This document shows, piece after piece, positions 1 to 64,000 of a stretch of DNA of 64,000 nt. Below the pieces are notes generated by a model. It did no database searches and was not told the DNA's origin. It worked only from the letters and a program-made list of their open reading frames with translations. How positions within the stretch are numbered: the stretch's first letter is position 1; the number at the start of each line of letters is the position of its first letter. The translations under genes and the position numbers were made by a program. Origin of the DNA: Erodium maritimum (taxonomy: Eukaryota > Streptophyta > Magnoliopsida > Geraniales > Geraniaceae); contig OY997589.1 of the NCBI GenBank assembly GCA_963921825.1, positions 72,400,523-72,464,522 of the forward strand. The letters are read 5' to 3'.

Positions 1-707
1 TCCAACGTTAAGATGGACCTTTCATAATTAGAGTTAGGGTTAGGGTTAGGGTTTGATAACAGCCAGTAGAGAACTCCTTTAGCACATATTGCACCTTCCG
101 CCTTGTTCCAAATCCGGCTGGGGACGTCTCCGGCGTGCCTCCTCCACCCGTCCGGGCTTCCCAAGGTGTATATCTCAAGCTCGGTCGTCGCCTCATCAAA
201 ATTTCTACGCACGAATCTCGTGATCTTATATTGGCCACTACACGGACAAAACCCTAGATCATAGATCTCGGAGTGGAAGGGAGCGTCGTTGCTAGGTTTA
301 GGAACGGAGACACATTCTCCGATGGTGGGATTGCATACGTAAACATCAGCAATAATACTATCGTTGTGTAAACAAAACAAGCATACCAGACCATTGCATG
401 AAGAGATGCGGCTCCGATAAACCTGAGCGGAGGTGAAGGTGGAAGGGAAGGAGATGGGCTTGATGGTGACGGTTTGGTCTTGGGGGTCGCCCGGAGCATT
501 TTCATCAAGGATGGCGAATTTGGGTGATTCGTGATCGAAGAACAAAAACTGGACGTCGGTTTTGGCGAGTAAAGGGTTGGGGATGTGGCTGTGCCATAGC
601 TTGCAAACAAGCATGCAGTTGAAGATCTCTTTGAGGGATAGTGTTGATGTGATTTTGCTGATAACCTGTGTGGGTAACACCAGGAAGAAGTTTATTTGGT
701 TTTCCAT
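1..707 (-). CDS. F-box protein with F-box-associated domain, C-terminus beyond the window
   Basis: An uninterrupted frame of 235 codons starts at the ATG at 707-705 and leaves the window at base 1. F-box proteins are substrate receptors of SCF ubiquitin ligases: the F-box binds SKP1 and the C-terminal part binds the target. Residues about 8-45 fit a divergent F-box (hydrophobic LPTQVISKI, then the CKLWHSHI end). Residues about 102-111 carry ISSCNGLVCL, the hallmark that opens the plant F-box-associated domain, followed by CNPTIGE at 125-131, IYDLGF at 148-153 and GVLYWL at 211-216, all typical of that domain. The start is the first ATG before the F-box. Residues about 219-226 are an Asn-Pro repeat made by a TTAGGG-like tract. 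The usual family length is 350-420 residues, so roughly 40% lies outside. The family assignment is firm; the substrate is unknown. Confidence 0.88.
   Translation of the reverse strand, partial: MENQINFFLVLPTQVISKITSTLSLKEIFNCMLVCKLWHSHIPNPLLAKTDVQFLFFDHESPKFAILDENAPGDPQDQTVTIKPISFPSTFTSAQVYRSRISSCNGLVCLFCLHNDSIIADVYVCNPTIGECVSVPKPSNDAPFHSEIYDLGFCPCSGQYKITRFVRRNFDEATTELEIYTLGSPDGWRRHAGDVPSRIWNKAEGAICAKGVLYWLLSNPNPNPNSNYERSILTL
33..54. repeat. Short telomere-like TTAGGG tract inside a coding region
   Basis: Three TTAGGG units plus a partial unit lie within the F-box gene and read in frame on the minus strand as alternating Asn and Pro. The unit is TTAGGG rather than the usual plant TTTAGGG. 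Three units are too few to suggest a former chromosome end; an in-frame microsatellite is the simpler reading. Confidence 0.7.
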
Positions 708-1060
708 GGAATTGAATGAGGAGATGTCGAGCTATATTAAGAGATGGTATGTGTATATATAATAGGTTTTGAGTGTTCACAAACCCTAATGTACTCAAAT
801 GATCAGCAAATATCGGTTCCCATCCACCACTATGGGCTGAGAACATGAAACTAGGGCAGGCCTTATAATTCTCGGGGCTAAGCAAAACTTTTGAACGAGA
901 TCCATTTTATTCGATCAAACATTTTTTTTTGTATAAGAGGGATATAATATAGGATTAATTACGTAATCTACTCAGATATAATATAGGATTAATTACGTAA
1001 TCTACTCAAACCAATCGTCGTATTGTAATATATATGCACACTAACATTTAAAAGCGTACA
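708..1060 (-). promoter_or_regulatory. Upstream region of the F-box gene with a 34-bp perfect tandem duplication
   Basis: No gene is seen here. The stretch is the 5' flank of the minus-strand F-box gene. A 34-bp AT-rich unit occurs twice in perfect tandem at 941-974 and 975-1008. No clear TATA box can be assigned because the region is AT-rich throughout. It ends at the probable 5' target duplication of the neighbouring LINE. Confidence 0.45.
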
Positions 1061-1142
1061 CTCAGCTCAAAACTAGAGTTCTCTCGACCGTAATATTTGG
1101 ACGTAGGGATTAAGGTTCCGTCACCTAGCGTGTGGATTTGTA

Positions 1143-2510
1143 TTGACGCCGTCGTTCGGTTTACGTGGTGTTGTAGGTGCGATGGTTTCGGTATTGGACG
1201 AACTTCAGTTGAAGATGCAGGGCATAGTTATTGACGAGGACGATGAAGGAACTACGGTTCCGAAGGATGTTCTGGCCGACGGGGCGACATGTATCGTTTC
1301 GGGTCGGCTGCAAAAGTTCTATCAGACAAACCCTTACGGGTGGCAGTGTTTCGTGATGTGATGAGGAATATTTGGAACGCCAAGGGGATCCCCACGCAGA
1401 CGCAGGCGCCGGGCATCACTGGCTTCTTCTTTGCAAACCAGAAGGCTCATCGGAGGGTATAAGAGAAGGAGCCTTGGACTTTCAACAAGGCACTAGTAGC
1501 CCTATCAAAGTATTCGGGGGAGGAAGAAACAAATGATCTGACGTTCGATCATACGGCTTTATGGGTTCAGTCATCAAATCTGCCGTTTGATGCACTGACT
1601 AAACCAGTTGGAGAATTGATCGGCGAGAGACTAGGGGGTGTTGGAGGTAGATTGTAATGAGGAGGGTCGTGCATGGGAAGATAATGTGCATATCAGGGTG
1701 AGATGGTGCATTGCAAACCCTCTCCGGAATACGTTGAAACTTTGGTTGGGAGAGAAGGATAAACTTGTTTATGTTCTGTTGCAATACGAACGATTACCGG
1801 ATTTTTGTTATGGTTGCGGCAGGATGGGGCATATTGACAAGGACTGTGAAGATGAATCGAAGGAATCCAACACGAAATTAAAACGATTCAGGTCCCACAT
1901 CAGGGCCGAGACTCCAAGGGAAATGGGGCAAGAATATTACCAAAGGCCATCTGAATCGTGGGACACACAATTAAGCAGTCGGACTGAGAGAAGTGGGAAG
2001 GTGGGGGAGACTGGAGGTCGGGTTAGAAGGTCGGAATCCCCTATAAACTCGAGGTCTATAAGTGAGTCATAGATGAATGAAGGAAGGACATTGTTGCCGC
2101 ATGTGATACGGAGGGTAGGGGAGCTGGTAAAGAACATGCAGGTTATTGAAGATGGTATGTTGGTTGATGATGTGCGAAGGCTGGAGGATCAGAATGTTTC
2201 GGTAGAGGAAGGGGAGCTCAGTAGAGAGTATGGAGCACAAGAACAGTTGATTGTGGTCGTGCTGGTAACTGGAGGGTCGGGGAGTAAAGGGTTGGCGCTG
2301 AAAAAGTGGAAGTACAAGGCAAGGTTCTCCCATGTAAGCACAGATTCTGAGGGTGCGAATTTATTGAATGACTTACTGGGTAAGAGGAAGAGTGGTGATG
2401 GCATTGTAGTTGAGGATGTGCTGAAGTCTGGAGATGTAATTCATGTGACAGTTACAGAGTCAATGAACGTATTGGCGAGGGTTGCTAAGCAACCCCGCCA
2501 AGAAAAATGA
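1143..2510 (+). pseudogene. LINE ORF1, DUF4283-like region and CCHC zinc knuckle, broken
   Basis: ORF1 proteins of plant LINEs bind the element RNA. The frame from 1143 carries a DUF4283-like start. It then shifts near 1346, has a stop near 1459, and shifts back near 1630. From 1638 the frame is open to 2072 and carries CYGCGRMGHIDKDC at about 1810-1851, a CX2CX4HX4C zinc knuckle. A stop at 2070-2072 separates this from a last open segment, 2073-2510. The stop of ORF1 (TGA at 2508-2510) overlaps the ATG of ORF2 at 2507 as ATGA, so the ORFs were probably coupled by reinitiation. The true N-terminus may lie upstream of 1143. Confidence 0.78.
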
Positions 2511-5500
2511 TTTTCCTTGTTTGGAACTACCGGGGGCTTGGGAACCCCGGGGCAAAACAGTTCCTAATTGAGCTGGTAGCTCAAAAGAAACCCAATGTTG
2601 TGTTTTTATCAGAAACGAAGTGCAGGAGGAATGTGATAGATGGTTTGAAAGGGAGTATGGGGATGGAAGGGTTTTTTTTGGTTGACAGTAACATTAACGG
2701 TAGATGAGGAATAGCCATGTTATGGAGGGATAAGGAGAATGGGATGTTACAATCCTATTCTCCTAATCATGTGGATATGGAGATGTTGAATGAGGAAGGG
2801 GTTACAATCCGTTTGAAATAGAAGACATGTGACATGGAATTTGTTGAGGAGTTTGGGGGAGAGAGGTGCAGGGCCGTGGGCGGTCATGGGAGACTTAAAC
2901 AATAGATTAACCATGGGGGACAGAAGAGGTGGTGGGCATTGCCCAATTGCACTGCAGAACGGGTACATGAGTGCGTTGGTGGAGAGTGTCCTTAGAGACG
3001 TTGGTATTCAGGGGTACAGATTTACTTGGGAGAATAGTAGAAAGGGATTGAATCGGGTGGAAGTTCTGTTGGATAGACTAGCAGTGAACGGGGGTTGGGA
3101 TGCGTTATACCCTGACTCTACTCTGTGGCATGGGGGGTTATCCACCTCGGATCATGCTCTCGTTATTTTGTTTGCTAAAGTAGAATGCAAGGAAAGGAGG
3201 GCGTGAGTTTACAGGTTCAAGGAAACTTGGAACAGGGAGCCAGATTGCGAACGTTTTGTCCGAGCGGTTTGGGAAGAAGGGGGAGAGCTCAGTGTGGTGG
3301 ACCGGTTCACCAGGACAGCCGAGGAATTGGAAAAATGGGCAGCGGCTTCACCTGATTCACTCCAAACACGTATCATAAAATGCAGAGATGAGATGAATCG
3401 ACTCAGAGGTAGATGGGATGCAAGAAGTGGGTCTAGAGTTCAGCACCTGCGGATTGAGCTCAATAAATTATTAGCTCAGAAAGACGATATATGGAGGCAG
3501 AGAGCTAAACAGCACTGAAGTAGAGGAGGGGATATGAATACGAAGTATTTTCATCGCAAGACTACGAGACGGAGGAGGAGAAACCGAATCCACGCATTGG
3601 TGGATGATACGGGTGTGACTCGTAGCTGGGCGCAGGTTTGGAGGAGGTAATGGTGTTGTATTTTGAGGAATTATTTTCTGGTAATGCCGAAAATCTGGAT
3701 GAGGTTAGTGGGCTAATACCAAGGTTGGTGTCAGCCGAGCTGAATATGGAACTATTGAAACCTGTTGAGGAGGAGGAGGTTAGACAGTCGGTTTTTAGCA
3801 TGCAACCACTAAAAGCTCCGGGGCCTGATGGGTTCAACTCGGGTTTCTACCAGAGATTCTGGCCGGTGATTAGGAAGCATATTTGTAAATAGGTCAAAGA
3901 GGTTTTTGTAACGGGATTTTTACCTAGGGAGCTAAACGATACCAATTTAGTTCTAATCCCTAAGGTGAGGTCACCGAGAAGGATGGGGGAATTCAGGCCA
4001 ATAGCCTTATGTAATGTGCTTTACAAGGTGGTGACTAGGTTGATGAGTAGAAGAATGTCTGTTATTTTACAGGGAGTCATCTCAGAGTCACAAAGTGCCT
4101 TTTTGAAAGGCAGACTTATAACTGATAATTTAATGATCTCAGGGGAAGTGTTACATGCACAGAAGAACATGAGACAAGGAAAAGTGGGTAGTATGGCCAT
4201 CAAAGTTGATATGCAGAAAGCTTATGACAGGGTAGATTGGAGGTATCTGGAGACAGTACTCACACCTCACACAGATGGGATTTGATGTACATTGGGTTCG
4301 GCTGATCATGGTATGTGTACGGACGGCCAAACTCTGGGTTTCATCGGAGGGGCGCAAGTTGGGTCCGATAACCCAAGGGAGATGCATCCGACATGGTGAT
4401 CCTTTATCCTCTTTCTTATTCATAATTTGTGCCTAAGGGTTATCCAGGCTTATTGATAATTATGAATTGAGGGGGCTGATACAAGGGACCAAGGTAGTGA
4501 GGGCGGCACCTTCAGTTACCTATTTATTTTTTGCGGACGATAGCTTGTTTTTTGGCAGGGTAATGGAGGGGGAAGCTCAGAACTGGAAGCAACTTTTGGA
4601 CCTTTATGAAAGAGCATCGGGACAGCGGGTAAATGCTTCTAAGTCCTCGTTATCATTTAGTCTGAACACAAGGGAGGATTTACGGAACCGAATTAGTGGG
4701 ATTTTGGGCATGCCTATTGCGGAGACCGAGGGCACCTATCTCGGGTTACCCATGGTGCTAGAGCGCAGAAGATATAAGGCGCTCCAGTTTATTAAGGAGA
4801 GGATAGTTAAGAGAATTGGTAGCTGGTAGGATTTATTGTTGAGCAAGGCAGGGAAGGAGGTCCTTCTGAAATCGTTGGTACAAGCGTTGCCTACCTACAC
4901 CATGAGTGTGTATTTATTGCCTGAGACGTTGATCAGTGAAATAAAGGTGGAGCTGAATAAGTATTGGTGGGAAAATGATGTGCGGACAGGGAAAGGAATC
5001 AGGTGTCGGAGTTGGAATGAGTTGTGTGACCACAAACTCAAAGGAGGTATGAGTTTTAAAATTCTGAATGATTTTAATTTAGCTCTGCTTGGCAAGCAGG
5101 GTTGGAGATTAATGAACAACCTGAGAAGTTTGGTGGCTCGTATCATGAAAGCCAAGTACTATCCGATGTCTGAATTTATTCATGCAGAGACACGACCAAA
5201 CGCTAGTCCTATCTGGAACAGTGTATTGGCAGCCAAGCAGATTGTAGCCCATGATATTAGAAGGAGAACTGGCACTAGGGAGGACACAAGGATCCTAAGG
5301 TCGGCTTGGTTGTCTTCTGATTCGGGATTTATTCAGGTAGAGTCGGCTGGCATTGAAAGTGGTCAGTCAGTGATTTAATGGTAGGGAGCACGAGGAAGTG
5401 GAACGCGGATCTGGTTACTAGAATTTTTGACCCGATGGATGCGTGTATATTTTACGGGTCCCTCTGAGCTCGAGTTTGTCGGAGGATGGTTGGTATTGGA

Positions 5501-6543
5501 AAGGGACACGAAATGGTCAATATAGTGTAAAGGAAGTGTATCGTGCCTTACAGGTTGCGGGAGGGAGGTGGAACGATGCGGACATGGATATTTTTTTGGA
5601 AACACATATGGTCGTTGAAAGTTCCACCTAAGATCACACACTTTCTATGGCGGAGGGTGCAAGGCTTTATTCCTACGAATGACAACCTGAGATTTCTTAG
5701 GGTGGAGGTTGAACCGGAGTGTGTGGTTTGTGGAGCCGAGGAATCGGTTGTTCATGTGATGTTTTAGTGTCCGGTGGAGAGGGCAGTTTGGAGCAGATTT
5801 ACTAGAATGCAGGGGTTGGAGGCAGCCACATTCCGGGAATGGTTGGAGAAAGGGTGGGGGTGGACGGTGAGACTCAGGCTGAGTTAATTGCGGTGACCTG
5901 CTGGGAGCTATGGAAAGTTCGAAACCAAAGGATTAGGAAGGGAAGAGCCCCACTGTAGAGGGAATTTATCGAGGGGCTCAACACTTTTTGGCGGGATGGG
6001 TGGAGGCGCAGATCCCGAGGGTGTAAGGTACAATAGGGGAGGCGGTTTGTATGGATGGGTGGAGGAAACCGGTCGTGGATAAGTGGAAAGTCAATACCGA
6101 TGCTGCTGTGTTCTCAGGGTTTGGGGGAGGTGGAGGTGGAGGTGGGATATGTCGGGACGGGAGGGGTGTGCCTATTTTTCTCAAGTGCTGGGAATTGAAG
6201 GACATTCAAGACCTAGAAGTCCTAGAGGCCTTGACGGTGAAGGAGATGTTGAAGGAGCTCCAGACCCGAGCAATAGAGCACGAAGAGGTTGAGTCGGATT
6301 GCTTGGGCATCGTTCAGTCAATTAATAGTACCTTGTCTTTAAATACTCAACTAGGATCTATTATTGATGACTGTAAGCAGGTTTTACGTGGTTTAAATGA
6401 TGTAAAAGTAGTCCATGGAGGATTGCTAATAGAGTAGCTAATGAGCTAGCCAGAAATGCTCGTGTTTGGGTTAGTAGGGTGTGGGATTGCAATGATTTGC
6501 CAGAACCTATTACTAGGTTACTGGCAAGGGATTTGATTGAATA
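2507..6543 (+). pseudogene. LINE ORF2: endonuclease, reverse transcriptase, zf-RVT and RNase H, broken
   Basis: ORF2 makes the nicking endonuclease and reverse transcriptase for target-primed integration. Starting from ATG 2507, WNYRGLGNP and LSETK mark the APE-type endonuclease, with GDLN near 2900 and SDH near 3150. The RT region shows KAPGPDGF at about 3811-3834, FRPIALCNVLYK near 3995, KVDMQKAYDRVDW near 4203 and the catalytic FADD at 4530-4541. LSKAGKEVLLKSLVQALPTY near 4840 is the usual post-RT motif. A zf-RVT domain follows (about 5600-5790, with CVVCGAEESVVHV), then an RNase H domain (about 6063-6540, WKVNTDAA, VESDCLGIV). Stops interrupt the frame, for example near 2705, 2818, 3204, 3890, 4283, 4827 and 5766, and a frame change lies near 6425. 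Confidence 0.85.
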
Positions 6544-6570
6544 AAATCCAGCACTTTCGTCAAAAAAAAT

Positions 6571-6710
6571 ATTTAAAAACATACATATTTTCCCTAATAT
6601 TTAAACAATATAATATTGATAGTTTTTTTTTCCAAATTTCCGTCTCTGTGAGCTAAGAATTGGCGTAAATGCCCTTACACCAAATTCTACATTTCTTACC
6701 TAAACCCTAG
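6571..6710. other. AT-rich spacer ahead of the tandem array
   Basis: After the LINE tail the sequence is AT-rich. It ends in a TAAACCCTAG tract directly before the first tandem unit. No gene is seen. Confidence 0.4.
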
Positions 6711-7879
6711 AGCTTCCTACGTCTTTTTCAACTTTACCTTTTGCGCGTTGCAGACATTCAAATTTTGAGAGTGAGCTTAGTCGAGAGTGAAGTGAGAATC
6801 GAGCAAGTTGAGCTTCCTACGTCTTTTTCACCTTTACCTTTTGTGAGTTGCGGACATTCATATTTTGAGAGCGAATTGAGATGACAGTGAAGTGAGAATC
6901 AAGCAAGTTGAGCTTCCTACGTCTTTTTCACCTTTACCTTTTCCGAGTTGCGGACATCCGAATTCTGAAAGCGAGCTGAGAGTGAAATTGTCACGCCCCG
7001 AATTCGGCATGACCGAACCCGGAACGTGAACGGTGAAACAGTAAAACGATTTTCAAACATTTTAATAAACCTTTTTAAAACTACCACTTACGTTAATCAA
7101 AAAAATATTTTTAAAGCGGAAAATACGTTCAAAACAATGAACAACACGAGCTACAAGGTACGTCGCTAACTACCCAAAGACCCGGACTTCCGCTCCCAGC
7201 TCATCAAGCTTCGAGGGTTCTCCTAGTCCGCCTCACGACCAGTACCTGCAGGAAAAACAGCAGGGGGTGAGCACTTCGCTCACCGCCACGGATACCGGAT
7301 TGACCACGGCATACCCACAGAAATGCCGGGAACACCGACAACAACAACAACCCCGGGGACTACTACCCCAAAAACACAATTTAGACTGACGGTCACGCAA
7401 TACAACTGTTAAAAACTTCCCAACCATCTCAAAACCCGGACACGTAATGTAGACCCCAAATCAGAGACCGAACAACCATTCCATTAGTCACACCGACAAG
7501 GTAAAGCACAACCCTCACACGATCCTATATGCATTTACTTGTAACTTTCCGCAACCAAACCAGTATTCGCTACTCGTCTCTACCTCAGAGGCATGCGGTA
7601 AAAGTAGTAAAGGGGATGAGCGTTCCGCTCACCTCCACGGATACCCGTTCGATTATGGCATACTAGTAAAGCATCAATAACTACCTCAAAACCTGATACC
7701 AAACCGTCACAACTGCTCACGATATCAATACCTCAAATACTCGCTCACGTAAGGGAAACCTCGAATGGGGATCATATTCTCAACTAAGCAAAACACTATT
7801 GCTCACCATATCAACACCCCAATTACTCGATCACGTAGGGGAAACCTCAAAACGGGGATCATGTTCTCAATTAAGTAAA

Positions 7880-8110
7880 TCACTATTGCTCACAACATCA
7901 ATACCCCAACTACCCGATCACATAGGGGAAACCTCAAACAACCCACTCACGTGAGGGAAACCTCTAACCACCATTCACGTGAGGGAAACCTCAAACAACC
8001 CGTTCATGTGAGGGAAACCTCAAACAACCCGCTCACGTGAGGGAAACCTCAAACCACCCGTTCACGTGAGGGATACCTCGAACAACCCGTTCACGTAGGG
8101 GAAACCTAGT
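7880..8110. repeat. Tandem block of about 29-bp units inside element A
   Basis: A unit of the form CTCACGTGAGGGAAACCTCAA recurs about eight times with small variations. Each unit contains the palindrome CTCACGTGAG. The block is specific to element A among the copies in this window. Confidence 0.75.
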
Positions 8111-8339
8111 TTGTACTACGCCGCAGCGCATCAACCCTAACCCCTCTCCGTGTTGAGACCCTCACACAGAGGCGCTGTATCACCACCGTAGGTTATTGAT
8201 GAGTCTCGAACCCAAGACCTCACCCTTTAACACAGAACTTACGACCTTTGCAAACAAACACAAACGTGAACAAAGTCCCGCAATATCAACACACACAATG
8301 CACGCAAGATCACAAAGGATCAACACACATACTGCACAA

Positions 8340-8700
8340 CCACAAGCCTCAGCACTTTACCGATCGCGCGCCGGAAGGTACGACACACCTCACGGGGACC
8401 ACAGCCCTCGGCACTTTACCGATCGCGCATCGGAAGGTACGACACACCTCACAGGCATAACTCAAGCCTCAACACTTTACCAATCGCGCGCCGGAAGGTA
8501 CGACACACCTCACGGGGACCACAGCCCTCGGCACTTTACCGGTCGCGCATCAGAAGGTACGACACACCTCTCGGGCACAGCTCAAGCCTCAGCACTTTAC
8601 CAATCACGCGTCGGAAGGTACGACACACCTCACAAGGAACACAGCCCTCGGCACTTTACCGGTCGCGCATCGGAAGGTACGACACACCTCACGGGCACAA
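8340..8700. repeat. Tandem block of about 60-bp units inside element A
   Basis: About six units share CACTTTACC, a GATCGCGC core and GGAAGGTACGACACACCTCA. The spacing between CACTTTACC occurrences is close to 60 bp. Because 60 is a multiple of three, the array makes a long but meaningless open frame. Confidence 0.8.
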
Positions 8701-10905
8701 CTCATCCAGGTATCACCAGAACAATCACAATCACAACCAAATATCACACAATACTCCGCAAATAGCAAAATTAACATCACGACTAACTACCACTCAGCAA
8801 GTCAGTCAACAACAAACGGGTTCAATACCCCACAGGCACACATGGCCACACACAAACACAATCAGTTCACTTAACCTACGGGCTCAACCAGGTGCCCACA
8901 TGTGATTCCTATCGCACGGTAAGTTTACTTAACCTACAGCACCACCAAGTGCCACATGCATTTCTAATGTTCGATAAGTTCACTTATCCTACGACATCAC
9001 CAAGTGTCACATGCATTTCTACTAATAACTTTCCCTAGTCAAGGCCGATATTCGGCTACTTTTCCCTACCTCTTGAAGCATGTCAAACCCGAAGCTCGCG
9101 CTCCGGCAATGCTCCAGATTACCCGCTTAGCCTCCTCTTTCAACGGTCGGCGACACGGTCTACAACGATCACAATTAACACACTTTTTAAATAAGCAGGT
9201 GAAACCGAATTTAATGAAATTGACGCCCAAACGCAACCCCGACAATGCCGATCACTTCAAAACTTCCCAATTACTCGACATTGTCAACAATGGGCCCGGA
9301 CAGGCCCGGACAGGCCCGATTCGCCCGGCTCGGCGAATCTTCTTGGGATCGGTAAACGCCCTTCCGGGGCTCCGAAAATTCCCGTTTTTATTTCTACGAC
9401 CTTAAAATAATTTGCGTGTTCCAACGCAATCGACGGAACCAAATTCCGACGTCCGAGCGATTTATTTCGCGTTTAAAGTTTCTAAACCCGATAGTTCCGA
9501 TTTTCCCAATTTAATTCCATAATTTTATACGGGTTTAAATTATCGACTCGGGGATCGTCCAAGACCACATGAACTCGAAAAACCCGACACCCGAGCACGT
9601 GGGCCCCACCCGGCCACACCGGAAAATGCTCATTTTCGCCCCAAAACGTTCCTAACGACCTCTAAACCTCAACCGTTCATCATTTAATCAATTCTAAACG
9701 AACGCTTAGAAATCAAACACGTCGAAACGAGGAAAATTCGGGTTCTTACCGTAGGCAACGACAAGGGAGTGACGTTTACGCAAGAACAATCCCGATCCAA
9801 CGGTCGGATCGTCGTCGATCTTCAAAATTCTCACACTTTTTCTTATTTTCTCTCTTCTCCTTCTCTCTCTTCTTTCTCTCTCCCTTTCAGTCTTTTCTTT
9901 TCTGTTATGGCCGAAACACACTCCAACCTTTCCTTTTTTAATTTTTTTTAACAACACAATCAAACAAAAAGACCACATTACCCACCTTTTTCATTTTGTT
10001 TGTTCCTTAAAGTAAAGGGCACAATTGTAAACTCACTCCCAACCACCACTTTCATGACAAGTGTCATGTGGGTCCCACTAGTTTGAGAAATATCATTGTA
10101 GATATTTTTCAATCAGATTCGCGAAATTCGGCCGTTTCGGACGCCGTACGGGCCCATTTTCCAAGAATTTATGAAATTTACCATGCTACAAGGAAACGGT
10201 CCAACTAAGACCACTGTAACGACGGCTAAGCTTTTTGGATCCAAATCGGGCCTCGAACGGACCAAAATGTCTCTCGGTTGACTTTTTCGGCAAAAAGTCA
10301 ATTTTTCCCGAACTGGTCAAAAAGTTGCCCTGAGTCACCCAGAACTCACTTTGGCCGATATCGGGGTCAACTTAAGTCCGATATGACCCTAGGGGTCAAT
10401 TTTAGGTTCATCTAGGTGTGTGTCCCAAAATTTTAAATTTTTCCGTTTTTCCGCCGATTTGACCGGCGTTGACCGGGAGCGGTTCTTACAGAAATGAGAA
10501 TCGAGTGAGTAGAGCTTCCTACGTCTTTTTCACCTTTACCTTTTGCAAGTTGCGGACATTCAAATTCTGCGAGCGAGCTGAGCTGAGAGTGAAGTGAGAA
10601 TCGAGCGAGTTGAGCTTCCTACGTCTTTTTCACCTTGAACTTTTGCAAGTTGCGGACATTCGAATTCTGAGAGTGAAGTGAGAATGGAGCGAGTTGAGTT
10701 TCCTACGTCTTTTTCACCTTTACCTTTTGCAAATTGCGTACATTCGAATTCTGATAGCGAGCTGAGCTGAGAGTGAAGTGAGAATCGATCGAGTTGAGCT
10801 TCCTACGTCTTTTTCACCTTTACCTTTTCCTAGTTGCGGAAATTCAAAGTATGCGAGCGAGCTTGAGCTAAGAGTAAATGAGAATCGAGCGAGTTGACCT
10901 TCTTT

Positions 10906-11228
10906 CTTCGTTGAAGAGCAATTCCGACGCGGCCTGCCATATGGATGGGAAATTCAAAAGTTTAGTAAAATTATATCTTGAGCTTGAAGGCTCTAATATT
11001 CCATTGCTTAAAATTATTTAGGATGTATATGTTAATTTGTAAGTGAATGAAAAGTACTGAGTGTCATGTAGGCCCTAAATTTTATGTTAGTGTAGGGTTT
11101 TGAAGAATTTGATGTTCTGAATCATTTGAGTTTTGTGTGTGATGGTATCACGAAGTATTTGTTGATTATAATTTCTTGGAGCGTTGATTCGTTCATGAAA
11201 CCAAGTTGAAAACAAATACTTCAAACTT
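10906..11228. other. Intergenic DNA, no gene seen
   Basis: AT-rich DNA between the tandem array and the poly-T end of a minus-strand LINE fragment. No ORF or recognisable element is seen. Confidence 0.4.
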
Positions 11229-13065
11229 GTTTTTTTTTTTTAAATTGAACTGTTGTCTTTACTTAGAGAATGTATTTCGACAAGGTACAAGCAAGTGCAT
11301 TAGGAGGGATAAATCCTTACCACGAAGGGATAGGCAAGGAATTCGTATTCCTGGCAAACTAGTAGGTTGTAGCATTCGCTGACCTCTTAACAAATACGAT
11401 TGGAGCATCCTCAATATAGTTTCAAAGCAACTTATAATCTTTCAAAATGCCCCATAAAGGGGAATTTAGCACAATATTATCAACGATAAGTTTTACCACC
11501 ACTTGTGCATCCGAATGAACAATGATCTTGGAGACATTAGCCTCATTTTCCCATTGAAGAGTCTGTCGAATTGTTATAGCCTCAATCATGGGTGTTAATA
11601 AAGTACCAGTGATACATTTTGTCCTTCCGCAACCGAGCCAAACTCATTCCTGCAAATAAAAGCCCAAACCGACTGATTGTCATGTTATAAGATGGCCCCA
11701 TCGATGTGCACGGAAAGCCAAGTTTCTAGGGGTGGCATCAAGCCTGGGGAGGGTCGGGTTATAAAGGATCCCGTCTTAGGTGGGCTTCCTTCCACGATCG
11801 AAAATGAAGCTTTGTAGCAATACCAATAGACGTCAGAATTAATTGTTCTTCATTCCACACAAAACCATTTCTCTTCTTCCATAAATTCCACAACCACATT
11901 AGCATCTCAGATTTCAAGTCGTTGCTAGGCACTTGGAGGAATTTTTCCCACCACACCCGGAAAGTCATCCTGAAGGAGTAGAGGAGGGGGAGGTATGAGA
12001 GAGCACAACAATCCCTAGCAAACGGACATTGAAGTAGAAGATGTGATGTGGATTCGGTTTCCGTCAAGCACATAAAGGTGAGATTGGGACACACCTTGTG
12101 TTGAGATTGGCAGTCACCTATAAAAAGTTTGTAAGGCACCCCTACAAGAAAATCTTAACCAGTTGAGGGGCTTTCACATTCCAGGTGTCGTTCCAAAAAT
12201 ATTCTGAAACCATTGGAAACCAACCCCCCTTATTAAGTTAGAGGGTGCGATAGCCACTCTTTGTATAGTATAGACCCTTATCATCCTTTGCCTAGTACCA
12301 TCCATCCTCAACCCGAGTTTTTGAGAGGGGTATTGCAAGAATTAACTCTTGGTCCCTACCGACAAAGCTGTATTCTCCATGTCCCACACCCTTTGACCCG
12401 GCATCAAAAGAGAGTTGACGTAGTGGCCATCCACGTTACTTCTGTTCGTTTTGATCCAAGGGTCATTTCCCGGCAGCCACAGATCCCCCAAAATTATGGT
12501 AGAGGTGCCCGGACCAATGGCTCTCCGAGTACCATAGATGAGGAGGTCTAGAGTTACCCGAACACTCATCCACAAGAAAATTGGATTTGTTCCTTTTCCA
12601 GCCGAGAGAAAATGACCATCCGGGAAGTGGCGAGCTCTAAAAATACGAGAAACCACAACATCCGGGTCTGTCATGAATTTCCAACCCATCTTACCATGTA
12701 AGTCTAAATTCAAATCCCCAGATTACGAAAACCCATTCTTTACTCTTCATTGAGATGGAAAGCTTATGTCAATCCTTCCAATTAACTACGCATTGTGATC
12801 GACTCAATCCCGCCCACCAGAACCTTGCCAGAGCCACCTGAATACATGAAATAAGAGACTGAGGAAGTAAGAAAACTCACATTGTTTATATCGGGGGAGC
12901 TATCAACACTGATTTAATCATGACCTCCTTCCCCTAGGAGAGGAGTTGATTGTTCCAAGTGTTGATACGGGATAAGACCTGATCAATAATGAATTGGAGA
13001 GCTTGAGTTCTATTCCTACCAATAAGGTATGGGAATCCCAAGTAAGTTGAAGCCATTTGTTAACA
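11229..13065 (-). mobile_element. 5'-truncated LINE, 3' half only, broken
   Basis: A T run at 11230-11240 on the plus strand is the poly-A tail of a minus-strand insertion. Reading from 13065 leftwards come the end of the RT domain, the segment KMGWKFMTDPDVVVSRIF (in 12713-12342), and a zf-RVT region (12139-11759, with HLLLQCPFARDC and WNLWKKRNGFVWNE). An RNase H region at about 11610-11350 includes EAITIRQTLQWENEA and KIIVHSDAQVVVKLI. The endonuclease and most of the RT are missing, as expected from 5' truncation at integration, and stops interrupt the remaining frames. No convincing target duplication was found. Confidence 0.82.
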
Positions 13066-13143
13066 TATCAATTATTGTTAACATATCAAAAATTTAGAAA
13101 AAATAAAAACCATTATTGTTAACATATCAAAAATTTAGAGAGA
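13061..13143. repeat. Imperfect 41-bp tandem duplication, AT-rich
   Basis: The segment ATTGTTAACATATCAAAAAT occurs twice about 41 bp apart, and a shorter TTGTTAACATATCA copy lies just before. It sits exactly at the truncated 5' edge of the minus-strand LINE and may have formed at that junction. Confidence 0.65.
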
Positions 13144-13149
13144 AAAAAA

Positions 13150-14960
13150 AACATTTGGTTCTCTTTTGATGATGTTAAAATTTAGGGGTGTAAAAATGTT
13201 TTTTTTTTGTTCTACTTTTCTTAAAATGTGCACAATAAAACATCATGAAATTAATGATAGACAATAAATGATACATGAGGCTCTGATAAAGCTGTAGGAT
13301 TACGAGTTTTATAAACATGGTAGAAAACAAAAAAAAATGGTAATCATATCCAAACCTCGATTCACATGTATCCCAAACTAATTTAAGCACGTACTTAAAG
13401 GGATTAACTCGATTTAGAGAAACGCTATGATACTTGATCTTGTTTGTGCGAGACTGTGACCTTTGAGAAGACTAGTAGAGGCACCCACATGTTTTCCCTC
13501 TAAAGGATTCCACACGATTAAGACGCATCAACAACTAAACCTTGCTAATAGCCTTGAACATTTTGCACTCTTGCTTTCTATAGGTAGTGGCCGAAATTTA
13601 TAGCTTAATAGCTTGTCATTTTTTGGGGACCTTAATCCTTTTTTTTTATAGGGTTTAGTTTACCATAAAACAACTCCAACTAAAATAAGGAAACCTAGCA
13701 AAAGATTGTATCTTGTTCCCATAATTCTAGTCAAACTAAAATTCTCTTTTGTGTCTTGTCATTCTAGAACATTATTTTTCCTTCTTCCAATTTAATAAAA
13801 TAAAACACCACCAATAATATATAATTATAGGGAAAAGAGTATGATGGAACTCAATGAATAAAACATAATGGGATAATCGAATCATGGGCATCATGTTCCT
13901 CTCTCCTCTATGTGCCGCCGACCCTAGTTTGTGGAAAAGAATGCTCTCCCCTCTGTATGTCTTCGGTCTTAGAGCTACGCTCCCCTCACAGATCTCAACA
14001 TGTCCCCCCGATCATACGGGCCTCTATCATCCAATGCGTTCTTATTCTCCGGCGCCTCCCTCACCAAGGCATCTCTCGCCCCTACAATCTTTTCCGACAA
14101 CCACGAAGAGGGAATCACTGCCCTCTCCTTTCTACTCCCATTCTCTTACGGTGATGACGTCGGTCGTCCTTTCTAAGCGTCGTTTGGGATCACCTTTTGA
14201 GGAAACTCATTGGCTCGTGTTGGTACAAGCAAGAACGTTTGCATCCGTCGCCTCGACGTTGGATTCCCACGACCCTTGTCCAGGGTTACCACCGCCCAAG
14301 GGATTTCGACCGCCAATTACCACTCTACCTCAGCCATAGGTAACGCCGACGGAGAAAACCTCCATCAAGGATAGCGTGCCCATCGTGGCCTCAGAGGCTC
14401 GCGAGCTACCCTGCCCTCGACCTGATCTGAAGGCAGAGACCTTGCTGCCACAGATGCCTGGTTGACCGATTATTTCCAGATATTTTTGCCCCGCTAGGGT
14501 AGATGCGACGTCTATCAAGCAGCCTAACGGGTTGCCATGAGTCACTCAGGGAACCTCGGGGTGTCGATGAGAAGTCACACCCTAGACTTTGTGAATCAAA
14601 TACCATCTTATTCCCAACTTACTCCTTTCCCTAGAATACTCCTTGGACGGATGCAACGACATAGCAAAATCGCTCAAGTCGAGACAGGGAAAGTCTTATG
14701 GATTCACAACGCTAAGCACAGTTGGAATAGGGAACCACCCCTAGCATCTTCTGGGGTTCTACCAGGCATGTAATTATAGGATCAATGCTTCGGTTTTCAT
14801 CGAAATTATAACTCGGGTGTTATAGTGCAATCGTACGACCCCTCTCTAATCGTGAGATCTGTTGATGCGGATGCTTAGATTAAATGTTGAACCTTGGTGG
14901 CACGAATCTTGAATACCGCGTCTGACGTTGATTAGTTTTGAAGCCCGGGCTTTGTGAGGG
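13150..14960. other. Unassigned DNA; short open frames without recognisable domains
   Basis: The first 700 bases are AT-rich with no gene. From about 13884 to 14770 the base composition rises in G+C and overlapping frames occur on both strands (for example plus 13884-14339 and minus 14330-14545). They show no motif, no coherent splice pattern and low-complexity Ser/Pro content. They could be a decayed gene or transposon piece. I assign no function. Confidence 0.35.
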
Positions 14961-15358
14961 TAAATCTGGTATTTCATTAAACATATCAACGCGCCAAACA
15001 CAAAATGTTGCTTTTTCAGTCTTCTTCTCTTCTAATCTTTTTCAAACCTTCGTGTTCATTATTGGGGTTAGCTGATACTGAAGAGTTTCAGAGATCGCAT
15101 GCGGTTCTGTTATCGTATTGATTCATTACTTTAGATTCGAGGTATTTGTCGAATGAGCATTAACATTAGGGATTTTGATTTATCAAATGTTTGGATTTGG
15201 GGGTTTTGATATGCGCTAATTATCAGTAGTTACTCGTAATTACACATGCATATTAGGTGATTTGGATTATGTTTTTTTTTTGTGATAATTCGGTGTTATT
15301 TGTACGTGTTTGGTGTTTATATGAATGTTTTTGATCTTGTGGTTGTGTCTGTAGTAGG

Positions 15359-16456
15359 ATGGAGAAGAGCACTATTGCAATCTCGGAGGGAGGTCGTAGA
15401 GTCAGACGTGAGAGGAGGGCTGATGAGACAGGTAAATATGTACCAGTATGTAGTTTCAGAGTATTAAGTATAGTTGATGCTTGTATCCGGTATATATTAT
15501 CATGGGATAAGGATGTATATATGTTATACTATGTCCAGAATGTTTAGGGTTTATACATTGTTGAAAAGCGTTTAGTTCTGGTACACGGGATTTTGAAATC
15601 TGGTCATTGTGATTTTAAATCTTGGGTAGAAAGTGCTTGAATTATGGTAATAGTGAGTTTAAATCATGGATAACTGTGATTTTGAATAACAACCACTTTT
15701 AGACAACCGATATGTAGTTTTAGAGTATTCAGGATAGTTGTTGCTTGTATCCAGCATATATTATCATGGGATTTGGATGTATATACGTTGCAGAGAAGAT
15801 TTTAGTTATGGTACATGGGATTTTGAAATTTGGTTATTGTGATTTTAAATCCTGCGCATATAGTGCTTGAATTCTGGTAAAAGTGAGTTTAAATCCTGGC
15901 GAACAGTGATTTTGAATCATTGCTACTTTTAGACAACCAGTGTGTACTTTCATAGTATCCAGGATATGTAATGTTTGTATCCAATATATATTATCTTGGG
16001 ATCTGGATGTATATACGTGACACCTTGTCTAGAATGTACACTGTACATCCAGGATTAATACTCTATACTTCTAGGATCTTTATTTAGCAGCAAGGATTTC
16101 TATTGTAGACATCCAGTATTGATTTTATTGAATTCCAAATTGTAGATGTGGTTTAATTGACGAGTGATAGTGTATTTGTTTTAATGTTGACAGCTACTTC
16201 ATCCATGCATGAATAACATATTGCCAAGACACTTTTGCTGATGGACAGGCCATCAACAAGCTCATTCAGCGATGACGTTGATGTCCCTTTGGGGTGAATT
16301 AGAAGGTTATTCAGTCAAATTTAGTACCTGACGTGGGAGATGGGAAGAAGAAGAAAGTGAAACAGAGTAAGGGGGAAACCTCAAAGCAGGTTGTTGAATC
16401 TGGAAAGAAGAGGAAGGTTGTGGGACATATGGAGAAGTGGTGTGGGTTGGATAAAT
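15359..16456 (+). pseudogene. Possible small split gene or gene relic, unrecognised
   Basis: A first exon may run from ATG 15359 to about 15431 (MEKSTIAISEGGRRVRRER and ADET, then a GT donor with context ACAG|GTAAATAT). The preceding TGTCTGTAG could be an acceptor, and the DNA upstream (from about 15000) looks like a pyrimidine-rich leader. A second exon may begin after TTGACAG near 16190. It reads in phase as ATSSMHE but then meets a stop. A lysine-rich frame follows at about 16303-16456 (GKKKKVKQSKGE, ESGKKRKVVGHMEKWC, stop). The stop and the frame change argue for a relic or a missed intron. No family is recognised. Confidence 0.35.
15447..16035 (+). repeat. Diverged tandem duplication, about 230-265 bp, two and a half copies
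   Basis: Unit 1 (about 15447-15710), unit 2 (about 15713-15943) and a partial unit 3 (about 15944-16035) align from GTAGTTTCAGAGTAT through GGGATTTTGAAATC, GATTTTAAATC, GTGCTTGAATT and CTTTTAGACAACC. The block fills the putative intron of the split gene. Confidence 0.75.
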
Positions 16457-16606
16457 AAGGAAAGTGGTATTTATAGGCATAGAAAAATTGTTGTTTATAT
16501 TTATAATTAATTATTTTGATTTTAAAAATAATAATAATCGTTGGAATCGGACCGTTGGTCAACGATCCAATTTTTTTCCGTCTCCCTACCACGTGGCAGG
16601 CTTTGA

Positions 16607-16795
16607 TTGGTCCCGGCCGAACCACACGAGGCGTGCACCACGCACCAGATTTCTGGTGCTGTGTCGCACCACGCCCCACGCATCGCGATGATGTGGTGTG
16701 TGGTTCGTGAACCACGCACGCCACATCGTGCTTGGTGCGAACCACGCACCACATCGTCGCGTTGCACGGTGCCCGTGCCATGGTGCGTACGATAC
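16607..16795. other. Palindrome-rich GC block of CCACGCACC-type motifs
   Basis: CACCACGCACC, GGTTCGTGAACCACGCAC, GGTGCGAACCACGCACC and related words recur in both orientations within about 190 bp. The segment can fold on itself at several scales. It raises overlapping open frames on both strands, which I do not believe are genes. Its G+C content contrasts with the AT-rich DNA at 16450-16560. Confidence 0.6.
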
Positions 16796-17590
16796 AACTG
16801 CTCGAAGAAACGTCGGCACCGAAAAAGAAGCTCGAAGAAACAGCAGGTTGTAGAATACCGGTGCTGAATTACCGGTGACTTGAGGAAGAAGATCGTAGAA
16901 ACGTCGATACAGAGACAATTGCAGAGGATTCGTGAAGAAGACGTTTCGTTCGCTCGAAATTTAAAGTTGTTATTCAATTTGATTTGAATATAGTCGTCAC
17001 GCATCCACAGGGAATTCGTCGTTCCCGATTCAGTTGGATCTGAATCCGTCGAATAAACCTGGGTCAAAGTCTACGAATTTTTCGACGTCGAAAACGCGGT
17101 TCTGCATATTCGACCACTCGCCTACTCTAAAACATGGATTCGACGGGACAAAACTACAACCTGTACTGTTCGACAATACAATTAGACGAAGATTCAATAC
17201 CATTGTAGATGGTCTCAAGACTAATGAAGAGATGACCGTGGCACACATTCTACACGAATAGCAAATCCCAAATCCTTGACCGCTAGGAAAGAAAGGGACA
17301 GCTGAAGTCCAAAATGTTCTTCTGTCAACGAAAATGGCGGTGGTGGGAGAAATTGCCAGGAACAGAAGGTGATTATCATTCGATTCATTATTTTATTTCC
17401 ATATTCAAATATTTCATCTTTATTGGTATACATAGATAAGAATAATCTCACATGTAAGAAAATTGATTTCACAAACATTGCAAGACCCATTTGCCTGAAC
17501 AATTTGTGCAGTCAATTCAAGCAAAAATCTACTTCTCGTCAAAGTTGCACACCTCAAATTCAAGGACCTAAAAACAAACTCTTATCAGTG
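16796..17590. other. Unassigned DNA between the palindrome block and SF3A1
   Basis: Short open frames occur, such as plus 17034-17261 and minus 17221-17502. No domain, start context or splice pattern supports them. The right part may be beyond the 3' end of the minus-strand SF3A1 transcript. Confidence 0.35.
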
Positions 17591-18081
17591 GGCAATTTCG
17601 GGTTTCACATAATATGATAAATAGGAGAGAAAACAACTTCAGTAGATATCCCATCATCTGAGAACAGCTTCCCACACCTACACCTGCCCATGCAAATGTC
17701 ACCATTGTCCAAAACACCTAAAAATGGCAAAACATCTTCTTAAAATCATGATCATTCCATACCAATAGTAAAGTGAAGCTGAAAGAGCTACGAACATGCT
17801 AAAAATCACATAAATATGATCCTCCTGATCAAGCACAATCTTGCCCCCCAGCGCTCTCTTGCTCTGTAGCCCAAGCAAACACTAGCTAAGTGCCAACAGG
17901 TCAAATCAAATTTCATCAGTTTAAACAAGAAATTTCGGATAGTCAATCTAATATCACATGACCAAATGTAATCTCAAACATAATTAAAAGTTATAATGGA
18001 ACCCCCTTAGAATCATGGAGGAACTTCCCATGACAAAAGGTTCAAATGACAACCCTGGACGACCTTGGTGTACGGATTTGT
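17591..18081 (-). other. Probable 3'UTR and downstream DNA of SF3A1
   Basis: This follows the SF3A1 stop codon on the minus strand. It has no ORF of note. I cannot place the cleavage site from the sequence alone. Confidence 0.4.
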
Positions 18082-20608
18082 TCATCTCTTTCTGCCCCCA
18101 CGCTCTCTTAAAGAAAGAGAGAGTGTATCTCCTGGTCCAACATTATAATATGCAAGTGTAATATTGTCCTTGAGAAAACCAGCCTTTCCACTCAACTTCT
18201 GTTTATTTGCAGGAAGTTGGATCTCTCCCGCAATTTTCTCCTTCAGACTGCCTACAGTTTCTGATAAAGACTGCACAGTAATCTCCAAATGCTGGCCTTT
18301 AAGATTTCCTTCATCAACATTTGGAACGGATATCGTAATACGAACAGGTCCCTACAAAAAGAAAATGAATGAAATTGGATTAGTAAAGTTCTGCATATAT
18401 TTAAGTAATATGAAAAAAAAAATCAAACATGTAAAACATTAGCAGCTAAAAGGAGGCAAAGACGGGGAGAACACATACTGGATGTTGTGCCAAAAACTTG
18501 TCTTCGGGAACAAGCAGAGAATCATCAAGCTTTTGCCTCTTTGGCTCAGGTTCCTCCGGCAGAGGTGGAAGAGCGTCCTCAGGTGGCGGAGGAGGCGGTA
18601 TTCCTTGTGGCAAAGGTGGCGGTAGCATCATGGGCATGGGCATGGGCATGGCAGGCGGCGGGACAGGAAGAGGAACATAATGCCTGGGAACGGGCATAGG
18701 CGGATATTGTGATCCAGGGGGTGGTGGAATACCGGATGCATTCACAGACATTGATTGTGGCATCATTGGTGGTCGATTCATCATAGTAGGTTGCTGCCCA
18801 GAAGTCATTGCCATTGGAGGTGGTGGTGGCCGAACTGAAGACATCATTTGCATTGTTGGTGGCCTTGGTTGGGGTACAGGGAGCCCACCTGGAGCTGAAT
18901 ATTGGACGGTGTTCATGGGTACACGAGGCATATTCAAGGCCAGCCCAGGGGGTGGTGGAAGAGGACGGAGAGTAGGCAAACCAGGTCTGGGAGGAGCTGC
19001 TACAGGCCCAGGCAGAGTTGCAGTATCAATCTGATCCTCTCCATTGATATTCTGAGACATGGCCTGATTAGCCGTACGCCCTATGCTTCCAGTGTGACCA
19101 TCCCATATGACCTGCTTAGGTTGCTCGTCCTTCTTCTCTATCTCAGCCATCACTGCATTAGAAACTTCCTCCTCAGTAGTACCGAAAATATCAGGACGTG
19201 TTCGTGCAAGTCCCACAATGTTTCTGGAAATTTCATCATCCTGAGCAAGAGTTGTCTCCCGGATCTTGGCAAACATTCTTTCTTTTTGTTCCTTGTATTT
19301 AGGATCAATAAGGGAAATCCTCATGTGTTCAGACATCTCATTAATGGGAATTAGCTCACCAGTTATCGGAGAAATCACAACCTTAGTCTGGTCTCTTTCT
19401 ATTTGCATTCTCTCCTCGGGTCTCTTCCAATTCTTGACAATTCTCATTGGTGCTTCAGGTTCCTCGGCTGCCCTTGTGTCATTATGCTTTGCATCACCAT
19501 TCTCTTCAAGGCTAGCCACCCTCATACCTTCTTCAACAAGCTGTATCTCTTCTTCATCCATATCCATTTCTACCTCCTTCCCAGGCTCAACAATCTCATC
19601 TTCTTCCATACCAGACACCTTACTCCTCCTAATAACCTCTTCAAGAGTCATTGGAGGCGGCAACTCATCATCCTCATCATCTGCAAAGTCAATAGACTCG
19701 ACTACAACAAAATCATGCCAATCAATCATAGCCATTTGCATACGTTCCTGTTCAATCTCATCCTCAGCTTTCTGCCTTGCCTGCTCTTGTGAGCGTTCCC
19801 ACTCTAAACGATGCAAGCAACGCTCAAGCACAGTAGTCATGTCCACAACACTCTTCTTCAGCTTCTCAGTCAACCCTTTGGGGGGCATCAGCACCTTCGA
19901 ATATGCATCAGCGAGAGCAGTGAAAAACATGAACATGCTATGAGTCGGCTTCAAGAAGTGGAATTGAGGATTGTTCATCTCCCTACTGGTCAGTCCGGTC
20001 AAGAATGACTTACCATTACGAGCAACAAACTGGGCAGTGTGCTTAATGATATCCAGCTCTTCCCCTGTGATGCCTTCAGGAAGTCTAACAGTATATTGTT
20101 CAACCTCGGGAGGTTCAAGTACTTTCTGCACCGGTCTAAATTGGGCTGAGGGATCAGGCTTTGCTGTTTCATTACCATCAAGAGCTGAAGATGGGTCTGA
20201 ATCAGGTACAGCAGCATCTGTAGGTGTAGGAGGAGGCTGCTGGCCAGAGGTTTGATTCTGAGCCCGAAACTCAGCCAACCGGTGCTGGTAATATGCATGA
20301 TATGGATCCGATGCAATTAAAAAGTTGAACTTCACATTGCCAGCATAATTCGCAACAACCCTCCTTTCAAATTCAGGCCCATTCTTCGAAACAAACTGTG
20401 CAGTTTTGTCTACAACAGATCTAATATCTGGTGGAGGGTAAATGATTCCTATAGTTCTAGTGTGGGTTGCAACGGGCGCAGGAGGTAGATTAACATCTTT
20501 CAGCTCTTCGTTGTTCTGTTGCTCTGTCACCTGAGATGGTGGAAGAGGACCGAGATTTCCATCAGCAGGAGGTGCAGGTAGAGGCAAGATAGGCAATGAA
20601 CCCAGCAT
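18082..20608 (-). CDS. SF3A1: Splicing factor 3A subunit 1 (SF3a120 / PRP21 homologue), complete
   Basis: SF3A1 is a nuclear subunit of the SF3a complex of the U2 snRNP, needed for prespliceosome assembly at the branch site. The first ATG (20608-20606) gives MLGSLPILPLPAPPADGN, matching the usual plant N-terminus. Exon 1 is 18479-20608 (710 codons). A GT-AG intron covers 18352-18478 in phase 0. Exon 2 is 18082-18351, giving 799 residues, close to the roughly 785 of Arabidopsis. SURP1 lies at about 63-105 and SURP2 at about 185-228. A charged helical PRP21-type region covers about 250-310, acidic stretches follow, and a Pro/Met-rich low-complexity region precedes the C-terminus. The ubiquitin-like domain is encoded by exon 2 (about 711-799) and ends RERGGRKR; in the human protein the same RGG-type tail contacts U1 snRNA. 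No damage is seen. Confidence 0.97.
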
Positions 20609-20702
20609 TGTCCAGATAACAAAACCAGTATATTTAGGAATCAACAAGACTTCACCCCCGAAAAGAAGTGTCCGATAGACCAGTTCAACGATGAACCATT
20701 AC
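20609..20702 (-). other. SF3A1: 5'UTR part of SF3A1 coding exon
   Basis: The acceptor TTGTATGCAG ends at 20703, so the coding exon begins at 20702 with 94 bases of leader before the ATG. Open frame continues upstream of the ATG but has no ATG of its own. Confidence 0.7.
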
Positions 20703-21395
20703 CTGCATACAACAAATTCCAATCAATATCAGATCCAACCCCTAATTACTCAAACTACAATAGAAATCATGCTAGGAACTAAACGAAAAAATATACTTGT
20801 AAAGAACAAAGTTTCACTACAATTCGAACTGGGCTTTTCATCGAATATGTAGGGTGCAAACCAATCATGTGCAGGGGCGGATTCCAAAATATAGGCTTCT
20901 TGAATTGTTGAAATTGAGTCAAGAATAGAAGCATTTGGTTCCGTGAATCTTGGTATAGACGGAAAAAACTTTCGCATCCTACAACTTTCGCATCTACCCC
21001 TCTTTACCTCCATGGTCTTAATTTGACTACCTTTTTTAATCAACAAAGCAAAAAATTTATAAATACCAGTGCAATATTTTGCCAACCCTTACAAATCATG
21101 AGCCCTAAAATTCAGCATCTACACGCAATGACAACACAAATTCAATCAGCAACAAAATAACAACTCAACACTAGTAAAAGGCCATCAACAACTTCAACTC
21201 AGAATCACCAAAAAACCAGCCCCGAACTACAGCACTCCTCCTCCTAAACGGAAAAAGAAACAAGGAAGCAGCTACTCCAAACAAACCCTTAATCTTCTCT
21301 TGTTACCATCCAACTAATTTAGGTTTGTAAATTTTAGGTCTGAATTTCAATTAAAGAAAAATCAACAAAAATAGTGATGAGAATTAAGATCTTAC
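20703..21395 (-). other. SF3A1: 5'UTR intron of SF3A1
   Basis: Donor context CTCAAG|GTAAGATC at 21396/21395 and acceptor TATGCAG at 20703 bound a 693-bp intron. Leader introns of this size are common in plant housekeeping genes and often raise expression. A minus-strand frame inside it (20750-21085) has no recognisable domain and is not called as a gene. Confidence 0.7.
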
Positions 21396-21520
21396 CTTGA
21401 GCTGCCGTGAACCGTGATGAAGAAGACTTGCTTGCTGCCGGCGAAGGGAGTGTTGGCTGCCTGCTGTTCGAACCCTATCGCGCAGAAAAAAGAGGGCAAG
21501 GGAACTTTGTGTTTCGCGCA
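21396..21520 (-). promoter_or_regulatory. SF3A1: SF3A1 5'UTR exon and proximal promoter
   Basis: The stretch before the donor is pyrimidine-rich and ATG-poor, as plant leaders usually are. The transcription start is not visible; 21520 is an approximate outer limit. The DNA from 21520 to 21846 is AT-rich intergenic sequence without a gene. Confidence 0.5.
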
Positions 21521-21846
21521 AGAGGCGAAAGGGAGTGATTATAAACGGATTGGGCTGGGCCAAGCCTTAATTGTTGAACTTGTCACACACAAGGATAAAC
21601 GGATTGGGCCAAGCCCAAACTTGTACATAATTATGAATAATAATTTTTTAGAATTAATTCTTATACATAATTATTTTACATATTTATAGATGAAGAAAAA
21701 TAAATAATTTTTTAAATTAGTATTATTTTCTTTTATTTTTTATTTAATTTATTTTTGAAATTTCATAAAAATTCCCTAATCTTTTTTAGAGGTCAAAGGT
21801 TTAAGGGTGTTTTTGGTATATTTAAAAAAAAAAAACAAGGTCAAGG

Positions 21847-23265
21847 TATTCCTTAATGCCCGTAGTTCAATCCTAAATGTCCAAATGTATATATCATCGT
21901 TAGCAATAAAATTAAAGCAGCTTTATATTACTTATGTGTTGGAGTAATATATCGATGTGTGCTCTGATCTATGCCCACAATGCGAATAGAACCATAGATC
22001 GAGATAGATCACACTCGATGGGTCCCTAGTCAACAAAGCTTCACTAGAAGCGACTAGTATGAAATATGACTCTTTATGGCTTACGTTCTGTTAGTCATTG
22101 GAATGGGATTCTGGAGTCTAATCATAGATATCATGTGGGACATGATATTGGACGACCAGGCATGAATATGTGCCATAAATCAAGTCATGAACATATTCAT
22201 TGTCGTAGCTTGTCATGTATCCTTAGACCAAGGAGTCTTTGTGATCGCTATGCAGTAAACAACTGAGTTTGACCTGAGCCTAACGTTGTCCGTAACAGGG
22301 TTTCCATAACGGCCAGGATTGGCTTGGGGACGGACTGCATGAGTGACACGAAATACGACTAAGGGTTTTATCCCTCCTACTACGATATGGGAAAGATATC
22401 GGTTCTCGGCCGCTTGATCGAGAGTGACTGAAAGAATAGCATGGCCATGCACATGATACTGGGTATCATATATTCAGTCATCTCACATATCAAGGAACAG
22501 TGATTAAGAATAATAAGGATGACGGCTCTATGCCTTATCTCAATCAGGATATCGGAGATAAAAGGATAATGACAGGGACGACAGAAAGGTTAGAATCGAC
22601 AGGGTCGATTCGTTATGCAGTGTCATGCAATACTAAAGTCTCGTTAGTTGCCACTTAAATAGGATCAAGTAAAATGGGTTTTTTTTCGTTGATCTATTGA
22701 CATGCATAAACCTAAGGGCCACACCGGAGGGTGAAACTCATTGACACATTTATGGAGACTGGCCAAAAAGGAGTTGTCTCGGGACATGACCAAAACTGGG
22801 TTTTGGGTCATGTGCCCGTATGTGAATAGGACTTTACGGATCAAGACAAGGCTTGGAGTCTTGGATTGATCGCGTTGGATAATGTTGGACATTTCCGGTA
22901 TGGAAAGCTTGGAGGCGATGAGCGAATCACGGGACCTCGTTGGAAATGGCCACGGGCCATGTTCCAAGAGGCCCATGAAAGGCCCATGGAACTAATTAAT
23001 CAATCTCCCACCTCATTTTGGTGTTCTTGAGTCCTCAAAAAGAAGAACTACGTGGCTTTGATACACATGTGGATACGTAGGCGTCTTGGAGACTCAAGTC
23101 AATCATTCGTTAACCGGTGTTCTTGTTTTGGTAAGAAATAGTGCTGAATATTTCTCTTGTGAATCCATTCTTTGTTAGTTGTTTCATGGTTTTAATCGTC
23201 TCTTGGTTTTCATTGATTTTCCGTTGCGGGTTGGTTCATCTCCAACCCTACCTCAAGACCCAACA
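21847..23265 (+). repeat. 5' LTR of the copia element
   Basis: From CCTTAATGCCCGTAG to ...GACCCAACA it aligns with 34811-36476. It is about 250 bp shorter than the 3' LTR because the segment after CATGGAACTAATTAATCAA is absent here. The primer site starts two bases after it. Confidence 0.88.
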
Positions 23266-24116
23266 GTGGTATCAGAGCCCTGATACCTTCGGGATTCACA
23301 AGACGGTGTTCAAAGTTTCGATTTTGCTTGAAAGTTTCGTTTTTGGCATGTTGTTTTGCTAAATTGTTTGATAACATGCTTTAAATTCTTATTTATGGAT
23401 TTAATGCATGTAAAATGAATTTTTGAAAATTATTTCAAATCTGGAAATTTTGAAAAAAATTTGATTTTTCGGGTCTCGGGAGCGGGACTCTCGGGGAGCC
23501 GAAACCGGGACCGAACGGGGATCCGTTGGACGGAGCTAGGCCAAGCATGACCATTGGATGGTTGATATGCCAAGGCTAAACCGTTTTGTTAGTTATGACG
23601 AGTTTGGAACCGTCATGACGAACTCGAAGATCAAATGTTCAAAAGTTTCATTTTTGAACGGTTTCGATAAACCGAGTATCAAAAAATTTCGAAACTTGGC
23701 TATTAAATAAAACCAGAAAATCACATGATGTTTGATAACATGATTGTTTGATAACACGATGTGTGATGTGATGTTGGCATGGTGCACATAATAGCCCCGA
23801 GCTCGTTTTAATTATTTATCGCTTTTCACGGCCTGCGAGCCGTTAGAGTTAGCGTTTAATTATTCTTTCAAGGTGTGGTCGTCGAACCACTTATTTGTAA
23901 TATTTATTTATTCCCGACCTGCGAGTCGTGTATTCAATTGTAATCTTTTGCTCTAGACGAAGAAAGGGCGAAAAGGCCATTTGGTGGCTTTTCGGGTGTT
24001 GACATCGGCTTGGAGTCGGTGGAGATCAAGAAGCTAGTGGGAGTTAGTTTAGGGGGCTATTATGTGCACATTTATCGCTTCAATCTTGGTTTAGTTAATG
24101 CATGATTAATTATATG

Positions 24117-24947
24117 ATCTCAAGTGCTTCGATTTTCATCGTTCTCGTGATTCTCGGGATATTGTTGGGGAGATCGATCCAGCGGATTCGCGGGGGGAAA
24201 CTTCTGCAGACGCGAGAGTTAGGGAAGATGGGCGTCCTTTAGGCTCAAGCTTGATGGAGGTTGGGCCGGTTTTTAAAGGCCCAATCGATTGGAGTTGAGG
24301 GCCTGGTTGAAGCAGCTGCCCAAGATTCGTTTCATGGGCATGTTGTGGAGTTGGGCTCGGGAAATGGATCGCAGGAGGAGCCTGAAGTTGTTTTGAATGA
24401 TTTGCCAAACGTTGTGTGGCCGTCTCTTCAAAGCACTGCAACAGTTCAACCAAAGAAACGCGGTCGTCCAAAAAAGGGACAATCAAAAGGGGTTGTTCCT
24501 CCAACTGTTGTCTATCGGACAAGAGCTAAAACTTCTGCTATTAATGGAGGCAATTTGGGAATTTTCACTGTTGATATTGCAAAGAAACTCCCGGATGGTA
24601 ATTGGAGTTACTGCCAGAAAATTGGAAAGAAGGATGTTCACCTTGGTTCTTTGGTGCTTGATCAGCTTCAATAGGAGGAGGTCGAGGAAGGTGAGAACAA
24701 GGTGCACCCTGATCTAAGTCCAGGAAAAGCATTAACCCCTGTTTCGGTCTCTAACCGGTTCTTGTGCTTGGAATCGGGAAGGAAGTAGGACATTTGTTCT
24801 CCTGCTTTTGTTTTTTTTTGGTGCTCTTTTGTTGCTCTTTGTAGCGGTATCAGTCTGGGGAAAAGGTTCTTTTTAGGACCTTTTTCTTGCAGTGTTTTAC
24901 TACCTTGTAAAATGCTTGCTTAATAAAAAAATTCGCCTATAAAAAAA
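24117..24947 (+). mobile_element. Small nonautonomous LINE-derived insertion (831 bp) in the copia leader
   Basis: It is flanked by a 15-bp target duplication (24102-24116 and 24948-24962, 14 of 15 identical) and ends in an A run, so it entered by target-primed reverse transcription. It holds the C-terminal part of a LINE ORF1-like protein, with an AT-hook (KKRGRPKKGQ) and VVYRTRAKT, ending with a stop at 24672-24674. A 3'UTR with AATAAAA follows. The layout resembles the ORF1 tail of the minus-strand RRM-type LINE at 39256-39567, but ORF2 is absent, so it is an internally deleted derivative. A frame change near 24290 breaks the N-terminal part. Confidence 0.75.
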
Positions 24948-25649
24948 ATGAATAATTATATGTGTTTTAGAATTGCATGGTTTAACTTTATTTACCAAGC
25001 ATATCACCTCACATGCAAAGATAAAATTAGAATTTTAATCCTTGTGTGTGAGCACTTAGAATCGTCATTACATTGGATGTAGTTGACGGGTTCGAAGGAA
25101 GAATTACATTGGATGTAATTGGAGGCATCATTACATTTGGAATGTAGTTGATGTGCTCATCGCATATAAGATGTGCCAAAAGTTTTAAACACAACCGGAC
25201 AAGTAAAAACGGGTCATGTCCGATACCTCCCAATTATCAACACCTTACTACTTCCCCGTCCTATGGGTGTCGTGCGCCTTAGCGAAGCATCCATGGGAAG
25301 GCGGGGTAGTAGGTTTGGACGACATATGTGGGTGTCGTGCGCCTTAGCGGAGCACCTACATAGTGGCGGGTCATAGTTGAAAATTGGTGGACCCGACTAC
25401 GATTCTCAGCTAGGGTATCAGATAGGGTAAGTCGTGTACTTAAGTACATACCCTAGCCAAGAGTCACATTGGATGTGATTGGACGGGGTCCTACCTACCT
25501 AGCTCGATTAAGTGGTAAGCCTTCGTTCAGCTTGATCGAGCGAATCAAGGATCTTGGTTTTAGATTCTAAAGGTATAGAATCGATTGTTGGTGTTAAAGC
25601 TTGATCTTCATAAAACTTTTATTGATTGAATTTTATTTGTTGTAGATCA

Positions 25650-28399
25650 AATGGCAAATTCAGCGAACATTAATAGTTTGTCATTAAAAACCATTCTTGA
25701 CAGGGTCAAACTAAATGGGACAAACTATTTGGACTGGTACAGAATTTTGAGGATAGTCCTCAAATCTGAACACTAAAAATGTGTCCTTGACAAGGCTGTC
25801 TCTAAGACCATATCAGAGTTACATGAAGTGTCATTAACTGTTGAGAAGAATATATCAGGGATCTGGGATCCAAGGATATTCTGATGGTCAACAAGGGAAT
25901 TGGAAGTGGCAAGGGCGGGGCCCATGCGCACTTGGCGGGAAAGATGAGACACCTGAGAATGTCTGCTTCTACTGCCAACAACTTGGTCATTGGAACCGGG
26001 ATTACAGGAAGTTCACGGCTGATCTGAAGAAGGGCAGTGGGACTGCGCCTTCATCAAATAGTCTGGATGATCTGAAGAAGGGCAATAGGACTGTGCCTTC
26101 ATCAGGAAACCTGGATGATCTAAGGAAGGGAGGTGGGACCGTGCCTTCATCCGGTATTAACTCTATAGAGCTACATCTCTCTACTTCCAAATATTCATGG
26201 GTATTAGATACCAGGACTGAATCTCACACATGCACTAACATATAGTGGCTGAAAGTAGAAGAGGTTTGGAAAGCACGAAGTGGACCTCAGAGTTGTGGCA
26301 ACTGCTGTAGGATCTATGAGTCTTTCTTTGGCAAGTGGTCTTGTCTTAGTATTGTATAATGTATATTGCATACCTACTTTTAGTAGGAATATTATATTTG
26401 TATCCGTGTTTGACAAGGAAGGATATAATGTTAATATTGGAAATGGAGTTTTCAATGTTCTATGCAATGATAGTTTTATACCAGTACAAACTTGGTTGGA
26501 GGATTGTACATATTAGATATGGGTAACAATGCCTCAAGTTCTATATATTATGTTAATACCAAGAGGTCTAAATCCAACGATTTAAACCTAACTCTGTTAT
26601 GGCACTGTCATTTGGGCCGCATAAACAAGAAGTGTCTATCAGCACTTCATAAGTACGGGCTTTCAGGTTCATTCGAATTCCATTCGATCGATAGGTGCAA
26701 GGTTTGTTTGATGGGAAAAATGACTAAAGCGCCCTTTATCGATCGCGGTGAAAGAGCGGGTGAATTATTGGGGATGATACACTCGAATGTGTATAGACCA
26801 ATAAGTTCACTTGCCAGGAGGAGTTTTAGCTACTTTATTACATTTACTGATGATTACAGTAAATATGGTTATGTCTATTCGGTGAGACATAAGTCTGAAG
26901 CTTTTGATAAATTCAAAGAGTTTAAGACTAAAGTAGAAAACCAGCTCGACAAAGGTATTAAGGCACTTCGATTGGATCTAGGTGGAAAATACTTGACCAC
27001 AGAGTTATTAGATCATCTAAAAGAGAATGAGATCCTTTTGGAATGGACACCTCCTAGGACACTGTAGTTGAAAGGTGTAGCCAAACGGAGAAATCGGACA
27101 TTGTTAGACAATGGTCCGTTCCATGATTAGTTGGACTGATCTCCCAATCTCTTTCTGGGGTTATGCTCTAGAGACGATCGCATTCATAGTGAATCGGGCT
27201 TCGACGAAGGGTGTGGAAGGGACACCATTTTAAAAATGGTACGAGATGATACCCGCTTTGTCCTTCCTAAAGATTTGTGGTTGCGAGGCTTATGTGAAAC
27301 ATTTGGTTTCGACTAAGCTCGGACCAAGATCTTAGATATGCACCTTCGTGTGGTATCCCAAAGCAACAAGGGGATACTACTTCTACAATCCCAGTGAGAA
27401 CATGGTGTTCGTCGCTTGGGGTGAGGTCTTTACGGAAAAGGAGTTTTGTTTCCAAAGACGTCATTGGGAGGACTATGCATCTCGAAGAAATTCAGGATGG
27501 TACAGATCTGTCTAAACTAATTGACAACCCAGTAGAAAGGGAGTCAGAGATTGTCGTAGAGTAAGAACCAATTCTTGTTACAATTCCGGAAGGTCCAAGG
27601 CGATTTGAAAGGATCAATCTTCCACCTCCAAGATATGGTATCCGGAGGTGACAATGAAGTCATGGTGGATCACGATGATCCAGCCACCTTTCAGGAAGTC
27701 GTGGATTGGCCCGACTCCGAGTTATGGATGGGAGCCATGAGGGAGAAAATGCAATCCATGTCGGACAACCGAGTCTGGGAACTGGTTGATCCCATCAATG
27801 GTGTGAGGACCATCAAATGCAAAAGGATCTTCAAGGTGAAGATGGACATGGACGGCAACCCTCTGACCTACAAAGCTCAACTGGTGGGGAAAGGTTATAG
27901 GCAGATCCAATGAATTGACTAAGAGGAAACCTTCTCCCTAGTGGCTATGGTCAAAATCGATCTGAATTCTTCTTGACATAACTACATATCATAATTACGA
28001 GATATGTCAAGTGGATGTCAAAATCGCTTTCCTAAATGAAAATTTGACTGGGTACGTTTGTATGTCTCAGCCCAAAGGTTTTGACGATCCGAAGAATAAG
28101 GGAAAGATTTATAAGTTGTTGAAATCCATTTATGGATTGAAACGAACTTCTCGGAGTTGGAACCTTCGTTTTTATGAAGCTGTATATGGATTTGGCTTAA
28201 TCAAGAACGAGGATGAATCTTGCGTTTATAAGAAGGCTAGTGGGAGCAAGATTACCTTTCTGATTCTCATTGAAAACGACATCCCAACCTTGCATGAGAC
28301 TAAAGCTTGGTTGAGGAAGTGTTTTTCAATAAAGAACTTAGGCGATGCTTCTTATATCTTAGGGATTAAGATATGTAGAGATCGCACCAAGAGGGTATC
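25650..28399 (+). pseudogene. Copia gag-pol remnant, first part
   Basis: Recognisable pieces in order are a gag start (NGTNYLDWY), a CCHC-type knuckle region near 25963 (CFYCQQLGHWNRD), a protease motif near 26195, GAG-pre-integrase (LWHCHLGRINKKCLSALHK) and the integrase core (DDYSKYGYVY). The RT has AFLNENLTGYVCMSQPKGF and YGLKRTSRSWN. The order gag-PR-IN-RT is diagnostic of Ty1/copia. The region is decayed and then split by element B. Confidence 0.88.
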
Positions 28400-29416
28400 T
28401 GTCACGCCCCAATTTCAGAGAACCGAACTCGGGACGCGAACATTTAAAACACAAAACACTTGAAACCTGTTTTGAATAAAAACTCTGATATTTCCATTTA
28501 GTTATCAAAAATAAAAGTATTTACAGTACAAAAGAACGTTCCAACAGTGGACAAGGTACAATATCTGTCACTAGACTCAACAAAATAAAGACCAGACTCC
28601 GCTCCAAGCTCCAAGAACTTCAAGAGCTAACCTAGTCCGTCCGGTGATCAGTACCTGTAGGAAAAGCAGCTAGGGGTGAGCGTTCGCTCACCACCACGGA
28701 TAACAGACTGACTATGGCATAATTAGAAGATAAAGCCAATAACACTAAAACCAAACCCAATACCGGGACTACTGTCACGCCCCAAATCCGGTTCTTGCCC
28801 GGACTCGAGGCATGACTAGTAAGATATGAATAAAAGAGATAACAATTCGACAATAGGTTCACGAGAACTCCAAAAAGTAACTCAATCCATAAAATTCGGT
28901 GCAAAAGTAAGTAACCCTCTAGGGGTGTAATGATAAACTTCTACAAAATCTGCTCTTAAACAAAAAGAAACGAAAGTGAAGTCTCTACTGACACCCACAC
29001 CGAGAAGCTCCCGAGCCTCTACTCCTCAATCAAACCTGTAAACACAACAATGAACTCACAGGGGTGAGCTTACGCTCAGTAGGGAAAACACAAAACAGGG
29101 TAAACCTTAACTCCAACAAGATCAACCATAAAGTCAACAAAATATAACTTAACAAACCCGGGTAAAAAGTAAACTAGTCAATGCCGTGGCACATGAAGTC
29201 TCCACCCTCCGATCCACATGATGTGTCCTCTCGGATTTTCCCTCAAATCCAGAGGAGATGCATAACATTGAGGCGACCGGAAACAACTCTTCGGGGTGCT
29301 TATCGTCGGGATTCTCATAAACGTCTCCAAAGGATTTTATGTCCTTGGGAACCAAGGTATTACTCCCATAGGAAGCATACACTTGGGAAATTCACCAAAT
29401 AACCAATATATTATCC

Positions 29417-29510
29417 TACACCGGACTCCTCAACGGTGTAGGTATCATACCGTAACAACCATAATCCCGATCTCACCCTACACCGGACTCCTCGACGGTG
29501 TAGGTGCCGT
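29417..29510. repeat. 66-bp tandem duplication with hairpin CTACACCG...CGGTGTAG, in element C
   Basis: The hairpin starts at about 29417 and again at about 29483, each with 8-bp arms and a short loop. Each is followed by a CATACCGTA- or CGTACCGTA-type segment. Confidence 0.7.
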
Positions 29511-30429
29511 ACCGTATCAACCATGATCCAATCACAACTTAGTAACACGCTCAACCGAAACTCGACGCCATCCAATCCAACCACTACTAATCCACTAACA
29601 CACATAGCTCACGCATCACCAATTATCCATAGCACACAGCACACAAATCACTAAATCAGGTCACACCGATCACACAATTCCAACTTACCGTTCACTTACC
29701 AGTTTCGAACCACCGGGGCATCGATCACCTGATTGCACCGCTCGGTACAACCAGTCATACTCGATGCTCCAAACAACCATTCAAGTAAATCAAGTAATCA
29801 ATCGAATACAATCAACGAGCAAGTACGAGTTTAAACAACCAATCATAAAGCCTTCAAAAGAGCATTCAAACATGCAATTCCACTAGTTTCATTAGACTCT
29901 TTAGCCTATCCACTAAGCAATCAACAACCAAGCATGTGATCCTAACACGCAACTAATCCGAGGGCTTTGCCAAGGCTCCTCTACCAGACAATCATATCCC
30001 AAGTATTGAAAGAGAATTACACTAGTGATTGGCATCCTAATCGGTCACCACTAGACACTCCGGTTATTAGTAATTGAAAGACGATTAAGCTAGTTATTCG
30101 CATCCTATATGCATTTCTAGGACCTTGTCCAATTTTATTAACCTAGCATGCATACTAAACATCGTAAACGAGAGGTTAAGTCTTTCCCTACCTCAAGGTC
30201 CTCCTCTTCAACGCTTTGATGAAGTCCGGCGATCACCACGTCGCTCTTCCCTCGGGTCCCGGCGTGATCCTTGCTTCTCTAGCTCGATCCCCAAAGTCTT
30301 GGACACAAAGAAACGCTAATTAGACTCCACTTAAACAGCAAGAAAGATCCCCAAAACCCTTCCAAAGTTCAGCTCAAAACCAAGATGCAAAACCTTCGAA
30401 AAACCCCCAAGAAACCCGCACCCTGGTCT

Positions 30430-30563
30430 GTCACGGATCTGGTCACGGATCCGTGACGTTAACCCTCACGGTTACCGTCACGGAGCCGTGACGAGTGCCG
30501 TCACGGACTCCCTCACGGAGCCGTGACGTCACCCGTCACGGGATCCGTCACGGATCCGTGGCG
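30430..30563. repeat. Cluster of TCACGGATCCGTGA-type palindromes in element C
   Basis: About ten CACGG or CCGTG words alternate within 134 bp, several forming perfect palindromes such as TCACGGATCCGTGAC and ACGGAGCCGT variants. The whole block could form several stacked stems in single-stranded form. Confidence 0.8.
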
Positions 30564-31649
30564 CACCAGGGCAGTTTCGCCCTTCTTCAACCTCCAGCTC
30601 CAAAACTCCGAAAAACCACCTTCAAACCCAGAAATTTACCCCTTCCAACTTCCAAAATAGTCCAAATCCTTCAATACTCCTGTACCCATGGTAGGAATCA
30701 AAACACAAACAAGTTTCCAATGATTCATCAAATCAAACCCACTTCAAAATCTCCAACAACTATTGATTTCTCAACAAAAACTCAACAAAGCTTCTCATCA
30801 ACAACCTCTCCCACCATTTCTACTCAAACCCAACAACATCTAGCCATTTTCACCCAAAACCCAAGAAAATAGATGAAGAGAAATGAGGATTAGAGAGTTC
30901 CATTACCTCTAGGATGTTGAGATGAAGAAGGTGCTAGTGATTTTGAGGGTGGATGGCTAGAGGAAGACTTCAAATGGCTCCTTCTTCTTTGATTTTCCTT
31001 CAAGCTTCCATGGGAGCTCTTCTCCCTTGCTTCCTCTCCAAATTTCGGCTACACCAATGCAAATATGAATTGATTTTGATTCTCCAATCACATATAATAC
31101 CTAGATGTAGCAAAGACCTAAATGCCCTTGAGCTAGATTCCCTTGTAGTAGCTTTTGGGAAGGTAAAAGGGACTATGACTATCCCTTTTCTCTCTTTCAA
31201 CCAAAAGAAGACAAGTGTCCACCTAGGTCATTTAACTTTCCAAAATAATTTCCAGCACTTTTAAAATAACGCTTTAGTCGATAAAAAGTCTCGTTTTGAC
31301 CAAAATTGACTTTATCCACTATTATACTCAAACGAAAGGGTTTTCTCCCCTGAAGCCAACCGTGATAATGGCTAATTCGTTTGGGTTCCGGAAAAGTCCC
31401 GCGTGACTTCCGGAGTCACCGGTTCGACCGGAAGCGGGTCTTACAACTACAGTCTCCAACTCAAGTACCCAACTGACCCACAACCCGTTACTTTCCTCAA
31501 CAGACTCAACACTCGATAAAGTAATGTAGACCCGACACAACTATCGACGACCTCCTCCAAGGACACGACAAAGGGACTACACAACGCCAAACAAGATCAC
31601 AAAGGATCGCACACCAGCTGCTCAGTAATCAATCTCAATCAGGTCCAGG

Positions 31650-31866
31650 ATCGACCTATCGCAATTCCTCGACACGAAGTCGGATCAGGCTGTCGACCTA
31701 TCGCAATTCATCGACACTAAGTCGGATCAGGCTGTCGACCTATCGCAATTCATCGACACTAAGTCGGATCAGGCTGTCGACCTATCGCAATTCATCGACA
31801 CTAAGTCGGATCAGGCTGTCGACCTATCGCAATTCATCGACACTAAGTCGGATCAGGCTGTCGACC
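31650..31866. repeat. 42-bp tandem repeat, about five copies, in element B
   Basis: The unit contains GTCGACCTATCGCAATTCAT and ACACTAAGTCGGATCAGGCT. The period is exactly 42 bp and the units are nearly identical, so the amplification is recent. Confidence 0.85.
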
Positions 31867-31919
31867 TTCCGAACTCACAAATTCAGGTAACCACAATCAC
31901 AATCACAGGCAAGTTCAAT

Positions 31920-32290
31920 CACACAGGCACTCAAGGCCACTCAAGACACCTCAACAGTCAAGACTCGGGTTCAACAACCCCACGGGCACTCACTGCCACT
32001 CAAGACACACCAACGGTCAAGACTCGGGTTCAACAACCCGCGGGCACTCACGGCCACTCAAGACACACCAACGGTCAAACTCGGGTTCAACGACCCCACG
32101 GCACTCACGGCCACCCCAAAACACCAACAGTAAAACACGGGCACTCATGGCCACCCAAGACACCAATTTAAATACACGGGCTCTCATGGCCACCCAAGAC
32201 ACCAACAATCAAATACGGGCTCTCATGGCCACCCAAGACACCAACAATCAAATACGGGCTCTCATGGCCACCCAAGACATAAATTAAACA
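31920..32290. repeat. Family tandem-repeat block in element B, about seven copies
   Basis: Units carry GGGCACTCACGGCCAC and CAAGACACACCAAC, several with GGGTTCAACAACCC. This is the reverse complement of the block in elements D and F, which fits the opposite orientation of those copies. Confidence 0.8.
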
Positions 32291-34025
32291 GTCAACCTCC
32301 GGGCATGGTCATATGCCTCCAGTAATTCTAATATCGCTAAGTTCTCTGTTCCTACGACAGTACTAAGTGTCACATGCTTTTCTCTTAAACTCTACAATCC
32401 CGTATCATGCTTTTCTAATATTTAAATAAATCTACTCAACCCACGACACCCCGATGTCACATGCAATTCTACTGGTAACTTTCCCTAATCAGGGTCGAGA
32501 TCCGGCTACTTTTCCCTACCTTGTATATAACTCCAAAAGCGCTCCACTAAACCCCGATGTAATCCCAGTCAATCGCCGAGCTTCCCTTTGCCTCGGTCCG
32601 CAGCACGATCTAAAAGAACACAATTTTAACTCACTTTTAAACTAGTACGAATAAACCGAAAGTCAATAAACTTAACGCCCAAACGTAACCCCGACAATGT
32701 CGATCACTCCCAAACTTCCCAATTACTCGACATTGTCGATAAAAGACCCGTAAAGGCTCGATTCGCCCGACATGGCGAATCTGCCCGGGTTTTGTAATTT
32801 GCCTTCCGGGGCTCCAAAAATTCCCGTTTTCGTTTCTACGGTCTTAGAATAATTCAAGGAACCCAACGCACTTGACGGAATCGAATTCCGACTTCTAAGT
32901 CAATTAATTAACGTTTAAAGTTTCTAAAACCCGTTAATTACAACTTTTCCAATTTAATTCCAATTTTCGATTCGGTTTAGGATAAATGGTCCGGGGAACG
33001 TTTTAAACCACCCGAACGTTAAAACCCGAGCACCCGAGCACGTGGGCCCCACACAAAGCATTGGGCCGTGGTCCCTAGGGTTTCAAGGGGCTCAGCCACC
33101 ATGGTGGTGGCCGGCCCTAGGTCCGGCTAGCCACCTCCTATGGTGGCCGGCCACCACCTAAGGTGGCCGGTGCTCCTCCCGAGCTCTCGGTCGCCGGAAA
33201 ACGTTTAAATAAACCTCCAAACACCTCTAAAACGTCTCCCAGAAACCCCAAAAATCACTACAACCCTAACTCATCATTTATAACGAAACCCTAGCTTTTG
33301 AAAATAAACGAAACGAGAATCGATTCGGTGCTTACTCAAGAGGAAGACGAGGGGAAGATAAATGCTCTTCGTCTTGAAACGATTCAAGGGCTAGATTCCT
33401 TCCAACTCCAACTCTTTTCTCCTTCTCTCTTCTTCTTCTTCTCCTTCTCTCTCTAAACTCTCTCTTCTCTTTCTAATTTAATCAACTAACTCATTTTTCC
33501 TTTTTTTTTCTTTTTAAACATGTGTGGCCGGCCACCTATGGCACACCACACCTTTTCCCCCCAAAACTAACACCACCATAATTAGGACAAGTGTCAAGGT
33601 GGGTCCCACACCTTTTGGAAAATATCTACTTGATATGTTCCAATCAGATTCGCGAAAAACGGACGTTTCAGGGCCCGAACGGGCACTTTTCCCAAGAAAT
33701 TACGAAACTTGACGTGCTACAAGGAAACGGCTCAACTAAGACCGCTGCGACGACGGCTAAGCCTTTTGGATCCCAAACGGTCCTCGAATGGACCAAAACG
33801 TCGCTCGGTTGACTTTTCCAGCGAAAAGTCAACATTTCCCAAATTAATCAGAAAGTTTCCCTGAGTCCCCTGGAACTCATTTTGGTCGATAACGGGGTCA
33901 TCTTAAGTCTAGTATGACCCTCGGGGTCAATTTAGGTTAAGTTTAGTGTCTGTCTTAAAATTTTTAAATTTTCCTGTTTTTCGCAGGTTTGACTATTGTT
34001 GAACGGGAGTGGTTCTTACAGTATC

Positions 34026-34804
34026 AGATTTAAGTCAGGGAGCCTATGTGAACAAGGCATTGAGTAGGTTCTCAATGCTCAATTCAAAGAAAGGACTCTT
34101 ACCCACTAGTCATGGCATTCATCTCAGCAAGACTCAGTGTCCAAAGACACCTGATGAGCTAAAACGGATGATGCGAATCCCATGCGCCTAAGGGCAGGAT
34201 CGATCATATATGCCATGACATGTACGACATCGGACGTCTTGTAAGCCTTATGTTGTACCAGTAGACATCAGTCTAACCCGAGGAAAGATGATGCTGAGCT
34301 AGTCATCAAAGGATGAGTAGATGCTAGTTTTCCAAGAGAAATCCAGATGACTTTAAAAGTCAGTCAGGATATGTGTTTACGCTGAATGATGGAGCATTAG
34401 CTGGGAAAGCGTAAAGCAAGATACCGTCGCTGAATCTACAATAGAGGCCAAGTACATGGATGCTGCAGAGGCAGCTAAGGAGGCTATGTGGATTTGGAAA
34501 TTCACGGTAGGGTTGGGTGTAATTAAAAACCCATCCAGCCCAGTGAATCCATTTTGCGATAACACAAGGGCCATTGCGCAAGCTAAAAGCCCAGATCACA
34601 TAACAAATCCAAACATGTACTGCGGCGTATCCACTTCTTCAGAGAAATACAGAACCGAGGTGAAGTGAAGATAACCTATATTGCAATAGATGATAACATA
34701 GCCAACCATTTGACTAAGGTAGTGTCGCTGCCTAAACATGTTAGACATGTAAAGTTGGTGGGGACTTATTGGAGTTTAGATTGGAACTAGGGCAAGTGGG
34801 AGAT
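34026..34804 (+). pseudogene. Copia RT end and RNase H remnant, with polypurine tract
   Basis: This is the continuation of the copia coding region after element B. The RNase H part lies at about 34270-34740 (AKYMDAAEAAKEAMW, FCDNTRAIAQAK). The tract AAGTGGGAGA directly precedes the 3' LTR. The region is decayed. Confidence 0.82.
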
Positions 34805-36476
34805 TGTTAGCCTTAATGCCCGTAGTTCAATCCTAAATGTCCAAATGTATATATCATCGTTAGCAATAAAATTAAAGCAGCTTTATATTACTTATGTGTT
34901 GGAGTAATATATCGATGTGTGCTCTGATCTATGCCCACAATGCGAATAGAACCATAGATCGAGATAGATCACACTCGATGGATCCCTAGTCAACAAAGCT
35001 TCACTAGAAGCGACTAGTATGAAAGATGGTTCTTTATGGCTTACGTTCTGTTAGTCATTGGAATGGGATTCCGGAGTCTGATCATAGATATCATGTGGGA
35101 CATGATATTGGATGACCCGACATGAATATGTGCCATAGATCAAGCCATGAACATATTCATTGTCGTAACTTGTCATGTATCCTTAGATCAAGGATTCTTT
35201 GTGATCGCTATGCAGTAAACAATTGAGTTTGACCTGAGCCTAACGTTGTCCGTAACAGGGCTTCCATAACGGCCAGGATTGGCTTGGGGACGGACTGCAT
35301 GAGTGACACGAAAGACGACTAAGGGATTTATCCCTCATACTACGGTATGGGAAAGATATCGGTTCTCGGCCGCTTGATCGAGAGTGACTGAAAGAATAGC
35401 ATGGCCATGCACATGATACTGGGTAACATATATTCAGTCATCTCACATATCAAGTAACAGTGATTGAGAATAATAAGGTAGACGTCTCTATGCCTTATTT
35501 CAATCAGGATATCGGTGATAAAAGGATAACGATAGGGACGACGGAAAGGTTAGAATCGATATGGTCGATTCGTTATGCAGTGTTAGGCCGTACTAAAATC
35601 TCATTAGTTTCCACCTATATAGGATCAAGTAAAATAGGATTTTACGTTGACCTATTGACATGCATAAACCTAAGGGTCACACCAAAGGATGAAACTCATT
35701 GACACATTTATGGAGAATGACCAAAAGAGAGTTGTGTCGGGACATGACCAAAACTGGGTTTTGGGTCATGTGCCCGTAAGTGAATAAGACTTTACGGATC
35801 GAGACGAGGCTTGGGTCTTGGGATTGATTACGTCGGATAATGTTGGACATTTCCGGTATGGAAGGCTTGGAGGCGATGAGCGCGTCACGGGACTTTGTTG
35901 GGAATGGCCACGGGCCATGTTTCAAGAGGCCCATGAGAGGCCCATGGAACTAATTAATCAAGTATTGATTAATTAGTACTAAGTAAGCAAGACAAGGATT
36001 AAGGTGTTGGTGATTCACCACCTAACCCAATCTTGTCTTGCCATACTTTGTCCTATTTACACCTTACTTATCACCATGCTTGTCCCATGCCTTTAGTTGG
36101 ACAAGTATGTGGTTTGTTATGTTTAAGTCATCTTTTTTCAACATAACAAACACAAGACAGGAATAGGAAACACAACTTCTCTCCCTCTCTCCCTACAATT
36201 TCGGGTTTGGCAAGCTCCCACCTCCATTTTTGTGTTCTTGAGTCCTCAAAAAGAAGAACTACGTGGCTTTGATTCCCATGTGGATACGTAGGCGTCTTGG
36301 AGACTCAAGCCAATAATTCGTTAACCGATGTTCTTGTTTTGGTAAGAAATAGTGCTGAATTTTTCTCTTGTGAATCCATTCTTTGTTAGTTGTTTCATGG
36401 TTTTAATCGTCTCTTGGTCTTCATTGATTTTCCGCTACGAGTTGGTTCATCTCCAACCCTACCTCGAGACCCAACA
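34805..36476 (+). repeat. 3' LTR of the copia element
   Basis: It begins TGTTAGCCTTAATGCC and ends GAGACCCAACA. At 1672 bp it has an extra segment at about 35960-36215 relative to the 5' LTR, including ATTAATCAAGTATTGATTAA. The same segment also occurs in the fragment at 36483-37041, so the 5' LTR probably lost it. Confidence 0.88.
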
Positions 36477-36482
36477 ACCAAG

Positions 36483-37041
36483 ACCCATGGAACTAATTAA
36501 TCAAGTCTTGATTAATTAGTACTAAGTAAGCAAAACAAGGATTCAGGTGTTGGAGATTCACTTCCCAACCTCATCTTGTCTTGCCATACTTAGCACCATA
36601 CTTGTCCTATTTACACCATGCTTCTCTACACCATATTTGTCCTTTATTGTTAGTTTATTATGTTGATGAAAGACATGCTTTAAATCTTCTTATTCAACAT
36701 AACAAAAGATGACAATAAATGAATGCAACTCCAACTTCTCTCTCAAGAATGAAACACACGGCTTAGCTTTCATTTCTCCATAATTTTGGTGTTCTTGAGT
36801 TCTAATAAGAAGAACTATGTGGCTTTGATTTTCGGGGTGGATACGTAGGCGTCTTGGAGACTCAAGCCAGTCATCTTTCCTTGGTGTTTTCTTCTCTTAT
36901 CTTGTTCTTGACCAATTGTTAGAAATGATGATTTCCTTTTGTTTTTGTGAATCTAATCGTGGTAGTTTTTCCTTGCATGGTCTCAGGTTTTATTTGCTTC
37001 TGATGCGAGTATGAGTTTATACCTTCCAACGAGACCCAACA
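36483..37041 (+). repeat. Diverged fragment of a related copia LTR
   Basis: It begins inside an LTR at GACCCATGGAACTAATTAA and ends GAGACCCAACA, paralleling the right third of the adjacent 3' LTR but more diverged. It abuts the truncated LINE at 37042. It is probably the remnant of an older relative. Confidence 0.75.
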
Positions 37042-37099
37042 TTGACAACCCAAAATAGCAGTAACCTCTTCAACTGAAACTGAATTGGCATTGAGGAGA

Positions 37100-39255
37100 A
37101 GGACCTTAGATTTGTGGAAGTTAATCTTAAGACCAGTGGCTTGTTGGAGGCAACTAAGTGTATGTTTCAAGTGAAGAGCTTGTTGAAGTCCAGCCTTAAT
37201 GAATATTAATGTATCATCAACAAATTGTAGGTGAGAAATTTGGGGCCTTGATCATTACACTTTATCCTAGAGAACATGTCTGATTCAATTCCTTTCTCCA
37301 TGAGTTGATGCAAACACTCAGCTATTAAAGCAAATAGAAGTAGAGATAATGAGCAACCTTGCCTGAGACCTATGGATAGGGGGAAATCCTCAGATGGGGA
37401 GCCATTAATGAGAACAGATGAATAAGCTTTGACACAAATAGATATCTAAGAGATCCACTTATCCCCAAAGCCCATTCTTTTAAGTAAAATGAAGAGAGCA
37501 TCCCAATTTACATGGTCATATGCTTTTTCAAAATCAACCTTGAAGACAATCACTTTTTGCCTCGATAATTTAATGGTGTGTATGAGTTCAGAGGCAATAA
37601 GAATATCATCCATGATCTGTCTGCCTACAATAAAGCCTGATTATGTATCATGCACTAACTCATTCATCACTACCTTGAGCCTAGCAGCCAAGACTTTAGA
37701 GATTATTTTGTAACAGCTACCAATAAGGCTAATTGGTATGTACTCCTCAAAACTCACAGGAGAAGCAGCTTTAGGAATTAATGTGATGAAGGAAGAATCT
37801 AAACTTTTTCCAAGCATTACCCCTCCATAAAAATGAGACATAAATATCATAATATCTACTCTCACAATCTCCCAGCACACCTGGAAAATTTTCATTGAAA
37901 ATCCATCTGGTCCTGGAGCTTTTTCCCCATTGCATGCTTTTATTGCAGTGAACACTTCAGTTTTTGAGAAGGGACCCTCTAATCCCTGAGCTTGCACCAC
38001 AGTGAGAGAATTAAAAGGCAGAGAGGTAAGATCAATATTGATGGAAGTAGTGGCAGTGAATCTTTTCGCAAAATGAAGTTTGGCTGCAACTCTAATATCT
38101 GAAGGAGAAGGCCAGGTAACACCCTCCTCAATAACATGTGCTATAAACTTCCTTGAATGATTATAGTTTGCCACAATGTGAAATTTTGTTGTACATCTAT
38201 CCCCCTCCTTAGTCCACTGCATTCTAGCCTTCTCACACCAAATTTTGGCATGTAAGTTGATCTTTTGTATGAGCTTAGCAGCATTGAGGGCCCTTAGTGC
38301 AATTTCAGAAGGTAGAAGTTCTGTAGTTTCAATCAAAACATCTAAACTGTTAATGTCCAACTTCAAAGCTTCAATATCTTTGTCTAGCCAGCCAAACTTA
38401 TTGCTATTCCACTCCCTGAAAAAACCCTTCAAAGCTTTGAGTTTGTACCATAAAACATAAGAGGGAGATCCCACAACTTGTATGGAAGACCAGAATTGTT
38501 TGGTAGCCTTAAGAAAATCAAAATGAATAATCCAAGCATTAATGAATTTAAAGGGCCTTGGCCCCCAATAAATCCAAGGATTGCTGAGTAAAACTGGTTT
38601 GTGATATAGCAGACATCTACTCAAGAAAGATTGAGAGAAATTATTTAATGTAGAGAGCACTTGTGGAGTAATGAGGAACCTGTCCAACCTAGAAACAACT
38701 AAGCCTGTCACAAACCAGGTATACTTGCTCCCAATCAATTGTAAATCAATAGCCCCAATATCAACCAAGAAAGTATTGAAATCTCTAAGACTTGTGGCAG
38801 AAAAATAAGTCCCAGAATAACATTAAAGTCTACAGCTACCAGAAAAGAATCAAAGCAGTTTCTGATTTTAGAGCCAATGTCTACCCACAATAAAGCTCTC
38901 TCATGGATGTCACAAGGAGCATACACATTTAGAATGGAGATATCAATCTCAGGAGATAAAAACCTCCCAAACCAATAGATGACATGATCATCTATATGTG
39001 TATCAAGTTTGTCAAAGCTTGTTTTATTCCAAATTGTTATCAGCCCCCCCCCCCCCCCAGAATTTCCAATGGATGGTAAGAAAGCAATCTCTCAACTCTG
39101 TGAAAAACCACAACTAGCTAGAAATTGAAAAGGCAAAACACATAATTTAGTCTCATGCAGAAGAACCATATCCAGATTTTGCTTGCTGCACACGTTTCTA
39201 AAGGCTCTTCTCTTCTATCTAGAAGAAGCCCCTCTCATATTCCATGAGAGTATCC
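37100..39255 (-). pseudogene. LINE ORF2: endonuclease and partial reverse transcriptase
   Basis: LSWNMRGASSR and LHETK near 39250-39130 open the endonuclease. NVYAPCDIHERALLW-like and VAVDFNVI motifs follow near 38920-38840. A long open segment (38768-37641) spans the end of the endonuclease and the start of RT, with ARMQWTKEGDRCTTKFH, KAPGPDGFSMKIF near 37930 and FITLIPKAASP. Downstream, VFKVDFEKAYDHVNW (near 37540) and GLRQGCSLSLLLF (near 37370) are recognisable. Stops occur within the endonuclease, at 37643-37641 and in the RT. The last recognisable stretch reads ATGLKINFHKSKVLLLN near 37120. Confidence 0.85.
39044..39058. repeat. Poly-C tract of 15 bases
   Basis: A pure C run lies inside the LINE endonuclease region (poly-G on the LINE strand). 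Such runs are prone to length errors in both replication and sequencing. Confidence 0.8.
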
Positions 39256-40593
39256 TCATGGAGAGGATAATCTCTGAGTAAGAAGAGAGGCCAGTCTCTC
39301 CTCTAATTCTTCCGAATCACAAAATTCATCATCAGAAGTTGCCTCTAGATCAATAGTTAGGTTAACTTCATTTTCCAGATTATCAAATTGCTCAGCAACT
39401 AAATCATCAGCTATATAGGCTTTCAATCCCAAATCTTTACAATAATCCCAAGATCCTTCTCCACCAGATTTAATAGTTTTTGTGTGTTTGACAGGGTTTG
39501 TAAGAATTGTAGCAGATTTACAAACTGAAGTGTTGACATTGGATTTGGACCTAGTGTTGTATGCCACAACTGATGTACTACCTTTCTTGTGAGTTGATTT
39601 ACCCCCAAGGATTTTAATTACCGAGTAGTAATAGAGTGGTTTAAACTCAAACCCGAATTGTTTGAAATAATCCTTCCCACCAAATCCAAATTTTGAATAA
39701 AAGGAGCCAGGATTTTGGGGCCCAAACCATCTGCCAGAGGTGTAATGTCCATCTCCCCATTAATGCTAGCAGTTACCAATGAAGCCTTGTGTCCTAGCTC
39801 AGTTGTACCCATCCCATCTTCAACAGTGTGCTCCAAAGTTGTTGGTTGTAATTGTACGGTAGTGGCCGGAATATGGAATAGTATTTTCCTCCCTAAAAGA
39901 GTCGGGTGCTAGTAATGCCTCTTTGAAAGAGATGAGAGGCAAGGGAAACACATGAGAACTAGTGTGAGTAGAATTAGAAACAGTTATAGCAGGAAAATCT
40001 GTAAACTGCAAGTTCAGAGAATGTTCTTCCAAGATGTGTGTGTCATTACTCCCCTTGTCCCTTTGCACCAATGAATCTTTATCCAGACTGTGTTGTGTAG
40101 GTGAAGACTCAACCTTTTTTGAACTGTTAGGTGAAGATGGTTGTTGCTCAGAATCAGAAGTCACAATGATATTAAATTCACTTGACATAGAATCAGAATT
40201 GGTAGAGTCAGGTTCCCTAGCATGAGCATAATTCAGAGTCCCAGCACCAATGATAAGAACAACTGAAATATCAATTAGGCAAGACATGAATTAAAATGTA
40301 GGCTGCATCCAAATTATCTGTAAACCTTAAGATATTCCTGAGCATGAATTAAAATGTAGGCTACATCCAAATTATCTCCAGCCAGTGAACTGGGATGAGT
40401 ACACACATAAGTTCTCAAACCTTCAGTAGCAACTTGGAAATTCTCCTCGCAGCATCCCAAGATTGGTACACCATAGAGAGCCACCCAACTGAATTTCCCC
40501 CAGCTCAACACAATTCATTGTTGCCTTTGATTAGTGTACACCAAGAATTTAACCATCCAACTTCATCTTTCAAGGCCTCTTCCTCAATCCTTC
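39256..40593 (-). pseudogene. LINE ORF1, C-terminal part
   Basis: After the element D interruption, ORF1 resumes at 40593 (KDEVGWLNSW) with WVALYGVPILGCCEENFQVA at about 40490-40430. A Ser-rich acidic stretch follows at about 40230-40000. The last part (about 39570-39256) contains AYNTRSKSNVNT and an acidic tail (ATSDDEFCDSEELEERL). Frame changes separate these parts. The tail resembles the ORF1-like piece in the small insertion at 24117-24947. Confidence 0.72.
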
Positions 40594-42379
40594 TGTAATA
40601 ACCACTTCTGGTCAACGCCAGTCAAATCTGCGAAAAACAGGAAAATTTAAAAATTTTAAGACAGACACTTAAATGAACCCAAATACGACCCCGAGGGTCA
40701 TACCGGACATAAGTTGACCCCGATATCGACCAAAGTGAGTTCCGGGGGACTCAGGGCAACTTTCTGATCAATTTGGGAAACGTTGACTTTTCGCTGGAAA
40801 AGTCAACCGAGCGACGTTTTGGTCCATTCGAGGACCGTTTTGGATCCAAAAAGCTTAGCCGTCGTCGCAGCGGTCTTAGTTGAGCCGTTTCCTTCTATCC
40901 CGTGAAGTTTCGTAATTTCTTGGAAAAAGTGCCCGTTCGGGGCCCGAGACGGCCGAATTTCGCGAATCTGATTGAAAAATATCTACCAAGATATTTTTCT
41001 AACACACGGGACCCACAAAGACACGTGTCATGAATATGGTGGTGGTTGGTTTTTAAATTAAAGAAAAAGGTAATATGAGTGTTAGTTTGGTAATTAAATG
41101 GTTTGGTTGGTTTTTGAACTAATAAAAGAGTTGTGGCAGAGAGTGTGTTCGGCTAAGTGTGAAAGAAAGGGGTTTTTGGAGAGAGAAAATAGAGAGAGAA
41201 GGAGAAGGAGAAGGAGAAGAAGAGAGAAAGAGAAGGGGGTGTTTGGAGTTGTGACGTTTCTCGATCATCAAGCCGTTGGATCGTCTCAACGAAAGAAGAT
41301 TCAAGCTCACACCGTCATTCTCTACGGTGAGCACCTAACCGATTTTTGTTTTGGAACGTTTAAATTTTAGGGTTTGAGTTTAAACGATTCAAATATGGTT
41401 GGGGTTTGGTTAGAATTGGTTTAAAGATGAATGGTTGAGGTTGGGGGTTCGTTAGGAACGTTTTGGGGCGAAAAGGAAATTTTCCCATATGGTCGTGTGG
41501 GGCCCACTTGCCCGGGCCTCGGGTTTTTCGTGTTCGGGTGGGTTTGGACGATCCCCGAATCGATAATTCACACCCGGAACAAATTATGGAATTAAATTGT
41601 GAAAGTTGGAATTTACGGGTTTAGAAACTTTAAACGCTAATTAAATGACTCGGAAGTCGGAATTCGATTCCGTCGAGTGCCTAGGAACCCTTGAATTATT
41701 CTAAGACCGTAGAAACGAAAACGGGAATTTTCGGAGCCCCGGAAGGGCGTTTTCAAAACCCGGGCAGATTCGCCATGTCGGGCGAATCGGGCCTTTCGGG
41801 GTCCAATATCGACAATGTCGAGTAATTGGGAAGTTTGGGAGTGATCGACATTGTCGGGGTTACGTTTGGGCGTCAAGTTTATTGAATTTCAGTTTATTTC
41901 TGCGAGTTTAAAGTGCCTTAAAATTGTGTTCTTTTAGATCATGCCGCGGACCGAGGCAAGGGAAAGCTAGGCGAGTGACTGAGATCACGTCGGAGCTTGT
42001 TGGTTAGCTTTCGGAGAACACGCACGACGTAGGGAAAAGTAGCCGGATCTCGGCCCTGACTAGGGAAAGTTAACAGTAGAATTGCATGTGACACCGGGGT
42101 GTCGTGGGTTAAGTAAGTTATCGAATATTAGAAAGGCATGATACGGGAACGTAGCGAATATTGGAAATGCATGTGACACTTAGTAGTGTCGTAGTAGCAG
42201 AGAACTTAGCGTTATTAGAATTACTGGAGGCATATGACCATGCCCGGAGGTTGATTGCGAACTTATCGAGATTAGGAGTACTGGAGGCATATGACCATGC
42301 CCGGAGGTTGATTGTGAAACTGTTGATATTAGGACTGTTGGAGGCATTGGTTATGCCGGAGGTTGATTGTGTATTTTTT

Positions 42380-43345
42380 TGTGTCTTGGGTGGCCATGAG
42401 AGCCCGTATTTTTACTGTTGTGTCTTGGGTGGCCATGAGAGCCCGTACTTTACTGTTGTGTCTTGGGTGGCCATGAGTGCCCGCGGGGTTGTTGAACCCG
42501 TGTCTTTACTGTTGGTGTGCCTTGGGAGGCCGTGAGTGTTTGTGGGGTTGTTGAACCCGTGTTTTACTGTTGGTGTCTTGGGAGGCCGTGAGTGCCTGTG
42601 GGGTTGTTGAACCCGTGTCTTTACTGTTGGCGTGTCTTGGAAGGCCGTGAGTACCTGTGGGGTTGTTGAGCCCGTGAGTTACTGTTGGTGTGTCTTGGGT
42701 GGCCGTGAGTGCTTGTGGGGTTGTTGAGCCCGTGAGTTACTTTTGGTGTGTCTTGGTGGCCATGAGTGCCCGTGGGGTTGTTGAGCCCGTGAGTTACTGT
42801 TGGTGTGTCTTGGGTGGCCGTGAGTGCCCGTGGGGTTGTTGAGCCCGTGAGTTACTTTTGGTGTGTCTTGGTGGCCATGAGTGCCCGTGGGGTTGTTGAG
42901 CCCGTGAGTTACTGTTGGTGTGTCTTGGGTGGCCATGAGTGCCCGTGGGGTTGTTGAGCCCGTGAGTTACTGTTGGTGTGTCTTGGGTGGCCATGAGTGC
43001 CCGTGGGGTTGTTGAGCCCATGAGTTACTGTTGGTGTGTCTTGGGTGGCCATGAGTGCCCGTGGGGTTGTTGAGCCCGTGAGTTACTGTTGGTGTGTCTT
43101 GGGTGGCCATGAGTGCCCGTGGGGTTGTTGAGCCCGTGAGTTACTGTTGGTGTGTCTTGGGTGGCCATGAGTGCCCGTGGGGTTGTTGAGCCCGTGAGTT
43201 ACTGTTGGTGTGTCTTGGGTGGCCATGAGTGCCCGTGGGGTTGTTGAGCCCGTGAGTTATGGTTGGTGTGTCTTGGGAGGCCGTGAGTGCCCGTTGGGTT
43301 GTTGAGTCCGTGTTTTACTGTTAGTGTCTTGGGTGGCCATGAGTG
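42380..43345. repeat. 58-bp tandem repeat, about sixteen copies, in element D
   Basis: The unit contains TGTCTTGGGTGGCCATGAGT, GCCCGTGGGGTTGTTGA and GCCCGTGAGTTACTGTTGG. The period is 58 bp in the central, nearly identical copies; outer copies are shorter and more diverged. The hairpin-like pair GGGTTGTTGA...CCC is shared with the blocks of B and F. Confidence 0.88.
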
Positions 43346-43453
43346 CATGTGGAGTGTTGAACCTGTGTTGTTGCTGTTTGTTGAACTTTGCTTGTGATTG
43401 TGCTTGCCCGAGGTTAGTGACCCGACTGTGTGTCGGGAAGTGGTGTGGAAATT

Positions 43454-43641
43454 GGCTGGCCTGACCGAGTTCGAGTCTCGGGAGGTTGCGAGCGTTCTTT
43501 GGCTGGCCTGACCGAGTTCGAGTCTCGGGAGGTTGCGAGCATTCTTTGGCTGGCTTGACCGAGTTCGAGTCTCGGAAAGTTGCGAGCGCTCCTTGGCTAG
43601 CCTGACCGAGTTCGAGTCTCGGGAGGTTGTGAGCATTTGTA
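43454..43641. repeat. 47-bp tandem repeat, four copies, in element D
   Basis: The unit starts GGCTGGCCTGACCGAGTTCG and continues AGTCTCGGGAGGTTGCGAGC. Starts lie at 43454, 43501, 43548 and 43595, a constant 47-bp spacing. Confidence 0.9.
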
Positions 43642-44362
43642 GGCGATGAGAGGGCAGCTCCCCTTCCGACTAGCTATCGGAAAAGCAGCGCTGTATATAT
43701 CGCAAAAAGGTCGATCGCCTGGAGCCAGACAGGGATCGACAAAGCGCGTGGGGCAGGCTCGAGCCCAGCCGGTTAGCAACCGGCACTGAGCAGCTGACAG
43801 GAGTGCGATCCTTTGTGATCTTGTTTGGTGTGCGATCCTTTGTGATCTTGGGTGTTGCGTGGTGGTCTATCGTTTCTTTGGAGGAGGTCGTCAATCGTTG
43901 TGTCGGGTCTACTTGACGTGTCCGGTGTTGAGTCGGCTGAGGAAAGTATCAGTGTGTGGGTGTCGGTCGGGTTACTTGAGTTTGGGGATAGTGATCCCCG
44001 GCGTTGAGTTGGTTGTTGGTGTTACCGACATTGTCTGATAATTATGCCGTAGTCAGTCTGTTATCCGTGGTGGTGAGCGAACGCTCACCCCTAGCTGCTT
44101 TTCCTACAGGTACCGGTCGCAGGTTGGACCAGGTGAGCTTCCGAAGCTTGAAGAGCTAGGAGCGGGATTCTGGGTTTATTTTGAGTCTAGCGACGGATAC
44201 CATGCCTCGTCCACTTGTTGGGACGTATTTTTAAGTTGTAAATATTATTATTTTTTTGAACAAATGGTGGTTTTAAAGTGATTTATGAAAAAGGTTTCAA
44301 AGTGTTTTATTATTTTGAATGTTCGCGTCCCGAGTTCGGTTTACTGAAATTGGGGCGTGACA

Positions 44363-45102
44363 CCTTCTATCTGGAAAAAAGAGTAGAATCACTCTGTTGC
44401 CAAGATATTTGATGATCAGATTCCCTCCTCTTTCTGCTTTGAATGAAATCATTAAGGCTTGTATTGAGCTATCATTGTGTAGAACAACGAAATGACCCCT
44501 TTCAACCCAATTCATATGTGCTTCAATAACTTTCCCAGCAACCAAAGTTTTCTCAGGTGCAACCTCATCTTTCCTTCCAACTTCTTCCTCCTTGTTTGTT
44601 TTTTTCCTCCATTCCTTTGTGTTGCTGAAATTCCTTTGTTCCTTTTCCACTGTCCACACCTTCACTACAAATAATTTGTATCCTCTGAGAAAATAACCAT
44701 TAAAGATTTGTACGGCCCTCTCCAAACCTTGCTTAGTCTTGAAGGTTATGAACCCAAACCACCTTCCTCTACTATTAGGCCTCATCAGAGTTACGACCTT
44801 TAATATCTCTCCACACTCTAAGAAGAGTTTTATAACCATGTGTTTGTAGTTCACGGAGGTAAATTGTGCACAAATAACCTAAATTCTTCATTTCCATTAG
44901 TTGTAACTCTTCTTCCAGACTCCAAATTCTGAAATCCTCTTCCAGTTTCCATATCCTGAGCCACCAGATTTTGTTGAGGTAGTGTGACCACTGACTTTAA
45001 CCTTTGATTTGGTAGCTCTTGATGTATTGAAACCTCTCCTCTCTTTCTTCTTTGATCTTCAAAACCCGGTGGAGGTCCAATAGATGAAGAAGAACTTAGC
45101 AT
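44363..45102 (-). pseudogene. LINE ORF1, N-terminal part with RNA recognition motif
   Basis: ATG at 45102-45100 opens MLSSSSSIGPPPGFEDQRR. An RRM follows: FRLFVHNLPP (RNP2-like) at about 44890-44860, and GRWFGFITFKTKQGLERA (RNP1-like RWFGFITF) at about 44770-44720. A frame change and stop lie between these two halves near 44855. A Lys/Glu-rich linker and HFVVLHNDSSIQA follow. ORF1 proteins with an RRM form a known class of plant L1 elements, where the RRM binds element RNA. Element D breaks the frame at 44363. Confidence 0.8.
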
Positions 45103-45190
45103 TTTGTAAAAAAAAAAAAACAGAGAACTCAAGCGTATATGACCGTTGAAACGGAGTTGAAACGAAGCGGGAATGATCAAAATAATAAAA

Positions 45191-45400
45191 TTGGTGGAAA
45201 AAAATATTGCAAGTCTGATTTACGCTTAATTCGAATGGATTAAGGAAATAATATCATTAATTAATATTATGATATCGCATCCCAATTGAAATTGCAACCC
45301 TTACCATCGTGCGATTTCTAGGCTGGGATGAATTCGTATTTCGTACAAAATTGGCTAAGTCATACCTGAATATTATATATATATATATACACACACACAC
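45191..45400. repeat. AT-rich DNA with TA and CA microsatellites
   Basis: No gene is seen. A (TA)n run near 45373-45390 passes into (AC)n to about 45401 and borders the first inverted-repeat element. Confidence 0.5.
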
Positions 45401-45651
45401 AGGGGGACTATCAAGTACAAACCTATTTTTAAATCAGAACGTAGAACTAATCTGGGCCATTGATTATCCAAATCGGATGGCTATCGAAATTCAGGGGGGT
45501 AGGTGGTGATTGATTACGAAATCAATTAGAAGATATGCATTAATTAAAAAGATATGCATTAAATCTGAGTCTTTAATTCTACGATCTAAGGACCCAGATT
45601 GATAATGTTTAGTTCTGACGAAAGATAAAAGTTTGTAGCTGATAGTATTCC

Positions 45652-45652
<1 letters not shown>
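45401..45652. mobile_element. MITE-like element 1, bounded by TA microsatellites
   Basis: The left end GGGGACTATCAAGTACAAAC mirrors the right end (reverse complement GGAATACTATCAGCTACAAAC), and both ends share CAGAAC and a CTGGG-CCATTGAT or CTGGG-TCCTTAG block further in. It is about 250 bp and noncoding. TA runs lie on both sides, so a TA-type target duplication cannot be resolved. Confidence 0.6.
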
Positions 45653-45685
<33 letters not shown>

Positions 45686-45735
45686 TATATATATATATAT
45701 ATAGGATTATTTATATATATATATATAGGATTGGT
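45653..45735. repeat. TA microsatellite
   Basis: Runs of (TA)n with TTTATA and AGGATT interruptions separate MITE-like elements 1 and 2. Confidence 0.85.
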
Positions 45736-46028
45736 ATCAGGTACAAACCCCCCTTATTGTGCAAACTACGAACCCATGAGAGCCACAGAATCCCCCCAAA
45801 GTGATGTCAGCAGAGCGCACCAGATGTTGACACGTGGAAAATATATATATAAAACACCGCACCTTATTGTGCAAACTACGAACTCACCAGACGCTGCCAC
45901 GTGGCGCGCAGAGTGCTAATAGTTTGGGCGCACAGTGCTAATAGTCTCAAACTATTAGCACCGTGTTGCGCAAACTATCAGCACTAAACGTGCCACGTGT
46001 CAGCACCTGGTGAGTTCGTAGTTTGCAC
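45727..46028. mobile_element. MITE-like element 2 with a perfect 22-bp foldback end
   Basis: The left end GGATTGGTATCAGGTACAAAC resembles the ends of element 1. Inside, the 22-bp word at 45869-45890 (GTGCAAACTACGAACTCACC and two more bases) is the exact reverse complement of 46007-46028, enclosing 160 bp. A second inner pair, GTGCTAATAGTTTG with CAAACTATTAGCAC, nests within it. A partial copy of the outer arm occurs near 45756. Noncoding. Confidence 0.7.
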
Positions 46029-46047
46029 TATATATATATATATATGT

Positions 46048-48034
46048 ACACTTTCAAGTGTTACCTATTTCTTAATTTGCTAATTGTTACATTGTTTTTG
46101 ACCTTTAGATCAATTGAAATCGATGGTCTAGATGATAATGGCATATAGCTGTAAATAAAACCAAATATATTTTAATTTTTGTCATTTTATAGGATTAGAG
46201 GGTATTAACGTAATTGTAATTAATATTTTACCTAACCCTAACTATCCCTTTGTCTCACCTCATTTCATCCTTCTCCCCTCTCACCACTCGACTTCGTCTC
46301 TCTCACCAGCCAAACCTCACCTATTTCCTCTCCATGAAGCTTATCTGATTGCACTCCACCGACGTGCAAAAATGGAAGCAGCTGATCCTCCACCACAACA
46401 ACATCTCCATGAACCCACACCCGAAGTCGCCACTGTTGCAACCTATATCGTGCGCCGCCGTCTGCAACCAAGGAGCACAAGCCGCCACTTTCTACAACAT
46501 CCGTCGTGCGCCGCCGTCTGCAACCAAGGAGCACCATGCTGGAAAGCTGGAAAGCCGAGACCCACAACTGATCTTCGCCGTTCCTAGGTCTGTGTGGACG
46601 CCGCCGACGGGATGAAGCTCGAGCCGTCGCCGGCCAGTCCTCCCCCGTGCTTTCTCTCCCTCTCAGTCGCGTCGTACCACAGTCCTAAACTCCGATCCAT
46701 GCTCACAACGTTGTCCAACAGGTCCTATTTTGATTCAATTCAATTTCATTTCATTTTATTTTGATTTTTTTTCAGTTTCATTTTATTTGAATTCAATGTT
46801 CGATTTTTATGGGGTTGGTTCATCTCAATATGTGTTTTAGGGTTTTATTTTTTAAAACAAGTTTGTTGTACACAAGGGTAACATTTGTAACCAGATTTGT
46901 TTAGGTAATAAATATTCCGTAAATGTCAATAGTTTTAATGTATTATGAACTGTTATGAAAATTTTTGTACTGATCATTTGTAACTTGCAGGGTAGTTTTT
47001 TGTACCATTGTTACAAAGAATTTGCAACTTTCAGTTTAATTTTCTGTAAACATGCATAACATATTTGTAACTTTCTGGGTATATTTCTGTAACTGATAGG
47101 TAATATTTCTATAACTTGCTTGGAAGTTTGTTGTAATACAATTACAAAGTTTTTATGTAATTGTCAAGTATATTTTTGTAGATTAGGTTGTTGTGCATAA
47201 ATGAACAGAGTATGGAGTAGCTCGTAGATCCCCTCCGCCGCTCAGGTCTGGACCAGTTCAAGCCGTCACCACCGTTGTATGAGAAGATTGAACATCCGAC
47301 CAGGTTTACCCCGAGTTGCACCAACTTTATCACCTCTCAAGATGGCAGATCTGCAACCAAGGTTGATCGGGATTGTTTTTCAGGGGTTTTTCTTTTGTTT
47401 ATAGGGTTTTTAATATGGTTTTGTTCTTGGTTTTTAGTTTGAGTTTACTGCAAGCAGATTTTATGGTTGTTTAAGGTATTTTATGGTTGTAAGTTTCGGT
47501 ATCAAATTACGTAACAGTGTATTTGAAATTCTGTAATATTTAGCATGAAATTATGTAATGTTTAGTTTATTTTTCTTTAACCTTATGAGTTTTATTATGT
47601 AACTTATTATATTTGTATTAAAAAATTGTAATTTTTTGTTATAAATTGTGTAACATCGGTCTTAAATTTCTGTAATATTGATTTTTATGTTGGAATATCA
47701 ATTCAAACACTAGAACACCAACATTAACTTCATATAACATCCGGTCTAAAATTGTGTAATATCATATAGAATAATATGTAATATCGTATATGGAAACCAT
47801 GAAACAGTTCAAATTTTGAATTAAAATTTTAATTTAAAAAAAATCAGATGTGGGTAGTAAAAAAAATCTGCATTAAAAAAAATAAAGGATATAAAGTTAC
47901 AAAACTACCCTTTTTGGTGTTTTTTCTATTTAATTTATAGATAATTGTGGCTCAAAATATATAACCTTTAAAATTCAATGGTCTAGATTTGTGTAACAAG
48001 TAACAACATAATGGTTGATATCACTTGAAAGTGT
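46048..48034. mobile_element. Two-kb inverted-repeat element 3 between TA microsatellites
   Basis: ACACTTTCAAGTG at 46048-46060 matches in reverse complement at 48022-48034, and (TA)n flanks both ends. AATCGATGGTCTAGAT near the left end and TTCAATGGTCTAGATTTG near the right end are alike. The interior has a GC-richer patch at about 46265-46700, with a 56-bp tandem duplication (CGTGCGCCGCCGTCTGCAAC at 46449 and 46505), and many TGTAACTTT-type words at 46870-47800. Short frames in the GC patch show no domain. No transposase is seen, so it is nonautonomous. Confidence 0.6.
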
Positions 48035-48037
48035 CCC

Positions 48038-48084
<47 letters not shown>
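48035..48084. repeat. (TA)n followed by (AG)16 microsatellite
   Basis: The TA run directly follows element 3. The AG run covers 48053-48084. Confidence 0.9.
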
Positions 48085-48086
<2 letters not shown>

Positions 48087-48556
48087 AGCCGAATACCCAT
48101 GTTGCTCAATATAGGTGTTCGGTTAAGCCCATTATATTTATATATTTTGGGTCTTTATTTTTTTAATCAGTTATCATACAATAAATAAATAGACTTATTA
48201 TTTCAAATATATTTTCCCGATTTATTTAAGTCGAACTTCTAAGGTTTATTTCGTTGTGTTCTTTACTCTATCGTGTGTGACCCTTTAGGATTCATATGAT
48301 GTTGGTAGTGAGATTGAAATTATCATTTCATCTACAAGTTATAGATAATATCTAGCAAGGCCAATAATTACCCAAGTCATACGAAGTCTTGACTCTATAT
48401 TGTCAATCTTGTTACCATAAGTGATCTCATCCTTTGCCGTTTGACGATATCATGACTCGCAAAGTCCTTGATAGCATCTCCAATGGTCAAAGACGGGTCA
48501 AAAACCGCATTTTCCAAAGCTTTACCACCTTGGGTACCTTGACCCCAAAGTTGATC
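48085..48556. other. Intergenic DNA with a short unrecognised coding-like stretch
   Basis: A small foldback (CCGAATACC...GGTGTTCGG) lies at about 48088-48125. At 48410-48556 the minus strand reads GGKALENAVFDPSLTIGDA in one frame without a domain I recognise. It is too short to call. Confidence 0.3.
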
Positions 48557-50366
48557 TGTAATAACCACTCCCGGTCAACGTTAGTCAAACCTGCGAAAAA
48601 CAGGAAAATTTTAAAAAATTTCAAGACAGACACTGTTTTGAACCTAAAATTGACCCCGAGGGTCATACCGGACTTAAGATGACCCCGATATCGACCAATG
48701 TGAGTTCCGGGGGACTCAGGGAAACTTTCTGATCAATTTGGAAAATGTTGACTTTTCGTTCGAAAAGTCAACCGAGCGACGTTTTGGTCCATTCGAGGAC
48801 CGTTTTGGGTCCAAAAAGCATAGCCGTCGTCGCAGAGGTCTTAGTTGACCCGTTTCCTTGTAGCCCGTCAAGTTTCGCAATTTCTTGGAAAAAGTGCTGT
48901 TCGGGGCTCGAAACGTCCGATTTTCGCGAATCTGATTGAAAAATATCTTCTAGATATTGTTCCAAAAAGGTGTGGGACCCACCTTGCCACTTGTCAACCA
49001 AGTGGTGGTGTTAGGTTTTGGGGGGAAAATAAGGTAGAGAGATATAGGGGGGGTTCGGCCACTTTACAAAAAAAAGAGAAAAAATAGAAAGAAAAAGAAG
49101 AAGAAAGTTTAGAGAGAGAAGGAGAAGAGAGAAAAGAGAGAGAAGCTAGGGTTTGGGCCACTATTCACGTCATCTCCACCCTTGGATCGTCTCAAAGTGA
49201 ATAGATTCAAGCTCACCTCGTCTTCCTCTACGGTAATCACCAAACCGATCTTCGAATTGTCAATTTCTAAAATTAGGTTTTGGTTTGAAACTATTAGTTT
49301 AGGGTTGTATTGAGGTTGGGGGAGTGTTGGAGACGTTTTGGAGACGTTGGGAGGTGAAGGAGCACGTTTTCCGGTGACCGGGAGCTCAGGAGGAGCTCCG
49401 GCCACCATGTGAGGTGGCTGGCCGGAGCTAGGGCCGGCCACCACCATGGTGAGCCGAGACCAAAGGGCCCTAGCCACCCACGGCCATGGCTGGTCGGGTG
49501 GGGCCCACGTGCTCTGGTGCTCGGGTTTTATGTTCGGGTGGTTTAGAACGTTCCCCGGATCTTTAATCCACAACCGGATCGAAATTTGGAATTAAATTGG
49601 AAAAGTTGTAATTATCGGGTTTAGAAACTTTAAACGTTAATTAATTGACTCGGAAGTCGGAATTCGATTCCGTCGAGTGCCTAGAAACCCTTGAATTATT
49701 CTAAGACCATAGAAACGAAAACGGGAACTTTTGGAGCCCCGGAAGGGCATTTCCAAAACCCGGGCAGATTCGCCATGTCGGGCGAATCGGGCCTTTACGG
49801 GTCCTTTATCGAAAATGTCGAGTAATTGGGAAGTTTGGAAGTGATCGACATTGTCGGGGTTACGTTTGGGCGTTAAGTTTATTGACTTTCGGTTTATTCG
49901 TACTAGTTTAAAAGTGAGTTAAAATTGTGTTCTTTTAGATCGTGCTGCGGACCGAGGCAAAGGGAAGCTGGGTGAGTGACTGAATTCACACCGGAGCTCG
50001 TTGGTTGGCTTTTGGAGAACACGCACGAGGTAGGGAAAAGTAGTCGGATCTCGGCCCTGACTAGGGAAAGTTAACAGTAGAATTGCATGTGACACCGGGG
50101 TGTCGTGGGTTAAGTAGGTTATCGAATATTAGACATGCATGTGACACTTAGGGTGTCGTGGGTTAAGTAGGTTATCGAAGTTTAGAAAAGCATGTGACAC
50201 TTAGTAGTGTCGTAGGAGCAGAGAACTTAGCGATATTAGAATTACTGGAGGCATATGACTATGCCCGGAGGTTGATTGTGAACTTATCCATATTAGGACT
50301 ACTGGAGGCATATGACCATGCCCGGAGGTTGATTGTGAAACTGTTGATATTAGGACTGGAGGCATA
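48557..50366 (-). mobile_element. Element E: truncated copy of the solo-LTR-like family
   Basis: On the plus strand it begins TGTAATAACCACTCCCGG, as in D, and follows D and F closely through the stem-loops at 48747-48772 and about 49806-49858. It stops at GGAGGCAT near 50366, exactly where the tandem-repeat block starts in D and F. The remainder and the second target copy are missing. Noncoding. Confidence 0.82.
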
Positions 50367-50784
50367 ATCGAGCTCGCAACCACCTGTGGAGCTCAAGAAA
50401 AGTAGTTTGCTGCACAAGGGTAAAAACCTCCTCAAGCACTTGCACAATAACCTTGGACGCGCCTACATCACCTAGGGTAGTCAGGATCACGGTCTCGACC
50501 AACCTCTCACCTACACTATCAGTTGTACATAATGAAGGATCAACGACTGTTCCAAAAAACCCTCATGGTCGCGTGCTTGCTAATGTGGAGAGACGGACAG
50601 ACATTCAGTCGGATCGTCGAGCTTCGCAGAGCAAACAGTCTCTTCTAATGGGCTCAGCAAACTTATGGATCACGGGCTTTGCAAACGATCCACAAATATA
50701 TGTGGATAGAACCCAAGATTGGGCTAAAGAAACTGGTACAGGGCCTAGTGAAGTCGCAACGACCATCGAAGGCCATGAAGGAGT
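50367..50784 (+). other. Unrecognised open frame running into an inverted LTR
   Basis: A frame from 50453 stays open to 50866 (for example SANLWITGFANDPQIYVDRT), but its last 80 bases are inverted LTR sequence. That makes a real protein unlikely over its full length. The first part may be a transposon or gene fragment. I recognise no domain. Confidence 0.3.
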
Positions 50785-51030
50785 TGTTGGGTCTCGAGGT
50801 AGGGTAGGAGAGGAACCAACTCGCAGTAGAATAACAATTGAAACCAAGAGAGCATGTAAGTCATGAAACAACTAACAAAGATTAGAATCACAAGACAAAA
50901 AAAAATCAGCATTTCTGATCAAATCAAGAACACCAGGCAGGAATGGTCAGGCTTGAGTCTCCAAGACGACTACGCATCCTCCTAGGAATCATAGCTAGTT
51001 CCTGGTGTTGTCCCAAAAAAGAATAGCAAA
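50785..51030 (-). repeat. Fragment of a copia-related LTR, inverted
   Basis: TGTTGGGTCTCGAGGTAGGG at 50785 is the reverse complement of the copia LTR end. Matching continues through CATGAAACAACTAACAAAG and CTTGAGTCTCCAAGACG to about 51030. It is clearly more diverged than the two LTRs of the main element. Confidence 0.75.
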
Positions 51031-51229
51031 GGAGAGCACGAGAATAAATCAAATAGAAACTATGCCTTAACCTAAAAAATGTGTAAATCAGTCCATGCCA
51101 TCTATTTCATAAATGGATGGCTAAGGTGCAATCAAGTTATTGACTTGTTGATTGCAAAAAACAACACTTTTAGTAAATAGATGGGCTTTTTAGTAAAGCT
51201 ATCATATTATTATTTTTTTACCGATTCAC
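51031..51229. other. AT-rich spacer
   Basis: No gene or repeat of note is seen. Confidence 0.35.
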
Positions 51230-52165
51230 AAATTTAATTTTTCCCGCTTCGTTTGAACTCTGATTGGCTTCAAACTTGCGCCAATATTTATGTTTTTTCA
51301 ATGGCTTTCTATCAAGATAGTCATGAATATATTTTGAAGCACGGAAAAAAATTATTTCGGGACCGATTTAAAAAAATAGATATGGGTAATTTTTATCAGT
51401 ACTTTACACTGGTTTTATCAACACTTTACACTGGTTTTATCAACACTGGACATTAGGTTTATCACCTCGTTTTTCAAAACTTAACATTATTTATTTATTT
51501 TCCGCTTCGTTTGAACTCTGATTTGGCTTCAAACTTGCGCCAGTATCTTTGTTTTTTCAAGGGTTTTCAATCGAGATCAGTGAAGAATATGTTTTGAAGC
51601 AAGAAAAAATAAATTATTTCGGAACTGATTTAAAAAAAAATTATATCTGGGTAATTTTGATCTATATTGTACACTGATTTTATCAACACTAAACACTAGT
51701 TTTATCATCTCATTTTCCAAAAACTGAACATGATTTTTTATCATTTCATCACATGTTTTTTTATGAACACTAGTTTTATCAACACTAAACACTAGGTTTA
51801 TCACTAAATTACATGTGTTTTATCACCTCATCACGTGTTTTTTTGTCAACATAAACTCTAGTTTATCACCCTTATTGTCAAAATTGAACATGAGTTTTAT
51901 CACCTCATCACTTTTTTTTATCACCTCATTACATGTTTTTTATCAACATTTTAGCACTAGTTTGATACCCCGATATAAAACATTTATTAGTGAAGATTTA
52001 TCAACACTCAACATTATTTTTATCACTCCGATATAACTTTTTTATTTTCGAGCTTCAAAAAATATTCATGACTGGTCTTGATTTAAAGTTCTTGAAAAAA
52101 CAAAAATATTGGCCCAAGTTTGAAGCTAATCGGAGTTCAAACAAATCGGGAAATATTAAATTGGT
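51230..52165. mobile_element. Foldback element with TTTATCA-rich core
   Basis: The first 115 bases (TTCCCGCTTCGTTTGAACTC, GGCTTCAAACTTGCGCC, GTTTTTTCAA) recur in reverse complement at about 52045-52161, at roughly 85% identity by eye. A direct copy of the same arm lies at about 51500-51605. The core (about 51396-52025) is built of TTTATCAACACTAAACACTAG and TTTATCACCTCAT-type words, about twenty TTTATCA occurrences. It is noncoding, of the class of nonautonomous foldback transposons. The end points are approximate and no target duplication was resolved. Confidence 0.75.
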
Positions 52166-52807
52166 GGATTGATCAAGGAAAAAATGAACACTTGTCCACA
52201 TGACCCCATGCTATTACAAATTTACGATTATTCCCTTGTTTGTGTGAGAAAAGATGAAAGTGGCGTATGTATTTGGGTGAGATTAGGGTGATGATGTGGC
52301 TTCATCGTGAATATTGGATCATAGGTGTGTGTTGATAGAACGGGTTCTCATAATTTTTAGGATGAGTTTTTAGCCGATTTTTCCTCTTATGTTGGGTTCT
52401 TTGATTGAGTTCATTGCAATTGATGATTATTTCTAGGTGCCAGGTTTCTTGGTTCACATATTAACAAAAGGAAGGAGATGTTGATAATAGAAGTTGTCTC
52501 TCCAGTTAGATCAACCAAAAAGGCTCTTTGTGGGTGTAACTAAGGTTCAACAATTTCCTTTCGTTTCCTTTCAAGAATTTGTTTACCCTATTGCCTTCAG
52601 TAGCTCCTTTTGTGCATGTTTTCATATTGTTACCACTTACTTCTATGCCTATAAAAAATATTGAATGCCAAGTATATCCCTTTACAGCTATGGGCTCAGA
52701 GTAATTAAGAGGTCTAGGTTTCGATCAGTAAAATGTACAAGACAGTATTTTAAGACCGCATCGAAAACAAATACGATTGAGACACAAATGACCATGTCAA
52801 AGGCATG
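52166..52807. other. Intergenic DNA, no gene seen
   Basis: AT-rich DNA with short open frames only. No recognisable element. Confidence 0.35.
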
Positions 52808-53095
52808 CATGTCGATCATCCAAGTAATGTTGACGATCGAGAAAAAATAACCATATCTCAAAGGAATAAGTGCCGATCGTCGAAGAAATGTAGACGATCG
52901 AGAGACACAGTAATGGTTCTTAGATATGAACTTAGGACCGATCGTCCAAAACTGAGACGATCGGGGAGCACAATTATGATTCTTAGATATTAACTTAGGA
53001 CCGACCGTCCCAGAAGTCAGACGACGACCAAGTCACACTGTAATGGTTCTTACATATGAACTTATGACATATCGTCCAAGAAGTCAGACGAATAT
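52808..53095. repeat. Tandem repeat of about 66-bp units, each holding a CGATCGTC...GACGATCG hairpin
   Basis: Five units start near 52808, 52872, 52939, 53000 and 53068. The central ones have perfect 8-bp arms (CCGATCGTC with GACGATCGG) and a loop of about 10-12 bases (CCAAGAAGTCA-like). Linkers share ATGGTTCTTAGATATGAACTT. The outer units are decayed. It lies just beyond the stop codon end of the four-exon gene. Confidence 0.8.
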
Positions 53096-53256
53096 GCTAA
53101 CATCAGTATGGATTCTTTTTGTCCTAGTATCACTAGCAAGCATAACACACTCATTTGTCAATACTAACTTTGAGAGAGAATAAGGAATTAGCATTATATA
53201 AGGCCAGTTTAAGATTACAGAAAATGCCTTGCAACCAAAAATTCAGAATCTGAGTT

Positions 53257-53330
53257 CATTCCCTTTGAACTTCCATCTAATTGCATGCCTTCTCATTTCC
53301 TTTGAACTTTCATCTAATTACATGCCTTCT
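53257..53330. repeat. 37-bp tandem duplication that includes the stop codon of the neighbouring gene
   Basis: Units at 53257-53293 and 53294-53330 differ at four bases. The second unit contains the last codons and stop of the four-exon gene, and the first lies in its 3'UTR. The reading frame is not altered. Confidence 0.85.
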
Positions 53331-55422
53331 CACCTAAAGACCCGATATTATCCTCCTCCTTTGCATTCCTAAGACAGAAAGAAGTCGATCAAAAGTTAAA
53401 TAAATAACCACATATATCAATTGCAATCCAGCAAAACAAGATATAAGAAATTCAAGTAAATGCCTAAAAGAGATAAATCCGGAGTCTTGTCTCACATAGA
53501 ACCTATTCTTTGTTTTCATGAAATACTTAAAAAAGGACACTGACATACTTACAAAGGGACAACCAAACGCAAGACAAGAATACGTACAAATTGATTATAC
53601 AATTAAAAACAAGGTTTGCTCAAAAGAACAAACAAAAGCATCTTGCCTACACACAAACACAATAAAAAAAACTTAAGTAAAGAAAGACCGGCAATGAACA
53701 TCAAATATGCTCTCCACATACCTCAAAATCGAGTCATCTAGTTCTTCTGATGAATACTCAGTTACATCCTTTTTCCTGTAAAACCGAAAGAAGAACATCA
53801 TAAGTTGAACAAAAGGACACCCATAAGAGATATCACTTAGGTCTTTTTTGCTGAAATACTACAAAAAGATAATCAAATGTTGGGCAAAATAAATGTATGC
53901 ACGTAGTGTTTTCTGTAAGGCCAAAAAAAGAAAATCAAAAGTTGAACAAAAGGACACCCATAAGAGATATCACCGGTGTTCCGAAAATCGGGCCTAGGGA
54001 GATCAATCGACGCCTAGGCGTAGATTTTTAGAACACCGAGTCGGGCGGTTCTAGGCGGATTTGAAAAAATCAAGTCAATCCCCATATAGGCGGGGATTAA
54101 TCGACACTTAGGCGGGGATTAATAGGCGCCTAAGCGGGATTTTTACAAGACTTATCCGATTTTCATGGTTTTATCTTATATATTTGTTACTAATTGTATT
54201 ATTATTATTATTATATTAAATACATTTAATTTTTATTAATGAACTTAACTTTTTGTCATTTAAGGATAAGTATGTAACAATAATATATTTTTTAAGTCTG
54301 TCACTCTTTTTTCATAATAAAATTCATATTTTGTTCATACATATAATAACATATTTGTTAAGAAATTAAAAAAAATAGAAAAATAGGAATCCGATTAATC
54401 CCCGAAGGCTCTAGCCCCCCGACTAGAGCCTGGCGTTTTTTAGCACCTTGGATATCACATAGGACTTTTTTCCTGAAATACTACAAAAGGATAATCAATT
54501 GCTGGACAAAATAAATGTATGCACGTAGTGTTTTCCTGTAAGACCGAAAGAAGAAAATCAAAAGTTGAACAAAAGGACACACATAGGTCTTTTTTCCTAA
54601 AATACTACAAAGAGATAATCAAATGCTAGACAAAATAAATGTATGTATGTAGTGTTGTTAAGGATTGATTAATATAACTAGATCGTTGGTACGTGAATTT
54701 CATTAAACATGTGTATGGTTTATAATTGTATAACACAAATGGCATACGTACCGGAGGGAGTAGACACATTCTACTGCTTCACTTTCACCATGGGGTTTGA
54801 CAATGTAAGCATAAAACGGCTTAAGATCTTTACTGGAAGTATTGCGAGCCCCGAAATAGAGAACATAACTACGATCATAGGGACCATTACCAATGCTATA
54901 GTAGATCAACTCTTCAAAGGCCCATTCTCCTTCCCCTTCCTTGTTATACTTCTCAATTGCTAAAGTTGCAAGATTTTTATATGTTTCATTTTTCAAATAT
55001 CTCAAGGTGAAGCAGGGTATATGATTGTAAAATACGTGACGAGTTCCCTGGTTGCAATAACACGCACACAAACATAGATGGTAAAATCAAATTAATATTA
55101 GTAATGCAAGTGGACTAGAATCCAATTTGTTTTATCCCTGTTTAAAAGAAGGGAGAAAGTATATTTCTCTTTTAGCCTCAATGAGGCTAAGGGACTGCAC
55201 TTGTCTAAGAAACCAGATCCTGAGTAATTGTAATTAGGGTTCAAAGATCATTACCGGACCAGGTCGGGTGGATCTATATCCCATCTCGAGGGCGCCAGCT
55301 AGGAGTTTATCGAAATTATAGTCGAAAACATGAGGATCATATTTTCTTAGAAGGTCAAAGGCCTCAAGTTCAGCACGTTCTCGCTCCGGAAGACGAGCAC
55401 GGTATAGCTCTTGAAGATCCAT
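53314..55422 (-). CDS. Four-exon gene for a 190-residue cystatin-related protein
   Basis: Exons at 55255-55422, 54752-55047, 53722-53775 and 53314-53368 join with GT-AG introns in consistent phases (0, 2, 2) and give 190 residues with no stop. Donor contexts are GTCCG|GTAATG, CTCCG|GTACGT and TTGAG|GTATGT. Exon 1 (residues 1-56) is charged, with LPERERAELEAFDLL. Exon 2 holds LATLAIEKYNKEGEGEWAFE and SYVLYFGARN...FYAYIVKP, the helix-plus-strands pattern of cystatin-fold proteins. The QxVxG inhibitor motif is absent, so inhibition of proteases should not be assumed; plant UPF0725-type proteins are a closer comparison. The C-terminal 37 residues are acidic (KKDVTEYSSEELDDSILR). Function is unknown. 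Intron 2 carries a MITE. The gene model is well supported, the family call less so. Confidence 0.78.
53974..54450. mobile_element. hAT-like MITE in intron 2 of the four-exon gene
   Basis: A perfect 8-bp duplication GATATCAC at 53966-53973 and 54451-54458 flanks 477 bp. The right end read outward-in (CAAGGTGCTAAAAAACG) resembles the left end imperfectly. The interior has GGCGCCTAAGCGGGA, CCGATTAATCCCC and GGGCGG-type words shared with the element at 57173-57662. Eight-base duplications are typical of hAT elements. No transposase. Confidence 0.75.
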
Positions 55423-56164
55423 GGGCGATAAACACAAATATGGAGTCGAAATAAATGAAAACACAATTTACTGAAATTATTCAAAACAGAAACATTGATT
55501 AGGGTTTCAATTACATACCTTGTTTGACTGACTGAAATTAACCAAAACAAAAACGTAAGAAGATAGATAGGAATCGGATTATGGTACAAGGGGATACCTG
55601 ACACACGATCGACGACCATTGTAGTTATGTGAATTAGGGAATTAGAGTTGTGATTTCTGACACCGTTGTCGTGCCCTCTTTGTACCAGCAACTAAGCCTG
55701 GGCTGGGCTATAAGGATAAAAGCCCAATATATTTGACGGGGATCAAAGACGATTTTGAACAAGTCGGGCGGTGAAAGGCGGCGGACAGCTGATTTCCTGG
55801 CGCCTGGGCGACCGGGTCGGGCGGGGACTAGATCTGGGCAGACAACCTGGTGGGGGGTTTGAGTCGCAGATAAAAAATAAAAAATAAACCTCACAAAACG
55901 AAGCTCGCCGCTGTGTCTTACACTCTCAACACCACCCTCACATTTCGAAGCTTACGGAGATTGAAAACAAAGAAACAAAGAACGAAGGGAAAGAGAAGTG
56001 ATTCAGTAACATGGGTTAATGCATGCTGGGAAGATAAAAAGAAGCTTTAGAATATTAATGGATTACATTATAAATTGTGTTGGGAAGATGAAAAGCATTA
56101 ATGGATTAGGTTACAGTTATACAGCATGTATGGTCACAACCTCTATCTCTGTTGGGGTTAGGTT
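55423..56164 (-). promoter_or_regulatory. 5' flank of the four-exon gene, no other gene seen
   Basis: It is pyrimidine-rich on the minus strand just upstream of the ATG, with a GGGTTT-type leader. A GC-rich stretch at about 55750-55860 has no recognised motif. Further right the DNA is AT-rich. Confidence 0.45.
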
Positions 56165-56647
56165 TTGTGTTTCTCTGGGCAATTAATGACATATTCGACG
56201 GTCAAACTGTCTAGTATTTTCGGCGATCCTTCGGCATGCCTCGCAGAGCCGAGCGCAGAGGGGAGCGGGGGCGACATGGAAGGAAAGGAAATGGAGGAAC
56301 GTGTCTCGAGGGTGGAGGGAGATGTAGAACTCGAACCACATAAGACGGGTTCGGAGGTGGAGCTGCAGGACGCGGCGACGATCGGGGCGGTGGGGGACGG
56401 CGCGGGGTTCACGGACCCGGAACCCCTATCGTCGTGGGAAGCCGGTGTTTCGCCGATGAGGTTCTCGGCTGAGAGACCCATTGGGGGGAACCTTGTAGGT
56501 GGGGGATGGATGACATCGACGACAAACCGGGTGCGCCGGACGTCGACGAGGGGCCCACGGCCGAGGGTGGCTCGCGCGTCGCGAGGGTCGCCGGAAACTA
56601 GGGGTACGCTGCTGCCACAGGAGCAAGGAAAGGTCAAGCCCAGTTAG
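56165..56647. other. GC-rich island with long open frames on both strands
   Basis: The plus strand is open at 56165-56647 and the minus strand at 56158-56637, about 160 codons each. G+C is far above the flanks. Neither translation has a domain I recognise, and both are rich in Ser, Pro, Arg, Gly and Glu. A high-GC stretch with few stop triplets can make such frames by chance. It may be a piece of a transposon ORF or of a gene. The strand is undecided. Confidence 0.3.
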
Positions 56648-57172
56648 GATCGTCAAAACAAACCTCAAGGGGGGTTAGGACCCATGGTTACCCCTATAAC
56701 TTTTATGGAGAATTGGTATTATGATAATGTGTATTGTGATCTTTGTGGAGCTTATGATCATTCTAACTACAATTGTGAGTACTTACATTCAAATAATTGT
56801 CAATATTGGGAGGACACTTCCACTTTTGATCAAGGTTATCAAGTTGAACCACAATTGTCCCATGGTGAGGAGTCTTCACTCGAGAAAATGTGTTTTGCTC
56901 TCATGAACCAAATGCTGGAGATGAATAAGGAAGCCAAAGAATGGAGTACAAGAATGGTTGAAGATATGAGAAAAACACGTGAAAACATGAATGAGCGGTT
57001 TCAAAATATTAATATCATCAAGTGAATACTCTCATACAAGTGGTGAATGAGAGGTCTCTACACAATCAAGTAATTCACGTTGAGGATGATCATTCCGATC
57101 ACTTATGTGACACAACAGAACAAGAAACTCATTATCCCACCATGAGTTTAGAGGTAAGTACGGAATGTGAGG

Positions 57173-57662
57173 CAATGTTGTAAAAATCCCCACCTGGAGG
57201 CGCCTAGGCCCCGCCTAGGCGTTGAAATGGGCTCTGCCGATCCGATTTATCCTCTTAGGGCGCTCCAGGCCGTTTGGGCGGAATATGACCAATTAATCCC
57301 TGATTTGGCCGATTAACCACCGTCTGGCCGATTAATTGAGTGGGTCGATCAGGCGTCGGGTCGGATTCGTAGTTAAAAAACAGTTTCTAACATTCTACAA
57401 ACCAAGTAAAACCATGAAATTATACTAGTTGATAGTCATACTTATTGATATTATTTTAAGAATTATATGATACTTTTATTTAGTATAATATTTATGTTTT
57501 TAATATATTTAATGTTCGATATTATTAATATTTTTTTATAGAATATAATATAAAATTTGATAATATATAATAAAAATAATAAAATAATAATCTGATTAAT
57601 CCCCACCTAATGCATAGGACCTATTCCTGCCCGACTAGTGCTTAACGTTTTTTACAACTTTG
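57173..57662. mobile_element. hAT-like MITE, second copy, in the gypsy-like relic
   Basis: The ends CAATGTTGTAAAAAT and the inward-read right end CAAAGTTGTAAAAAA agree at 13 of 15 bases. The flanks ATGTGAGG (57165-57172) and ATGTGGGG (57663-57670) are an 8-bp duplication with one change. At 490 bp with GGCGCCTAGGC, CCGATTAATC and an AT-rich centre, it is the same family as the element at 53974-54450. Confidence 0.72.
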
Positions 57663-59675
57663 ATGTGGGGTATAAGTTCTTACTTTTCTTGTATACTATC
57701 TATTTCATCTTCATGTAGTTTTGATGCTTTGAATTCTGTAGATGTAAAATAATAATTGTATATTTGTGGAAAGTACTTCACAAACTCTAGTTGAGCCAAA
57801 ACTTCTCATAGTATCCATAGAGTTGGTTGACATATATATTCGATATCCTAGGGGTACTATGGAAGATGCTCTCTCTAGAGAGGGGTTGTATTTGAATCTC
57901 CCATTGATTTTATTTTGCTAGACATCGAGCATGATGTTGAAATTCCCTTTAGTATGGGAGATTCCTTTTTAGATTCTATCAAATCAACTCTATATGTTCA
58001 ACACCTCTCATTGATTTTTAAATTCAATGTTGAGCATAGAGTTGTTAATATTAAGCATGAATTTGCTAATACATTTGCTAGACCCCATCACCCGTTTGTG
58101 AATTTTTACTCTATTGTTGTAGATGCTCTTGACCCTTGTTGTCATGAGCATTTTCCGCTTCATGGGATCATATCCCTATCAAGTTATGCCAAGATGAGAA
58201 AAATCATCATTATTCTGTGAAGGCAAGCTTGATGAAGTTAGCCTTGAGTTTGGAACTTTCACAAAACTCAGGGAAAAAAATATTGTGCTACATTGCGTTT
58301 CTTCTCTCATTTTTGCACTCACATTTAAAGAGAATGACACAATCGAAGTATGAGATTTGCGGGAGGCCTCTTGATTGAGCCTCCTACCGGTCGAGCAAAC
58401 GACGTTAAACAAATGCGCTTGTTGAGAGGCAACCCAATATTCCTACCCTTCGTTGTTTTGTATATGTTACGTCTTGCTCTTATTTTCTAACTATTTGTGC
58501 AAGTTGGTGATACAGAATGAAAGCTTGAGAATTATTCAAGAACAAGTAGCACCGATGAAGGGGAAATGTCTCTATCCCCCCTTTTATCATGTTTAATATC
58601 TACTTGTGAACTTTGATGTTATTCTGGTGGGTGCTGAGCACCCGACTTATGCTGATAGGTTATGCATCTTGGTTCTCTGAATTTCTTGATGGTTTAACAT
58701 AAGGTGGGGTTGTTACTTATGTGTTTTTAGGAGCATATGTGTTTACAGTCGCACTAAAGACAATGCTTAGTTTTAAAGTTTGGGGTGGGGTATGTCTTGC
58801 ATTTTATGTTTTCTTTTGTGTGCTCATGCATCATTTCGTGTTATAAATTTTATAAAAATCCAAAAAAAATGAAAATTTTGAAAAAGTAATTACAAAATTC
58901 TGGTGATTTGTTGAGTCTATTGTGTATGATATTAAGGTTTCAATGATTGAACTATTGTATATGCTTATTTCCTTGCATAAATCAAATTTGTATATGAACA
59001 TGAATGAATCTAATGAGTAGTGAAAGCACATGCATAAGAAATAGCTTTTCCACTTGCGTTGAGTGTTTTCTAAAAACTAGTGCGGTATTCCTTTGATTTC
59101 TATGCATGGTAAAATGAGTCTAGAACTACATGTATGACCCATTCGAGGTGTAAGAACCACTCCCGGTCAACGCCAGTCAAATCGGCGAAAAACTAGGAAA
59201 ATTTAAAAAATTTGGACAGATACTTAAATGAACCTAAATTTGACCCTGAGGGTCATACCGGACTTAAGTTGACCCCGCTATCGACCAAAGTGAGTTCCGA
59301 GGGACTCAGGGCAACTTTCTGACCAATTTGGGAAATGTTGACTTTTTGCTGGAAAAGTCAACCGAGCGACGTTTTGGTCCGTTCGAAGTCCGTTTTGGAT
59401 CCAAAAAGCTTAGCCGTCGCCACAGCGGTCTTAGTTGAGCCGTTTCCTTGTAGCTCGTGAAATTTCGTAATTTCTTGGAAAAAGTGCCCGTTCGGGGCCC
59501 GAGACGGCCGAATTTCGCGAATCTGATTGGAAAATAACTAGAAGATATTTTTCCAAAAGGGATGGGACCCACTTGCCACATGTCACCAATGTTGTGGTGT
59601 TAGGTTTATTGGACAAACAAAAGAAGACTACATGATGGTTAGTTTTGCAATTTAAGTGGTAGTTGTTATTTTTTG

Positions 59676-60100
59676 GGTAAACTTCATCTCACTACCCTAA
59701 AAAAACTTAAATTCCAACCCACTACTCTAACGAAACTTAGTTTCATCTCACTACCCTAACGAAACTTTTAGTGTCAATTTAATACCTACCGTTAATTTTC
59801 CATCCATTTTGGATGGAAAATGGTCACGTGCCTGGCACATGACCCCAATATTTTGAAAAATGACAACAATACCCCTAATCTCTTTTAATTTGTAGTCCCT
59901 TTTAATGTTTCCCTTTCTAACCTAATATTTTAAATTCTCATCTTCCCAAACATGTTCGTCCCCTTCATCTTCCCAGATCCTTGAAGCAGCTCCAAACCTC
60001 AAATCATTCCTTTAAACGATACCCCTTGAAATCCATTATCTTCGTTATGTTTATCCTTTATTACCAGTATACCCAATCCTTGAAACCACATCCTTCGTTC
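59676..60100. mobile_element. Small insertion in element F, unclassified
   Basis: Relative to D, element F has about 425 extra bases here. They start with CTTCATCTCACTACCCTAA, repeated in variants (CCCACTACTCTAACGAAACT, CTCACTACCCTAACGAAACT), followed by the palindrome TTTTCCATCCATTTTGGATG. Ends and target duplication were not resolved. Confidence 0.45.
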
Positions 60101-61384
60101 TATGTGGTGGCGGTGGGGTTCAAAAGGGAAAGCAAATGGAGTGTTCGGCCATAACACCAAAAAGGAGAAGAATATAGAGAGAGAAAGTGGAGAGAGGAAA
60201 GAGAAGGAGAAAGGGGAGAAAAAGAGAAGAAAGCTTGGACTTTTGTCGATTTCCCGACGATCCAACCAACGGATCGTCTCAACGACCGAAGAATCGAGTT
60301 CACACCGTCATTCCCTACGGTGAGCACCTAACCGATTTTCGTTTTGTTAAGTTTGAAAATTAGGGTTTGGGTTAAAACTAGTAGTTTCTGGATGAGTTGA
60401 GGTGTGGGGTTCGTTGGGGACGTTTTGGAGTGAAGATTGAACGTTTTCCGGTGACCAGAGGCTCGGGGGAGCTCCGGCCACCGTGCATGGTGGCTGGCCG
60501 GACCATGGGGTGGCTGGCCGGAGCTAGGACCGGCCACCACCATGGTGAACCGGCCCCAATTTAGCCCTAGCCACCCACGGCCAACGATGGCCGGGTGGGG
60601 CCCATATGCCCGGGTATTGGGTTCTCATGTTCGGGTGGTTTAGGACGATCCCCAAGTCGTTAATCCACACCCGGATCGAAATTTGGAATTAAATTGTGAA
60701 AGTTGAAATTGACGGGTTGAGAAACTTTAAACGCGAATTAAATTACTCGGAAGTCGGAATTTGATTCCGTCGAGTGCATAGGAACCCTTAAATTATTCTA
60801 AGACCGTAGAAACGAAAACGGGAATTTTCGGAGCCCCGGAAGGACGTTTTCCAATCCTGGGCAGATTCGCCGGGTCGGGAGAAACGGGCCTTTCCGGGTC
60901 CATTATCGACAATGTCGAGTAATTGGGAAGTTTGGGAGTGATCGACATTGTCGGGGTTACTTTTGGGCGTCAAGTTTATTAAAATTCAGTTTATGCCTAC
61001 AAGCTCAAAAGTGTTTTAAATTGTGTCCTTATTAGATCGTGCCGTCGACAGAGGAAAAGGGAAAGCTAGGCGAGTGATCGTGATCACGCCGGAGCTGGGT
61101 TGTGAGCTTTTGGAAAAGCATACGAGGTAGGGAAAAGTAGCCGGATCTCGGCCCTGACTAGGGAAAGTTAACAGTAGAAATGCATGTGACACTTGGGTGT
61201 CGTGGGTTAGGTAAGTTTATCGAATAATAGAAAGGCAGGCGACACCGGGTGGTGTCGTATGATACGGGAACGTATCGAACAATAGAAATGCATGTGACAC
61301 TTAGTAGTGTCGTAGGAGCAGTGAACTTATCGATATTAGAATTACTGGAGGCATTTGGTTATGCTCGGAGGTTGATTGTTTAGT

Positions 61385-61870
61385 TTGTGTCTTGGGTGGC
61401 CATGAGAGCCCGTACTTTACTGTTGTGTCTTGGGTGGCCATGAGAGCCGTACTTTACTATTGTGTCTTGGGTGGCCATGAGAGCCCGTACTTTACTATTG
61501 TGTCTTGGGTGGCCATGAGAGCCTGTACTTTACTGTTTGTGTCTTGGGTGGCCATGAGAGCCGTACTTTACTATTGTGTCTTGGGTGGCCATGAGAGCCC
61601 GTACTTTACTATTGTGTCTTGGGTGGCCATGAGAGCCTGTACTTTACTGTTTGTGTCTTGGGTGGCCATGAGAGCCCGTATTTTACTGTTGGTGTGTCTT
61701 GGGTGGCCATGAGTGCCCGTGGGGTTGTTAAACCCGTATTTTTACCGTTGGTGTCTTGGGTGGCCATGAGTGCCCGTGGGGTTGTTGAACCCGTGTTTTA
61801 CTGTTGGTGTCTTGGGTGGCCATGAGTGCCCGTGGGGTTGTTGAACCTGTGTTTTACCGTTGGTTTGGGT
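61385..61870. repeat. Family tandem-repeat block in element F, about twelve copies
   Basis: About eight short units of near 38 bp (CTTGGGTGGCCATGAGAGCC, CGTACTTTACT) are followed by three or four longer ones that add GCCCGTGGGGTTGTTGAACC. The short form also opens the block of D (GAGAGCCCGTA at about 42407-42450), which suggests an ancestral short-to-long order. Confidence 0.82.
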
Positions 61871-62709
61871 GGCCATGAGTGCATGTGAAGTGTTAAACCT
61901 GTGTTGTTGCTGTCGGTTGAAATTTGCTTGTGGTTGTGATTGTGGTTACCTGAGGTTGGGGGCCCGCCTTATAATAAAAGGGGTCCCGTGATCGCACGCG
62001 TATGCATGTTCAGACGAGGTAGGGGGGCCGCCTTAGAGTAAAAGGGTTCTGGCAACGCGTGCGTGGTGGTGACAGGTCGACCGCCTGATCCGACTACGTG
62101 TCGGGAAAAGTGCGACAGGTCGACCGCCTGATCCAACCGTCGTGTTGGGAAAAGTGCGTGGGGATGGAGCAGCTGGAGTGCGATCCTTTGTGATCTTGGG
62201 TGTTGCGTGGTTATCTTTCGTGTCTTTGGAGGAGGTCGTAATCGTTGTGTCGGGTCTACATTACGTGTCCGAGTGCTGAGTCGGTTGAGGAAAGTAATGG
62301 TCGCGTGTTAGTCGGGTTACTTGACTTGGGGGATAGTAGTCTCCGGTGTTGGGTTGTTGTAGGTGTTACCGACATTGTCTGCTAGTATGCCGTAGTCAGT
62401 CTGTTATCCGTGGTGGTGAGCGAACGCTCACCCCTAGCTGCTTTTGCTACAGGTACTGGTCGCGGGACGGTTTAGGTGAGCTCTCGAAGCTTGAAGAGCT
62501 AGGAGCGGGAGTCCGGGTTTCCCTTTTGAGTCTAGCGACGTACGCCTTGTATTTTGTCCGCTTGTTGGGACGTACTTTTGAGTTGTTAATTATTATTTTG
62601 ATTAACTAAATGGTGGTTCTAAAGTGATTTATTTAAAAGGTTTGGAAATGTTTTATTGTCTTAAACGTTCGCGTTCCGGGTTCGGTTCTACTGAATTTGG
62701 GGCGTGACA

Positions 62710-64000
62710 CGAGGCGAAATAAGAATAAGAAACATGGTTATTTGAGAAAATGATTTTAGGCCATCTATGGACCGTTTGAGCCAAAATTGCCTATCTTTGC
62801 ATGATTATATCTTTTAGTCACCCCATTTGAGCCTTAGCCTTTCGTTTCTAACCCGAACAATATGATCCTTTGAGCCTTTTGTTTCCTTTTTATATCCTCG
62901 TTATTGTATGAACTCATATCTCTTGGCTTAGGTGCTTCATTGAGAGGGGTTGTTATTTGGTATGTTGAGGAAGCGAAAGAGAGAAAGAAAAAAAGAGTAT
63001 TTATATCCTTCCCCCAAAGGAAAAAAATCAGAAAAAGAGGGAAAAGTATACAATTTTATCTCCCTAGTGAAAAAGCTAAGTGTGGGGTAAGACATGTTGT
63101 GTTTGATAAAGATATTGTATTTTTGGATAGCTAAGATCATAAAAGAAAGAAATAAAAACATTTTTTGCAAATCAGTACTACACTTAGCTATTCAATGAGA
63201 GGGAAATGATAATAGAGAATGCAAAAGTTGGATGATGAACAAACGGGGTTTGAGATATGTGAAACACTTTTGGGTGTGAGATTGAAGCATTTTTTTCTTT
63301 AGATATTTATTTGAGCTTATTTTCATATTCCTTCCCTATCCTTTGCATGGCCTTGCATTACAAGCTTAATTAAAGACCTTTCTGATTCTTAAAATGACCA
63401 TGATTCCTTACAATTAGTGGAGATGGGTCTAGCATGATAGCATATGAATCTCTAAATTCTGTGTATAGGGAAAAGAGGAAACACCCGATTATAGTGAATG
63501 AGAAAATGCAAGTTTAAACGAAAAGAGTTGATAGTTAATGCAAGTAGCATTATACTTTACTGTATTCATTGGTTCATATGCCTCGTTGATGTGTGTAAGG
63601 ATTTTGGGAAGAGTTGATCTTTAATGCAAGTAGCATTATACTTTAATGTATTCATTGGTTCATATGGCTCGTTGATGTGTGTAAGGATTTTGGGCATATT
63701 ACTACTCTGAGAAAATCCTTTTGATCCTCTATGCATAAAGTACTCGACTATCACCCATTTTCGTGCCTTTTTGCATGCATCATATTGTATGTTTTAGGAG
63801 TGCATTAGATTTATGATTCATGCATTGCACATACATTTTAATTTTCATTGTTTGAATAAAGGAGGCCCGGACTCCTCCTATCGAGGTGAACCTCAGGGAT
63901 TAACCAAGACATATCTTATTATTATAAGTAGTTTAGTTTTCTCGGGGAGAGAAAAGCTTAGGTGTGGGGTGTTGATGTGGACATAAATTGCATCAATTCT
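62710..64000 (+). other. Right part of the gypsy-like relic, no gene seen
   Basis: AT-rich noncoding DNA with purine-rich patches such as AGCTAAGTGTGGGG near 63075 and CTTAGGTGTGGGG near 63958. Two near-identical 80-bp segments (CAAGTAGCATTATACTTTA...TTCATTGGTTCATATG) occur at about 63540-63615 and 63625-63700 as a direct duplication. Confidence 0.45.

Follow-up and report, generated by a model that had tools for sequence, protein, structure and literature searches.

Copies of one LTR family in the window

The window is a 64,000-nucleotide stretch (C2:72400523-72464522) of the Erodium maritimum genome, which comprises 763 Mb in 40 contigs. An F-box-like frame is located at 3-731 (minus strand), and a 750-aa frame at 18449-20698 (minus strand) contains PRP21_like_P and two Surp modules and represents a splicing factor 3A subunit 1-like gene. 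A separate direct repeat is present at 21851-23265 and 34811-36476, the two units being 94-95% alike and ∼13 kb apart. Five further blocks, termed A, B, D, E and F, share one family and are 72-88% alike over the longer matches in a self-comparison of the window. TG...CA ends and perfect 5-bp duplications on both flanks, as claimed in a preliminary description of this DNA, can be read directly in A, B, D and F, and the chance of perfect duplications in four out of four is ∼1e-12. A TG...CA LTR with a 5-bp duplication was likewise found in element G, which is nested in B.

Blocks D and F are solo LTRs which, when compared with both LTR and internal sequences, match LTR sequence alone. D (40594..44362, plus strand) is flanked by the duplication CCTTC and is lengthened by a tandem array with a 57/58-bp unit at 42380-43440. 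Its TG...CA ends and duplication are as originally described, but its U3 end is TGTAATAACC, one base different from the TTCTTACA that had been given. Two tRNAs called by ARAGORN within D (at 43539 and 43741) lacked Rfam support and were taken as spurious; an Rfam scan of positions 28000-63000 of the window yielded no family at gathering score. F (59149..62709, plus strand) is flanked by CGAGG and has ∼500 bp near 59,620-60,130 that are extra relative to the other copies. E (48557..50279, plus strand) had been regarded as a truncated member and proved to be one: by end and LTR comparison it retains the U3 end only, the U5 part being absent.

Block B (28400..34020, minus strand; duplication GTATC) is a solo LTR of ∼2.94 kb without its insert. 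Its overall length of 5.6 kb is due to a second LTR nested inside it, G (28773..31445, minus strand; duplication ACTAC), which runs TGTAAGACCC...GGGGCGTGACA and belongs to a sister family. G is 83-89% identical to parts of two genome copies (L004 and L005) that are members of its LTR family, the U5 end of which is the same as that of the main family. The solo-LTR reading is right for the nested G too, and nested arrangements of one solo LTR in another are of a common kind. B itself sits in a Ty1/copia pol, which it splits into a part at 26474-28399 and a part from 34021 onwards, with Pfam matches to gag_pre-integrs and RVT_2 and, below cutoff, to rve. The RVT_2 match extends to ∼28382, at the left edge of B, and the frame to the right of B resembles, by eye, the continuation of it.

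Strand of the LTR and its gene-carrying element

The direction of the LTR had been read on the wrong strand. It runs TGTAAGAACC...GGGGCGTGACA, with A and B on the minus strand and D, E and F on the plus strand, and this follows from the repeated neighbours of its flanks: among the fetched genome copies, some have the polypurine tract AAGGGGGTAGAT or close variants at the TGTAAGAACC side, and some have the primer site GCTTGGTATCAGAGC at the GGGGCGTGACA side. In complete copies the tract lies before the 3′ LTR, and the 5′ LTR is followed by a primer site of the initiator-Met type, TGGTATCAGAGC, which we take to be complementary to initiator Met tRNA. The junction of the LTR end with TGGTATCAGAGC has 5,766 exact matches in the genome and that of AAGGGGGTAG with TGTAAGAACC has 607, the control being 0 in each case. 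With the orientation reversed, the primer site would be sought on the wrong side, and the few genome matches to candidate primer sites on that strand (13 for TGGCGCC and 3 for TGGTATCAGAG) were rejected as misleading. The density of GGGGCGTGACA in the window is ordinary: there are 5 exact sites in 64 kb, where the genome mean predicts 2.7 (Poisson P 0.14).

The autonomous partner, the identity of which had been left as an open question, is an abundant element of the same genome, a Ty3/gypsy retrotransposon with the gene order protease, reverse transcriptase, RNase H and integrase. In a complete copy on C6, the interior between the LTRs L019 and L016 (L052; 4,575 bp) shows Pfam matches in the order RVP_2, RVT_1, RT_RNaseH and SH3_Tf2-1, which is the Ty3/gypsy order, although its frames are broken. 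Another copy (L025) has an uninterrupted 341-aa integrase C-terminal frame upstream of and beside its 3′ LTR, and among the pieces from tract-flanked copies SH3_Tf2-1 was matched above cutoff in L025 and L012, and rve below cutoff in L035. When the 341-aa piece of L025 was compared with the genome, 118 matches of 14,173 candidates were scored, of which 33 lie within a 1,676-aa frame (three of the 33 have one TAG in the matched span). The copies with this frame are 90-92% alike to the query and are known from the integrase match, not from their LTRs. Three matches fall in the part of C1 that the junction list covers, below 46 Mb; for two of them an exact U5 end of the subfamily, joined to the primer site, lies 4.5 and 6.2 kb upstream, and for the third none is listed.

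The lineage is probably the Del/Tekay chromoviruses of Ty3/gypsy, as judged from sequence likeness. The long LTRs and the Ty3-type pol order are both consistent with this assignment, as is the U5 end GGGGCGTGACA, which has GGG at −8 to −10 and so corresponds to the type A U5 att site (PMC4029996). Of the 10 positions of the U3 end TGTAAGAACC, 8 are shared with TGTAACACCC, which is given there as the most frequent form in maize and sorghum, and position 6 is G and not C; in the same account, bases 3, 6, 9 and 10 of the Del U3 att site are the most conserved, within genomes and not between them (PMC4029996). Pfam Chromo was matched in one of three C-terminal pieces (E 0.037; 14.4 bits versus a cutoff of 25.1), and the other two were without a match.

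Block A (6989..10490, minus strand), which is flanked by GAAAT at 6984-6988 and 10491-10495, is an internally deleted two-LTR element, as its middle corresponds, as far as the protease, to the interior of the C6 element. Its U3-side LTR part (8861..10490, minus strand) corresponds to LTR positions 1 to ∼1,680 by LTR comparison, A 1-449 and 875-1630 matching the LTRs of F, L016 and L025 at 76-84%. The U5-side LTR end (6989..7456, minus strand) is A 3035-3502, which matches the last ∼460 bp of the LTRs at ∼75%. Between these two partial LTRs lie ∼850 bp of internal sequence (7455..8303, minus strand), which come from the region between primer site and protease, reach the protease and are recognized by two matches to L052, with 80% DNA identity over 625 positions (8303-7680) and 85% over 124 (7578-7455). 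In addition, 7569-7456 has 74% amino acid identity over 38 aa to the protease-proximal frame in which Pfam RVP_2 was matched. Several earlier statements need to be qualified. That no coding domain is present in any copy does not apply to A with its internal and protease-proximal matches; that no two copies pair is correct between copies but not within A, which contains parts of two LTRs; and the solo-LTR reading applies to D, F and B but not to A. Element A demonstrates that a 5-bp duplication is by itself no proof of a solo LTR. The K2P of A to the other copies (0.39) was discarded because of the internal sequence that A contains. Tandem-repeated sequence surrounds A, with copies on both sides at 6689-6984 and 10491-10902.

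Solo and complete copies in the genome

A genome search with F, of the kind proposed in the preliminary description for sorting solo copies from those that flank pol, was carried out. The first look gave 18,396 candidates, and 30 loci of the 40 best-scoring F-like copies were fetched, a sample that includes F and was chosen by similarity to it. Both kinds were found. Eleven of the 30 are solo LTRs without tract or primer site, nine with a perfect 5-bp duplication (L009, L010, L011, L014, L017, L024, L027, L030 and L038) and two with a one-mismatch duplication (L023 and L029). Eight adjoin a polypurine tract (L012, L013, L019, L022, L025, L026, L032 and L035) and five a primer site (L016, L021, L034, L036 and L037). 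These 13 LTRs represent 11 elements, as they include two complete pairs: L016 and L019 on C6, with TTGGA on both flanks and an LTR K2P of 0.034, and L021 and L022 on C3, with CAAAC on both flanks and an LTR K2P of 0.043. In this F-chosen sample of 30 there are thus 11 solo LTRs and 11 complete elements. The remaining six (L015, L018, L020, L028, L031 and L033) fit no class; two are missing one half (U3 or U5), no matching duplication is present at L020 and L031, and L033 is partial. L018 (C2:60708222-60711349) has a 12-bp repeat, ttgtacatatta, on its flanks in place of a 5-bp duplication.

Solo and complete copies were also estimated from exact ends across the genome, assuming two LTRs per complete element; such counts include orphan ends and miss mutated primer sites. 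The subfamily has 11,934 exact U5 ends, followed by TTGGTATC in 2,488 and by TTGG in 2,699, and, independently, 3,999 exact U3 ends, of which 839 are preceded by GTAGAT. By these counts, each complete element is accompanied by at most 2.8 (TTGGTATC), 2.4 (TTGG) and 2.8 (U3 end) solo or orphan LTRs. For all GGGGCGTGACA ends, an 11-mer shared by several families, there are 32,118 matches (control 30) and the ratio is 3.6. A survey of fifteen plants gives the regression 2.69 + 0.00114x, with an intercept of 2.69 (PMC7251063). Compared with the solo LTRs of other plants, those described here have the same single LTR and 5-bp duplication, with a solo-to-complete ratio in the range of that regression (PMC7251063), and we see no essential difference.

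Origin of the window copies

We are highly confident that the blocks are the remains of a single abundant Ty3/gypsy lineage, probably Del/Tekay, the solo copies having arisen by LTR recombination and the truncated ones by illegitimate deletion. A full element would comprise a coding interior of ∼5 kb between LTRs of ∼3 kb. Reverse transcription of a complete copy would be primed at the initiator-Met-type site that directly follows the 5′ LTR, and its own integrase would insert the copy and thereby duplicate 5 bp of the target. The two LTRs of such a copy would then undergo homologous recombination, which would remove one LTR and the interior and leave the duplication in place, as proposed for B, D, F and G, and illegitimate deletion would yield the truncated A, which has lost most of its interior and portions of its two LTRs, and E.

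The preliminary description had offered an extreme solo-LTR ratio or a noncoding family moved in trans. LARDs consist of two LTRs around a noncoding interior, and a LARD-like family with these LTRs, moved by the proteins of a relative and supplying most copies, shares with the window blocks the large noncoding copies. It could also draw on the facts that interiors were read in a minority of copies, that the LTRs of the C3 pair are spaced 8.0 kb apart and that the pol of the C6 pair is broken. Nevertheless, such a family is very unlikely to be the main source, and it is not needed, as there are LTRs with a close match to F that border pol sequence. Seven of the eight tract-flanked copies were translated upstream and all seven have stop-to-stop frames of at least 85 aa that are pol-like by eye, three of them (L012, L025 and L035) with pieces that match integrase-type Pfam domains; the remaining one, L019, is an LTR of the C6 pair, which has pol domains. 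In the window, no two LTRs around a noncoding interior were found: the interior of A derives from a coding element, and B, D and F are single LTRs without an interior and so are silent on this point. An extreme excess of solo LTRs, brought about by LTR-LTR recombination of unusual strength in this genome, would account for three solo copies and a nested one in a window with no complete element, and for the all-family 11-mer ratio of up to 3.6 to 1. We consider it improbable to much the same degree, since the subfamily reaches at most 2.4-2.8 to 1, close to the 2.69 intercept of the published regression, 2.69 + 0.00114x (PMC7251063), and the F-chosen sample has equal numbers of both kinds. As for a DNA transposon that has TG...CA ends and duplicates 5 bp of its target, which several-kb noncoding copies in both orientations might suggest, it is hardly credible: at their U3 end copies adjoin a polypurine tract, and at their U5 end a tRNA primer site, the interior carries protease, reverse transcriptase, RNase H and integrase, and the reading was rejected once paired LTR copies sharing a duplication were found.

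An extension of the preferred recombination model, which we put forward tentatively and regard as rather unlikely, is that both reciprocal products of unequal crossing-over between LTRs have been kept in large numbers, namely solo LTRs and head-to-tail arrays of complete elements that share LTRs with a period of ∼8.3-8.7 kb. In tables inspected by eye, seven head-to-tail integrase pairs have a spacing of 8,313-8,487 bp, and a run of primer sites at C1:7108480, 7116995 and 7125510 has a spacing of 8,515 bp. Further head-to-tail runs of complete elements are at C1:14179811/14188259 and C1:31747667/31756413. Such runs may be the reciprocal product of unequal exchange, with which they would fit, or may result from segmental duplication. 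If the former were true, a single family would make it possible to measure how frequently sister copies undergo unequal exchange, apart from simple deletion within a copy.

The blocks of the window are mostly leftover end-repeats of an abundant, ordinary retrotransposon, the gene-carrying copies of which are located elsewhere in the genome. The finding is an ordinary one and can be explained without an extreme solo ratio and without a noncoding family moved in trans. It also illustrates a pitfall in the description of such families, in that an antisense reading of the LTR conceals the primer site and a coding family consequently seems orphaned.
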